A stretch of 64,000 nt of DNA from positions 375,425 through 439,424 of the forward strand of contig BCKL01000002.1 in the NCBI GenBank assembly GCA_001600635.1. Direction: 5' to 3'. The notes under the pieces were generated by a model. It ran no database searches. It saw nothing but the letters and a program-made list of their open reading frames with translations, and had not been told where the DNA came from. This document shows, piece after piece, positions 1 to 64,000 of the stretch; positions within the stretch are counted from its first letter, which is position 1, and the number at the start of each line of letters is the position of its first letter. The stretch is from Leucosporidium creatinivorum. Lineage: Eukaryota; Basidiomycota; Microbotryomycetes; Leucosporidiales; Leucosporidiaceae. Both the position numbers and the translations under genes were made by a program.

Positions 1-785
1 AGTAATCCCCTCTATCTATCGCTCCCCATTTATGCCCACAGTTTCCAACGAGTTGAGCAGCGGCGAGAGAGCGAAAGGGGGCGTGCGCCGAGCGAGAGGC
101 TAGAGAGCTGCAGAGAGCTTTGCAGCGGGTCGGAGATCTGTATTGAGCTCAGATAGCGTCTTGCAGCCGCTGCCGCCTCCGCATCAAGTGCACCCTCTCC
201 AGCTCTCGATGCGCTGCCACCTCTTGCTTTCCTACGCTCACCTCGTCTCTCACTCGCTTTCGACTTCGTTGCTGGACTAGGACGACACAGGCGGGTGACT
301 ACGAAGCTGCTGGTGAGTTTGTGCTGCTCTGTACCGTCTTACAGCTCTCAGCTCACCATTCGCTTGCTCAAACAGGACGCTCGAAACCCGCTTGCTCGCT
401 CTGGAAACTCGCTGCTCGTGACTCTCGCGCTCGCTACAGGTGCGCAGATGAGCCTGAGATGCTCTCAGCCTACCGCTGACTCTTCGACTACCCCGACAGC
501 CCGCTCCTCGCCCACTCGCTGCTCTGCCGGCCGTCGCGTCGCTCTCTCCGCGTCGCTCGCTTTGCTCCAAGCTCGAAAGCCGCCCACAGAGCTCATTCAG
601 CTTCAGCACCGTGAGCTTCGGCTGCCTGCCACCTCGGGGAGCGCTGCTGACCCTCTCATCAACAGCCCTCCTCCGCATTCAGCTCGCTTCATCGCTAGCT
701 CGCCAGCTCGGAAGCTTCTGTCACGACACTCGTCTCGCTCGAGCCCTGACCACCTCGCTTCAGCTACACCTTCCTCGCTCATACA
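1..785 (+). promoter_or_regulatory. Conserved intron-rich 5' leader of F-box copy 1
   Basis: This stretch upstream of the first F-box-like gene is repeated, diverged, upstream of the other four copies. It contains donor/branch/acceptor sets (for example a donor after AAGCTGCTG near 312, an acceptor AACAG near 377, a donor near 438, acceptors ending CGACAG near 500 and CAACAG near 666) at matching places in the copies, so it probably makes a spliced 5' UTR. Long open frames run through it, but their frame relative to the downstream ATG differs between copies, so I do not call it coding. The first ~30 bases recur inverted at about 26,086-26,116, so the duplicated unit reaches at least to the window edge. 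Confidence 0.55.
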
Positions 786-2324
786 ATGGCCTCCTCGACC
801 TCCTCCACCGATGCTACGTCCAGCTCGGTCACCCTCGCTAGCCTGCCCGCCGAGCTCCACTCGGTCATCGCGAGGATGTGCCGAGACCAGGATCGTCGAT
901 ACAAGGAGAGGACGTCGCCTCCTGCTAAGACTCGTCATCTCGAGGTCGCAAAGGCAGGCGCGACTCAGTGGGATGGCAGAAGCTTGAACGCTCTCTTCCT
1001 CGTCAGCCGAGAGTGGCAGACAGCAGCCGCCCCCTTCCTCTTCGAGGTGAGCCGCAAGACCCCCAAACGCGAGTCAGACCAAAGCACTTACTATTGTGCA
1101 CTTCAGTCGATATCGTCGAGACGTTGCTGCGACAGCCTCTTCGTCTTTAAGATCCTCTCGACCTTCGTCAAGCACATTCGACACGCCGCCTTGGACACCC
1201 AGCCAGCTATCACGACAGCCTTTGTCTCGATGCTACGGGCTCTTCCACTCCTCGTCAACCTACGTCGCCTCAGCATCACCAGGTCGGCATTCTACTCACT
1301 TCTCGGCTTCGGGTGGAGCTCGAGCCCACCTCCCACCTCCGAGCAGCATCTTCACCGAGAAGCTCTCCTCGCATTCCTCCCTTCGGTCGGAGAGCTCATT
1401 CTCGATAGCGTTGATGCACCTCACTTGGCTTGGATCCTGCCCCACGTCTCCAAAATCGGTCTGAGCCGCCTGGAAATGGCCGTTAACCTCGATGATACGC
1501 AAGCGTCGGCCATCNTCCAAGCGCGAAGTGCTCTCGCCCAGCTCANCGGGCTCAAGNACTTGTNGATACGCNACCAGGGCGTNGAGTCGCATGGGCTCCT
1601 CGGCNGGATCTCCTCCATCGCATTCGAGCTGGAGAGCTTGGAGCTGCTCGCTTTCCCGGGCATCTTCGACGTCTACACCTGGAGCTTCATCTGTCGCTTC
1701 TCAGGTACGTTGCACACCCTGACGATTGAGCTCGACTCGGAGGCATTCGTGGGGAGCGCGCTGGCCGAGCAAGCGGATGGCTCGAGGGGAGCGTTGGTTC
1801 GCTTCTCCACTTTGCGCCATCTCCATCTCAGAGGCACCACGACCTTCATCACCACTATTACCCATCTCCTTTCCACCTCCCCTGTAACCACCTTCGACAT
1901 CGCCGTCGTCGGCTACGACCATCTCGTCGAGGACGACCGCGATCCGCTGGTGCAGGTTCTCGCTTCGGCCGCCAAGGGCTGGACAGCCTCGCTGATGACG
2001 ATGCATGTGCACCTTGCATTGGAAAGCGCACACAGCAGGGCCTTCGTACGAGCCGCCAACGCCTGGTCAATGGTCAGAGAAGTCACTCAAGCCGCCTCCG
2101 AGGTTGTTACCTTCATCGAGCCTCGCTACGATGCCTTCCAAAATCGACCAAAGGAAGCTGGAAGCGTCGGACTCGAGAAGGCGTGTGATGCTGCTACCGA
2201 CACGCTCAAGTTCGGCCTCGACTTCTCGGATCGCCTGCTCGCGACGAAGGATTATGACGGGGCGAAGGCGTTGCTTGAGCTGCTGGTGCCGTTGAGGGGG
2301 AAGATGCTGAGGGAGAAGGATTGA
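786..2324 (+). CDS. F-box-like/LRR-like family protein, copy 1
   Basis: The protein begins MASSTSSTDA and has an F-box-like helix region (SLPAELHSVIARMC) at residues ~19-35, then a WDGRSLNALFLVSREW segment like the second half of F-box domains, then a long leucine-rich region with irregular LRR-like spacing, ending GKMLREKD. Exons are 786-1046 and 1107-2324. The 60-nt intron 1047-1106 is a multiple of three and reads open if retained, but the same intron is present in all five family members, so I treat it as an intron (492 aa). Seven single N bases lie between 1515 and 1605. If truly an F-box protein it would be a substrate adaptor of an SCF ubiquitin ligase; that role is inference from a weak motif. 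Nearly identical to the copy at 53,844. Confidence 0.8.
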   Translation: MASSTSSTDATSSSVTLASLPAELHSVIARMCRDQDRRYKERTSPPAKTRHLEVAKAGATQWDGRSLNALFLVSREWQTAAAPFLFEVSRKTPKRESDQSTYYCALQSISSRRCCDSLFVFKILSTFVKHIRHAALDTQPAITTAFVSMLRALPLLVNLRRLSITRSAFYSLLGFGWSSSPPPTSEQHLHREALLAFLPSVGELILDSVDAPHLAWILPHVSKIGLSRLEMAVNLDDTQASAIXQARSALAQLXGLKXLXIRXQGXESHGLLGXISSIAFELESLELLAFPGIFDVYTWSFICRFSGTLHTLTIELDSEAFVGSALAEQADGSRGALVRFSTLRHLHLRGTTTFITTITHLLSTSPVTTFDIAVVGYDHLVEDDRDPLVQVLASAAKGWTASLMTMHVHLALESAHSRAFVRAANAWSMVREVTQAASEVVTFIEPRYDAFQNRPKEAGSVGLEKACDAATDTLKFGLDFSDRLLATKDYDGAKALLELLVPLRGKMLREKD

Positions 2325-2616
2325 TGGGGAGTAGCGAGGTGTTGCTCGACTCTGAAGATGCTGCTGTGCGGGAGGAGCTGCTGTCGAGGCTGAACATGGG
2401 CGCCGAGAAGGAGCTGAGCTGATCGGAATCGAGTCTTTGCTCTTCGCTGTACGTTCCAGATGCGCTGCGAATCAGTTGAGATCGCGAAGAGAGAGCTGCT
2501 GCCAAGCGAGGTAACGGCATCGGCTGAGGCTCGACTGCAGATGGCGAAAGTGGACGAGGCTGCGCGGCTCGGCGATCGACAGCGGCCGACCTGGGAGGCT
2601 AGAGCAGCAGAAGCGA

Positions 2617-2790
2617 GGTCAGCTCAAGCTGCACCACGATACGTAGCACTGTCTTCAACCTCGACAAGCACCCCCAACGCACCTTCTGCATCGCGACAGA
2701 GTTCTTCGTAGGGTTCGAGCCGTTCTCGTAAAACGTCAGGCGCTGTTCTACCTGTCCACGGAGGACCTCGCCGAGCTCAGCGTCGGGAGT
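2617..2790 (-). pseudogene. NOP56 exon-intron fragment (duplicated)
   Basis: This segment is nearly the same as 4,160-4,318, inside NOP56. It holds almost all of the 94-nt NOP56 exon 4225-4318 (encoding the [13 protein letters not shown] region) plus about 65 bp of the following intron, in the same orientation as NOP56. Because intron sequence is included, it was copied as DNA and not through mRNA. It has no flanking NOP56 exons and cannot make a protein. Confidence 0.85.
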
Positions 2791-3073
2791 GTCACAGAAC
2801 TACTCTTGACGAGCTCGCCGATTGCAAGCTATCGGGTCGGTCTCCTCGCAGCCAGGGAAGCTTGATCGCGAAGGAAGAGCTCGGCGCTCGAATTATCGAA
2901 GCCTCGACGGCTCACTTTCGCTGCTGCTCTTTCTCGCTTCTTCTCGGGTATTAAGCGCGGTGTACGAGTCAATTACATCCCTTCGAGCCTAATGCACTAC
3001 GGCCAAGTCTTTCGCATCTCTCCGCGCCCTCGGGCTCATCTCGGCGAACTCGGAAAGGGAGGGAGGGGGTCAT

Positions 3074-3159
3074 GCCGCCTGCTTCTTGGACCGAGTCATC
3101 TCAGAGCTCATGCTCGATGCCTGGTGAGTAGAGAGACCATCGCTCTTGCTTTCTGTGAA
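3074..3159 (+). repeat. 86-nt conserved 3' block (copy 1)
   Basis: This block is identical base for base to 55,808-55,893 and matches the reverse strand of 61,400-61,487 except for a two-base insertion. Adjacent sequence is clearly less conserved. It contains a good splice donor (CTGGTGAGTAGAG). Function unknown; a 3' UTR processing element or a recent conversion patch are both possible. Confidence 0.75.
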
Positions 3160-3583
3160 TCGACTAGTCCGAAAACTCGAGGATACCGGTTCCTTCGAAC
3201 TCGCCCGAGAAGGGTTGGGTGCGAGTTCGGGGAGGCCGTGAAGCTTGTGTGTGTGTGTGTGTGTGTAGGGGAGGGTACGGCAAGGAGGGAGGGGAGAAGA
3301 GCAGTGAGTCAGAGCAGCAAAGCTCGCCCGAGTGCGAGAAGGAGAAGGAGGGGTCAGCGAGCGATGGGGTGGGTGGGAAATCTAGTCCGCGTTTTTGGTG
3401 GGGTGGGAGTCCTGTTGTACACGAAATATGGGCTAGCCCCGTGAGAAAGAGAAGAAGGGAGGAGGGTGGAGGGAGGGTGGTGGTGGTGGTGATGAAGACA
3501 GAGACCGAACGAAAAAGCACATGTGGAGACGAGGCGAGGCGAGGCGAGATGTAGGCGAGTAGGACAGAGAGGGGGGAGGTGGA

Positions 3584-6057
3584 TCAAGCCTTGACCTTCT
3601 TCTCCTTCTTAGCCTTCTTCTCCTTCTTCGATGGTGTCTCGACGGCGTCGGCAACCTCGCCAGCGGCCTCGGCGGCCTTGGCCAGCTTCTTCGCCAGCTT
3701 CTTGGCGGCCTTCTTGGCGGCCTCATCGTCCTCGCCTGCTGGCTCGGCCTGTAGTCGTGTAGGACATCACGGAGAGAGAGGGGAGGTAGAGAGAAGGTGA
3801 AGGCGAAAGTCAGCGCCAATCTCTCTTTCTCGCTCGTCGGGCAGCGCGGCCGCCGAGAAGAGCTACATACCTCATGCTTCGACTTCTTGCTCTTCTTGCT
3901 CTTCTTCTCCTTCACGGGAGTCTCCTCGGAGTCATCCGACTTGCGCTTCTTCTTCTCGACGGGAGCCTCGTCAAGGTCCATGTCGCCCGACTCGGCTTGC
4001 TCGAGCTTGACAGCGTCGAGGGCCTGTGGTGGGAGGTGGTGGGAGTGCGAGAGAGTGGCGTGATGAGGGAGAGGAGTGGTGGTGAGGCGATGAGGAGGGT
4101 GGGAGGGCGAGCGAAAGGCGAGGGAGAAGATGGACGAGGGAGGGGAAAGAAGGAGCAAGATCAGCTCAAGCTGCACCGCAATACGTAGCTCCGTCTTCAA
4201 GTTCGACGAGCACCCCCAACGCACCTTCTGCATCGCGACAGAGTTCTTCGTAGGGTTCGAGCCGTTCTCGTAAAACGTCAGGCGCTCTTCTACCTGTCCA
4301 CGGAGGACCTCGCCGAACCTGGTGCAAAATTCACGGGTCAGCTCGATGTACAATGGCGCGAATGAGCCGCAGAGGAAGAGAGAAGGAGGAGAAGAGGGAA
4401 CGAACTTGGTCGAAGGGGCGTCGGAGAAGCAGTCGATCCTCGAGGCGATGGAGCACTTGTTGGCGAGGAAACGCGAGATGCGGCCCTTGTTCTTGGTGCC
4501 GGCGCGGCCGATGAAGGTCGACTACGTGCAGTGTGGGAAAGGAGAAGGTCAGCGCTAGAGCTCGACACGAGGAGAGGAAGGAAGCGCCAGCGGTTCGAAC
4601 GACGACCGAAGCCCCTAAGGCTCCTGTCGCGCTACAGAGAGGGAGAAAGAGAACGCACGTGGTAGATGAGTCCGTACTTGGGGGTGTTTCCCTTGGTCTT
4701 GAGGGCGCGGAAGAGGGCCTTCTCGGCTCCGAGGATCTGAACGGTCGAGGCGGGGTACTTGGACAAGTTGGTGAGGGATCCGGCGTGGGAGATGAGGCGC
4801 GCTCCAACGGTGTCGCCGATGAGGGAGGCGAGGTTGGGGGCGACGACGCCCATCTTCTCCGAGAGGTAGGCCTGGAGCGACTTGCGGTACTCGAACAGGT
4901 GGATCACGCGCGAGGCAAAGTTGCGGATGTTGAGGTGGTCGATCGGGGAGATGTCGGTTCCCATGGAGGCGCGCGAGGCGTCGACAATGTTGCGAGCGAG
5001 GACGTCGTTGTCCTCGAGGAGCTCGGCGAGGCCCTCGACCGAGGAATCGGTGAGGGTCGACTTGTCGCCAATGAAGGAGCACACCTTGGCGTATTGGTAG
5101 TTGTCGGGGACGACGCGGACGAGCTCGGGGAAGTGCCATCCATACCACTCGCGCACGCGCATGGCAAAAGTGTTGACATCCTTGTCGAGCTGGTCGAGCA
5201 GGGCGATGGCCTGGATGATCATGTTGTCGGAGCGGTTGACGTTGAACTTTACCTTGGCGCGCGAGTAGGCGTGGCCAAGTCCCAATTGCGAGCGCGACAT
5301 GTCGCCCATCTCGAGGCCGGCGAGGAGCTTCTCGGCGTGGAGACGGATGCCACGGATGATCTCGAGCGAGCGCTCGGTGGCATCGCAGTCGATGTCGAGG
5401 GTCGACTTGATGGATTGGGCGAGTCCACGCTCTTCAACACCGAGGACGACGCCGGCCTTCTTGCCGAGGTTGAGCTCGAGGAGACCTTGGAGGAACTCGT
5501 GAACGACACCTGCGAGCGAGCGAGAAGGGTCAGCGAGAGCTCGGATCTCGACCTGTTCTGCTGCAGCCAGTGCTCCAAATCATCTCCCTCTCATCCTCTG
5601 ACCCTGTAGCATGCTAGCCACCCTCCTACAACCCAAAAAAATCGCAAAGCGAGCTTTGGGTTTGCGTCTAGGCAGAGCTGCTTCGGCGCCGATTCGGATC
5701 CCCTCCGCTTCTTCCGTCTCCAAGCTGTACTTCGACCGAGTGGAATATAACATACCCTCCGAGACATCGTTGGCGACCTCGAGAGCGTGAGCGGCGTCCT
5801 GGAAGGGGACGAACGAGACGAGCTTGACCATCTTTGAGAATTTGGCGAGCTCGTCGACCGACTGCTGGACCTGCTGGGAGCCCTTGGCGCCAATCTCCTC
5901 GGCGAACTCGGAGGAGAAGAGGGCGAGCCCTGTAGCGCTCTCGAAGAGGATCTGTAGGACAGCAGGTTGGAGTCAGATTGGCTGGAAATGCGTGGAGAAA
6001 GATGCGGGCTTTGGAGCTTGGTTTGAAGCTGGGAAAGAAGCGTACGTGGGTTGCCAT
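3584..6057 (-). CDS. NOP56: Nucleolar protein NOP56, box C/D snoRNP core
   Basis: NOP56 is a scaffold of box C/D snoRNPs that guide 2'-O-methylation and pre-rRNA processing in the nucleolus. The spliced protein starts [16 protein letters not shown] (exon 1 is only about 12 nt, ATG at 6057), has the NOP5 N-terminal region, then the NOSIC/Nop core with [38 protein letters not shown] and [12 protein letters not shown], and a lysine-rich KKE/KKSKK tail ending at TGA 3584-3586. [11 protein letters not shown] and the basic C-terminal tail fit NOP56/NOP58; the wording of the core fits NOP56 better. About eight introns; the one at 4025-4224 is unusually long (200 nt) and its start is duplicated at 2617-2790. 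Divergent from SEC7 and convergent with F-box copy 1. Confidence 0.95.
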
Positions 6058-6423
6058 GGTGGTAGGAAGGGGGGTCGGAGAGGAAGGTAAGGAGGTGACC
6101 CTGTAGCCGACTAGCTTTGGCGCTTGTCGAATAAGCGAGAGACGAGGTGAGGGGCGAAAGTGAGGCAGCGGGCTGAGGGACTTGGAGAGGAAAAGCAGCC
6201 AGCGACCGCTTCGGCGCATTCCCCCTGACTGCTCACTCGGTCTTGAATGGCTTATTAAGAATTTACTAGGAAGCTAATCCGAATTATCTTTACTATTCTG
6301 CTATTAATCTCAGCCCCTTCTGCTCGAGCCAAGTCCGAGCATCTCCTTCTCGCGCTCGCGCTCGGCCAACTGCTCTCGCTCTCTCTCTCTCCCACTTCTC
6401 ACCTCGTCTCCAACTCGCTCGCC
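6058..6423. promoter_or_regulatory. Divergent promoter NOP56 / SEC7
   Basis: A 366-bp gap between two outward-reading start codons must hold both promoters. It contains an AT-rich patch around 6,240-6,310 and a pyrimidine-rich (CTCTCTCT) tract near 6,375-6,395, just upstream of the SEC7 ATG. No specific factor site was recognised. Confidence 0.5.
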
Positions 6424-9400
6424 ATGGCCAAGAAGAAGAAGAGCAGATCAAATCTAGCTCAAACTGCTGCAGATCAGCAAGCTACTATCGACCAACAGCC
6501 TCAGGACATCAACGACGACGCGCCTCAGTCAGTCGAGCCCGAACCAGCAGCACAACAATCTCCCGCCGAGGACGAGCCTCTAGAGGAGCCCGAGCAGGAG
6601 CAGGAGGAAGCTACAACACCAGTGCAGGATGAGCAGGATCCCGCTCCTGTACCAGAGCAGGAGCCCGTCGAGCTGGAGGAGACTGAGCTCCCGCCAGCGG
6701 TCCCCTCCCTTCCCAGCCCAGAGCTCGTCCAACAGGGGGACGAGTCGACCGCACCGCAACCGCTCCCCAAGGATCTCACTACAGAAGCGCCCGAGCTGCC
6801 GCCCAAGCCTCTCGAGGACGAGACACTGCAGCCTGCAGCGGAGCCTGCGCTCGACCGCTCCACGTCTGAGCTCACCACGACGTCCGCCGTCTCGGAGGGC
6901 GGAGATTTCGAGGAGGTAGCGCTGAGCAGGTCGGGATCGGCTACAGAAGGTGCTGCTGTACCGCAGCAATCGGTCGTCGTCTCCCCTCCCGTCGAGGACA
7001 AGCCCCAGCCCGCACCGCCCGTCGAGGAGGAAGCGGCTCCTCCTCCTCCACCAGCTCACGATGAGCCGAGCGCGCCGCCCATCGTCCCCATTCCCATCGA
7101 ATCGACTACACACACTACCACCCCCTCTATCTCGTCCTCCTCTCCCGCCATCTCCTCCCATCCCGCTTCGCCTCGTCCAGGAGAAGCGCGTCGCTCCTCC
7201 GTCGCGTCGACCAACACCATCAACGCTCCGGGCTCCTCCTCGCTCGTCTCGGGCATCCTCATCGTCTCGGCCCTAGAGCAAATCGCCCTCTCCAAGGAAG
7301 CCAAGAAGTCGCTCCCGCTCAAAACCGCCGTCGACAAGGCTCTCGAGGCGCTCAAGAACCCTCTGCACTCGGCTTCCAACCCTCAAGCCGCAGGCAGCGC
7401 GGGGACGGTCGACCCTCATCTCGTGTTCGAGCCCCTCCGTCTCGCATGCGAGACCAAGAGCCTCCCGCTGATGATTACGGCGCTGGATTGCATCGGCAAG
7501 CTCGTCTCCTACGACTTCTTCGTCGACCAACGCCCCCCGCAACAGCAGCAAGAGACCAACGATGATGGCGAGCCGATTGGTCCTCCGCAACCGACCGACC
7601 AGATCCCCCTCGCCGATTTGGTCACCTCGACCGTCTGCGATTGCTTCTCCCCCTCTCCCTCGACGTCCTCCTCCTCCTCTGCCGCATCAGCAGCAACAAC
7701 CCAACACGACACGCTCCTGCTCCGCCTCCTCTCCTCCATCCTGAGCCTCATCCTCTCCTCCACCCTCGCAGTCCATCAATCCTCCCTCCTCAAAGCCGTA
7801 CGCACAGTCTACAACGTCTTCCTCCTCGGTCGACCCGGGACCGTGCAGACTGTCGCCCAAGCCACGCTAGGACAGATTGTCGGCGGAGTCTTTGGACGAG
7901 TGGAGCTCGGAGCCGCAGCGGCGGCGGCCGTTGCGCAGAGCAACGGAGGTGCGAACGGCAAGAGTGGCCTGTCGTCTCGCTCCGAGTCGATGAGGGGCAG
8001 TCGAGTCGACCTCGCCTCGGTGGTAGAGGAGGACCCCCTCCCCGCGCCTATCGCTGTCGCTCCCATCCCTCCTCTCGTCGTCGAGATCGAGAAGGTCGAG
8101 CTCGGCAACGGGGAGTCGGTCGAGACGCCCAAGGTGCCGCATGCGGGGGATTTGATCGTCGAAGAGGATGGGGCCGAGCAGGAGGAGGAGGAGGGCAAGA
8201 AGCAGCAGGAGGGAGAACAGACGCCCAAGTTTGGACCGATGGAGGTGCCAGAGGCGCCGCCTACCCCTTCGGGGGAGAATGTCACGCTGTACGTTCCCCT
8301 CTCACACCCTCATACTACTCGCCTCGTCGCTGACCTCGTCGACCGATTTCCCCCCACAGCGCCACCCTCGAATCTCGCCGCTCGTTCGACGGAGTCACCG
8401 AGGGAGGACCGCTCCACTTCATTAGCACCAACGATCTTTACATCAAGGACGCTTTCCTCGTCTTTAGGGCGTTGTGCAAGTTGTCGATGAAGCCGCTTGG
8501 CGCTGAGAGGTGAGTTAGATCCGAGGAAGGCCAATGCGGGAGACAAGATTGTACGCTGACCTACATGTTCCTCCCCCCTCCTTCACCACTCGCTCCCACT
8601 CCTCATCTCCACAGCGAACGCGACCTCAAATCCCACGCCATGCGATCCAAGCTCCTCTCCCTCCACCTCGTCCTCTCAATCCTCAACAACCACCTCCCCA
8701 TGTTCATCGACCCAAACGTCGTCATCATCTCGTCCACCTCGAAAGACCGCACCCCCTTCGTCCAAGCGATCAAGCAATACCTCTGTCTCGCCCTCTCGCG
8801 CAACGCCGTCTCGCCCGTCCTCCCCGTCTTTGAACTCAGCTGCGAGGTGTTTTGGAGGGTGCTCAGTGGGCTGAGGACAAAGTTGAAGAAGGAGATTGAG
8901 GTGCTGTTGAACGAGATCTTCCTCCCCATCTTGGAGATGAAGAATTCGACGGTTAGGCAGAAGTCGATCCTTCTGGCGGTCTTTGGACGGCTCGCTCAGG
9001 ATCCTCAAGCGCTCGTCGACATCTACCTCAATTACGATTGCGATCGGTCGTCATTGGACAACATCTACGAGCGGTTGGTTTCCTTACTCTTCTCTCTTGC
9101 TCGCTCGCTCGCAGTCCGCTGATCCCTTCGGCGATCGCACCCAACAGCCTTCTCAACATCGTCGCCAAGCTCAGCACCACCCAATTCCCCGCCTCGACCG
9201 AGCGTCCCACTGCCGCCTCCTCCTCCGCCTCGGCCTCCTCTCCCTTCCCCTCAGTCGGCCCTTCCCTCTCGGACGACTCGCGCTTCTCCGACCCCCTCTA
9301 CGCCGGCCAACCCCCCGAACATCACCTCAAGCGCCAGAGTCTCGAATGCCTCGTCGCGGTGCTCAAATCTCTCGTCTCGTGGGCTGCGAAGGGAGGGTCG

Positions 9401-12400
9401 ACCGCCGCGGCGCAGGCGCAGGCCATGGTCGCTCATCCTGGATTGACGAGCTCGGAGTCGAATGGCAGTCTCAGCGCGCTGAGGTCGAGCGAGGATGGTG
9501 GACGAGGGAGCGAGACGGATCTCAACGCCGGCGGCGTGGAGGGAGGTCGACCGTCCAGCCAGTTCTCGACGGGAGGAGCGAGCGGAGCAGTCACGCCTGA
9601 TGTCGTCCCTAGTGATGATCCGAGTCGGTTTGAGAATGCTAAGCAGAGGAAGACGACGCTGTTGGAGGGGATCAAGAAGTTCAACTTCAAGCCGAAGAGG
9701 GTGAGTGCGCTGAGTCGAACGCGGGAGGGATATGAAGCTAATTGGGTGATGCACCTACAGGGAGTCGCCTTCCTCATCGACACGGGATTCATCCGCTCCA
9801 AAGAGCCCAAGGACGTTGCTCGCTTCCTCCTGCACGCTGATGGACTCGACAAGGCGCAGATTGGCGAGTACCTCGGCGAGGGGTGAGCGTTTCGCTTTCG
9901 GCGCTCCTACACACTCGCTGATCTCTCTTTACTTCCACAGCGACGCCGAGAACATCGCCACGATGCACGCTTTCGTTGACTACATGGACTTCACCAACAC
10001 GGCCTTTGTCGACGCCCTGCGCACCTTCCTCCAATCCTTCCGACTCCCCGGCGAGGCGCAAAAGATCGATCGCTACATGCTCAAGTTCGCCGAACGCTAC
10101 ACGGCGGGCAACCCCGGAGTCTTCGCCAACGCCGATACGGCCTACATCCTCGCCTTCTCGGTCATCCTCCTCAACACCGACGCCCACAACCCGCAGGTCA
10201 AGAAGCCGATGAGCAAGATCGAGTTTGTCAAGAACAATCGAGGCATCGATGATGGCAAGGATCTCGACGGCGACATGCTATCGAGTATCTACGACGAGAT
10301 CCAGGTCAACGAGATTAGGATGAAGGATGAGGTCGAGGCGGCCGGTCCGCAGACTTCGACGACGGGCATCGCCAACGCCATCGCTACCGTCGGGAGGGAT
10401 CTGCAGAGGGAGGCGTACGTCTGGCAGTCGGAGGGAATGGCCAACAAGACCGAGGTGGGCTCTGCTCGTCGATCTCTTCGACTCGCGCCGAGCTAACTTC
10501 CCCCTTCTTTCGAACAGGCTCTCTTCCGCACGCTCGTCCGAGGACAACGTCGCGGCGCTGGACGCCCGACCGAGCAGTTCTACAGCGCCTCGCACTTCGA
10601 GCACGTCAAGCCCATGTTCGAAGTCGCTTGGATGCCCATCCTCGCCGGCATCTCGGGCCCGCTGCAAGTGACGGACGACCTCGACCTCATCACCCTCTCG
10701 CTCGAGGGCTTCAAGCAGGCGATCAAGATTGCTTGCCTCTTTGACCTCGAGCTCGAGCGCAACGCCTTCGTCACCACCCTCGCCAAGTTCACCTTCCTCA
10801 ACAATCTCGGCGAGATGAAGGCCAAGAATGTCGAGGCCATCAAGACGCTCCTCGACGTCGCCATGGTCGACGGTAACTACCTCAAGGGATCGTGGAGGGA
10901 GGTCCTTACTTGCGTCAGCCAGCTCGAGCGATTCCAGCTCATCGCCCAGGGCGTCGACTCGCATGCCGTTCCCGAGCTCGGTCGGAAACCGTACGCCGCT
11001 CTTCACTTGATCCTGCACATCAACAGTGCGAAGCTGACTTCCCTTCATTCGCAACAGATCGTCGAGCAGCACGAACCGCCGTTCGACCCTCTCGTCGCGC
11101 AATCGCAACTCTCGGCCAACGGACGAGGTCGCGCTCGAGACGAGGTCGCAGCACATCACCATCACCGCCGACATGATCTTCTCGTCCACGCCTCAGCTCT
11201 CTGGTGTACGTTCTCTTCGCTTCTCAAGTCGAACGCTCCTCGCTGACGCCACCCTTTCGCAGACCGCCATCGTCGATTTCGTTCAAGCCCTCAGCGACGT
11301 TTCGTGGGAGGAGATCCAGGCTTCAGGTCTCGCCGAGCAGCCTCGTGTCTTCTGCTTGCAGAAGCTTGTTGAGATCTCTTACTACAACATGAGCCGTATC
11401 CGGCTCGAGTGGTCCCAGATCTGGCTCATCCTCGGAGAGCACTTCAACCAGGTGAGTAGGCGGTCGCTGACTCGACATGAAGCGCAGAACTGATTCGAGT
11501 CATGCCAACAGGTCACCTGCCACACGAACGCCAAAGTCAGCTTCCTCGCCCTCGACTCGCTTCGCCAACTCGCCATGCGCTTCCTCGAGAAGGAGGAGCT
11601 CGCCAACTTCAAGTTCCAGAAGGACTTCCTCAAGCCCTTCGAGTACGCCATGGTGCACAACAACCACCCCGACGCCCGCGACATGGTCCTCCAATGCCTG
11701 CACCAGATGCTCCAAGCTCGCGTCCAGAACCTCCGCTCGGGATGGCGCACCATGTTCGGCGTCTTCGCCGCCGCCGCTCGCGTCACCAACGAGCGCATCG
11801 CCGTCCAGGCGTTCGACCTCGTCCAGCGCGTCGTGCAGGAGCACTTTGGCCGGATCGTCGAGTACGGCTCGTTCGCCGACTTGACCGTCTGCATCACCGA
11901 CTTCTGCAAGATCAGCAAGTACCAGCGGGTCAGCCTCCAGGCTATCGAGCTCATCAAGTCGCTCATCCCGATGATGCTGAGCTGCCCCGAGTGCCCGTTG
12001 AGCGACGAGACGAGGAGGAACGAGATCACCGCGACGGACGACCCCAACCTCAAGTTCTGGTTCCCTGTTCTCTTTGGATTCTACGACGTCATCATGAATG
12101 GCGAGGATCTCGAGGTCCGGAAACGGTGACTTTTGCTCGCTCCTGTCCCTCCAGCTCGGCGCTGACCTCGTCTGCTCGAACAGCGCCCTCGACTACCTCT
12201 TCGAAACGCTCAAGAAGCACGGCGACACCTTCCCTCCAGAGTTCTGGGACACGGTCTGCAAGGAGGTCCTCTTCCCCATCTTCGCCGTCCTGCGCTCAAG
12301 ATCGGACGTCTCGCGCTTCAGCACCCACGAGGACATGAGCGTCTGGCTCTCGACCACCATGATTCAGGCGCTTCGCAACCTCGTCGACCTCTTTACCTTC

Positions 12401-13584
12401 TACTTCGACGTCCTCGCTCGCATGCTCGACAAGCTCCTCGATTTGCTCGTCGAGTGCATCTGTCAGGGTAAGGCCTTTCGCGACGGTCCGGCTCCTCGCG
12501 ACTCTCGCTGACCGTCTTCTCGCATCGCCACATGCAGAGAACGACACTCTCGCACGGATAGGAACTTCGTGTCTCCAGCAGCTCCTCGAGAGCAACGTCG
12601 AGAAGCTCTCGCCGGCCCGCTGGGAGCGCATCGTCTCGACCTTCGTCCACCTCTTCAAGACGACGACGGCCTACCAACTCTTCGACGAGAACCTCCTCCT
12701 CCCTCAGACCGAAGAGCAGGTCACGAGCCCCGACGCCTCCTCCTCCCCCGCCAACGGCTTCATTGCTCCCACGCCTCTCTCCCCCGCCCCCGACGCCGCC
12801 GAACCTCGAGCCGCCGCACCCGTCGCCGACCGCCGTCGTATTTTCCGCCAGATCATCGTCAAGTGTGTCCTGCAGCTCCTCCTCATCGAGACGACCAACG
12901 AGCTGCTGCAAAACGAAGGCGTCTACACCACTATCCCTCCCGCCGAGCTGCTCAAGCTCATGGCCTCCCTCGACGAAAGCTACCGCTTTGCGCGCAAGTT
13001 CAACGCCGACAAGGACCTCAGGATGGCGCTGTGGAAGGTCGGCTTCATGCGCGACTTGCCCAACCTCCTTCGGCAGGAGTCGACCAGCGCGGCAACTCTC
13101 GTCAACGTGCTCCTGCGCATGTACAACGATACGCAGCCCGAGCACGTCCAGAAGAGGGCCGAGGTAGTCGATGTCTTTGCGCCGTGAGTTCTTACTCCAC
13201 CTACCTTGCTTCTCGACCTCCGAGCTGACCTCTCCCTTCTCTCCTAGACTCGGCCTCGACGTTCTGGCCAACTACGTCTCACTCAACCCCGAGACACAAG
13301 CAAGGAACATCGCCGCATGGACACCCGTCTGCGCCGAGATTCTCCAAGGTTTCTGCAGCTTCGAGGATGAGCCCGTACGTCTTTGACTTCCGTTCCCCGC
13401 TCGACGCCGAAGCTGACCTCTCTTCGCGATCGCACAGTTCAAGGCCCAGCTTCCTCGACTATACCCGCTGGTGACCAACACCCTGGTGCGCGAGATGGAT
13501 CCTACGGTGCGCGAGAGCGTGAGGGCGGTATTCGTGAGGGTGGGCAAGACGGCATTGCAGATTGGGTCGCCCGCGCTGGCATGA
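6424..13584 (+). CDS. SEC7: Sec7-family ARF guanine nucleotide exchange factor (BIG/Sec7 type)
   Basis: A large ARF-GEF that activates ARF GTPases at the trans-Golgi by GDP/GTP exchange. The first ~270 residues are low-complexity acidic/proline/serine-rich (MAKKKKSRSN start); then a DCB region (SALEQIALSKEAKKSL), a HUS region with the box LNYDCD (near 9,030), the catalytic Sec7 domain (about 9,640-10,330) and HDS regions to the C-terminus (IGSPALA, TGA 13582-13584). The Sec7 domain has the glutamic finger in FRLPGEAQKIDRYM and motif 2 in NTDAHNPQVKKPMS, so it should be active. I count 13 short introns whose junctions keep the frame; the product is about 2,100 aa, usual for Sec7/BIG. Homology fits BIG/Sec7 better than GBF/Gea because of the HUS and Sec7 wording. 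Confidence 0.93.
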
Positions 13585-13833
13585 GGGAAGAAGGATGGGA
13601 GTCAAGTAGTAGTGTTCATTTAGTGGGCTCTAGTCAATGGTAGATTTGGTTTGACCGTACATAACTCGCGTATCGTGGGTGTGGCTCGAGCGCGACAGCT
13701 TGCTCTGAGGACGCCGAGCCTGGAGCTTGGACTTTCGCGACTCTCTCTGTTCTCTTTCGCTCTTTGCTATCGTCGGCTCGTGTTCAGCGGCAGGCTCAGC
13801 ATCGTTATCGTCCCTCCAGCACGCGTTACCGGC
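13585..13833 (+). promoter_or_regulatory. Short gap, SEC7 3' end / promoter of next gene
   Basis: About 250 bp between two genes on the same strand. It must hold the SEC7 3' UTR and the promoter of the gene at 13,834. No clear element was recognised. Confidence 0.35.
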
Positions 13834-14850
13834 ATGGTACCTCCCATTCTTCGCCCCCCTCTCACACCCTTCAGTGCCGCCATCGGTCGCGCTCTAGATC
13901 GCATTCCCGCCGCCATCCCTTGCCCCACGAGCGAACAAGACGTAGTCAGCGCTGCACTTCTCGTCAAGGCAGCGTTGCATGACGCTGAGACGCCGGTCGA
14001 GCCATTGGAAGAGGGTAAGCCAGCCTTCCTCGGTCCCGCTATCGTTGGCGTTCTGCGCATCACTGATCCTCGTTCGTGTACCTATGCAGTCGTCAGCCTC
14101 AATTACGTTCTTGCTAAGCAGTACGAGAACGCTGTGCTTGCCCAGCACCCATGCGGTGCGTTGATCACAGTTTTCATGCCATCGCCGAGCTAAGCTCAGG
14201 CTCACTCTCGCGCTCTAGTGAACACTCTCGACCAGCAGGCGTTCTTCCTAGGGCTTGCGGACCTTGATGATAGGACGTCCAATATCCCCCTTATGTCCCG
14301 GGTGGACCCCGCCAAAGCGAAATGGCTGGAGACGCCGAGTGTTCTGAAGCTCGGCGCGAAACAGGCGAACTCAACGAGCAAAGCTCGCGGCTCGTGCAAG
14401 GAAGAGAATGAGAGAAGGAGGGTAAGACGCTGTTCTCTATTATCTCGAGATTGAGCTTCCAGCACAGCGGCGCAAAGAACCTGGCTGACTTTGACTTTTC
14501 GCCGAAGCTCGCCAATGCAACCGCGAGTGACACGCAGCCCTTGCTCCTAGTGACGAACGACAAGGGAAAATGGTGTTGTGGCATGGTGAGTCGCCTGGAC
14601 CTCTATGCACCCTGGCATGATCTCGGCTCGGTGCTGACTCGTTTGACCTTCTCAGGATTCCCCTCTGCCCGCCTCCGTTGGCCTCACCAAACACAAGATC
14701 ATGAACCTCGATCTTGGAGAGGTCGGATTGTGGCATGCACACTTCGATATCAAAGGACCAGCTCCCCCCGAAGCTCGACTCATCGCTTGCCATCCTTTCG
14801 CGCTTCGTGGCTCAAGCTTGAAGAGGGGAAGTAGGACACGTATAGCCTGA
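13834..14850 (+). CDS. Orphan protein, five exons
   Basis: I do not recognise this protein. Splicing at 14015-14089, 14156-14218, about 14421-14463 and a fourth intron near 14,586-14,656 gives one continuous frame from MVPPILRPPLTPF to LKRGSRTRIA and TGA 14848-14850, about 275 aa. The N-terminal half is helical-looking (SAALLVKAALHDAE, LNYVLAKQYENAVLAQ). The C-terminal half looks beta-rich (PLLLVTNDKGKWCCGM, GEVGLWHAHFDIKGP). No signal peptide or membrane segment. The four junctions agree in phase, which supports a real gene despite no known family. The middle exon carries a polar, basic stretch (CKEENERRR). Function unknown. Confidence 0.7.
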
Positions 14851-15149
14851 GAAGTCACTGTAATTTCTCTAAACCAATCTCACACCGCTTCTGAGGCCTA
14901 GGGACCCTCGTAAGCCTCCCCTTCCAAGGAGAAGCTTCGGCGCCGAGCCGTTGCCGAGCTCCCTCGCCTCGCTTTGAGCATGCAGCGAAGGACCAGCAGG
15001 GTGGAGTGAGTGTGCATATCATCGAAGCTCCGTGCTAGCGTCCAGTTCAACCTGCACCGACACTTTCCGAGGACGACCTTCGCGGCGCTCGGCCAAGTCG
15101 CTCCTTGCCCTCCGCTCATTCGCACGCTCAACCTCGCTTCTCAGCAGCG

Positions 15150-17613
15150 ATGCCACCACGGGCTTCACGCGCACATTCAGAGCTCTCTGGGCATTCCATG
15201 GTACGCCCTCTGCACCTCCCTCTTCCTGCATCCTGTTTCTCGTCAGCCCGCTGACGAACGACTGGCTCCCTTCGCTCAGCACGATTCGGACGATGAGGAC
15301 GGCGCAGGAGCAGGAGGAGCAGGTGGAAGTGCAGGAAAGGGCAAAGGAAGGAAGAGTGGGGACAAGTGAGTCTTGGAGCGAGGTGCAAGAAGGCCGAGCT
15401 GAGCTGTGCTAACCCTTGTCGAGGAGCAGGGGAGGCGAGGATCAACGCAAGATTCAGAACAGGATAGCGCAGAGGGAATTCAGGCAGGTGAGTGCACAGC
15501 CTGCTGCTCTGTAGGGCTGTAAAACCGCTAAAGAACTACAGACAGCTGACCTTCCCTCTCCACAACAATCTCGCGACGATACGGAACTCGTCTACAGCGC
15601 AAGCAACAGTACATCAAGGTGCGCAGTCTTCTGCACTAGCTCATATAGCGCTTCCAAGCTCACCCCATCGCTTTACAGGACCTCGAAGCCCGAGTGGAGC
15701 TGGCCTCGAGCTCTCGCGACGAGCAACTCGAGCAGATGCGCGGTGCTATCAAAGGGCTCATCGACGAGAACCAGCGCTTGCGTGAAATGCTGGCTGGTGT
15801 AGGAAGCTTCATCGTGAGTGCCGAGCTGCCTTCTCCTCGCACCGGATCTAACGAGAAGTGCTCGCTTCGCAGGGAGAGGGCCTCGGTGGCCTGCTGCCTT
15901 CCATTGGAGCCGATCTTCCAGGTGCGCTGCGTTCTCATGTTCGCCAGTGACTCGAGCTGACCTCTTCTGGCAACCGAACAGAGTTCCAATCCCTCATCAC
16001 TCGCAACCGCTCGGACCGAGTGCACGAACTGCTCGCTTCCAGCCGCCACGAGGGCTCGCTATCTTCAACGAACGCCAGCGGAAGCAGCAACGGCCAACCT
16101 CATCCCTCCGTCGATCCCAACACCCTCCCCACTCAAGCGCCTAAGCGTCGCCGAACGACCGACTCTGGCTCCCCCGCCGCTGATCCTTTGCTTGGTGCTA
16201 GCACGGGGAGCAACGGCGCACCACCAGGTTTGGCTCGCTTCGACCTCCCTCCTATCGCCTCTACCTCGTCCCTGAGCCACCAAGCTCCGCCTCTTCTCCA
16301 ATCTACATCCTTCTTCAACCCGGGACCCCTTCCTCCTCCAACCTCCTTCCCCTCAAACAGCAACCCCATCGCCTCCGTCCCCTTCTCCTCCGTACGCGAC
16401 ACTCCTATCCCTGCGCCCTTGTCCTCCGCTCTCGCCCCTCCTGCACCACCGCCATTTTGTCCCCTGCCCGCTGAGACGAGCGAGGAGCAAGTGAGGAGAC
16501 AGATGGCGCAGAATGAGGAGACAAGGATGGTTGCGGGACCTCTCACGACGGAGAAGGATCAGGCGACGCATGAGGAGGATGTGCAGCATTTGTTCACAAT
16601 GGTGAGCGATGCTCGAGGTGTCCGAGCGAGACCCGAGCTGACTGAGTTGCGATTGGAACAGCCGACGGACAATCCCAAGCTCCAGGCGATCCAGCTCATC
16701 AGTTGTGGGTTCTCCATTCTTCACTCGTCGTCAACAAAGCTGACCGGCTCGACTGCAGATCACATGCGCAACAAGCGCGAGCAGGTGGGTCCTCGTTCTC
16801 GACCTCCCTACACACCGTCTCGACTCGCGCTCACATCACTGACATCCTACCAACTTCCCTACAGCCCAACTACCACCTTCCACCATCACTCAAAGCCACC
16901 GTCACACAACAAACGGTCCCTCACTCCTTCTTTTTCGACGGTCCGTCCTCTCCTCGCTCCTCCCCCTCCCTCGCTGACCCCTCCCTTCACTCGGCCAACA
17001 GGAATCATCTTCCCCTCCCTCCGCGACCGCCTCATCCTGCTCAAAGACCAATACGACCTGCAGACCCTCCTCAACGATCTAGTTGACGCCGTGGATCTGC
17101 ACGAGAATGATATCTTGATTCCGAGTAATTGGGAACTGAGTGAGGGGTTTTTGAGGAAGTATTGGTGAGTCCTTGTGGTCCCTCTTGTGCTGGCGAGGGA
17201 GGTGCCGAGCGCTGGACGGGAGGGTCTTGACGACACCGAGCAGTGGGAGCAGAGCTGACCCCCTCGCTTTCGACGACGATAGGTATGTCATCGATGCTGA
17301 GGTCCTAGCCATCTCGAATCGTTGGCGAAGGGAACGGGGAGAGCCAGAATTGACGATGAGGTTCGTATTGACTCGCTCTCGCGCCGAGGCTTCTCCTCGC
17401 TGACCCCCTCATCTGTCTTCTCTCTGCCCTCGCTCCCATCTCTCCTTCGACCCGCCTCCTCCCCTCTACACTCCTTCGTCGCGCCACTCTACCTTCCGCT
17501 CTCTCCCACCGCTCACCGAACGACGACACCACAGATCAATTGTCCCGGACGGCGATGGCATCGTCGCCGAAGGAGCATTGGGTACACGACCGGGGAGGAG
17601 CGCGACGGCGTAA
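15150..17613 (+). CDS. bZIP transcription factor with DUF3425 domain
   Basis: A fungal bZIP regulator. The N-terminus (MPPRASRAHSELSG) leads to an acidic/glycine stretch, then a basic region RKIQNRIAQREFRQRKQ matching the fungal Yap/AP-1-like NxxAQxxFR signature, followed by a leucine-zipper-like coil (LEARVELAS...LEQMRGAIKGLIDENQRLREML as separate parts). A long Ser/Pro-rich linker with a nuclear-localisation-like PKRRRTTDS follows. The C-terminus has DUF3425 features: LPPSLKATVTQQTVPH, FPSLRDRLILLKDQYD, WELSEGFLRKYW and ISNRWRRERGEPEL. Exons 15150-15200, 15280-15365, 15430-15487, 15598-15618 (21 nt, RKQQYIK) and from 15679 on keep the frame; the stop is TAA 17611-17613. Likely a nuclear DNA-binding activator; target genes unknown. 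Confidence 0.88.
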
Positions 17614-17784
17614 TTATCCCAAATTATCTCAAATTATCTCACTAGCTTGCGAAGGAGTCGGCACGAGCGAGGAAGAGTTATCTGTACAGAGAGCCGGCAT
17701 TTCGTTTTACGTGCTAATCGAGAGGTAGTAGCTACAGAGAGAGGAGAGAAGAGACAAGCGAAAGGGGAGAGAAGTGGCGAGCAG

Positions 17785-19302
17785 CTACTTCTGGTTGTCC
17801 CAAGTGCGGTTCATTCCTGTTGGAGCGAACGAGTCAGCGCCGAGCTTGAAAGGGGAGAGAGCCGAAGCTAGAAAGCTCACCGCCGAGAAGAGCCTTCATG
17901 AGGTACTCGGAGTCGATTCGGCCCTGTATATTTATCGACTCGAGAAGTCAGTATCGTAGAGCAAGAAGCCGAGCCGCGAACCCAAGCTCGGTCGAAAAGA
18001 GCACGAACGGTATTCACGTCAAAGAGGGTCGTATCCACGAGGTCTCGGATGCTGTTCGACGTTGCTTGTCAGTATGAGCAAGAAGGACGAAGCGAGCAAA
18101 CGAGATGAACCCATGCTTCTCCCTCAGATCATCGTCGAGCGAAGTCAGGTGCGCCGAAGCCTCGTCGTCCGCTCCAATCTGCACGAATTGGATGCCGAGT
18201 TGGTAGGGCGGCATGCGCATCTGCAAGTATTTCGTTGCTCGGTCAGCATGATCGTGCCTGAGCATCCACAGCAAGGACTCGAACAGCTCACCTCCTCCAA
18301 CCTCCTCGCCGCCTCCACAATCACCATCTCCGGATCCTCCCCCCTATCCGGCGCTCCATCCGTCAAAATAATCAAGTTCATAGGCTTCGGCCTAGGGTAT
18401 CCCCCGGGCTTCCCCTCGATGGTCCAATTCCTCAAGTCGTCCAAGTAGGGGTCGAGCACTCGCCGCAGGGCGGAGGCGGTGGGAGTGGATTTCGAGGGCC
18501 AGACTTTCTGGAAGAGGGCGAGTAGCTCGGAGGAGGAACGAGAGGTCGCTTTGACGCGGGAGTTGAAGAAACAGAGGTCGACGCCGTCGGTCTGCGAGGA
18601 AGGAGGAGGAAGGGGGTCAGCGAGCGCCGAAGTGAGGTTTGGGGGGCTGTAGGTGATCGGGAGCAAGGGTGAAGGCTGCACACCGCCTTGGAGTGTCCGT
18701 GTACCACCAGAGCTCTCCAACAGACCTCCCTGGGCCTCCGTTCCGCCGTGATTGGTGTCCGAGGCCGAGCCCGAGCCTGAGCCGAACCTACATCATATCT
18801 CGCCGCCTCGGCAATGACAGCGCCCAACGCCGGGCCCAAATCACTCTCCCATACCATCTCCATCGAACCCGAGTCATCGACTGTATCAGAGTGCACCGTA
18901 GATGTTAGGAGAAGGGGAGGAAGGGAAACGGAAGGAACGGGTTCAGCTCTATCAATTACGCGATAAACTAGACGGAGTCGACATACTGAGGAACACGGTA
19001 TCATACTTGGACAGTGCCGCCAGAGGGTCCTCCCTTCCCCTTCCACCTACAGACTGCTGCTGGTGCTGGGGAGGTGGCGCAGTGGGGGGAGGCGCGTACT
19101 GCTGGCCTCCTGCTCCCTGGTAGCCGCCTTGGCCTCCCTGTTGGTACTGCGGCTGTTGCCCATATCCTCCTCCTCCTCCACCGCTGTAGCCTTGTCCCTG
19201 CTGCTGAGGAGCGCCGTACTGCTGTTGCTGAGGCGGAGGGGGACCCAAGGGCGGGGCGTAGTTGGCCTGGGAGGGTTTTAATTTCTTGGAGAAGAGGCCC
19301 AT
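17785..19302 (-). CDS. von Willebrand factor A-domain protein
   Basis: It starts MGLFSKKLKPSQANY, then has a Gln/Gly/Tyr/Pro-rich low-complexity stretch of ~80 residues, then a vWA domain with the MIDAS motif DDSGSM, a later T in STPTASALRRVL and LIILTDGAPD. It continues through QLGIQFVQIGAD and DDLREKHG to LMKALLGGMNRTWDNQK (TAG at 17785-17787). MGLFSKK could be an N-myristoylation plus basic membrane anchor (inference). The family is widespread in fungi and poorly studied; the fold is copine-like and would bind a divalent metal and a protein ligand. Several introns of 55-110 nt. Divergent from UTP14, sharing a 314-bp promoter. Confidence 0.85.
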
Positions 19303-19616
19303 TGCTGTAGGTCGATTAAACGGTGCGAAATTTGTAGGACGGTAGAACGAGGTGAAACGAGCAGTGAGAAGCGAGAGAGAGAGAGGCGATGAGATGCCAA
19401 GGCCGAAGGTGACGAGTCGGCGGAGCTGAGATTAAAGGGGGCTGTAGAGCAGCAGACTTCGAGTTCAATAGTATTGTTATTCATACTAAGCAGCTCATTA
19501 GACTCACAGCTGCTATCAGTGGATCTGAGCCCTTTCGACCCCTTGAGCCCGTTGAAAGTCGCTCGAGGTTTGCGTCTCGCTTTCCTGCACTTTCTCGCTT
19601 CCTACTTGACTACAAC
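19303..19616. promoter_or_regulatory. Divergent promoter vWA gene / UTP14
   Basis: A 314-bp gap between two outward-facing ATGs. It includes an AT-richer patch (TATTGTTATTCATAC, around 19,470-19,485), which stands out from the GC-rich surroundings. No specific binding site was recognised. Confidence 0.45.
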
Positions 19617-22600
19617 ATGCCGGCGCGCAACGGACGACAGCCTCGGGCGCAACAGCCTACAGCATCGGCTAGCAAGCCCAAAGCGTCCAAGAAGTCCAAA
19701 CCTTCGAGCTCGAGCAAGAAAGCGGCCGTCGCTGCTGCTCTCGACGCTCCTTCGACGGGGATGGACGTCTACTCTTATGCACCCAAAAAGACCAAAGCTC
19801 GCGGTGATGTGGACCCCGAATCTCGCGCTTCGTTTCAGAACAAGAAGGGCAAGAAACGCTCCAACGATTCCGACGGCGAGGGAGGATCCTCCGACGAGGA
19901 CGACGAGCTCATGGGCTTCCGTAGCGGAGGGGTCGTCGAGTTCACGGGAGTCAAGCCCAAGGGACTCAAGATGGGTATGGACAGCGACGAGGAGTTTGTA
20001 GGCGACAACAGCGACGACGAGGAGATTGATAGTGATCAGGCAGAGGAGAGCGAGGATGATTTCAAGCCGAAAAAGGGTGGCAAGGTGAGCTGCAGAGTGA
20101 TTGGAGAAGGGCGGGATACTCGCTCGAGCTGCGCAGAACTGACCGTCCTGCTCTCCTGCACAGGCCAAGGCATCCTCCCGCGCCACCGCCGACGCCGAGA
20201 TCGACTTGGACGAAGACGAGGTCGACCCTGACGATGAAGAGGGGGACGGCTTTGTCGACGCGTCAGATCTCCTCGATATGGGCGTCTACGCCTCGGACGA
20301 TTCCGAGGTCGAGTCTGGCTCCGACGCTGCCTCTGGATCGAACGACGGCTCGGACGACGACGACGAGGATATGGCTTCGGTCGACTCGGATTCGGAGGTC
20401 GATGAAGAGTACGAAGGAGCGTTGGACAAGCTTGGATCGTTCGTGGAGCAGTTGGAGAGCAGGAAGAGGAAGAACGCGGGGGATGATTACGAGAGTCCGT
20501 TCGGCGACGAGTCGGGCAAGAAGAAGAAGCGGGTGGTGCTGAAGGAAAGGACCGAGGCGTACCCTGAGGGAGAGTTTGTGGCTGTTGGAGCACATGATGG
20601 AGAGGATGATGGTGCGTTTGTCTCCCTCTCGCGTGGAGGAGCTGAGCTGACCCTCCTCAACGCGAACAGGCAAACTCAACCTCGACGATCTTCTCTCCTC
20701 CTTCGCCGACTCCAAGAACCCCCGACTTGCCGCCCTCCGCAAGACTCTCAAGCCCCTCGCCGCCGCCTCGACCTCCAACTCCTCCAGCTCGACCTCCACC
20801 TCCCACCTCAAATCCTCTGGCCCTCTCGCCGCTCCCCTCCCCGGTCGTCTACAGGACAAGATTGACCGATCGGCCGCGTATGAGAAGACCAAGGAGGAGA
20901 CGGATAAATGGAATGAGACCGTTAGGAGGATGAAGGGCGAGAGTGGGCTCGGTGTTGAGGGAGCGAGGCATGAGAGGTTGACGCTGCCGCTTATGGGAGG
21001 TGCTGGGGATGTGAGGAGGGCGCCGAATGCCGCTGAGTGGAGCGCCAAGTTCCAGGTGGGTCCTCTCGCGCTATTTGAGTCGAGCTGCCGAAGCTGACCT
21101 CTCCCGACCCCGACTCGAACAGCCGACCAACGCCCTCGAATCCTCGATCCAATCCCTCCTCCACGCCGGCGCCATGTCCGCCTCCGACCTGCGCAAAGCC
21201 GAGAAAACAGCTCTCGCCTCCCTCGACCCCGCCGACGTCGCCGCGCGCCAAGCCGAGCTGCGCCAACAACGCGACCTCATGTACCGCGCCGAGCGCAAGG
21301 CGAAGCGCGTGGCCAAGATCAAGTCCAAGGCGTTCCGGAGGATTCATAGGAAGGTCAAGGGCAAGGAGGGGGAGAGTGGGTTGAGTTTGGAGGATTTGGA
21401 GGAGATGGATCGGATGGATGGAGGGGATCGAGTGGGGGATGAACAGGCGAGGATGGAGATTCAGAGGGCGAGGGAGAGGGCCACGCTGAAGCATAGTAGT
21501 AAGGGCGGGAGGTGGAGTCGGACGGATATTGGAGGGTTGGAGGGGTTGGATGAGGAGAGGAATAGTGCGGTCCGGGAGATGGTCAAGAGGAATGAGATGC
21601 TGAGGAAGAGGATTCGGGGCGAGGAGGAGGGGGAGGAGAGCGCGGATGAGTGGGCGGAGGGGGACAGTGATGATGAGTTGGATGGGGAGGTCGGTGTGGA
21701 GGGGATTAGGAGGAGAGCGATGGATGAGCTCAAGAGTCTGGAGGATAAGGAGGCGGCGTTCGCAGCCAACCAGCCCAAGGTCAAGGGCGTGGTGGGGATG
21801 AAGTTCATGCAGGATGCGATCAAGAGGGGGGATAGGAAGGCGATGATGGAGGCGACCGAGTTGCAGGAGCGGCTGGAGAGGATGGGAGAGCAGGCGCAGA
21901 GGGGGCTTGATGAGGATGAGAACCCGCTTTCGCTCTCGGAGGAGGTCGAGGGCAACTCTGGTAGGAGGGTCTTTGGTCCTTCGTCGGGTAACAAGGTGAG
22001 CTTCCGAGTCTTTCCTGCTGGCGACCTCGCTGACCTCCCTCGGTCCTCCCCTAGTCCGTCGCCACCCCTTCCAACGCCGAAGCCGCCGCCTCCCTCCCTT
22101 CCACCTCTACCACCAACCACACCACCAAGCTCAACGCTCCCCTCTCCATCTCCTCTCACGCTACCACCCGCTCACCTCTCACCACCGGCGCCTCCAGCAC
22201 CGTTGAGTCGAACCCCTGGCTCGCCGACGACGCCACCGCTTCCAAGGTCTCCCGGAAGTCCAACAAAGCCACCGTCGGCAAGGACTCGCGCGACGCCTCG
22301 AGGCTCGCCGACAAGGTCTCGAAGCACAAGAGCCGTCAAGCCGATGCCAGGGAAGCAGACGAGGACGACGCGATGGTCGAGGTTGACCCTTCGAACGTTC
22401 TCGCCTCGGCGAAGGCTAAGGCTCAGCCTCAGATCACCGCTCCTACGCCTACGCTCAAGAAGAGGGGAGGAGCGACGACGCAGACTACCATGGAGGAGGA
22501 CGAGCAGAGTTCGGATGAGGATGACGAGGAGCAGCATGAGGCGCAGAGGGGGCGGGGCAAGTTGGCATTCAAGCAGAGGGAGTTGGTCGCGAGGGCATTT

Positions 22601-23213
22601 GCGGGTGATAACGTCGTGGCTGTGAGTTGCCTCGTGCTTCGAAGATCGCTGGGCCTGCTGACTCTTCCTTTTCGGCGATGAACAGGACTTCGAGGCCGAG
22701 AAGCGCGCCGAGGTTGAGCGCGACGCTCCTCGCGAGGAGGACAACACCCTTCCCGGTTGGGTACATCTCTTCTCTCCTGCCCGCTGCCTCGCCCTCTCGC
22801 TGACCCTCGCTTCCACTTCCGCTCGCAACAGGGCTCGTGGGGCGGCAAAGGCGCCAAGAAGAACAAGCACGCCAAAAAGTTCATCACCAAGATTGCTGGT
22901 ATCGCTCCCACCGCCCGCCAGGACGCCAACTTCAACAACGTCATCATTTCGGAGAAGAAGGACAAGAAGGCGCAGAAGTACTTGCTCAAGGACTTGCCGT
23001 TCCCTTACACGAGCGCGGCGCAGCACGAGCACAAGTTGAGGACGCCGATGGGTCCCGAGTGGAGCACCTCGACGGTGAGTAGTGGTTCGGAGCGGATGAG
23101 CGAGCGCCGAGCTGACCCTCGTCGACCGAATGCAGATCCTTCGCGATCAGACCCTGCCTTCGATCCTCATCAAGCCTGGAGTCACCATTCGTCCGGTCGA
23201 CAAGAAGATTTAG
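19617..23213 (+). CDS. UTP14: UTP14, U3 snoRNP / SSU processome component
   Basis: Utp14 acts in the small-subunit processome in the nucleolus, where it activates the helicase Dhr1 in yeast. The protein starts MPARNGRQPRAQQ with a basic Ser/Lys-rich region, then highly acidic blocks (SDEDDELMGF, NSDDEEIDSDQAEES). The family core includes KIDRSAAYEKTKEET, NALESSIQSLLHAG, RMRAERKAKRVAKIKSK-like basic sequence (YRAERKAKRVAKIKSKAFR), KHSSKGGRWSR, and the C-terminal GSWGGKG, FITKIAGIAPTARQD, NVIISEKKDKKA, KYLLKDLPFPYTS and ILIKPGVTIRPVDKKI. The stop is TAG 23211-23213. About seven introns. Convergent with F-box copy 2. The acidic N-terminal repeats are typical of nucleolar factors. Confidence 0.93.
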
Positions 23214-23975
23214 ACGAGGTGCCATCCCGAGTAGTTGGCTGTAATCTCGCCCGTTTCGTGCTTCGTTCCCGCCGGGTTGAGCGAGCGCCGAGAGCCGCTT
23301 CCTCGGCTTCCTCTGCTACCTCTCATTTTTCTCCTCTCTTCCCACTCCCTCTTCTCCCACCATCAAGCTCTCAAGCATCGTCGGCCCTCTCCTCCCTCAG
23401 CAAGAGGCGCCGCGATTGCCGACCCGCCCTTCCTCGCTCTCTCCTCCGGGCGAGGGCGAGCTGGGTGAGTCATATATGCCTCTTCGGAAGCATGCAGAGC
23501 TACATCAAGCTCCTCAAGCAAAGACTCTCGTCTCACCTATTGCTCAGCTCGCTTTCGAGAGAGCGAGGAAGCGACTCGGTCCAAGAGCGGACGACATTGT
23601 GCAGCTGAAGAGGTCGTGGTAGGGAGGTGTGTGTGTGCTCTTCGAGAAATGTTTTGTAATCAGACTCGCCGACTGTACGCTGTGCCGTTATTCCGCTGTG
23701 TCTGGGAGCTGCAGGGGGGCCCGAGCGAGCGAGCGCCGAGCGCCGAGCTGAGCTAATTTGTCGGCGAGAGCGAGCCTTGCGGCGGGCAGCAGCTGGTGAG
23801 GGCTCAGCAAAGTTCGCGCTCGCTGTCAGCTCTGTGCTGTGCTGCACAAGGGGCACGAAAAGCAAGTATCGACTTCAAGCATCAAGCGCCGGCCGAGCTA
23901 CTTCGCCCAGCTCGCTCCTCCTCCGCCGTCCTGCCCCTCAGCCTCAGAAGCAAGCGCGTCAACCCCGACCGCCCC
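23214..23975. other. Gap between UTP14 and F-box copy 2
   Basis: A 762-bp convergent intergenic region. It does not clearly match the 3' flanks of the other F-box copies, so copy 2 appears to be an older or more diverged member. I see no gene, RNA or repeat in it. Confidence 0.4.
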
Positions 23976-25479
23976 TCAATCCTTATCCCTCAGCATCTTC
24001 GCCCTCAACGGCGTCAAGAGCTCAACCAGCGTCTCGGCGCCCTCGAGATCCTCCGTCGCTCGCATCCTGCCCGACTCGGCGAGCATATGCCTCAGCACGT
24101 CGTCCACTCCATCGCAGCGCGTCCCCGTTTCTTTCTGACGGACACCAACGTCGGTCCCTTTGCGATGGAGGAAGGTATCGTAGGGGCGAGGGATGGAGAG
24201 GGAAATGCCCGGCCTTCTGGTGAGCTGAGTGAAGTTGGCGACGGTGGAGGGTCCTGTGTATGATCTGCTACCATTGGGGTAGATGATGAGGCGGAGGTGG
24301 CAGAAGCGCGCGAGGGTCCTGTGGAGGTCGTTTAGAGCGGCGCGAGCTTCGGAATGGGAATGGGTCGACTTCGACTCGCGATCCAGATGGATGTGCAAAG
24401 AGGCTAGGGGAGCGGCTTTGATGAGCGAGATTTGGGAGGAGATGTGTTCAAGCGTTCCCCGCAAGTCAAGACGTCGAAGCTGGGGGAAGGCCGAGCTTCT
24501 AGCCCTCACGTATTCGCCGAAAGCCGGCAGCGATTCGGCGACTAAGTCCGTGATCATGGGGTCGAGGGCAACGAGGGTGTCTGCGAAGTGCTCAACAAAC
24601 GTCCAAACGCCTCCAGTGAACGCATCGTGCGTGCTGGAGAAGTCGAACGAGCTCAGCTCGTTCGACTTCCACCGTCCTGTGTCGACGGTGTCCTCCAAAG
24701 CGGCGGCAGCTGTCGTCTCCATGTTGTAAAGGCCCAGCTTACGAAGGTGGTAGAAGTTTGCGATGACCTCGACTGCCGCACAAGTGTCCTCGGTGTCGTC
24801 CAGGTCGAGTTCGAGAGCGCGGAGCTGTGTGAAGGGGGGTAGAACCCATGCTAGCGACTCCGGCGAGAGATCTGGCAGGGCCAGATCCTCGATTTGCGTA
24901 GCTGAAGCGATCATGGCGTCTCGATACCTGGCCTGCTTGTCGGTAGGGGTCTCGCTTCCTACGCCGAAGAGCAAGAGGAACGGCTTGAAGTCGAACACCA
25001 TGCGCTCGAGGTTCTTGAAGTGCGGCAGGAACCGCAAGAGGGAGACCTGGTCCTCGAATGTTGCTCCAGCTGCGAAGCGAACTCCTGTGACGGAGGTGCC
25101 GTAGCGGCGAACGATGTCGAAGGTGAAGATGTCGTCGCTGCAACCCCGAGAGGTTACGTCCTGCGAGCCGTTTGACGCATGAGCACGCGTGCGAGTAAGC
25201 ATCTATGTGAGGAATCTAACTCACCTTGAAGAACTCCACATCGGCGCATGAGCGCCATTCTCGGCTCAACGAGCGCAGAGCAACGAGACTTCGACCGTTC
25301 CAATCACATCCACTCAGCAATGTATCCCACTCCTCGGAGGTGTAAGCTTCCACTCGCTCGCAGTATTGGTGGTCTTGCGCTGACGCCAAGCGCGCAATAA
25401 CACCTTTCAGCTCCCGAGGCAGGTCGCCGAGCGAGGTGGGACGCCGAGCGGGAGGATTGTCGGCGGAGGAGGTAGACAT
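23976..25479 (-). CDS. F-box-like/LRR-like family protein, copy 2 (diverged)
   Basis: Family member starting MSTSSADNPPARRPTS (ATG at 25479), with the F-box-like helix LGDLPRELKGVIARLA and the later NGRSLVALRSLSREW. Exon 1 is 25225-25479 (85 codons); the intron is 25161-25224; exon 2 is 23976-25160 (395 codons with stop), giving 479 aa. The intron sits at the family position, right after the FF-K end of the F-box-like part, phase 0. The rest is leucine-rich (LRALELDLDD, RKLGLYNME, LRRLDLRGTLEHI) and ends MLRDKD. It is the most diverged of the five and shares little 3' flank. Convergent with UTP14. Function inferred only from the weak F-box resemblance. Confidence 0.8.
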
Positions 25480-26118
25480 GGTGCGAGGGAGAGCGCGAGA
25501 GGCTAGGGTGATGAGGGTCAAGCTGTGCTTGCGCTAGGCAAAGAGCGGCCAGCGAGATTGGGGGGGATGAGGGGACGGAGGAAGGAGATGGGAGCAGCGA
25601 CGGGCGATTCAAAAGCTGTAGGGGTGTTGGAGGGTCAGCGGCAGCTCAAACATAGTGTTATATTCGACGCACTTGTAGCGAGCGCGAGAGTCACGAGCAG
25701 CGAGCTTTCAGAGCGAGCGAGCGGGTTCGAGCGCCCTGTTCGAGCAGATCATAATCGTCAGCAGGGAGCTGGAGGGCGATACAGAGCAGCACAAAATCAC
25801 CAGCAGCTTCGTGTTCAGTCGCCGGTGTTGTCCTGGTCTAGCAGCAGCGAAGTCGAGAGCGAGCGAGAAACGAGGTGAGCGTAGGAAAGCAAGAGGTAGG
25901 AGCGCGTCGAGAGCTGAGGAGGGTGCACTTGATGCGGAGGCGGCAGCGGCTGCAAGACGCTATCTGAGCTCGATACGGATCTCTGACCCACTGCATAGCT
26001 TTCTGCAGCTCTCTAGCCTGTCGCTCGGCGCTGCTCCCCCTTTCGCTCTCTCGCCGCTGCTCAAGTCGTTGGAACTTATGGGCATCATAGGGAGCGATAG
26101 ATAGAGGGGATTACTTTG
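25480..26118 (-). promoter_or_regulatory. Conserved 5' leader of F-box copy 2
   Basis: Reverse-strand sequence here matches the leader of copy 1: the CACCAGCAGCTTCGTGTT / AAGCTGCTGGTGAG donor near 25,797-25,815, the exon-like block near 25,690-25,735, and the distal end at about 26,116 that mirrors window positions 1-80. It places the distal boundary of the duplicated unit near 26,118, although the copy 1 side cannot be seen. Confidence 0.6.
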
Positions 26119-26314
26119 GCTGTGCCGCAATGTGCGCGCTCTCATCCTGCGCTGCAGCTCATTCTCGGCGACGGGTTCACCTTCGCCGAGCAGAGCCGTG
26201 CGCCGTGCTGGTCATTCGGCTCACTTTCGCACTCACTGAAACGCTGAAGATGATGTGTTACTGCTTTTGAGTTCATGTCTGTACACTAAGAGCCTGCTTC
26301 CGCTGCTCGTCGAC

Positions 26315-26709
26315 TCAGTTTCCCTTCACTCGGCCGTCGGGTTCCCCATCCTTGCGAAGTCCGTCGTTCTCAGTGGGCCTGTCGCGTAGATCTGGTCAGC
26401 ACAAGGGTGATCGCAGAGTCTGACTGAACTGCTCACTTGTAATCGGCGCCGTCTGATCCGCTCTCGCCAGCCGACTCCGAGTCGGCGCTCGCCGAGCCGC
26501 CGGTCTTTCCACCCTGCTTGCCGAGCTCACTCGCGCGCTCATGGTCGGCTCCAAAGCCGTGCTCGGGGTTGACGCGCTTGTCGGGAGTTCCGTCCTGCTT
26601 GAGTCCATCGCTGTGGAGGGAGAGAGTGTTAGCGTCGAACGAAGGAGGAAGCGATCGCCGAGCTTGGGTGAAGAGCTGCTTACTGCTCGGAGGGCTTGTA
26701 GGTCGACAT
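26315..26709 (-). CDS. Small KGG/CON-10-like hydrophilic protein with two repeats
   Basis: An 87-aa very polar protein read from three exons: 26684-26709, 26437-26610 and 26315-26378 (88 codons with TGA). It has two related motifs: STYKPSEHDGLKQDGTPDKR at the N-terminus and YKPTENDGLRKDGEPDGR at the C-terminus, on either side of ASELGKQGGKTGG and an acidic Ser/Ala stretch. The KQGGKTGG part resembles the KGG motif of fungal conidiation/stress small proteins. The last intron uses the acceptor CGCGACAG; only this choice restores the second repeat in frame, so I prefer it over a stop right after DYK. Likely cytosolic, intrinsically disordered and stress-related (inference). Confidence 0.7.
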
Positions 26710-27665
26710 GATGGTGTGGTTGGAAAAGTGAAGCGTGCGTGGAAGGGCGAGTGAGGAGGTGTCCGAAGTGTGTTGAAGCCGAGTGAGGTGAAGGAAGGAG
26801 AGAGTGATTCGGCGCTCTCGCTTCCTTTAATACTCGCGATCTCGGTGGCAGTGATGTAAAGACCTTCAAGAATCGGTCGACAATACGGCGATTTGACCAC
26901 TTCGCAGCTCGCAAGTAGCTCGAGATGCCTTCTACGTAACTCGCTGCCCGAGGCTGCCTCTCATCGGAGACTTCACTCACAAGCCAAATTGTGGTGATCT
27001 TGGAAAGCTGACGACTTCGTCCCGCTAGTTACTTCGACCTTGGATGCTCCTTCGTGACCTCGAGCAACCCGTACATCATGCGAGCTACCTCTAGAGACCT
27101 CGCGATCCTCGCGCACGGCCCCTCAAGCTCATCGCCGAGCTCACACCTGGCCATCGTGTCGCGCGGTGGATACATGCAACATGATGTCGCATGTGGTCGG
27201 AGAGCTCACGTTTCATCTTGGCGCCGGTAGCGGCACCGCCGGCACCAAAGTCGCGACGTCGGAGCAGCGTCGGCCAGACGACGTGCCAGCGCCGAAAAGT
27301 CTTCAGTCCCAGCGCTCGGTGCACAGTGCGCGGTCCACGACTGCAGGCAGCCCAACTTATCAAGCACGTGACAGTATCGATTCCGAAACCGAGACTGTTG
27401 CCAAGCACGTGACAGTATCGATTCCGAAACCGAGACTGTTGCCTACATCGCCCATTCGCTGGCTCACTCGCTCGCCGTTCATCCTCGGCTCAGCAAAGTT
27501 CCAGCGAATATGCCTCTAGGGTTGCAGGGGGACCGAGACGACGAAGGGGGAATAGTAAGAAAAGATATCTACAATGAAGGGGTACTGATGGGTAATAAGA
27601 GAGTGAGAATTCGCAGCGAACTGCGAGTCGGCCGCCGCGCCGGGCGAGCGTTAAGAAAACCTGGT
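26710..27665. other. Intergenic region, KGG-gene promoter and permease 3' end
   Basis: About 950 bp between the KGG-like gene start and the permease stop. The only clear structure is the two-unit direct repeat with CACGTG boxes at 27,361-27,442. No gene was recognised. Confidence 0.45.
27361..27442. repeat. Two perfect 41-bp tandem units, each with a CACGTG E-box
   Basis: Positions 27361-27401 and 27402-27442 are identical. Each unit contains GCACGTGAC, a core site for bHLH-type regulators (Cbf1/Pho4/SREBP-like). It lies ~650 bp upstream of the KGG-like gene and ~220 bp past the permease stop. A perfect duplication implies it is recent. A role as a regulatory site is inference. Confidence 0.7.
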
Positions 27666-30600
27666 CTAATAGCTAACGTGAACCTGTCGCTCTGGCACTT
27701 GGGCCATCTCATAGTCCTGACCGCCACTCTTGCCGTCCCATGAACCATCCTGCACCGGCTCGACGGTGGTGTCGACGTCGTCGGCCGTGACTGCAGCCGC
27801 GAGGAGAGTGGGGTAGTGAGGGAACAAGAAGTTGAGGGTGACGTAGAGGGCGCAGGCGGGGACGTAGCCGGTGATGAAGCCTGTTGGTTGGGTGAGAAAC
27901 GACATTAGCGCCGAGCGATATGAAGCGGGCGCTAGAGAAGCGAGAAAGACGAACCAGGGGCGTAGTACCACGAGATATTGCCGACGTAGATGGAAGGAGT
28001 GACAGCGTTGATGAGTCCAGGCTGTCGCAGGAGGAGGAGGTCAGCACCGCGGCGACCTCTGGGCAAGAGCGAAGGGACGAACGAGGTTGGGAGCGATGCA
28101 AGCGACGACGGTGACGACTGCACGCCAGTTGAACCCAGCCTCGTATCGGTCTGCAGAGACAAAACGATGAGCTACAGCGAAGGGGTGCGCGAGAGGAGTG
28201 AGACGTACAGATGCCGTGAGCGTCGTAGAGCTCGGGACTGCGGAGGGGAGCTGGTTAGCGGACGTTCTGAGAAGATGATATGTCGAGACGTACACGTGGT
28301 AGGCGCGCTTCTTGACCAACCAGTAGTCGACTGTGAGGATGGCCGCCATGGGAGCCTGCAAGCGAGCGAAGGTCAGGAGAGGAGCGACGTCGGCGTTGGC
28401 TCGCGGCGCACCATGACGACACTGTATCCAGACTGCAGACGTAGATGGGTCAGCGATATGTTCTCGGCGAGCGAAGGAGAGATCCGAAGCTCACCATGAA
28501 GTTGAGGAAGCTTAGAGCGCTAGAGAGTACGAGCCAGGGGACCTGCGAGGAGACCGTAGGTCAGTTGCGATCTCCGTGTCTGCGAGCGAGTACTCACCAT
28601 TGCCCATCCTAATCGTGCGCAACAAATGAAAGGCAGAACAGGTCAGTTCAAGAGCTGGGAAGGACTTGAAGGCGACGACGAACCTCCAATGAGAGCCGTG
28701 ACTGCGGTGGAAGAGCAATCAGCTTCATACCCTAATAAAACAGCGATGTATACGACTCACTGATCTGACCACGAGTGATGTTGATGTAGCGAGGGAAGAG
28801 GGTGACGAGATCGTTGGCGGCCGAGATCGAGTTGGTCGAGATGTTGCCAGCGATACCTCCGACCATCCATCCGACGGCGCAGAAGAAGACGGCGGCGCGG
28901 TTGTCCCACTGAGCAAGGATGTCGAAGCTGTGCGAGATAGAGAAGTTCAGCGAGAGCTCCCTCTCGGCGAGAGCAAAGGCGAGAGCGACCTACGGCGACC
29001 ACAGAGGCTCGCCGCCGTAGAGGGCGGTCGAGGCGGAGGCCCCAAAGATTCCGGTGAGGCAGATGAAGAGACCGCAGATGGGGATCTGTGAACGCGGGCG
29101 AGGTCAGCATGGCGACGGCGTGGTCCGAGTAGGCGAGAGAGAACGAACGGCGGGGAATCTGCGAAGCGATTCGGGTCAGCGAGGCTACGCAACAGCTGCG
29201 AGAGAGTACTCGCTGCATCCACTGAGCCTTGGTCGACGAGGCGTACCGAGTGAAGTCGGGAGCGTTGACGGCGAGAGTCGCCCTATGCTCGAACAGGTCA
29301 GCTAGATGCCGCGCGCTGCAGGAGCCGGGAAGGGGCACACCAGTTGCCCATGACGGAAGCAAGAGAGAGTAGCCAAGCCTTGGAGAAGTCGGAGCCGGTA
29401 GCGACGGGAGCTTGAGCCACGAGGGGTCCTCCGCCGCCAGCAGCGTGAACGAGGTAACCCATCATGCCGAGAGCCGTGGCGGGCACGATGATGCCTGTGT
29501 GATAGCATGTCAGCGTGGACTCGTGTTGGACAACGACCGCCACTCACACTTGGCCATGAAGAACCAACGGAGCTTGTTCGGGCCGATGAAGAAGAAGGGA
29601 AGCTGGATGACCGAGCTGCAGGTAGACGAGGTCAGAATGATGGCGCCTTCGATTTGAGAATGGTACTTACAAGAGGAAGAAGCTGAGCATATCCTTGGTG
29701 GTGACTGCAGAAGAGTACGAGGAGTCAGCAGAAGCTCCTCAATCTCGGCGCGAGCGAACTCACAGCCGGCCGAGGCAGGGAGGTGGTTGGCGATGTTGTT
29801 GTACGAGGGCCAGATGGCGCGCAGCGCCTGGGTCATAGCCGATCCTCCATTGTAAGCTGTGGTGAAGAGGAACGTTAGCTTGGCTCCAGCGACGGAGGAC
29901 TAGCCAGCGCACTCTGAATTCCAAACCTGCGCCGAGGGACGGTTAGCAGCGCACAAGGACATGTAGGAGACTCGGCAGCTCACCAGAACCATGCTAGAAT
30001 CATACGAGAGATGATGGGGAAGTACGAGAAGTAGACGCCAAAGGAAGCACGAGCGGCGACGGGGAAAGGAATGCTGCGAACGCCGAGGTCGGGTCAGCGC
30101 GGCGCTCGAGTCCGCTTCAAGGCGGCAACTCACCGAAGGTGCGACCCGATGGCACCGTTCAGGATGATGGGCACCGCAATCAAGCAGTTGCCCACGAGGA
30201 CGACGACTGTGAAACGCGAGAGAAGGTTGGTTCAAAGGAGCCTTCGATTTCGGCGTAGGCCGACGGGAACTCACTCAGCGAGTGCTTGATGTCGAGTCCG
30301 ATGCCGACGAGTGAGCCTCCGGTTTGCCATGCGGTAGAGTCCATGGCCGCTGTGCCATAGAAACAAGCAACACTAGCGTCAGCTCGACCCTTCGCACGAG
30401 TCCAGAGGAGCGCTTCTTCGGCTGGGGAAGTCGAGCGAGCGAAAGAACGCTCACCAGAGACCCAGAAAGTCCACCATGTTACAGCACCCCAAGTTCGCTG
30501 GTTCGGGAGCGTAGGATCAAGGTCTGACGATAGGGAAGAAGGTCGTTAGCGCGGTGGAGAAGGGGTCGTGCTGCTGTGAGCTCGTGAAGTCGCTGCCACT

Positions 30601-30814
30601 CACCTGCGTTGGTGTAGGTGCCCTCGGGAGCACTGTACGATATCAACCATGGATTATAGTCAGCTGCTGCTCACTTCCTAGCCCTCGTCAGCTCGATAAG
30701 CCGTCGACAAAAGACGCACAGAGTTGAAGGCTGTCGAGGCAAGGCTACAGATAACCCTGGCCTTTGTACCATCAAGGGCCCTTCGTTGTTCACCTTGCGA
30801 TGAAACAGTCCCAT
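27666..30814 (-). CDS. NCS1-family permease (uracil/allantoin/Fur type)
   Basis: A polytopic plasma-membrane symporter of the nucleobase:cation symporter-1 family, probably taking up uracil, allantoin or a related compound. The N-terminus is MGLFHRKVNNEG (ATG at 30814), followed by the hallmark NADLDPTLPNQRTW and WWTFWVS. Later segments include FPVAARASFGVYFSYFP, YNGGSAMTQALRAIWPSY, NHLPASAG, VNAPDFTRYA, GNISTNSISAANDL, INITRGQIITA, SGYSVVMAPMAAIL and the tail ERQVHVSY before TAG at 27666. The wording fits the Fur/Dal branch (uracil, allantoin, uridine, thiamine) and not the cytosine-purine branch; substrate cannot be told. The gene is cut by many (about 15 or more) short introns, each with a CTGAC-like branch site. 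Confidence 0.88.
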
Positions 30815-32609
30815 CTTTGGAGCGCCAACGACGTGAGATGAGGAAGGAAAGAAGGGCGGAGGGGCCGTCGGACGTCGGAAGATGGGGGAGAGAGAAGCAG
30901 TGCCGACGAGCGAACGCTTGGGGAACAGCGAGAGGAGGGAGGGGGGGAAAGTCGAAACGAAGGTCAAGGCAGGTGCTAAACCAACGCTGCTCGCTGTTGG
31001 AGGTGAACAGGCCGCCCCTCTGAAAGAAACGCACGAGAAGGGTGAGAAGCAAGCCAGGGCGTGCGGAGGTCGAAGTTCGCTCTGACTGCCCCGGAGTCCA
31101 TCTCTGCACCATAATAGCGTCTGTGGTCTTGCTCGGTACAGCATCGGGGCTCGATTGTCAGGAAGAACTTAGATCTATCGTCGGATCCACTCGACTGCAG
31201 CTGGATCTCTTAGCAGGCAGCAGCTCGGCGCTCGGATCAGAGCAAGCGCCGCCCTACCGCAGAGCAGCTCTGTGCTCGTAGGATGTCGCAATCTTGCTCG
31301 GGGGCGCAGTGTGTACTGTTGAGGTTCATGCACCATATCACATCCGAGCGAAATCTCTGTTCAAGGGGACGGAGGGATCGCTAGAAGATGAGAAGCGCTC
31401 CACGAGCTAAGCTGATCGCGGGGCAAGGGTGGAGGGCATCCTTCTTGATGCAGCATAGTCCTCTCTCCGCGCGTCGCTGTAGATCAACCCTCTGCAACTC
31501 GACTGCAGCCTGCTCGAGCTGTCGCAAAAGAGTTCGCAGCTCGGAGTTCGACGTCTCGGCGTACGGAGTCCGTCTCGCCTGGCCATCCATCCCGCCAAGT
31601 TCAACGCCAGTCTCTTTCCCCCTCTTCAATCGTCGTGGCGACAACGTTGAGCACGGAGCGCGAGGCGGTGAAAGCGATCAGCCACATCGAGCAATTGCCG
31701 TTGCCCCGAGCTTTCATCGCGAGGCGCCGCCCTGTGGCTAGTCTTCGCACTTTGTTCATAGACGATGTAAGAGCGCAATCATACATTAAATGTGAGAGAT
31801 GAGCTCTCGTTTGACTCCCTGTAGCAAGACCCGTACCGAGGCTGTTCATACAGCAGAGCTGAGGCAGGTAGTGGGCTCGGCCGTCACTCGGCGCTCGCTC
31901 CGGTGCTGCTGAAGATGCGCTTTGGGTACGTTTGAGCTCGCTTGTCCCCTCAGCAGACACTCTTATACCTTTGATTTAAGAGTGGATGTGCTTCTGAGCA
32001 GCAAAAACTGGCCGAACGATGGGTTCGCCGACTCGGTTCGATTCTTCAAGTTGAACTTGGCTACCGCTCGACGACCAAAGAGTCTTCGAGAGAGGTCCGC
32101 TAGGCTCTTCTTCTACTGGCAGCGAGTTTCAACAGTATTGCTCAGCGAGCAAGAGCCATCTGTACAGTCTCCGCGATTCGCTGCTGCACGATTTCGGCGG
32201 AAGGGGCACGTTCGAAGGGCGAATAGATGGGCTCGGACGGGGTGATGCACTGTACGAGACCGCTCGGGAGGTCGTCTGTACCAGATTGAGATCCATTTAC
32301 GAAGCCTCCAAAGAAGGGGCAGAGGAGTGACGTTACGAAGCTTGCGCAGTGTCCGGCGCGAGAGCTAAAGTTGCTCTCGCCAGGTGGGAGGGTGCAGAAG
32401 GGTCGCAGAGGAAGCCTTTGCGCCGGTGGTGAGCTTGACTCGGAGTCTGGTACATGGATCGGTGTGCTGTAGGTTGAATGAGCGGTGAGGTAGCAGGAGA
32501 AAGAGCGAAGAGAGACAGAGGCGGCAGAGATGAGAGTTGTCTACCACGCGTCGCTCAGAAACGCTCAGCTTGTTCTGATCGAACGCGCGGATTTAACGAC
32601 GTCTCTCTC
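30815..32609. other. 1.8-kb intergenic region without recognised gene
   Basis: Between the permease start and U6. Open frames here are short, unspliced-looking and low in family resemblance on both strands. It must hold the permease promoter, and its right end the U6 promoter. I see no repeat or RNA. A small unrecognised gene cannot be excluded. Confidence 0.4.
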
Positions 32610-32634
32610 GCCACTCTTCGGAGTGTGCATACAT

Positions 32635-32666
<32 letters not shown>

Positions 32667-32810
32667 GGCCCCTGCACAAGGATGACACATGGTTAGTATT
32701 TCAAGCATCACACGAAAGTTCATCTCAGTGTGCACCGGTCTAAAACGTCCTTCTCCCCTTCCTTCTAATAGCAGTCAGAAAGGGTGCTCTACGGAGTAAC
32801 ATTTTTTTTT
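32610..32810 (+). ncRNA. U6: U6 spliceosomal snRNA, unusually long 3' part (possible intron)
   Basis: The U6 core is unmistakable: a 5' CACTC-TTCG-GAGTG hairpin (32612-32625), CATACATTAAAATTGG, the ACAGAGA box (32650-32656), the AGC triad (32662-32664), and the internal stem-loop through GATGACAC (~32688). U6 forms the catalytic centre of the spliceosome by pairing with the 5' splice site and U2. In most species a T-run terminator lies ~25 nt past GATGACAC; here the first T-run (nine Ts) is at about 32,802-32,810, some 115 nt away. A possible spliceosomal intron GTTAGT...CTAATAGCAG at 32692-32774 would bring the tail to normal length. Likely Pol III transcribed. Confidence 0.92.
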
Positions 32811-32878
32811 CGATTCTTGCCCCCTGGGGTGCGAGCGAGGACGGGTGCGAGAAGGAGCAGCCGAGCTGACATCTGGAA

Positions 32879-34600
32879 TCCATAGTGCTACAGCAGCGAC
32901 GAGTCTGGATGCTCCGCGTGCTCTGAGCTCGGTCAAGAGCAGGAGGCTGGAGCAGCTTTCGTCGCTCGCGAGGCTGCCTTCATCAAGCGTGTCGTTGACG
33001 GCCTGGAGTGAGTCGGGGGCGTCTACCCGAAGGTGTAGACGAGTCGTTTAATCGTCTGCACCAACAGCGTCATCTGCGCCAACACGAGGAGCGGCTGCAA
33101 GTGGAAGGGCAAGCTCGGCGAGGAGGCTCAGCACGCTGCGAAGGTGCGCATCGAGGTTCCTTCGACTTGCTGCATTCACAACGAGAGCTGACGCTGACTA
33201 TACAATCCAGTGCGGACTCGCCACCGTCGCCTGCCCCAACGGATGCCCCCTCGTCATGCTCGTCAAAGATCGCTCGGCGCACCGTCGTTCGGGCTGCCCT
33301 CTCCAGTAGTACGCCTGCCGTCGCGGAGTCGTCGACGGAGAGCCTCAGTGCATCTACGTGAGGAATACGTGAGGAAGGACGCCGAGCGGCACGACGCCGA
33401 CTGCCAGTACTGGACGTGAGTCGAGTTGTGCGAGCGAGACAGCGCCGAGCTCACCTTTTTCGGCCGAACAGGTGCTCGGTCGACGGCTACTTGGCGAGCG
33501 GACCTCGCGCCATGATCCAGCGTCGCGAGGTTGAGTGCTGCAAGCTGCACGAAGAGCTCGAGGACGCCCTTGAGAAGCCCGGGACCAAGACGGCCGAGCC
33601 CGAGGAGGAAAAGGAGCAGCGCGACGAGGCGTTTGCGGAGCTCGAACAAGAGCAAGACTACCTACTGGAGGACACATCGAGCTACGAACACTCGCTCGGG
33701 ACAGCACGCGCTGAGTTGCACACCGTCGCATCCAGGCTGAGAACGTCGGAAGAGCACGGACTCGAACCGACTGTCGGTGTCGGCGACAGCTGTGGATCCG
33801 CCGACCTCATCGACCGCCCTCGGGTTCCGGATATACTTGATCCTCCTCCCGTCGTCGGCCTCGTCGGTCAGCCAGCTCCCGCCGCTCAAGCCGACTGGAC
33901 TCAGATCGACGACTTCGACCTTCGCCCCTTCAACAACCCCTCCCCTTCCCAAGCCAAGCTTCACAGTCGTCTTGTTCGCTCGTTCGTGGCCAAGAAAGCT
34001 GTCGAGCAAGCCGAGGCGGCGAGAAGGGAGGCAGGACGGGACTGATGACGAGCTCGGCGATGTCGGAGCAGGCGGACTTGGCGCTGGTCGTGATCTCCTG
34101 GGGTGACTCCGAGCTCCTCTATAGATCGGATCCGACGCTCACATCTCACTTCTACGAAACAGCAGCCTCCCGTACAGGCTGCGGCGGCGGCGCCCCCTCC
34201 CGCTCTGCCTCCGAGAGCACCTCCACCTGCGATTCCTGCGAGGTCGCCTCTCCCTCCGAGTGCTCCTTCCAGCTCTCCCCCTTCCTCTCATCTACCTTGC
34301 TCCTCGGACGCCGACACTATCAAGCTCAAAGACGAATGCTCTACGCCTGCCGAGCCCAAAGGCGAATCCCCCGACCCTGCGCAGCCTCATCTCTCGCCTT
34401 CCCCCGCCGAACCCTCAGTCTCGTCTGCTTCCCGTGCCGAGCCATCCGTGGACGCCTTCGACAAGCAGGCTGAGGTGAAGCCGTGTGTTGTAGACATTGG
34501 GAGGAGGACCGTCGATTCTATGAATGGGGAGGGAAAGAGGAAGAGCGAAGAGGTTGATGGCGCCGTCGAGGGTTCGGCGACGAAGAGGTCAAGGGTGTAG
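32879..34600 (+). pseudogene. TRAF-type zinc-finger gene, probably broken
   Basis: The spliced reading gives VVDGLDVICANTRSGCKWKG, AQHAAKCGLATVACPNGC and HRRSGCPLQ, matching TRAF-type zinc fingers (C-x-GCxWxG...H...C). After CPLQ comes an in-frame TAG (about 33,308), and the continuation LREEYVRKDAERHDADCQYW is in another frame, so the gene looks inactive unless an intron I cannot place removes the break. Next come a coiled-coil-like charged segment (EEEKEQRDEAFAELEQEQD), a middle region to TGA near 34,045, and a Pro/Ser-rich tail (34,103-34,600) ending SATKRSRV that may be a further exon. The RING normally found before TRAF fingers is not clear. Boundaries are approximate. Confidence 0.55.
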
Positions 34601-34844
34601 GGTTGCGGAGACTTCGATGAGCTCTCCGATCGGCTCTGTAGCGTGATGTGATATCGGGGCTTTGTTTTGTCACTTCGGAGCGCTCTTGAGCAGGCGAAGA
34701 GACTGGGCCTCGCTCAGATCAACGCCGAGAAGGTGGATTGGCGAGATGACGTCGCCTTCTGAGGCCGGCCGAGCTTGGAGAAGCTCAAAAGTGGACAATA
34801 TAGCCTCTAGACTGCACTCAGAGCTGCGGTACAGACTACTGAGC

Positions 34845-35573
34845 GCCGAGGCAAGCGGCGAAAGTTGAAGGGGCAGCGCCGAGCGAGAGTGTGCAGAGCT
34901 ACAGAGAGCTTTGAGGAGTATCAGAGACTTATATTGAGCTCTCATACCAGTCTACAGCCCCGCTTGAGTCTGCACCAGCTGCACCCGCTTCAGCTCTCGA
35001 CGCGCTCCCACCTCTTACTTTCCTGCGCTCACCTCGTTTCTCGCTCGACTTCGCTACGGGAGGACTAGGACGGTACAGGCGATCGAACACTAAGCTGCTG
35101 GTGAGTCTTTGCTGCTCTATCGCAGCCTGTAGCTCTCGGCTGATCCATCTGGTGCCCTCAAAACAGGACGCTCGAACCCGCTCGCTCGCTCTCCGAAAGC
35201 TCCTGGCGACTCTTGCACTCGCCACAGGTACGCAGACACACCTGAAGCGCTCTATACTTCCGCTAACTCCTCGACTACCACTACAGCCCGCTCCTCGTTC
35301 ACTCGCTGCTCTCCCGGCCGTCGCGCCGCTCTCCCCTCGTCGCTCGCTTCCTTCCAGCTCGGCAGCTTCTGGCAGGGCTTATACAGCTTCAGCGATGTGA
35401 GTAGAACCTGTCCGAACCGCACAAGAGCCCTGCTGACCCTCCTCATCGACAGCCCACCCCCGCTCGGCTCTCCCTCGTCGCTCGGCCGCCAGCTCGGAAG
35501 CTTCTCCCCACGACACTCGTCTCGCCCGAGCTCTTCCCCACTTCGCTTCAGCTACACCACCCTCGCTCATACA
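34845..35573 (+). promoter_or_regulatory. Conserved 5' leader of F-box copy 3
   Basis: Matches the leader of copy 1 from about 34,845 (GCGCCGAGCGAGAG, AGCTACAGAGAGCTTTG) through the CTAAGCTGCTGGTGAG donor near 35,100, the exon-like block GACGCTCGAACCCGCT near 35,167, and acceptors near 35,286 and 35,450. The spacing of splice signals is kept, but sequence has drifted. Confidence 0.6.
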
Positions 35574-37095
35574 ATGGCCTCCTCGACCTCCTCCGCCGAC
35601 GCTACGTCCAGCTCGGTTACTCTCGCCAGCCTGCCCGCCGAGCTCCACTCGGCCATCGCGAGGATGTGCCGAGATCAGGATCGTCGATACAAGGAAAGGA
35701 CGGCGCCAGCTGTAGGCGCTCCTCAGCTCGAGGTTGCGAAGGCGGGCGCGACAGAATGGGACGGCCGAAGCTTAAATGCGCTGTTTCTCGTGAGCAAGGC
35801 TTGGAGCCAGGCAGCAGCTACCTACCTCTTCGAGGTGAGCACCGAGCCTCGTATTGTAGTTCTACAAGAGCTGACTCGCCCGCCACCAGACCATATCCGC
35901 GAAACGCTGCGCCGAACCCTTCTTCGTCTTGAGCATCGCCCCGGAACGCGCTTCAGTCATACACCACGCCAGCTTCGACGGCCCCACCAAGGCCTCCGAT
36001 GGAAGACTCTCCCTGTTGCGCTCCCTTCCTATCCTCACCTGCCTTCGTCGCCTTACGTTGACACGCTCCGCCTTCGTCAACCTCGTCGGCTCTGACCCCT
36101 CCTCGACTCCCTCGGCCGAGCAGCAACTGCATAGGCAAGCGCTCCTTCGATGTCTGCGGACTCTTCTGGAACTTTCTCTCGAAGATGTCGACGCACAACA
36201 GCTCGCGTGGGCGCTGGCGCCTCTCTCGGACTCGCCCCTCCAGCACCTCGACCTCGTTCTTGACTTTACGTCGGAGGACGCGGACAATGCCAGGGTCACA
36301 GAAGCACGCGTGGCGCTTCAGGGTCTCAAGCAACTTCGCCACCTTTCCCTCCGAGACCTCGACGATCATTCGAGCGGACTTCTCGACAACGCTTCGTCTT
36401 TCGAGTTTCGCCTCAAAAGCTTGGAGCTCGACTTCATCGGACGTAGCTTGGATCGTGATGCCTGGAGCCTTATCGAGGCGTTTTCGAGCACTTTGGAGAC
36501 TCTCGTCCTCGGGCTCGACGACGCTGGTGTGGAAGCGGTTGTGGAGAAGTTGGGCGAGGAAGCGGAGGGAACATCGAGGACGACCCTCTCAGCGCTGCGC
36601 CACCTCTCCGTGGAAGGGACAACTTCGGCCATAACCAAGATACTCCATCTATTCTCCCTCTCGCCCATCGTCACTATCAGACTAAACCTCATGCGCTACT
36701 CCCACGCTGCGCGTTCCGATCCTATGCTCGACTTGGCTCCCCTCGCGCTCAAGCTGTGGACCACCTCCCTTAGTCAACTTGAAGTCTCCATTGTCGTCAG
36801 TACAAGCCCATCTACATGCATGAGGGTCTCAACAACGCGTGAGTTGCGCAACATGATCTCCGACGCAGCGCCGCAGGTCGACTTCACGGCGCAACCTGGC
36901 CCAGACGCCTTCTATCTTCGCTTCAAGCATCCGCTCTACGGGCTCAAGCAATACCACGCAGCTGCGATCGAGACGCTTACTCAAGGTGTTGGTTTTGCGG
37001 ATCGGCTTCTCGCTACGGAGGACGTCCAGGGAGCGAGGGCGCTGCTGAAGCTGCTGGAGCCGCTGAGGGGCAAGATGCTGAGGGAGAAGGACTAG
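35574..37095 (+). CDS. F-box-like/LRR-like family protein, copy 3
   Basis: Starts MASSTSSADATSSSVT with SLPAELHSAIARMC and WDGRSLNALFLVSKAW in the F-box-like part. Exon 1 is 35574-35834 (87 codons), the intron 35835-35889, exon 2 35890-37095, for 488 aa. Exon 2 has leucine-rich segments (LTCLRRLTLTRSAF, LLELSLEDVDAQQLAW, LQHLDLVLDF, LKSLELDFIG, LRHLSVEGTTSA) and ends MLREKD. Compared with copies 1 and 4 the body is substantially diverged, so it is an older paralogue. Convergent with the peroxiredoxin gene. Possible SCF adaptor; the substrate-binding part would be the leucine-rich body (inference). Confidence 0.82.
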
Positions 37096-37797
37096 GGGGA
37101 GTAGCAAGGTGTTGCTTGACGCTGAAGATGCTGCTGTGCGAGGAGGAGCTGCTGTCGAGGGTGGACATGGGCGCCGAGAAGAGCCGAGCTGTTCGAAATC
37201 GAGACGTTTGCTTTTCGCTGTAGCTTTATGATGCGCTGCGAATCAGTCGAGAATGAAAGGGAGAGCTGCTTGCGAGCGAGACAACGTCGTTAGCGGAGGC
37301 GCAATGCAGCGGCCCACCGACCACGAGACGAGAAGCCTCGGCGCTGCCCGCTGGCTTCGGTCAAGTCCTCGTTGCCCTCTGCTGCTCTCGCTCCCAGCTC
37401 GAAGCGCGGTGTACGAGTCGAGTACATCTCCTTCCTCCCCGTCAAGTACAGCGAAGCCGTCCGCATCTCCCATTTCGCTCGTCGCGCCGAAGTCGGAACA
37501 AGGCGCGTTGGGCGAGCAAGAGCCACGAGCAGAGCAGAGGGTTCATCACTCGTCCGCACTTCGCACTGCCTGCTCTCGCCTCTCGCCTCTCAAGCCCAGC
37601 TGCTTCTCTCCGCTCTTCGCTCGAGAACTCGGTGTCTGAGGGGAACTGATCACTGATATTTGTTCACGGCCTTTCCTCTTCCACCACCGACGGGACCGAG
37701 GGAGGAGGGAGGGAGTAGAGCCGAAAGACTATTTTGTACCCACGTCACATCACATCACATCACACAGCTAGCAAGCGCAAGCGAAGGAGCGAGACGC
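37096..37797 (+). repeat. Shared 3' flank of F-box copy 3
   Basis: Sequence after the stop (GGGGAGTAGCAAGGTGTTGC, then GCGCTGCGAATCAGTCGAG) matches the flanks of copies 1 and 4 to about 37,480, then the similarity is lost. The conserved 86-nt block of the other copies is not found here. CACAT-type short repeats occur near 37,745-37,762. No gene seen. Confidence 0.6.
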
Positions 37798-38978
37798 TTA
37801 GAGGGTGGTGAAGCGGACTGTAGGAGGTGGGGGGTCAGCGATGGGAGAGAAAGAGGGAAGAGGAAAAAGGGACGAACGGTAAGGCTTGGCCACCTCGATG
37901 GGGTTGGGGAAGATCTCGCGGGCCTTCTCGGTCGAGACGGAGGGCTGTTTCAAAGTCACGCCTCGAGCGGGTCAGCTTCTGCTCAAAAACAGGAGAGGAG
38001 GAGAGAGGGAGGAGAGGAACTCACGTGAACGATGACCTTGGATCCGGGGGTCCAGTTGGCGGGGGTGGTGATCTTGTTGGCATCGCCGAGCTGGAGCGAG
38101 TCAATGACACGGAGGATCTCATCAAACTGACGTCCGGTGGAGGCCTATGATCGTACAGCTGCGTTAGCTTTGGTATTCCATGTAAGAGGAGCACGAACTC
38201 ACGGGGTAGGTCAAAGTCAAGCGAATCGTCTTCTTAGGGTCAATCACGTAGACCGAGCGAACGGTGAAGGGAATGCCCTTGTCGTCGAGGTTGGTGATGT
38301 CCTGCTCGTCGAGCATGTCGTACAGCGCGGCGACCTTGCGACTGGGGTCCGAGATGATGGGGAATTGGAGGTCGACCTTGGAGAGCTCGTTGATGCTGCG
38401 AGGGGGGCGCCGAGTTCATCCCAAGTCAGCGGGGAGGGGCAGGGAAAGGGTAGGGTAGGGTAGGGTAGGGCTTACTCGGCAATCCACTCGTGGTGAGACT
38501 TGAGCTCGTTGCAGGAGAGACCGATGGTCTTGACTCCGCGCTTCTGGAACTCGGGCTGGAGCTTGGCCACCTCACCGAGCTCGGTCGTGCAGACGGGAGT
38601 GAAGTCGCTGTAGTGCGGTGGGTTCGTTAGCACGTCGTTCTCGAGATAAGCCCTCGAAGCCAGGGTGAAATGGCGTACGCAGGGTGCTGGAAAGATGAAA
38701 GAGGCGAGTTAGCGCTGTAGGGAGTGTATGGGAAGCGACGAGCAGAAGGCAGCGACTCACAGAGAAAAGGATGACCCAGGAATCTCCAATGTACTCGTGG
38801 AAGTTGATCTTGCCCTGTGTTAACGAGCTCCGTCAGCGTCGAGCTCGACCCAGGAATGGCGCCTTCGCGGGCTCTGTAAGCTGTAGGAAAAGCCAGGGAA
38901 GCTCACCTGAGTAGTCTCGGCGTCGAAATCAGGAGCCTGGTTGCCGAGGCGCAGTCCGGAGCGTTGGTTGGTAGCCAT
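37798..38978 (-). CDS. PRX1: 1-Cys peroxiredoxin (Prx1/PRDX6 type)
   Basis: A thiol peroxidase that reduces hydrogen peroxide and peroxynitrite or alkyl hydroperoxides. It starts MATNQRSGLRLGNQAPDFDA (ATG 38978), with the active site HPADFTPVCTTELG holding the peroxidatic cysteine and its Thr/Pro partners, then SCNELKSHHEWI, FPIISDPSRKVA, YVIDPKKTIRLTLTYP and the long 1-Cys C-terminal arm (INWTPG-like ANWTPGSKVIVHPSV, EVAKPYLRFTTL, TAA 37798-37800). There is no clear targeting peptide before the domain, so cytosolic is likely; yeast Prx1 is mitochondrial. About six introns. One intron holds a TAGGG tandem at 38,448-38,470. Convergent with F-box copy 3. Active-site residues all seem intact. 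Confidence 0.93.
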
Positions 38979-39621
38979 TTTGAGCTGCAGGAAGGGGCGA
39001 GGAAACGTGGATTAGCTGGAGAGCGGGCGGGTGGGGGGAGGCGGGAGTTTGGGGAGAAGAAGGAGGGTGATGTAGAGGTGTACAGAGCAGGCAGACGTAC
39101 GTGTAATGTAAGGGAGTGAGGAGGAGAAGAGCGAGAACGAGCGAAGGAGCAGGGAAGTGGGAGGAGGCAAGAAGTGCTGGCGATGGCGAGCGAGGGTCGG
39201 GTCTGAGGCGATCGCGTGTGAATAGGAGGTGTGGTACTGCAGGTGAGTTCTCACGCCAGAGACATAGCCGAAGAGAGTCTCGTACTTAGCACTCGTCAGT
39301 CTTCTCCCGTCGACACCTCGGTGGCTCGAATCGGACGTGCTCGGCGCTGGATGTGAACGCCCGGCGCCGCCGGCCGATAGAGGCTTTCGGCGAGTGGATG
39401 AGGTCGAGAGGATGAGGAGGAGTGTAGCTCATAGACCATGTATGCCGTGGAACGCTGTCTAAGACCCTCTCTGAGGCTCGTTTCGTTTCGCCCCCCTCAG
39501 CTCGACCGAACTGCGCCCAAATCTCTCTCGGGATCCGCTCTCTTTCCTCGACTCGACTCTGGTCACTTCGAGCGTCAAAAAAACCCTGCAGTACATCCTC
39601 CCCTGCCACTCCTACTCCTAC
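38979..39621. other. Peroxiredoxin promoter and AMMECR1 3' end
   Basis: A 643-bp gap between two genes on the minus strand. It should hold the peroxiredoxin promoter and 5' UTR and the AMMECR1 terminator. No known stress-response element was recognised with confidence and no gene was seen. Confidence 0.35.
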
Positions 39622-40652
39622 TCACCCAATCACACCCCCCTTCCAACTCTTCCACTCGTTAAACCCAACCTCCACCTTCGAACTTTGATACCTAACGACC
39701 CTCAAACACCCCCTCACACTCTCATTGATCACGCCCTTATACCCTGCTTTCCGAATCGCAGAATCCACCGCCTCGACCTTGGTCCACCCTTGTTGGAGGG
39801 CGACGTCGGGGAGGTAAGTGGCGGTGAGGAGCCGAGGTTTGGAGGGGGAGGGGAAGGGAGGGAGGGAGGAGATGGAGCGGTAGGAGGGACGTGGTGGGGG
39901 AGTTGGGGAGGCGAGGGAGGAGGTGGACGCGGTGACGGAGGGTGGGAGGGAAGTGAGCGGCGCCGAAGAGGAGGACCCCGCCGAGGAAGAGGAAGGAGGA
40001 GGAGGATTGGGCAGTTGGATGTAGATCCCGTGCGTGTCGAGTTCCCAATCGAGGTAGGAGTCGCAGATTTCGAAAGAGGTGAGGAGGGAGACGCTGTTCC
40101 ATCCCCCCTTTTCGGGTCAGCAGCTGCTCCTGCTCGGCGCGCGCGCGCCGAGCACGAAGAGAGAAAGGCAAAGGAGCTCACCCGCATTCCAACCGCGGCA
40201 TTTCCTTGACCGTGATCGGGTCAAACCGATGGTCTTTGAACGCACTGCTCATAACCTCACCGCATCAGCTTCTCCCCTCGAGCTCGAACGACGGAGATGG
40301 CAGAGCTCACCTAACCCCCGCATACTCCCTCAGCCCTTGGCCAATCCTCATGGGCACGAAATTCCCAATACAGCCTCTCAGCCTACTCTGTCCTGTACTC
40401 CTGCTCACGATGTTCCAGGTGACGAACAGCGGGCTGTGGCTCTCGTCAGCTTGCGTCCCTTTAGAGTGGGGAGTGAGAGAGAGAGAGGACGGACTATTCG
40501 GGTGCATCGTCAAAGCTAGGCAAGGGGAGTTTGGAGCCAGTGAGCTTGGAGTGGATCACGTCGAAGCAGTAGTAGGCGTGTTCGGGGAGGGCTCCGCCGT
40601 CGTCGGGAGGGGCGCCCAGGGAGGAGGGAGCAGCAGCGAGAGGTGGGGCCAT
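39622..40652 (-). CDS. AMMECR1-domain protein
   Basis: A conserved eukaryotic AMMECR1 protein of unknown biochemical role. Recognised by HAYYCFDVIHSKLTG near the start of the domain, YPLFVTWNI, SRLRGCIGNF (the family's LRGCIG signature), GLREYA, AFKDHRFDPIT, VSLLTSFEICDSYLDWE, HGIYIQLPNP and TYLPDVALQQGW...AIRKAGYKG at the end, then a basic C-terminus FNEWKSWKGG and TGA at 39622. I start at ATG 40652 (MAPPLAAAPSSLG); the frame is open further up, but no ATG is in reach without another exon. A Ser/Pro-rich insertion (~60 aa) between HGIYIQL and TYLPDV is longer than usual. Four or so introns. Confidence 0.9.
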
Positions 40653-41694
40653 TCCCGAGTTGGAGGGAGAGGCGGAGGGAGCGAGCGAGCAGGAGAGGGC
40701 AGAGAGGAGAGAGAGCGAGGCTGCTTGCTGAGACGAGACGAGACGAGGACGAGGACGAAGCAGGAGGTTCCTAGGGAGAGAGTGAGAAGCGGGAGCGGCG
40801 AGCGACGAGTTCAAGTCAGAGCTCAGCGGGGCATGCTCCGGAGACCACTGTAGGCTAATCAGAAGGAACTGGTTGGCTCTTTGCTACCAATTGGTAAGCT
40901 CTGGGGCGGGGAGAGTCTCCGACTAGTGATCGCCGAACCCCCTTAACTGCTATTCAATCCGTTCGGCACAGAGCTGTAGGCAGGGAGGCCGTGCGCTCAA
41001 GATTCGCGCTGCAAATAAGTGAGATCTTTTTCAGACTCGCTACTATCGAGCCTCTGAGAAGTCGAGTGGACTCTGCAATGCGAGCGAGACCTGCTCAGGC
41101 TCTCTCGGCGATCGTTAACCCATCCTCTGTTTCCGCCTGAGAAGGCTCTCTGCAGCTTCGGAGAGGTCAGAGCGAGTGATGAGGGGTTTCCAAAAAAAAA
41201 AGGGACGAGTCATTGGTGAGGTCCCGGTTGTGCGCTTGAGAAGCGCGCAGGAGGCCGTGAGCTCAGACCGACGAGCTCGGCGGAACTTCTGTTCGAGCGT
41301 TGTCAAGCTCTGAGAGCCTAGCTAGCTCAGCTCATGATAAGAGCTAGCTACTCCCAGGTGCTAAAGACTCCCCTTCGCACTCGCAGATCAACCTACAGCC
41401 CCCGTTAACTCTCATCTCGGCGCTGCCAGTGGTCTTCGGTCCTCTCTCTTCATTCTCGCCCGACCGGCTAATCTAGCCAGCAACCCCCGCTCAAGCTCAA
41501 GTCTTGTTACCTCTGTATCAGTATCCTCCTCCTCCCTGATTCACTGTCTCGCCAATCCCCCACACCGAAACGCCTTCTCGGCCCCCCGTCCAGCATCGAA
41601 GCCGATCGGCGCTGCGACTGTTTCCCACTTTCTTCCTGCCTTCCTTTCCCTCCTTGTCGTTCTTTCTCCTCCTAATCCAGCCGCAGCAGCAAGG
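40653..41694. other. 1-kb divergent intergenic region
   Basis: It lies between the AMMECR1 start (minus) and the AcpS-like start (plus), so it holds both promoters. It contains a 10-bp perfect inverted repeat with a 12-nt loop at 41319-41350 and a run of ten As near 41,193. No gene was recognised. Confidence 0.45.
41319..41350. repeat. Perfect 10-bp inverted repeat
   Basis: TAGCTAGCTC (41319-41328) and GAGCTAGCTA (41341-41350) are exact reverse complements around a 12-nt spacer. No T-run follows, so it is not a typical terminator. It could be a small hairpin or a dimeric-factor site. Confidence 0.5.
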
Positions 41695-42205
41695 ATGATC
41701 CTAGGGATCGGAGTGGACCTACTTTCTCTCGTCAGGCTGCGAGGCGTAATCCAAAGGAGAGGAGCCGAGCAGCTCGCTCGTAGGATCCTGAGCGCCGAAG
41801 AGCGGTGTGAATGGGCTCAGCTGAGGAGGAAGGAGGAGTGGAGCGGGGAGAAGGAGGTAGTCTGGTTGGGGAATAGGTGGGTGCTTTTACCTCTGCGCTG
41901 AGGGAGAGGTGAAGCTGATGGATGGATGCGCGACGACGAAACAAACAAGCAGATGGGCGGCTAAGGAAGCGGGGTATAAAGCGTTGTACCCGGATTATCG
42001 AGCTAGTTGGAAGGAGTTATCAGTGGTCAAGGAGGGGTTGAAGCCGAGGTTGGTCTACAAGCTCAAAGAGAGGGCCAACGGAGCTCTGCCTTCTCTGCCT
42101 TCTCTCCCTTCTCTCCCTTCCCCTACTACTGTACCCTCGTTGCTACTCTCCCTCTCACACGACGCCGATTTGGTGGTAGCTTACGTAGTAGCTCAAAAGG
42201 ACTGA
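41695..42205 (+). CDS. PPT2: AcpS-type 4'-phosphopantetheinyl transferase
   Basis: It transfers phosphopantetheine from CoA to the serine of acyl carrier protein. The small standalone fungal AcpS protein is the mitochondrial Ppt2 type. Visible motifs: MILGIGVDLLSLVRL (the GVDL metal-binding motif) and, after the intron 41877-41950, RWAAKEAGYKAL (the WAxKEA motif). ERILSAEE-like RRILSAEERCEW follows the first. A PSLP-type repeat near 42,090-42,120 inserts before SLSHDADLVVAYVV. The stop is TGA 42203-42205; about 145 aa. The closest alternative is the AcpS part of a fungal fatty-acid synthase alpha subunit, which would be part of a far larger gene; that is not the case here. Only 128 bp lie between it and the next gene. 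Confidence 0.88.
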
Positions 42206-42254
42206 CTGAGCCTACAGTACATCCTACATCGTAAGTTCACCTCCGTCTGTTTCC

Positions 42255-42271
42255 NCCCCCCCCCCCCCCAC
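42255..42271. other. N plus poly-C tract (assembly ambiguity)
   Basis: A single N followed by a run of about 15 Cs, in the short gap between the AcpS-like gene and the Zn2Cys6 gene. Length of the C run should be treated as uncertain. Confidence 0.8.
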
Positions 42272-42333
42272 TGAGAGCTAACCCTCTGTTCCTCTGTTGC
42301 TCGCTTCCCTCTGCCCTACTCTATTACAGAACA

Positions 42334-45300
42334 ATGGACTCGCACTACTACACCTCTTACGCACCTCCTACACCCGCACCACCTCCCCTCTCTCATCAAC
42401 TTCACCCACATCCTCAGCCTCAGCCACCTCAAGCCCGTTTCCAAGCATGGGACAACACGGCCAGCGGGAGCAGCTGGCAAGGAAGCGATCAGAGGGGGCA
42501 ACAGCAACAGCAACAGTACCAACACCCACAGCCACAACAGCAGCAGGGAGTAGAATTGACTCTGGGAGTGGGAGGACTGCAGGGATTGACCCAGGTCGCT
42601 GACAAGGTAATGCCCTCCCTCGCTGCCTCGCTCTCTCTCTCTCTCTCTCTCTCTCGTTGGAGCGGCTGAGCTAACGGGTTACTATCATACTACAGTCCTG
42701 TACACGCTGTCGAGTCCGCAAGGTAAGAGCTGCTTCCCCGCTCATCAAACACGCTCAATTGATTGTTGATCTTCCCCCCTCCCCCCCCTCCTCCTCGCTC
42801 GCTCCGCTCTCAACAGGTCAAATGCGACCGCCGCTACCCCCTCTGCTCCCGCTGTGACAAGCGGGGCGAGAGCTGCGAGTACAAGGAGGATGTTTCGCTG
42901 TATGTCCTCTTCCCCCTCCCTCTCCCCTTCCCGTCGACGAGCGAGTGCTGACTGGATGAACGAACGGCGAGCAGCGCCATCCAATTGCAAGGCTCTACTT
43001 CCGCGCCCAACGCTTCCCCTGCTCCACCACCTCCATCGGCGAAACGGGAGGTGGACCACCACGCCGCTGCCGACGAGTACTGCCCTCTCCCCACTTCCTC
43101 CTCCCAGCATTTCTCCCCCTACGCCAACGCTCGGCCGGTTCCGTCTCGTCTTCACCAACCGCAGCAGCAGAGCTACCCCTCCTACCCCCGCGAGGAGGAG
43201 GATTCGGAGGACCAGACGGCGGGAGGGGGAGGGGCAGGGGCAGGGGCAGGGGCAGGGGGAGGAGGAGAAGGGGATCTAACGACCCAGTGGGATCGCTTCA
43301 TCCGCAGCAACATTGGCGAGGGGTCCATCGATTGGCAGTTGGCGAAACCTACTATGGCCGAATCCCTCACGCTGCATTTGCTCGAAGGTGCGCCTTGCCT
43401 CCTCCTTCCTTCTTCGCCGCTGACCCGGTGCTGGACCGAGGGTTTTACAGCCTCGATGCATTCCTGCTGCTTCCACCTCCCCGCGTTCCACCTCTTTGCG
43501 CCTCAAGTCGAAGCGCTCAAGCAGAACCTCAATCGATTGGATATCCAGGGGCAGGTCATTGTCGCCATTTTGGCGAGTTTGGGAGCGAGGGCCAGTCCCC
43601 ATTCGGTGAGTTTCGAGTGTTGTTTGTGGGAGCGGAGGGAGGGGAAGGAGAGGGAGAGGGAGGGAGACGAGATGGGGCCGAGCGGAGCTGACGTCTCCTC
43701 CCTTCCTTCTCTCCTCCCTCCCTCCCTCGCTCCCTCGCTCCCTCCTCCTCGCTCCCCCTCTCCTCCCTCGCCGCTCCCTTTCTCCCTCTCCGCCGTCCCG
43801 CCCGCCCACTTGCTCTCTCCTCCCCCCTTCCCCCCATCCCCCTCGCTCACCAGGCCCTCCTCGGCGTCTCAGGCCCCGACCTCAACATCTCTTCCCCCTC
43901 CCCTTCTCACCGCCCGTCCCAAGCCCTCGTCCTCACCGCCGGCACCCGGCGCGAAAACGCCTGGCGCGCCTTGGCCGACCGAGCCGTCAGTCTCAGCTCG
44001 CAGATGCAGGTGCTGCAGGTGCCGAGCAAGCATAATGTCGAGGTGCTCGTGGCGTTGATTCAGATGCTGATGCGTGAGTGTGCTTGTCTCTCTTTCGCCT
44101 TCGGCTGAGGAGTGAGGGAAGGAGGGGAAGCCAGGCGAGGAGAGCTGACGAGCTCGCGCCGCCCGAACAGTGAGCAAAGTCAAGCCCGTCAAATCGCGCT
44201 TCTTCCTCCGCAACGTCATGGGCATGTTCCAGGACCTCCAACGCTCGTGCGGCTTGTCCGTCGGGGAGGTGTTGGCCATCAAGAGGACCGTGGGCGCGAC
44301 CTTGTTCGAGTGCGACGCCCGAGTAGCGGCGTATAGCTCGAGTCCGCTCGTCGTGTCGGATTCGGATATCGAGGAGTACTTTGGGGGCACTGGTGAGTTG
44401 TCTCCTCCTTCTTCTCTACTTTTCTCGAGCGAGGAGCTGATGAGGCGGTGGGGCTATGGATAGGCGTCGTCATCCCCGACCTCGAATCCGACTCGCTCGG
44501 CCAGATGCTCGATTCCATCTTTGAGACGGATCCTCAGAGCCCCGTCACAAGGCAGAAGGTGGACGACGCGCTCGCGCTGTCGGGGTACTACATCTGCGCC
44601 CTCCAGCGGCAGTACTCCAAGATCGCGACTGGTGAGTCGCAGTCGCCAGTCCTGGGCTGGCGCCTCGGCGCTTTTCTCGGCGCTCGCTCGCTCGCTGACC
44701 CCCTCCGAACGAACAGCCCGACCAGGAAAGATTTCCCTCCCCTCCATCCTCCCGCGCTTCTGGTCCTGGGTCGACAGTGCCCACGCCGCAGTGCAAGCCC
44801 TCCATCGCCGGCTCAACGCCCTCAAACTCGCGGGCATCGAGCTGCCCGGTTCGGACCATGATGTCGAGTATGACCAGCTCATCAGCGTGAGGATGGACGC
44901 GAGGTTGATTGATTTGTTGAACTTGACGCATGAGTTTTTGAGGAGTGTGCTTAGTGAGGCAGGGGGAGGGGAGGGAGGGGAGGGCGGGGGGGCAGAGCAG
45001 CAGGAGAGGGAGAAGGTCGAGGAGCTGTTTAGGATGTCGGAGAAGAGGGTGAGGAAGTGCTTGAAGTTGTTGGCTTTCTACGCTAAGGTGAGTCGAGTCC
45101 TCTCTCTCTCTCTCTCTAGCTTCTCGAGCTGACCGAGCTTCTCGGCGTTGACAGCTCTTCGTCGAATCGCGCGACAAGCAGTAAGTTTCTCCGCCTCTCC
45201 TCAGCTTGAAGACGACGGCTCATCATCTCTCCCTCAATACAGCCTCGTCTTTCACCTCTTTGTCCAACTCGAGGCGCTCCCTTCTTGGGCCTTCATGGCG

Positions 45301-46140
45301 CCCCAAAGGATCGGCGAGATGACGGCCGCAGGACCTCTGACGGAGGAGTGCCAGCTCAGTGAGAAGGAGCTCGACTGGTGCGCTGTTCTCTCCTCTCTTG
45401 CCGCCTCTCGAGCGGTACTAACCCCGAGCGACCTCGACAGGTTCGCCTCGGGCCTCGAACTCGCCTGCTTCTTCACTCCCCTCGCTGCGATGCGGCTGCA
45501 CGAGTTGACGGAAGGAAGGAAAGCGAGGGAGCAGCCCGAGGAGCTGAGCATGCTGGACTACTCGTACGCTCCTGCGCCGGCGACGACGACGACGACCGAC
45601 TCGCCCAACTCGAACGGCTCGCTCCACTCCCCGCCCCACCACCACCAAGAGCAACACACCTACTCCTCCCTCCCCACTGAAGCGCCTTCTACCCTCCTCT
45701 CTGCGCCAATTCCGACGCCCTCCACCTTCCCCCCGCCTCCTCCTCCTCCGACGAACGGTCAACCATCCCTCTCCCCTTACACCTTCGACGCCTACGGCAA
45801 CCCCTCGCTCGATATCGGAAGAGGGTCGCCAGCGCCTCCTCCCCCTCACTCGCACTCGCATGGTCAGCAGCAGCCTAATGGACAGGCGCACGGCTCGGCG
45901 GTGGGCGTCAATCAGGAGGCGTGGTTGCAGGGGTTGGACTTTGATGCGATGATTGGGGGAGCCGGGGGGAGGTCGTCGGCGGGGTACGCTCCTCAGCAGC
46001 AGCAGTACCAGCAAGAGCAGCAGTCGAGATACCCCCCACCCCAGCCTCAGCCCCAGTGGATCGGAGGACAGAACGCCGCCGATTTGAACGAGCCGTTTGA
46101 TGAGGGAGGGAGGTGGGGAGTGAGTTTGAATCAGTGGTGA
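42334..46140 (+). CDS. Zn2Cys6 transcription factor
   Basis: A fungal binuclear-zinc-cluster regulator. The N-terminus is Pro/Gln/His-rich (MDSHYYTSYAPPTP). The zinc cluster SCTRCRVRKVKCDRRYPLC and CDKRGESCEY gives the C-x2-C-x6-C...C-x2-C-x6-C pattern, across three small exons (42,695-42,723; 42,818-42,899; and on). A Gly/Ala simple repeat (GAGAGAGA) follows near 43,230. A helical middle region (KPVKSRFFLRNVMGMFQDL, LGQMLDSIFETDPQ, SLPSILPRFWSWVDSAHAA) fits a fungal regulator middle homology region, then a Gln/Pro/His-rich tail ends with GRWGVSLNQW (TGA 46138-46140). About 9-10 introns. Nuclear; targets unknown. A very short spacer separates it from the AcpS-like gene. Confidence 0.88.
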
Positions 46141-46479
46141 GAGGTCTTACAAGTCGTATGTAGCTTGTATAGGTCAGTCTTTTGTTTCGATGCTTGTTGT
46201 GCAATAGCTTGGGCGCTGAGAAGAGCTTGGTCGCTGCGGCCGAGCCGAGAGATTGGAGAAGACCGAGAGATCCGCAAGCATCAGCGGGGGATAAGGACAA
46301 TGTTCGAAAGCCTTGTCATGCATCTGAGCAGCACTTCGATGCAGAGCTGAGTCGAGAACCCGGAGATTGAAAGTGACCTCCCTCGTCATCCAGGCGGTGC
46401 GAAATCCCGCCAAGTCCTTACTGTAGGCGCTCTTCGAAAGCAAGCTCTCCTTCCTCCCGCTACCTCGCTTTTCGCAAGG
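46141..46479 (+). promoter_or_regulatory. Gap before the small membrane-protein gene
   Basis: A 339-bp gap on the same strand; it must hold the Zn2Cys6 3' end and the promoter of the next gene. No element was recognised. Confidence 0.35.
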
Positions 46480-47368
46480 ATGCTCTCTCGACCCAGCACT
46501 TCACTAACAGCAATCACAGCCCTCGTGCTGCTCGCCTCGCCTGCCCGTGCTCAATACTGTGAGTGTCAAGTTGGAGCGAAGAGGCGCCTCTGACGCCACT
46601 TCTTGCTCGTCAAGTCGAACCATCGCGCTGACCTTGTTCTGCTGCTCCATAGACGGAGGCTACCATGGAAATGGAACGAGCTACGGAACTCGTATCGGAA
46701 TCGGTGAGTGGTAGCTGCTTTAGTACAGCGTGACGAATCGCTCATATTTGGGCTCGCTCGTCTCGCCTTGCAGGAGTGGGAGTCGCTCTCGGTGTCGCCT
46801 TGATCATCTTCGGCATTGGTGAGTAGTCTACTATCCATCTCCTCGTCCTACGCTGACCCGCTGCACCCCAATCTCAGGCTTCATGATGCGCCGTCGCCGT
46901 GCCCGCGCGTTCAAGGCCGCCTACCCCGTCCAGGCGTACCAGGCTCCAACTACCCAGCCCCAGCAGTCGTATGCACAGCAGCCTCAACAGCAGTCGTATG
47001 GCGGGCAGCAAGCGTACGGCAATCAGCAGCAATACGGCAGCTACAACAATGCCAACTCTTACGAGATGGGGCAGGCTCAGCAGGCGACTGGAGGAGCAGG
47101 AGAGAACTACCAGGCGCCGCCGGGATGTACGTTTAGATCATAATCATCGCCTTCGCGATTTCGTGCTGACCCGCCTCGAAACGCAACAGACTCGGGCTAC
47201 CGCCAAGACTCGAGCTCCGGCGCCAACGCCAACGAGCAGCCCTACTACCCTCCTCCTCAATCCCCACCACCCGCCGCCAGTACCACCACGGCACACTACG
47301 CTCCTCCTTCCGGCCCGCCGCCACCCCAGACCGGAGGGTACGACCCTACCAACGTCTCTCAGAAGTGA
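46480..47368 (+). CDS. Small single-pass membrane protein, Gln/Tyr-rich tail
   Basis: Unknown family. Exons join to give a signal peptide (MLSRPSTSLTAITALVLLAS...RAQ), a short glycosylatable lumenal part (YHGNGTSYG, with NGT), one membrane segment (GIGVGVALGVALIIFGIGF), a basic stop-transfer MMRRRRARAF, and a cytosolic tail rich in Gln, Tyr, Pro and Ser (QPQQSYAQQPQQQ, YYPPPQSPPPA), ending GGYDPTNVSQK with TGA 47366-47368. Introns of ~60-90 nt follow a GTGAGT donor each time; about four exon joins. About 200 aa. The layout (signal, single pass, disordered tail) resembles fungal membrane-anchored sensors or adaptors, but I infer no function. Confidence 0.78.
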
Positions 47369-47465
47369 AGAGCCGAACCGAAACAAAGAGCCTTGTAATC
47401 CTTTAGATTGGCCAAATAGCTGTGTTGGAGTAGCTTTATGTATGACTGGTGAACGATGCAGCGTT

Positions 47466-47477
47466 TGTCACGTGACA
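47466..47477. promoter_or_regulatory. Perfect 12-bp palindrome with CACGTG core
   Basis: TGTCACGTGACA reads the same on both strands. The inner TCACGTGA is a classic bHLH (Cbf1/SREBP/TFE-type) site. It lies 74 bp upstream of the ATG at 47551 and 98 bp past the previous stop, so it likely belongs to the 47,551 gene. Confidence 0.55.
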
Positions 47478-47550
47478 CCTCGAGAGGCTCCTCGGACTTG
47501 CTTCGTTCGCCCGACTTCCTCGAGGTCCTTCTTTCCCTCCTGCCGCTCGA

Positions 47551-48627
47551 ATGAACGCTCCGCTGCTTGATTTGACGGTCACGGCGCGCCTTGAGGGTGA
47601 GCTGCTTGACTTCAGAGCTTCAGCAACGCTGACCTCGTTAAAGGCGAGAAGGAGTTGAGGTTCAGGTGAGCCGCCTCCGACCCTCGCCGCTCGGCGCCGA
47701 ACTAACGTTCACCTCGATTAGGAAGCGAGTGCTCTGTTTCTGCGCCGTTCTACCGCTGTTCGAGATCGTCGCCATCGTCAGCTTACTCGCCGTCGCCGAC
47801 AGTGAGTCGACCCCTGGCCTTCGCCGAGAAGGGCTCGCTGACCTTATCGCTCGCCAGTCGTGCCCGTCGACGTGCAGACTATCTCGTACTGGCTCATCAT
47901 CGCCAAAGTACTCAATGCACTCATGCTGAACATGGGGTGGTTCGCCATTCGCAAGAGGGGTACAGGGAGGGTGAGCGAGCGCCGGTTCGGTCGTTTCGGC
48001 TCGCCGCTAACCTAGTCTTTGCCTGCAGCATCATCTCGTGCGTTCTTCTGAAGAGAGGGATTGATTCTCCCATCGCTCACATACTCTCCTTCTTGCAGTA
48101 TGCTCTGCTCGGCATGGCGGTCGGTCGTTATCGTTTCGGCTCGGCGCTCGATCCTCCAGCTTTGCTGACTATCCCCGCTGCTACAGACCACCGGGGTGAC
48201 CACCATGATCGGTAACGATTGGTACATTTTCAGTCTCACGAGCCACCAAGGCCGAGTCGAAGCGATCTGGTGAGTTCGGCTCGGCACTCGGAGCAGAGAT
48301 AGTCGGCGCAGGCTGACTTTCTACTCACTCAGCTCCCTCGCTCGACAAGCTAGCAACACCGGTATCTCTTGCCACTCGCGATGGCTCCTCCTCACGCTCC
48401 TCATGACTGTCGTCAGTCCCCTCCTCACTCTCGGTCCCCGGTCCCTCGGCGTTGAGCCCGTCTACCTCGCTAACGACCACTTTCTCGCGCAGTTCCTCGC
48501 CCTCCTCGGTGCCGCCAATGTCACCATGCTTCTCTTCGCATTAAAGATCATCTCCCACGGGCACAAGAGGAAGGTGGCGATGGTGCAGAGTGGGGAGGAG
48601 GATACGCCCGAGAACAAGCTTTGGTGA
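47551..48627 (+). CDS. Multi-pass membrane protein with micro-exons
   Basis: Unknown family. Starts MNAPLLDLTVTARLEGE; then about five hydrophobic segments: CFCAVLPLFEIVAIVSLLAV, YWLIIAKVLNALMLNMGWF, YALLGMATTGVTTMIGNDW (weak), WLLLTLLMTVVSPLLTL and FLAQFLALLGAANVTMLLF, with the tail HGHKRKVAMVQSGEEDTPEN and TGA at 48625-48627. The frame is continuous only if a 9-nt exon (48029-48037) and a 21-nt exon (48099-48119) are used, with introns 47971-48028, 48038-48098 and 48120-48186. About 225 aa. Part of a run of four small membrane genes. Function unknown. Confidence 0.68.
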
Positions 48628-48786
48628 AATCGAGTCGCTACACCTCGTGCGCTCGCTGGGGAGCTCCGTGGTCCAGTCCTAGATGCTCAAGAGCAATACT
48701 GAGGTGCATAAGTACTCGAAAATGCGTCTAGCCTCGCCCAACCACCGACACCGAGTTTCCCCCAACCATAATCCTCTGCCCCGCGC

Positions 48787-49931
48787 CTACCAGTCATCTC
48801 CCCGCCTCCCAGGCTTCTCGTTATAATCGTCTTGATAGCCTCCGATGCCCCCGTTGGCGCCGTAATGTCCTTGAGCGTGCAGACCTTTCTTCTCGTCGAA
48901 GCGGTCCTCGACGGCGGCGACGACTGGTGGTCAGGGCGGTTAGTTTGCGAAAGTGTGAGAGGGAGGGAGAAGCTACGAACCTCCTTCCATGGCCACGTTG
49001 ATGAGGCCGAGTAGTAGAAGACCCTGCATACGGATGATCCGTCAGAGGGAGATGCTCGGCGAGCGAGGAATGGAGGAGCACGACTCTGGACTTACGAGAA
49101 CTAGAGCAATGATGGAGGTCGTGCTCCCTCCGCAATTGCCTTTTGTGAAGGTGAGACTGTGCAGAGCAGAAAGAGAGGTCAGCGCCAACGCCGAGCTTGC
49201 GCCGAACCGTCGACCTCGAGGTAAAACTGGGTCTGAACGCACCAGTACTTCTCCCCAGTCGACCCAACTATAACCCAAAACGCCATGTAGAGGTAGCTGA
49301 TAACGAAGTATAATCAGCTGGGCCCGAGTCCTTGCTCGGCGAACCGCTCCGAGCTCGGCGATGCTGCTTACCTGCCCACGGTAATGAACATCGCAAGTCC
49401 GACGACCGTGACGACGTATTTAAGTCCCCATCCATCTGTAGCGCAAAAGCCTCGATAAGCTTGCTGAGACTGGACAGCGGCGGAGAGGCTTACGGAGAGT
49501 GTGCTTAGTCCGAAGCTCGTCTGCCCTCTTCTGACCATTCTTGGCATGGTAGCCCTCACCCTTCTTGATGGCGATCAAAGCGGCAATACATGCGAGGAAG
49601 TCCAACCCGCAGCACACCACGCCGGCAATGGCTGGGTACAGCAGGTAGCTTGGGAGTGCTGCGGGATCGCCGAGAGTTGCAAGTCAGCGAGGAGCGTGCT
49701 TTGCGAGCCTGAAGTGATGCCAGCTTACTGTCTTTGCTCTGTAGCTCCAACCAGAGCACTGCAAGCTCGAGCGAGTCAGCTTTCATCTCCCGGGCTCGCG
49801 CTTCAAGGAGTCCTCCGCCGCGACTCACACACTCCTCCCAATGTGCCCGAACCAAGAGCCAGCAGGATTGGAATCGAGTAGCGCATGCCTGCTCCTGCAA
49901 ACATGTCGGAGTGCTTCTTGGCGATGCCCAT
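48787..49931 (-). CDS. Multi-pass membrane protein, unknown family
   Basis: Starts MGIAKKHSDMFAGAG (ATG 49931), with hydrophobic stretches near IPILLALGSGTLGGVCNAL, YLLYPAIAGVVCCGLDFLAC, YVVTVVGLAMFITVGSYLYM and IIALVLGLLLLGLINVAM, about four passes. An exposed loop has KGEGYHAKNGQKRADEL, and the tail is charged and glycine-rich (HAQGHYGANGGIGGYQDDY, EKPGRRGDDW) ending TAG 48787-48789. About seven introns; spliced length near 220 aa. Convergent with the 47,551 gene, with a short 159-bp gap. It may be a distant relative of the next gene by size and topology, but I cannot align them convincingly. No function assigned. Confidence 0.7.
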
Positions 49932-50204
49932 CGTGGGTTGTTATCGAGGCGCGCGAGTTGAGGGGAGAGAGAGCAGGCGCTGATGCGGAGGGAGTAGTTG
50001 GCGAGAGAGCGAGCGGTGAGCTGTAAGAAGCGAAGGGAAGCGGCGAACGACGAAAAGCTGTAGCTCAACACAGCAAAACCCTCGATGAGGGGGCGAAACG
50101 GCGAGGAGTTGGCACCGCTGGCCTCGGACCGCCGCGCTCAGGCGTTCGTTCGCTTCCAGGGCGAAATCTGTAGTTCAATAGACATCTAGCTAGCTCTAAA
50201 CATA

Positions 50205-51269
50205 TCAAGCATCGTCTGTATGCTTCTTCTTGCGATGCCCCCAGTGGTGATGATGCTTGTGCGCCGAGCCGGACCCCTCTGGATCTCGGGGATCCTCGAG
50301 GTAGAGGATATGCCTCATGTAAGACACTATCGAGAGGATGATGGTAGCGAGGTTGGATAAGACGGCCAGCTGTGGAACAAAGCGCATGGGTCAGCGCGAT
50401 TCGGTGCAGGGAGAGGGTTTGGCGATGAGCGGAGGGGGCTTTCGAGCGCACAGTACGAGTCTCGGCGATGAGGAGAGCTTTCGCGAGAGACGAGAAGGAC
50501 TTACTACTATTCCACCGATCAAGACCTTCCGGTCTTCCCCTATGGCCGCCGTGTTGGCTCCGAGGAAGAAGCACACACTTGCGCCGAGCGAGCTGCAGAA
50601 GCAACGCGGGTCGGTGACTGATCTAGGAGAGGCTCAGTACAGATTAAGTGGTACTTACAGAGCCCACAAGAGCTACAGAGAAGGGCGATGAGGGGAGGTG
50701 AGCCTCCGGATCCGAACGCCGAGCAAGCGCCGAAGCTCTGCACTCACCGACAACGGCCACCCAAGGTCAAGCTTCGAGGTGATAAGCTTCTTCAAGCTAA
50801 TACAGAGCACCGAAGCAGCGATGTATACTGCTTCGAGCCCAATGAACGCTGCGGTGGTCAGCCAGAGCGCTGCGAAGGTGCAAGTCAGCGAGATTCCGCC
50901 TACACAGCAGCGAGCGGTGAGAAGCAGATACGGTCAGCACTTACTGGCATCCATCTCAAAATGCTCGAAGGCCATGAAAGCCACCAGCATCAAGTCCAGC
51001 CTGCGAGAAGAGCGGTTCAGCACATCTCCGCTCGCTCGGTGCAGTCGGCCGAGCCTTACGTAGGAGCAGTGATCTGTAACACTATAGTTGTCAGTGTCAA
51101 CACCATCGACCGATGCTTGACAACTCACACCAAGGCCAAGAAACGCGATGTGATGGTTGAAACGCCAATTATTGGCCGGGTCGAAAGGCGGGACAGTCCA
51201 CCAGTGCTGAGGAGCGTCTACAGCCCCATCCTCATCTGAAGGAACCTGCTCGTGACGGTGCTTGCCCAT
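50205..51269 (-). CDS. Multi-pass membrane protein, His-rich tail
   Basis: Starts MGKHRHEQVPSDEDGAVDAP (ATG 51269). Hydrophobic segments: HHIAFLGLG...ITAP, LDLMLVAFMAFEHFEM, ALWLTTAAFIGLEAVYIAAS, LLWALSLGASVCFFLGAN and VLSNLATIILSIVSYM, four or so passes. The tail AHKHHHHWGHRKKKHTDDA is rich in His and Lys, ending TGA 50205-50207. About five introns of 60-80 nt. The four-helix topology resembles MARVEL or tetraspan membrane proteins, but I see no signature. It may bind metal through the His tail (inference). Small intergenic gaps on both sides, same strand as the previous gene. Confidence 0.68.
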
Positions 51270-51587
51270 GGCGAGTCGGGTTCAGGGTTCGAGCGATGAA
51301 TGCGAAGTCAACAGACGTTGAGCTTTCGGACGTCCTCGGCTCCGCCGTTCGGGCCCCTTGACGAGGAGACGTGCAGAAAGTCGAAGCTGAGGAAGACGAT
51401 CAGAGAGCCCCTCGAGAGACGGCTCGTTGAAGCCATCCGAGTCAGCGAGCCGGCCCTTTGACGAGCCATGGTCGAACCGACCAGCTGGCCGAGATGATCG
51501 CCGAGATCTCGTCGTCGACCATCCTCGCAAGCTCTTCCCAGCACCATGGACAGATTGTGAACGTATGATTGGCCCGCATCTCTACGC
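51270..51587. other. Gap between membrane-protein gene and proteasome alpha-5
   Basis: A 318-bp gap on the minus strand, holding the promoter of the 51,269 gene and the 3' end of the alpha-5 gene. Nothing else recognised. Confidence 0.35.
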
Positions 51588-53043
51588 TCATGCCTCGGTC
51601 CTGGCAATCACGGCCTTCAACTCCTCGGCGCCGAGAATCTTGAAACCCGCCTTTGGCACGACCTGTAGGGGGACGAGCGGCGAGGAGGGGAGACGACGAG
51701 ACGGAGAGTGGGAAATGGTTGATGCGAGTAGGACAGGAGCAAACGTGAAGAAGAGGTCAGCTCGGTCGCTTCTGAGGCGAAGGAGCGACGACATACCTGA
51801 GCCAGCTGCACGTTGTTGTGGTCGAGCTTCTCCTCCATTACCTGCTTCAGCACCTTGAGCGAAAGCACCTGAGCCTCTTCCAGCGTCATCGACTGCGACG
51901 TGAAAGGGATCAGCGACCGAACCGCTGGAGAAGCGAGCGCGGAAAGCCAGCGCACCTTGTTGTACGAGTCTTGCAGCTCGTTCTGCGCTCCCTCACTTCC
52001 CGAACCGATAGCCTTGGCGTCGTAGCGCATAAAGGTTCCAGAAGGGTCGGCGTGGTAGCTGGAGCGAAACCGAAAGGTCAGCTCGGCGAGTACTTCGGCG
52101 CGGGCAAGGAAGCTCACAGCTGAGGTCCACCGCTCTGATCGTAGCCGGCAATGAGGAGAGCAACACCGAACGGCCGGGACTGTGAAAACGAACAAGTCAG
52201 CACAGAGCTACAAGGCGACAGCGAGCAGCGGCCGCACCATCGAAGCCTCCTCCTCGTCAGCTCCCTCTCCGAAACGCAGCGCCAAGTCGCAGACGGCTTG
52301 GGTGACAGACTCGACCTTGATGGGCTCGTCGTAGGTGAAAGTGTGGTTCTGTGGACGTAGAGAGGGTCAGCGCAAGCTCCAGGGGCCGCGTCATGCTGGG
52401 CGTTCGGCTCGAGGCGAGCTCGGCGCGCTTCAAGGCCAGCACGGAGGTCACGGAGGTAGACAGTACATGACCGAAGCGCCTGCGCCCCTCCTGCTCTCCT
52501 CGAGGCTTCACGCGCAAAGCAAGAGCAGCTCACCTGGGAAGTCACTCGAGCATGCTCGACCATAGTCCTCGCATCGGCCGTCAGTCCACTCATAGCGCAA
52601 GCGACGTGCGAATCAATCTCCATAATCTTCTCCACCGAGTCCGAGTCGAGCAGTGGGCTCTGAGTGCGCTTCTCGACGGCGAGGACGACGCCCTGCGAGG
52701 TTTGGATGCCGACGGTCGTAGACCCGAGCTGTAGGACAACAGAACAGGTCAGCTATATAGTTGCGAGACGACAGTACCGCCCAAAGCTCACTTTGATTGC
52801 CTCAATGGCGTACTCGACTGCAGAGAGCGATTCCCCAGTTAGCGACGCGTTCTGCCAGTTGGTAGTGCGCATGCTGTAATTCAAGCTCACCTTGGAACAG
52901 CCTGCCTTCGGGAGAGAAACTCGAGACGGAGCGGTCGTACTCTGATCGGCTACAGGACGGCGAAACGCAGGCGAGGAGAGGGAAGCGTGCGTCAGCTTGC
53001 TGTTGCTGGCCTTGAGAGCAGAGGTGGCTCACCTGGAAAACAT
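51588..53043 (-). CDS. PUP2: 20S proteasome subunit alpha-5
   Basis: A non-catalytic ring subunit of the 20S core proteasome. It starts [22 protein letters not shown] (the alpha-subunit YDR...[13 protein letters not shown] signature), then [66 protein letters not shown] and [20 protein letters not shown], ending AVIARTEA (TGA 51588-51590). The SPLL and GSTTVGIQT wording points to alpha-5 (Pup2/PSMA5). The exon-1 part is just 10-11 nt (ATGTTTTCCAG, ATG at 53043). About seven introns. Divergent from F-box copy 4, whose start is 800 bp away. Length ~245 aa, usual for the family. Confidence 0.94.
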
Positions 53044-53843
53044 GATAGTGGGGCTGAAGAGGTGTAAAGTGCTACAGAAGTTGTGCTTGAGAGTCGAAGT
53101 GCGAAGCGAGCGAGAGGTGGGAGTCCAAGCCTCGTCAGCCCAACTCCGCAACTCTCTTGGCCCTCGACTACAACCTTCGATTTCTCGGTACAACACTTCG
53201 GAGCTTATTGAAAGCTGCTCTACTCAGCAGCGCACTCGCCTACACTTGAGGTTCTCCTCTTCGTCGCCGTCGGCTCTCTCTCTCGGCGCTTGCTCCGGCT
53301 TTCAGGTCGTCGCTCTCGCCTTCGCGTTCGCTACTGGACCAGGACGGCACAGGCGCTTGTCGACGAAGCTACTAGTGAGTCTTTGATGCTCCTCATCGCA
53401 CTACAGCGCCCGGCTGACCACTCCTGCTCTCGACCAGGACGCTCGAACCCGCTCGCTCGCTTTCTGAAAGCTGCTCGCGCTTCTCGTCCTCGCTGCAGGT
53501 ACGCAGATAGCTCAGACTGCCCTCAGACTACCGCTGACTCTTCATTTACCCCTACAGCCCGCTCCTCGCTCATTCGCTGCTCCCCCGTCGCCGCGTCGCT
53601 GGTTCCTCGTCTTTCTACACGCGCGCTCAGAAGCTACTCACAGAGCTCAATCAGCTTCAGCACCGTGAGCTCGACCTGCCTGCCACCCCGGAGAGCGCTG
53701 CTGACCCTCTTCGTCGACAGCCCACCCCCGCTCGGCTCACCTCATCGCTCGCTCGCCAGCTCGGAAGCTCCAGCCACGACACTCGTCTCGCTCGAGCTCC
53801 ACCCCACATCGCTTCCGACTACACCTGCTTCGCTCACAATACA
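53044..53843 (+). promoter_or_regulatory. Leader of F-box copy 4 and PUP2 promoter
   Basis: An 800-bp gap between outward-facing genes. From about 53,290 on it matches the other F-box leaders (GGACCAGGACGGCACAGGCG, GACGAAGCTACTAGTGAG donor near 53,370, the GACGCTCGAACCCGCTCGC block near 53,440, and the GACCCTCTTCGTCGACAG acceptor near 53,720). The leftmost ~250 bp does not match, so the unit is cut short on this side and now serves the proteasome gene's promoter as well. Confidence 0.6.
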
Positions 53844-55382
53844 ATGGCCTCCTCGACCTCCTCCGCCGATGCTCCGTTGAGCTCGGTCACCCTCTCCAGC
53901 CTGCCCGCCGAGCTCCACTCGGTCATCGCGAGGATATGCCGAGACCAGGATCGTCGATACAAGGAGAGGACGTCGCCTCATGCTAAGACTCGTCATCTCG
54001 AGGTCGCAAAGGCAGGCGCGACTCAGTGGGATGGCAGAAGCTTGAACGCTCTCTTCCTCGTCAGCCGAGAGTGGCAGACAGCAGCCGCCCCCTTCCTCTT
54101 CGAGGTGAGCCGCAAGACCCCCAAACGCGAGTCAGACCAAAGCACTTACTATTGTGCACTTCAGTCGATATCGTCGAGACGTTGCTGCGACAGCCTCTTC
54201 GTCTTTAAGATCCTCTCGACCTTCGTCAAGCACATTCGACACGCCGCCTTGGACACCCAGCCAGCTACCACGACAGCCTTTGTCTCGATGCTACGGGCTC
54301 TTCCACTCCTCGTCAACCTACGTCGCCTCAGCATCACCAGGTCGGCATTCTACTCACTTCTCGGCTTCGGGTGGAGCTCGAGCCCACCTCCCACCTCCGA
54401 GCAGCATCTTCACCGAGAAGCTCTCCTCGCATTCCTCCCTTCGGTCGGAGAGCTCATCCTCGATAGCGTCGAAGCACCTCACTTGGCTTGGATCCTGCCC
54501 CACGTCTCCAAAATCGGTCTGAGCCGCCTGGAAATGGCCGTTAACCTCGATGATACGCAAGCGTCGGCCATCATCCAAGCGCGAAGTGCTCTCGCCCAGC
54601 TCAACGGGCTCAAGTACTTGTCGATACGCGACCAGGGCGTGGAGTCGCATGGGCTCCTCGGCCGGATCTCCTCCATCGCATTCGAGCTGGAGAGCTTGGA
54701 GCTGCTCGCTATCCCGGGGATCTTCGACGTCCACACCTGGAGCTTCATCTGTCGCTTCTCAGGTACGTTGCACACCCTGACGATTGAGCTCGACTCGGAG
54801 GCATTCGTGGGGAGCGCGCTGGCCGAGCAAGCGGATGGCTCGAGGGGAGCGTTGGTTCGCTTCTCGACTTTGCGCCATCTCCATCTCAGAGGCACCACGA
54901 CCTTCATCACCACTATTGCCCATCTCCTTTCCACCTCCCCTGTCACCACCTTCGACATCACTGTCGTCGGCTACGACCATCTCGTTGAGGACGACCGCGA
55001 TCCGCTGGTGCAGGTTCTCGCTTCGGCCGCCAAGGGCTGGACAGCCTTGCTGATGACGATGCATGTGTACCTTGCATTGGAAAGCGCACACAGCACGTCC
55101 TTCGTACGAGCCGCCAACGCCTGGTCAATGGTCAGACAAGTCACTCAAGCCGCCCCCGAGGTTGTTACCTTCATCGAGCCTCGCTACGATGCCTTCCACA
55201 ATCGACCAAAGGAAGCTGGAAGCGTCGGACTCGAGAAGGCGTGTGATGCTGCTACCGACACGCTCAAGTTCGGCCTCGACTTCTCGGATCGCCTGCTCGC
55301 GACGAAGGATTATGACGGGGCGAAGGCGTTGCTTCAGCTGCTGGTGCCGTTGAGGGGGAAGATGCTGAGGGAGAAGGATTGA
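53844..55382 (+). CDS. F-box-like/LRR-like family protein, copy 4
   Basis: Nearly identical to copy 1 (about 20 differing residues of 512, leaving out the N positions), starting MASSTSSADAPLSSVT and ending GKMLREKD. Exon 1 is 53844-54104, the 60-nt intron 54105-54164 is base-for-base the same as in copy 1, exon 2 54165-55382; 492 aa. F-box-like region SLPAELHSVIARIC, then leucine-rich body (LLVNLRRLSITRSAF, LRHLHLRGTTTF). No N bases here, so this is the best reference for copy 1. The leader is much less similar to copy 1 than the coding region. It lies between two proteasome genes (alpha-5 and RPT3). Confidence 0.85.
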   Translation: MASSTSSADAPLSSVTLSSLPAELHSVIARICRDQDRRYKERTSPHAKTRHLEVAKAGATQWDGRSLNALFLVSREWQTAAAPFLFEVSRKTPKRESDQSTYYCALQSISSRRCCDSLFVFKILSTFVKHIRHAALDTQPATTTAFVSMLRALPLLVNLRRLSITRSAFYSLLGFGWSSSPPPTSEQHLHREALLAFLPSVGELILDSVEAPHLAWILPHVSKIGLSRLEMAVNLDDTQASAIIQARSALAQLNGLKYLSIRDQGVESHGLLGRISSIAFELESLELLAIPGIFDVHTWSFICRFSGTLHTLTIELDSEAFVGSALAEQADGSRGALVRFSTLRHLHLRGTTTFITTIAHLLSTSPVTTFDITVVGYDHLVEDDRDPLVQVLASAAKGWTALLMTMHVYLALESAHSTSFVRAANAWSMVRQVTQAAPEVVTFIEPRYDAFHNRPKEAGSVGLEKACDAATDTLKFGLDFSDRLLATKDYDGAKALLQLLVPLRGKMLREKD

Positions 55383-55985
55383 TGGGGAGTAGCGAGGTGT
55401 TGCTCGACTCTGAAGATGCTGCTGTGCGGGAGGAGCTGCTGTCGAGGCTGAACATGGGCGCCGAGAAGGAGCTGAGCTGGTCGGAATCGAGTCGCTTGCT
55501 TTTCGCTGTAGCTTCCAGATGCGCTGCGAAAGTGTCGAGATCGAGAGGAGAGAGCTGCTTGTGAGTGAGAGCACGGCTTCGGCTGAGGCTCGACTGCAGA
55601 GGCCGACAGATGGCGAGACGAGAAGGCTCGGCGCTCGCTGGCTGGCTTCGCTCGAGTCTCCGCTGCTCTCTTGCTCTCGTTCTCAGCTTCTGGACGCGGT
55701 GTACGAGTCGATTGCATCTCGTCCAGCTTCATCAACTACAGCAAAGAGTCGTTCGCATCTCACCCTCGCGCTCATCTCAGCGCACTCGGACCAGGAGAGA
55801 GATCAATGCCGCCTGCTTCTTGGACCGAGTCATCTCAGAGCTCATGCTCGATGCCTGGTGAGTAGAGAGACCATCGCTCTTGCTTTCTGTGAACCACGAG
55901 GGACGACATAGCGTCCGCTCGAGACCGGCTCCCTTCCAACTCGCCCGAGGAGGGTTGAGTGCGAGTTGGGGGAGGCCGTGAAGCT
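55383..55985 (+). repeat. Shared 3' flank of F-box copy 4
   Basis: Follows copy 1's 3' flank closely for ~100 bp, then with drift, lacks copy 1's ~270-bp extra segment, and carries the 86-nt conserved block at 55808-55893. Homology ends near GTGAAGCTAGTGTGTAGGG (~55,990), followed by a purine-rich tract. Convergent with RPT3. Confidence 0.7.
55808..55893 (+). repeat. 86-nt conserved 3' block (copy 4)
   Basis: Identical to 3074-3159, although sequence right after it differs between the two copies. Confidence 0.75.
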
Positions 55986-56401
55986 AGTGTGTAGGGAAGA
56001 GGAGGGGAAAGGAAAGGGAAAGGGGAGGAGGACGAGAGGAGCAGCGGTGAAGGGTGAGGAGGGAGGTGGGATAGGACGAGTCGGCGCCGAGGGTCTTCGT
56101 CGCTCGCCGAGGAGTCGAAGGGGAAGGGGTGTGAGATGGAAGAGGGAAGGGATAGGCGAACAGAAGGGTAGGAGAGATCAGTAGCGCCTAGCGCAGCGTC
56201 GCCGGATCTCGCGAGACCGTCCTGGCAGCGAGCCTCGAGTTCAGTTCTCGTGACGGTGTCGTCGATTGCGAGTAGGGGTAAACGACTTCGTGTACAGCAA
56301 GCCTGCGAGATCGTAGGGTGAGCGAGCTGCTTCATCATCGACGGAGGGCAAGGTCGAGCTCACCTCTTTCTTCTTCGTTTCTCTCGAGCCGAGCGAGCAG
56401 T

Positions 56402-58166
56402 CTACCGGTCTGTGTGGAGTCGAAGCGGGGTCAGGGAGAGCGAGAGGAATAGAGGGAAGGAGAGCAGGAAACGCACAGAAATCGAGCGTCTCGTCGGTGC
56501 GCTTGACAATCTGCTTCCATGCCTCCTCGAAGTCGGCGGGGAGGATCACGTAGCTGTCGAGGTGTCTCGCATCAGCTCGGCTTTACATGACAAAGGAGAA
56601 ATAGAGAGAAGACGAACCGGTTCTTGCGCACGGCTTGCAGACCCGCAGCTTGGCAGATGGACGAAATCTCGGCGGAGGAGAGCTTGTCGGGGCGTTGGAC
56701 GTCTGTTCAGAGCGCATCACATCACATCGTCAGCAAGCGGTACAGGGTTAGGAAAGGAAGGCAAGAGAGCAACGCACAGTCCTCAAGGTCGACATCGGCG
56801 CCCATGCTCATTTTGCTCGTGATGGTCTGGAAGATGAGGCGCTTTTCGCGACGCGAAGGGTTGGGGAACTCAATCTTGCGATCCAAGCGACCGGGACGGA
56901 GGAGAGCGGGGTCCTATGTTGGTTGAGCGGCGAGAGAAGGAGGTCAGCGCAAATCGATGAAGGCAGAGCGCCGAGTCGAGCGCCGAGAGAGACTCACCAG
57001 CGTATCCTGCCTGTTAGTGGCCATGATGACCTTGACATTACTCCCCTGATCGAACCCATCCATCTGGTTCAGCAGCTCGAGCAAAATCCTCTGCACCTCC
57101 CTATCCGCTCCCGTCTGGGCATCGAACCGCTTGGTCGCAATGGCGTCAATCTCGTCGATGAAGATGATGGCCGGTTGGTTCTCCCTTGCCATGCGGAAGA
57201 CGTCGCGGACCATGCGCGGGCCTTCACCGAGGTACTTTTGGACGAATTCGGAGCCGACGACGCGGATGAACGAGGCGGTCGTGTGGTGCGCTACGGCCTT
57301 GACGAGCATGGTTTTGCCGGTTCCTGTAGTCGTGTACAGATCATTAGCTCTCACTCCATCCGCTCTGCTAAAGAGACCGAAGCCGACTCACCTGGTGGAC
57401 CGTACAGCAGCACGCCGCGAGGAGGGTCGATGCCGATTTGACGGTACAGGTCGAATTGCGTGAGGGGGAGCTCGACGGCTTCTCGGATCTCTTGCTTCTG
57501 AATGTCCATGCCTCCAATGTCGGAGTAGGTGCTGTGGTGGTGTGCATCGTTTGAGCGAGAGCAAGGCGAGGGAGAGGTAGGAGACGCGTCAGCTCGAGTC
57601 GTCTCAGCTCGAGAGCGAGAAACAGGGAGACAAAACGTACACATCCGGCCTCTCGTCCGCACCCAACATACTAATGCTCGAATCCGCCTCAGGCGGGAGC
57701 ACATCCACCAGTGCATTCGAGTGTCGATGCAAAGCGACACTCGAGCTCGGCTTCAACAACTCCCTATCAATCGTACTCAAGATCCTGACGACATAATTCG
57801 ATCCGGTCGTGCTCCCTACAATCCCCGTATGCTGATCAATAGGCTCGAGGAATTGTCCGATGACCAAGGGGACGGATTGGATGCGCTTGACTTCCTCCTG
57901 CGCGCGAAGGAGCTCCCGCTTGAGGTTCTTTTGCTCGTCTTTGATGTATTCTTCTTGGAGACTGAGGAATTCGAGGTGCTGTTCGAGCTTCTTGAACTTC
58001 AAGTAGAGGTCCTCGGTTGGCAGGGTCGAGAGGAGGGTCGCCTTCTCGTGCACCTGGGTGGTGAAGGTGGGATCCTGTAGGATTTGCAGAGGGTCAGGGA
58101 GGAAAAAGAGAAAGTGTAAAGGACAAAACCCACCTCGCGGTCGATTTCGATGCCAATCTCCTCCAT
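56402..58166 (-). CDS. RPT3: 26S proteasome regulatory ATPase RPT3
   Basis: One of six AAA+ ATPases in the 19S base that unfold substrates and open the 20S gate. Starts [14 protein letters not shown] (ATG 58166), with an N-terminal coiled coil ([19 protein letters not shown]), an OB-like region ([18 protein letters not shown]), the [19 protein letters not shown] motif, Walker A GPPGTGKT (split by an intron after GPPG), Walker [11 protein letters not shown], sensor TNR, arginine fingers in [13 protein letters not shown] and the C-terminus DETLDFYR with TAG 56402-56404. Wording of the SKM...DLEDYVQRPDK part fits RPT3 (PSMC4). The final exon adds only a couple of codons. About nine introns. Convergent with F-box copy 4. 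Confidence 0.94.
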
Positions 58167-58654
58167 GGCTAGCGGTCGAGGAGGAGGGTGCGTGTTCGAA
58201 GGGGAAGAAGAAGGTAGCGGGTGGTGGGAGGGGTGGAAAAGGGTGCTGTAGTTTGCTACTGAGGTGCAGAAGAGTCCTCTGTCGTCGACTGGCGAAGGTG
58301 AAAAGCGAGGTATGGGTGGAGAGGGAGTAAGGAGCAGAGCCGCGTCAGCTCTCGAGTTGAGCTCAAGGGGCTTTGAATCTCTACTTCGCTGAGAGCGCCG
58401 AGGCGAAGGATACAGGGTTATAGCACATGCTTTGCACTCCATCGCTACTCTTCTACTCCACCTCGTCGAACAGCTCATCTTGCGAGCTCGGCGAACGAGG
58501 TTGATTCATTCAGAGGTAGCGAGGCGAAGGCAAAGGTGGAGGGGTATAGTAAACGGAACACAGTGGGGAGGACGAGAGAGAGGAGAGATTCGGGGTTGCG
58601 AGTAGGATGTGAGAGGAGCACGGTAATGCGGAAAGAAAGGGCTCGGCGACGGGT

Positions 58655-59664
<1,010 letters not shown>

Positions 59665-60028
59665 GATGAGATGGACCCTATTAAGGGAGATGAAGGCACG
59701 GGAGCGGGAGAGAGAGAGCGAGCTGAGTCGGAGAGGGAGCAGTCAGCAGGGCGTGACCAGCCCAGGGTGCGAGCGAGCGAAGGTGTGCTGTAGCCTGCTA
59801 GGAGGTGCGCGCGCTGTAGCTGGGTAGTACTGAGATGAAGCTGTAAGCGAGTCGGAGATGAAAGAGCGAGCAGCAAGATGTGGTGAGAGTTGAACCAGCT
59901 GAGAGTTGAGGACTGGGCGCTTTCAACGACAGCGAGCCTCGGCCCTTATTCAGCTCTCCCTCCTCCTCCTCCTCCTCCTACATCTTGCCTCGCTTCTCTT
60001 TTTTCTCTCGCTTCAATCAGGCTACAGA
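59665..60028. promoter_or_regulatory. Divergent promoter ARL1 / mitoribosomal gene
   Basis: A 364-bp gap between outward-facing ATGs, with a pyrimidine-rich stretch (TCCTCCTCCTCCTCCTCC-type, ~59,955-59,975) near the right-hand gene. No defined binding site. Confidence 0.45.
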
Positions 60029-61139
60029 ATGGCAGCACTACGGACTCTACCATTGCGCGCCTGCGCTCGACCAGCACCATTGCTCCGGCGGCAAGTGCAC
60101 CAGCGCGTCCCACTCCCTTACGACTTGGACAACGGCTTGTCCCCTTTCCTCTCGCCCAACGCTCTCAAAACGGTAGCAGTAGACTGGCAACAAGGCGTCC
60201 TCGCTCGCTTGAATCAACTCGTACACGGTAACCTCTCCTACAGCTCTCGCTAACCCTACAAAAACTCTCGCTCACACCTCTCTCTCTCCCTCGCTATAGG
60301 CACTGAAGCAGAGAGCCTGAGCGTCCTGCAGACTGTAAAGCACACCGCTTCAGATCCCACTCAATCCCTCGCCTTCAACTACGCCTCGGAAGCACTCAAC
60401 AATAGCTTTTTCCTCTCGACTCTGGTGCGTCTCTTGCTCGCGCTCCTTCTTCGCCCGAGCTCCTTCCTCTTGGCTTCTCGACGTCTCTGTATCTCAATAC
60501 AGCCAGCTAACCCACTTACTCTCCTTCCAACAGTCACCAACTCCCTCAGCCCCGACCCCCTCCTCCGCCTTCTCCCAATCCCTCCTCCGCTCCCCCCTCA
60601 AGTCGTTCCCCTCCCTCATCTCGCACTTCTCCTCCCACGTCGCCGGCCTTCACCCTAGCTCCGGCGCGTACATCTGGCTCGTCACCGACCAAACGGGCAA
60701 CCTCGGCGTTCTCGGGACTTACGCTGGAGGAACCCCCTTGGTGCACCAGAGGAGACAGGTCGCGGGAGATGCGACGGTCGTAGGGGAGATTATTCCCGAG
60801 GCTGCCAAGGCCGTGGAAGGAGGAGAAGGATCCGAGTCGACTTCGGCCGCCGAGTCCTCAGAGTGGAAGACCCTCCCCCCCTCGCAAGCCTCGCAGCGCA
60901 AGTCCCGAGCAGGCTCGACCTCCCACCTCTTGGACAACATGTCTCCTCTCGCCGGAGTCGGAGCCCAAGGCGACAGGGTCGGCAAGGCGATCCACCCCCT
61001 GCTTTGCTTGAGCGTCCACCCGCATTGCTACCTCGAGGATTATGGAGTTTGGGGAAGGGAGGAGTATGTCCGGCAGTGGTGGGGCGCTGTCGATTGGAAG
61101 AAGGTCGAGGAGAGCTTTGCGGGGTTCACGAGGAATTAG
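60029..61139 (+). CDS. Mitochondrial small-subunit ribosomal protein, Fe/Mn-SOD fold (mS42/mS43 type)
   Basis: A protein with the iron/manganese superoxide dismutase fold that serves in the mitochondrial ribosome (yeast Rsm26/Mrp1). The N-terminus MAALRTLPLRACARPAPLLRR is an arginine-rich targeting peptide. VPLPYDLDNGLSPFLSPN resembles the SOD start (LPxLPYxxxxLEPxIS). The usual GGHxNH metal-binding part is replaced by FNYASEALNNSFF, and the DxWEH part by LLCLSVHPHCYLEDYG, so metal ligands are lost and it should not be an active SOD. It ends WGAVDWKKVEESFAGFTRN (TAG 61137-61139). Three introns. I cannot tell mS42 from mS43 by eye. Convergent with F-box copy 5. Confidence 0.83.
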
Positions 61140-61934
61140 AGGAGGCGGTGGTGTAGCTAACAACAAAATGGACGTCGGTTCAGCCGTCGACCGAGGTGCT
61201 CGGGCGAGGCGAGGCGAAGGCGCTTCGCTAGCTGACTTTGACTGCTTGACGCTTCCTCTCCACCCCTCTTCTTCTCCCCTTCCCTCTCCTTTCCCCACTC
61301 CCCCTCGCACACAAGCTTCACGGTCTCTCCGAACTCGCATCCAACCCTCCTCGGGCGAATTCGAGGGAGCCGGTATCCTCGAGTTTTCGGACTCGGCGAT
61401 TCACAGAAAGCAAGAGCGATGGTCTCTCTACTCACCAGGCATCGAGCATGTTAGCTCTGAGATGACTCGGTCCAAGAAGCAGGCGGCATGACCCTTTGAC
61501 CCTTTGTTGAGCGCGCCGAGATGAGCGAGAGGGTGAGATGCGAACGGCTCCTTGCTGTAGTTGATGAGACTCCTTGCTGTATTTGATGAAGCTGGACGAG
61601 ATGCAATTGAATTTTACACCGCTTAGAAGCTGAGAACGAGAGCAAGAGAGCAGCGAGAACTCGAGAGAAGCCAGTAAGGCAGCGCCGAGCCTGCTCGTCT
61701 CGTCGTTCACCATCTGCACTCGAGCATCAGCCGAACTCGTTCGCTCACTTGCATGCAGCTCTCGCTTCTCACTCTCGACTGATTCGCAGCGCAATTTGGA
61801 AGGTACAGCGAAAAGCAAGCGACTCGATTTCGACCAGCTCAGCTCCTTCTCGGCGCCCATCTCCAGCCTCGACAGCAGCTTCTCCTCGTCTCATGCGACA
61901 CCTCAAGCATCATCTCGCCACCTCATTACTCTTC
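61140..61934 (-). repeat. Shared 3' flank of F-box copy 5
   Basis: Read on the minus strand it matches the other 3' flanks, including GGTGTAAAATTCAATTGC-type sequence near 61,600-61,620, the conserved block at 61400-61487, and the end GTGAAGCTTGTGTGCGAGG (~61,315). It shares with copy 1 (and not copy 4) the CCGAAAACTCGAGGATACCG part after the block. Right next to the stop of the mitoribosomal gene. Confidence 0.65.
61400..61487 (-). repeat. Conserved 3' block (copy 5), 88 nt
   Basis: Matches 3074-3159 and 55808-55893 in reverse except for a two-base AA insertion (GAGCTAACATGC instead of GAGCTCATGC). Confidence 0.75.
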
Positions 61935-63445
61935 CTAGTCCTGCTCCCTCAGCATCTTCCCTCTGAGCGGCCGCAACAATTCGAGCAGCGCTTGCGCCCC
62001 ATCGACGTCCTCGGTCGCGAGCAGGCGATTGGCGAACTCGACGCCGGAATTGAGCACATCCGTCGCAGCTTCGTGTGACTTCTTGAGCGTGTACGTATAC
62101 TGGTCCTTGAATGGAAGGCGTCTCCCTGAGGTTGCGCCGTGAACTTCAGCTGCGGAACCGCCTGCGAGATCTTCTTGTCCGCCTTGCGGGTTGTCGGCGC
62201 CGGGAAGAACGTCCAATCACCTTTGCCAGCAGCAAGGTAGACATCAAGACGCTTGCAAGTGGCGGACCAGTACTTCAGCGCGAGGGAAGTGAGGTCGCCG
62301 AGAGGTTCGGGCGTCGTTTTGCCGTTGTAGTCGAAGATGTGGAGGTCGAGAGTGACGATGGGTGAGGAGGAGAGGAGGCCGAGAACGGTGGCGATGGAGG
62401 AGGCTGTCCCTTGAAGTCGGAGGTGGTGCAGAGCGGGGAACGCCGTGCTCGGGGGGTCCTCGCTGCTGTCTGTCGGCAGCGTCAGAGCGTCGTCCGCGCC
62501 CATTGGCCCGAGGAGGATTACGAGGGAGGTCAAAGTGTGCGAGGAGGCCTTGACGAAGCTCCAGGTCTCCATGTACAATCGACCGCTCGGGAAGGCGAGC
62601 TCCAAGCTCTCGAGTTTGAACTCGAAAGACGAGGGGTTGCAGAGGAGGCCGCCCGACTGGACATTGAGGTATTGGAGCGACAGGTGTCGGACATCCTTGA
62701 GTCCTCGAAGAGCGTCTCGTGCCGATGGGAGTGAAGGATCGTCCGAGTTGAAGCGCAGGCTGAAGTCGAGGTGTTTAAGGGCGAGTTGGCGAGAGGCGCT
62801 AACGCCCAGGCGAGCCGCTCCGGATTGGCTTCCACTAGCGACAGCTCTGCAACAGACCGAGTAGCTCGAACAAGTGCAGTCCTATGGAAGAGATGCTCGG
62901 CGGTGGGAATCGACCCGGGGCCGAAGCCGAGGAGCGCGATGAAGGCGGAGGGCGTGAGGGTGAGACGGCGCAGATTATAGAGAAAGGGAAGGGAGCGTAG
63001 GAGCGTGACGTGATTGGTGGCTTCCAGGCTCTTGTCGTTCAGAACGACCTTGCGGACGAGCAAGGCGTAGCGAGGGAGGATGGACCACTGGAAGAGGCGG
63101 TCGCTGCAGCCTTTCGAGGAGACAGTCTATGCACGGGAGGACAGGTCAGCGTGAGAGTCAGTTATTTGGAGCGCCCAGGCTGACCTCGAAAATGTAAGCT
63201 GCTGCCACCTTGCTCCAGCTTCGGCTGACGAGGAAGAGAGCGTTCAGACTTCGGCCGTCCCAGTCTGTGGCGCCCGCCTTCGCAACTTCGAGCTGACGAG
63301 CGCGCACATTAGACGCCGTCCTATCCTTGTACCGCTTGTCCTGATCTCGACACATCCTCGCGATGACCGAGTGGAGCTCGGCGGGCAGGCTGGCGAGGGT
63401 GACCGAGCTCGAGGTGGCATCGGCGCAGGAGGTCGAGGAGGCCAT
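61935..63445 (-). pseudogene. F-box-like family, copy 5 (broken by two frameshifts)
   Basis: The first exon 63185-63445 is open (MASSTSCADATSSSVT, SLPAELHSVIARMC, WDGRSLNALFLVSRSW), 87 codons as in copy 3. The intron (63127-63184, 58 nt) has a GTCAGC donor instead of GTGAGC. In exon 2 the family sequence changes frame near 62,775 (after LANSPL) and again near 62,112 (after QPQGDAF), and the final part ends MLREQD with TAG 61935-61937. Both changes look like single-base indels; a sequencing error cannot be excluded. If real, the copy makes only a truncated protein with the F-box-like part plus ~120 residues. Confidence 0.75.
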
Positions 63446-64000
63446 TGTATGAGCGAGGTGGTCAGGGCTGGAGCGAGACGAGTGTCGAGGGAGAAGCTTC
63501 CGAGCTGGCGAGCGAGCGGTGAAGCGAGCTGACCGCGGAGGAGGGCTGTTGATGAGAGGGTCAGTAGCGCTCTCCGAGGTGGCAGGCAGGTCAGGCTCAC
63601 GGTGCTGAAGCTGAGTGAGCTCTGTGAGCAGCTGTCGAGCTATGAGGAAGGCGAGCGACGAGGAAAGAGCGACGCGACAGCAGCGAGTGGGTGAGGAGCG
63701 GGCTGTAGGGGTAGTCGAGGAGTCAGCGGTAGGCTTTGAGCAGCTCGGTACCGCTGCGTACCTGTAGCGAGCACGAGAAGCGCGAAGAGCGAGCTTCCCA
63801 GAGCGAGCGAGCGGGTTCGAGCGTCCTGGTCGAGAGCAGGAGTGATCAGCCGCGCGCTGTAGGGCGATACAGAGCAGCACAGACTCACCAGTAGCTTCTT
63901 GTTCAATCGCCTGTGCCGTCCTAGTCCAGCAGCGAAGGCGAGAGTGAGCGGGAGACGAGGTGAGCGCAGGAAAGCAAGAGGCGGGAGCGTGTCCGTCGCT
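63446..64000 (-). promoter_or_regulatory. Conserved 5' leader of F-box copy 5 (cut by window end)
   Basis: Reverse-strand sequence matches copy 1's leader: the donor near 63,600 (GGTGAGCC on the minus strand), the acceptor near 63,548, the CCCGCTCCTCACCC block near 63,690-63,702 and the AAGCTACTGGTGAG donor near 63,885. It continues past the window. Confidence 0.6.

Follow-up and report, generated by a model that had tools for sequence, protein, structure and literature searches.

At least 21 copies of one F-box-like gene lie inside 262 kb of scaffold C2 in the 27.7-Mb genome of Leucosporidium creatinivorum, and we consider it likely that they arose by duplication of DNA within the region, together with ectopic recombination or conversion acting on the gene ends while the LRR bodies between them diverge fast. 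The window, the whole stretch of DNA analysed here, comprises 64,000 nt (assembly GCA_001600635.1, contig BCKL01000002.1, positions 375,425 to 439,424 of the forward strand) and holds five of these copies. A whole-genome search for the unit, as proposed in the original prediction, found more copies beyond the window, yet confined them to this one region: 32 of 33 DNA matches and 43 of 46 protein matches fell at C2 318-581 kb (both counts are lower bounds), and the rest of the genome gave no full copy, only matches that were short or weak. If loci were placed at random, 20 more would fall within 262 kb of the first with a probability of about 3e-35. Full-length open frames are present in 13 of the 21 C2 copies, and gene models were built for all but one (g479).

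Copies in the window and on the scaffold

All five copies predicted in the window, at 786 (+), 23976 (-), 35574 (+), 53844 (+) and 61935 (-), were found there. Spans below run from start to stop.

786-2324, + strand: copy 1 (g376)
1-785, +: copy 1 leader, its left end adjoining a scaffold gap
786-1046, +: copy 1 exon 1, F-box-like
1107-2324, +: copy 1 exon 2, LRR-like body with MLREKD end, containing seven single N
2325-3252, +: conserved 3' flank of copy 1, containing an insert of about 320 nt
2606-2774, +: 169-nt piece within that insert, a 93% copy of 4148-4316 in the neighbouring Nop-domain gene
25479-23976, - strand: copy 2 (g400)
25480-26115, -: copy 2 leader; homology to g335 continues to about 27158
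25225-25479, -: copy 2 exon 1
23976-25160, -: copy 2 exon 2
35574-37095, + strand: copy 3 (g411)
34854-35573, +: copy 3 leader
35574-35834, +: copy 3 exon 1
35890-37095, +: copy 3 exon 2
53844-55382, + strand: copy 4 (g429)
53307-53843, +: copy 4 leader, without the distal part present in copy 1
53844-54104, +: copy 4 exon 1
54165-55382, +: copy 4 exon 2
55806-55893, +: 88-nt 3'-flank block, 100% identical to 3072-3159
63445-61935, - strand: copy 5 (g438)
63446-63989, -: copy 5 leader
63185-63445, -: copy 5 exon 1
61935-63126, -: copy 5 exon 2, frame broken

On our reading, the 169-nt piece in the copy 1 insert appears to span an exon/intron junction of the Nop-domain gene. An intron of 55-64 nt was modelled in all five copies, directly after FLFE, YLFE, YIFE or FFK. 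The model was restricted to GT-AG introns of phase 0 and took the join that best fitted copy 4, so that the predicted phase-0 intron at a common place does fit all five copies, but its phase was imposed rather than discovered. The predicted MLR(E/D)xD ending is present as MLREKD or MLRDKD in four copies; the fifth carries MLREQD, but in another frame. Exon-2 homology in that copy is spread over several frames, suggesting either a pseudogene or an assembly error.

The copies had been described as dispersed among housekeeping genes, which is right, as genes with Nop, Sec7/DCB, Utp14 and AAA domains are interleaved among them, although the dispersal is regional. They had also been called interspersed and not tandem; this holds inside the window, but outside it there are five head-to-tail pairs with a spacing of 2.4-3.6 kb. 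The layouts on C2 include tandem pairs and single dispersed units. In addition, a block of two genes, one g556-like and one g559-like, occurs at 556.8-560.7 kb and again, on the other strand, at 491.8-495.7 kb.

Resemblance to F-box/LRR proteins

By profile comparison and structure modelling, the family proteins resemble F-box/LRR substrate receptors. The curated F-box model itself was not satisfied: no window protein reached the Pfam cut-off (best 15.0 versus 21.6 bits), and among ten spliced members searched only one gave a match, with an E of 0.12. In a six-frame search of the genome with PF12937, in which 150 of 330 candidates were scored, at least 136 matches exceeded the Pfam cut-off and no site fell at C2 318-581 kb. 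Nevertheless, the F-box-like start that had been predicted is upheld by homology to accepted F-box proteins of the same genome, covering the N-terminus plus the body. Aligned by hhalign with a profile of four of the five proteins of a cluster on another scaffold (C26), all four of which match PF12937, the family profile gave a probability of 87 and an E of 3.9e-6 over 295 columns, from the F-box into the LRRs. A PDB profile search likewise matched an F-box protein (E 4.2e-6).

The structure model predicts alternating strands and helices after the F-box, forming an LRR-like solenoid. Mean pLDDT is at least 70 in 22 of 24 ten-residue blocks over residues 131-370, and below 50 in the F-box part. 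The best Foldseek matches are the LRRs of ribonuclease inhibitor and NLRP proteins (TM about 0.35), and the F-box protein COI1 ranks 33.

Leader and body divergence

The leader is more alike between copies than the coding sequence, silent sites included. Over the 78 pairs of the 13 full genes, compared within this family, the median likeness is 61% for the leader and 44% (nucleotides) and 27% (amino acids) for exon 2; the leader of g556, which matches no other leader, gives a baseline of 42-47%. In the pair g320/g400, the leaders are 87% alike and exon-2 synonymous differences amount to 0.57 per site. One comparison, in which every sequence was fitted to the copy 1 core, is biased towards likeness.

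The likeness extends into the coding ends. Ten genes were grouped for analysis of fourfold sites (the near-duplicate g429 was excluded; g331 and g556 remained ungrouped), and in 14 of 14 within-group pairs, which are not independent of one another, differences were lower at amino acids 1-44 than at 131-370. Silent divergence is low in the first 44 or so codons in all three groups and at the C-terminal end in two of them, the last 32 codons of group C not being low, while codons 45-87 of the same exon as the low-divergence start stand at 0.45-0.78, which is not low. In the LRR body, almost all pairs are close to saturation at silent sites, and because only one pair escapes this, dS dating is unusable. 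In the young pair g376/g429 there are 20 nonsynonymous versus 6 synonymous codon changes, a ratio that is about neutral, with no sign of protein constraint and no support for positive selection.

Leader and protein trees, built from 12 genes (g556, included in the pairwise counts, was excluded here), reject each other (AU p values of 4e-13 and 1e-70). Saturation of the proteins and short inner branches can exaggerate such conflict, and some supports are 47-68. Mosaic structure is also visible in three cases profiled, which were chosen from the match list and not by a systematic scan. Between g400 and g335, the 200-nt windows with starts from -1350 to -550 show 88-96% likeness, and the bodies, at 41-50% with 59% in the last window, are close to the baseline for unrelated sequence; g347 and g366 are 94-95% alike in the windows starting at -600 and -500, with bodies at 40-52%. 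In 100-nt windows, copy 1 joins a g320-like distal leader (82-99%) and a g438-like proximal leader (86-93%) to a g429-like body (94-100%). This last mosaic could be partly an assembly effect, because a scaffold gap adjoins it and the copy contains seven N; the other mosaic tracts contain one single N in g335 and none in g347, g366 or g400.

As to the nature of the leader, the prediction that it is intron-rich is supported: splice signals in the alignment predict introns, and a regular expression found leader intron 1 at 14 of 20 loci, but the expression for intron 2, which was too strict, found it at none. A coding role is not favoured, with stops in all three frames of the last 550 nt in seven of nine leaders checked (those of g376 and g429 have one stop-free frame each). 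Nor does it look like a known RNA, as Rfam gave a single match in the window, a U6 snRNA lying outside any leader. An Rfam scan of four loci gave no match, and a tRNA search found none. Part of the leader is probably functional, because a 26-nt motif within it is also present upstream of certain F-box genes that lie on other scaffolds. Of the 42 motif sites outside the C2 cluster, eight are followed within 1 kb by a PF12937 match on the same strand (control 0 of 42; expected 0.11); C22 carries four of the eight, and of these four, three had contributed to the motif pattern. Two more sites, on C10, precede family-like protein matches. Examination of 12 of the remaining 32 revealed one sub-threshold F-box (E 0.014), two sites that look F-box/LRR-like by eye but gave no Pfam hit, and nine that, judged by eye alone, do not look F-box/LRR-like. 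On these counts, an F-box-only role for the motif is rejected.

Competing explanations and biological meaning

The claim that the unit spread as DNA is borne out, as the introns and the leader move together, joined in some pairs by as much as about 1 kb of additional upstream flank. Of the means that had been suggested, two agree with the mosaics and with edges that are ragged and differ by pair: segmental duplication and ectopic recombination. When copies were aligned with their flanks, the sharp common edges that had been looked for were absent: the length of flank in common varies, and homology starts at about -540, -580, -720, -1340 or -1730 depending on the pair.

The leading alternative, which we judge unlikely, is that tandem duplication took place long ago and rearrangement followed, with no conversion; the leader would then be constrained as 5' UTR or promoter and the bodies would be under relaxed or diversifying selection. 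Leader likeness could indeed come mainly from purifying selection, and both the recurrence of the motif on other scaffolds and the five tandem pairs agree with this account. However, it does not predict incongruent leader and protein trees, 88-96% tracts reaching -1350, far upstream of the leader, or low fourfold divergence at the coding start. A gene-carrying, non-autonomous mobile element with a preference for landing near its source is very improbable. Copies interspersed in both orientations over a region would suit it, as would the start of homology near -720 that several pairs have in common, but starts otherwise vary by pair, no full unit was found outside the region, and none of 16 genome matches to reverse transcriptase (RVT_1) lies within it, so that a retroelement neighbourhood is rejected in this respect. 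Helitron and hAT searches gave no match, but neither did their controls, so these negatives carry little weight. A mating-type or other non-recombining region collecting paralogues might also present as an extensive stretch in which local duplicates sit between ordinary genes; here, STE3 matches occur on C25 only and the Homeobox_KN match on C24 only, with neither on C2, and F-box genes are also grouped on other scaffolds, leaving this account with scarcely any probability.

In the favoured account, duplication with exchange of gene ends, the F-box/LRR family would grow and shuffle by DNA-level recombination within one 262-kb region. Ectopic gene conversion or crossing-over between alike ends would keep those ends alike, and the same exchange would place new bodies downstream of existing leaders, while broken copies would be lost in a birth-and-death process. 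Intact proteins may be SCF ubiquitin ligase substrate receptors with diversified recognition surfaces, putatively expressed from a common spliced 5' leader. No mobile element would be needed.

Related patterns are known. Caenorhabditis F-box families, as described in the main text of PMC8665587, are large, show species-specific gain and loss, are concentrated on particular chromosomes or arms and have much tandem duplication; that text does not use the term 'gene conversion'. The C2 family shares the size, regional concentration and tandem duplication, but differs in that most of its copies stand apart with unrelated genes between them, in that the leader is the best-kept part, and in that leader and body form mosaics. 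Plant S-locus clusters, too, have many F-box genes across one region, but the mating genes searched for here do not lie on C2. The wtf genes of Schizosaccharomyces pombe are likewise a multi-copy fungal family for which gene conversion is discussed, at least in the accounts of PMC11497594 and PMC6526906, although wtf proteins are spore killers and the C2 proteins are F-box/LRR-like. For Rhodotorula, basidiomycete yeasts with the same domain class, Table 3 of PMC10662464 gives an average of 34.6 F-box-like (PF12937) proteins (standard deviation 13.1, 15 strains), against our at least 136 six-frame matches, the counting methods being different. We found no description of this C2 gene family in the literature searched, subscription papers being mostly outside its scope.

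On C26, too, the leader is more alike than the body, although the blocks compared were picked because blastn found them alike, a bias favouring the leader. A broader and quite doubtful extension would be that such clusters are regional receptor factories, each with its own leader and a genome-wide core motif, the leader acting both as promoter or spliced 5' UTR and as homology for LRR-body exchange, and thereby diversifying ubiquitin-ligase substrate receptors for non-self or fast-changing targets. If exchange of gene ends is the correct explanation, the C2 family would give a clear example from nature of a eukaryotic receptor family that exchanges its modules, with a noncoding leader better kept than the synonymous sites of its own genes. 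It raises the testable question of whether F-box receptors are diversified in fungi in the way that NLRs are in plants and animals; the C26 cluster provides material for this, as do the intact copies and the young pair.

Extent and anatomy of the family

The five dispersed F-box-like genes of the original prediction (copies 1 to 5, at window 786 (+), 23976 (-), 35574 (+), 53844 (+) and 61935 (-)) were borne out, each with a spliced model from a script that imposed a phase-0 GT-AG intron. The window corresponds to scaffold C2, bases 375,425-439,424. GC-rich, intron-dense genomes of this sort occur in Microbotryomycete yeasts, and matches to an STE3-type receptor and to Homeobox_KN are consistent with a fungus. 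When window 1-3245 was compared with the genome (27.7 Mb in 63 scaffolds), at least 33 DNA matches were found, with 32 of the 33 on the 1.74-Mb scaffold C2 at 320-581 kb and the sole other match among those listed, of 56 nt, on C28. A family protein gave at least 46 matches (43 of the 46 on C2 at 318-581 kb, three on C17), and searching with two divergent members brought in further weak matches on C10, C12, C14 and C27. We counted 21 gene copies on C2, of which 20 could be modelled and 13 have a full open frame.

Pieces of the leader, the noncoding DNA upstream of each gene's start, occur without a modelled gene at C2 323.2 kb (at a scaffold-gap edge), 372.3 kb (about 170 nt from a gap) and 481.1 kb. 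Scaffold gaps at C2 375,425 and 321,006 both stop at the same leader sequence, so the assembly may lack collapsed, near-identical family copies.

The leader spans about 550-720 nt and, as we read its alignment, probably contains two to three introns with a GTGAGT or GTGCGN donor, a CTNAC-like branch and a CAG acceptor; of 20 loci, 14 contain a match to the regular expression for leader intron 1. Each of the 13 full genes has an exon 1 of 79-93 codons that shows an F-box-like pattern, then an intron of 54-64 nt and then exon 2, an LRR-like body of about 400 codons. The C-terminus, which like the 3' flank after it is well kept in the window copies compared, ends MLR..D in nine of the 13 and MMREGD, MMKMRD, MMQEEL or MMRAEY in the remaining four; the ending thus varies beyond the closest relatives.

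A Pfam search placed the family proteins below the F-box cut-off. When the family profile was compared with that of four PF12937-matching F-box proteins from this genome, the alignment, spanning F-box and LRRs, scored a probability of 87 (E 3.9e-6), and an F-box protein ranked first in a PDB profile search (E 4.2e-6). The AlphaFold model, built on a 3-row alignment (mean pLDDT 63; below 50 in the N-terminal 105 residues), predicts an LRR-like solenoid resembling the LRRs of ribonuclease inhibitor and NLRP at low TM-scores.

Alike ends and unlike bodies

Median identity over the 78 pairs of 13 genes is 61% in the leader, 50% in exon 1 and 44% (27% at the amino acid level) in exon 2, and the leaders are more alike than the synonymous sites of their genes. 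In three within-family groups (A, B and C; 10 genes in all), the fourfold-site difference is 0.22-0.29 in codons 1-44 and 0.42-0.79 in bins of codons 131-370; over the last 32 codons it is lower in groups A (0.44) and B (0.27, 11 sites) and not lower in group C (0.67). The histories of leader and body differ: AU tests on 12 genes rejected the leader tree and the body tree each on the other's data, and three mosaics were profiled. Identity falls with distance in leader and body alike (Spearman -0.47 each, from pairs that are not independent).

Two features mark the 3' flanks:

Window 3072-3159 and 55806-55893: 88-nt block shared by copies 1 and 4 at 100% identity
Window 2578-2910: copy 1 carries an insert of about 320 nt when its flank is compared with those of copies 4 and 5

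Within the insert, 169 nt reproduce part of the neighbouring Nop-domain gene at 93% identity; since this part, by our reading, takes in some intron sequence, it would represent capture at the DNA level. Window 2775-2918 had no match in the stretches compared. Copy 5 carries the same 88-nt block save for a 2-nt insertion; the flank around the block is less similar.

Elsewhere in the window, 26000-32500 and 46500-53000 are gene-poor (longest listed open frames at most 223 codons), and Rfam identified one RNA gene:

Window 32610-32710, + strand: U6 spliceosomal RNA gene (RF00026, 77 bits)

About 140 nt from it lies a 1.2-kb block (32854-34021), 77% identical to C2 368,151-369,298, near which Rfam gave no match.

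Other F-box clusters and the leader core

PF12937 gave at least 149 matches in the genome, at least 136 over the cut-off (150 of 330 candidates scored), and 65 of the 136 have a neighbour within 25 kb, against a mean of 29 and a maximum of 52 in 2000 draws of uniform placement. A single further cluster, on C26, was compared gene by gene (five genes forming ten pairs): its leader blocks, picked for their likeness, are 72-83% alike and its coding sequence 46-53%. This F-box/LRR cluster, at 303.5-333.5 kb, has a conserved leader of its own; an inverted repeat of 348 nt, 98% identical, lies at 326608-326955 and 329697-330042. Longer DNA matches in the C22, C9 and C8 stretches span leader and gene start without the body, that on C9 being only 68% identical and accompanied by a 60-nt match further down the gene.

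Every match of the C2 leaders to the other clusters' stretches is short (23-87 nt), and most fall at a core rich in pyrimidines, which stands out clearly in C22, C28 and one C8 leader but is weak in C26 and C9. A 26-nt pattern from this core has 61 matches at up to three mismatches, and its reverse has none. The C2 cluster holds 19 of the 61, and eight of the 42 outside it precede a PF12937 match; the C2 count and three C22 sites were built into the pattern, and the matches on C5, C9, C12, C16 and one on C22 are independent of its construction.

The predicted arrangement is, in our judgement, real and unusual. Regional duplication with ectopic recombination of an F-box/LRR family is its best and probable explanation; confidence in it is slightly lowered by the restriction of low silent divergence to codons 1-44 and by the selection of the C26 leader blocks. 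This mode of evolution is already known; the uncommon feature is a noncoding leader that behaves as a stable, exchanged module.
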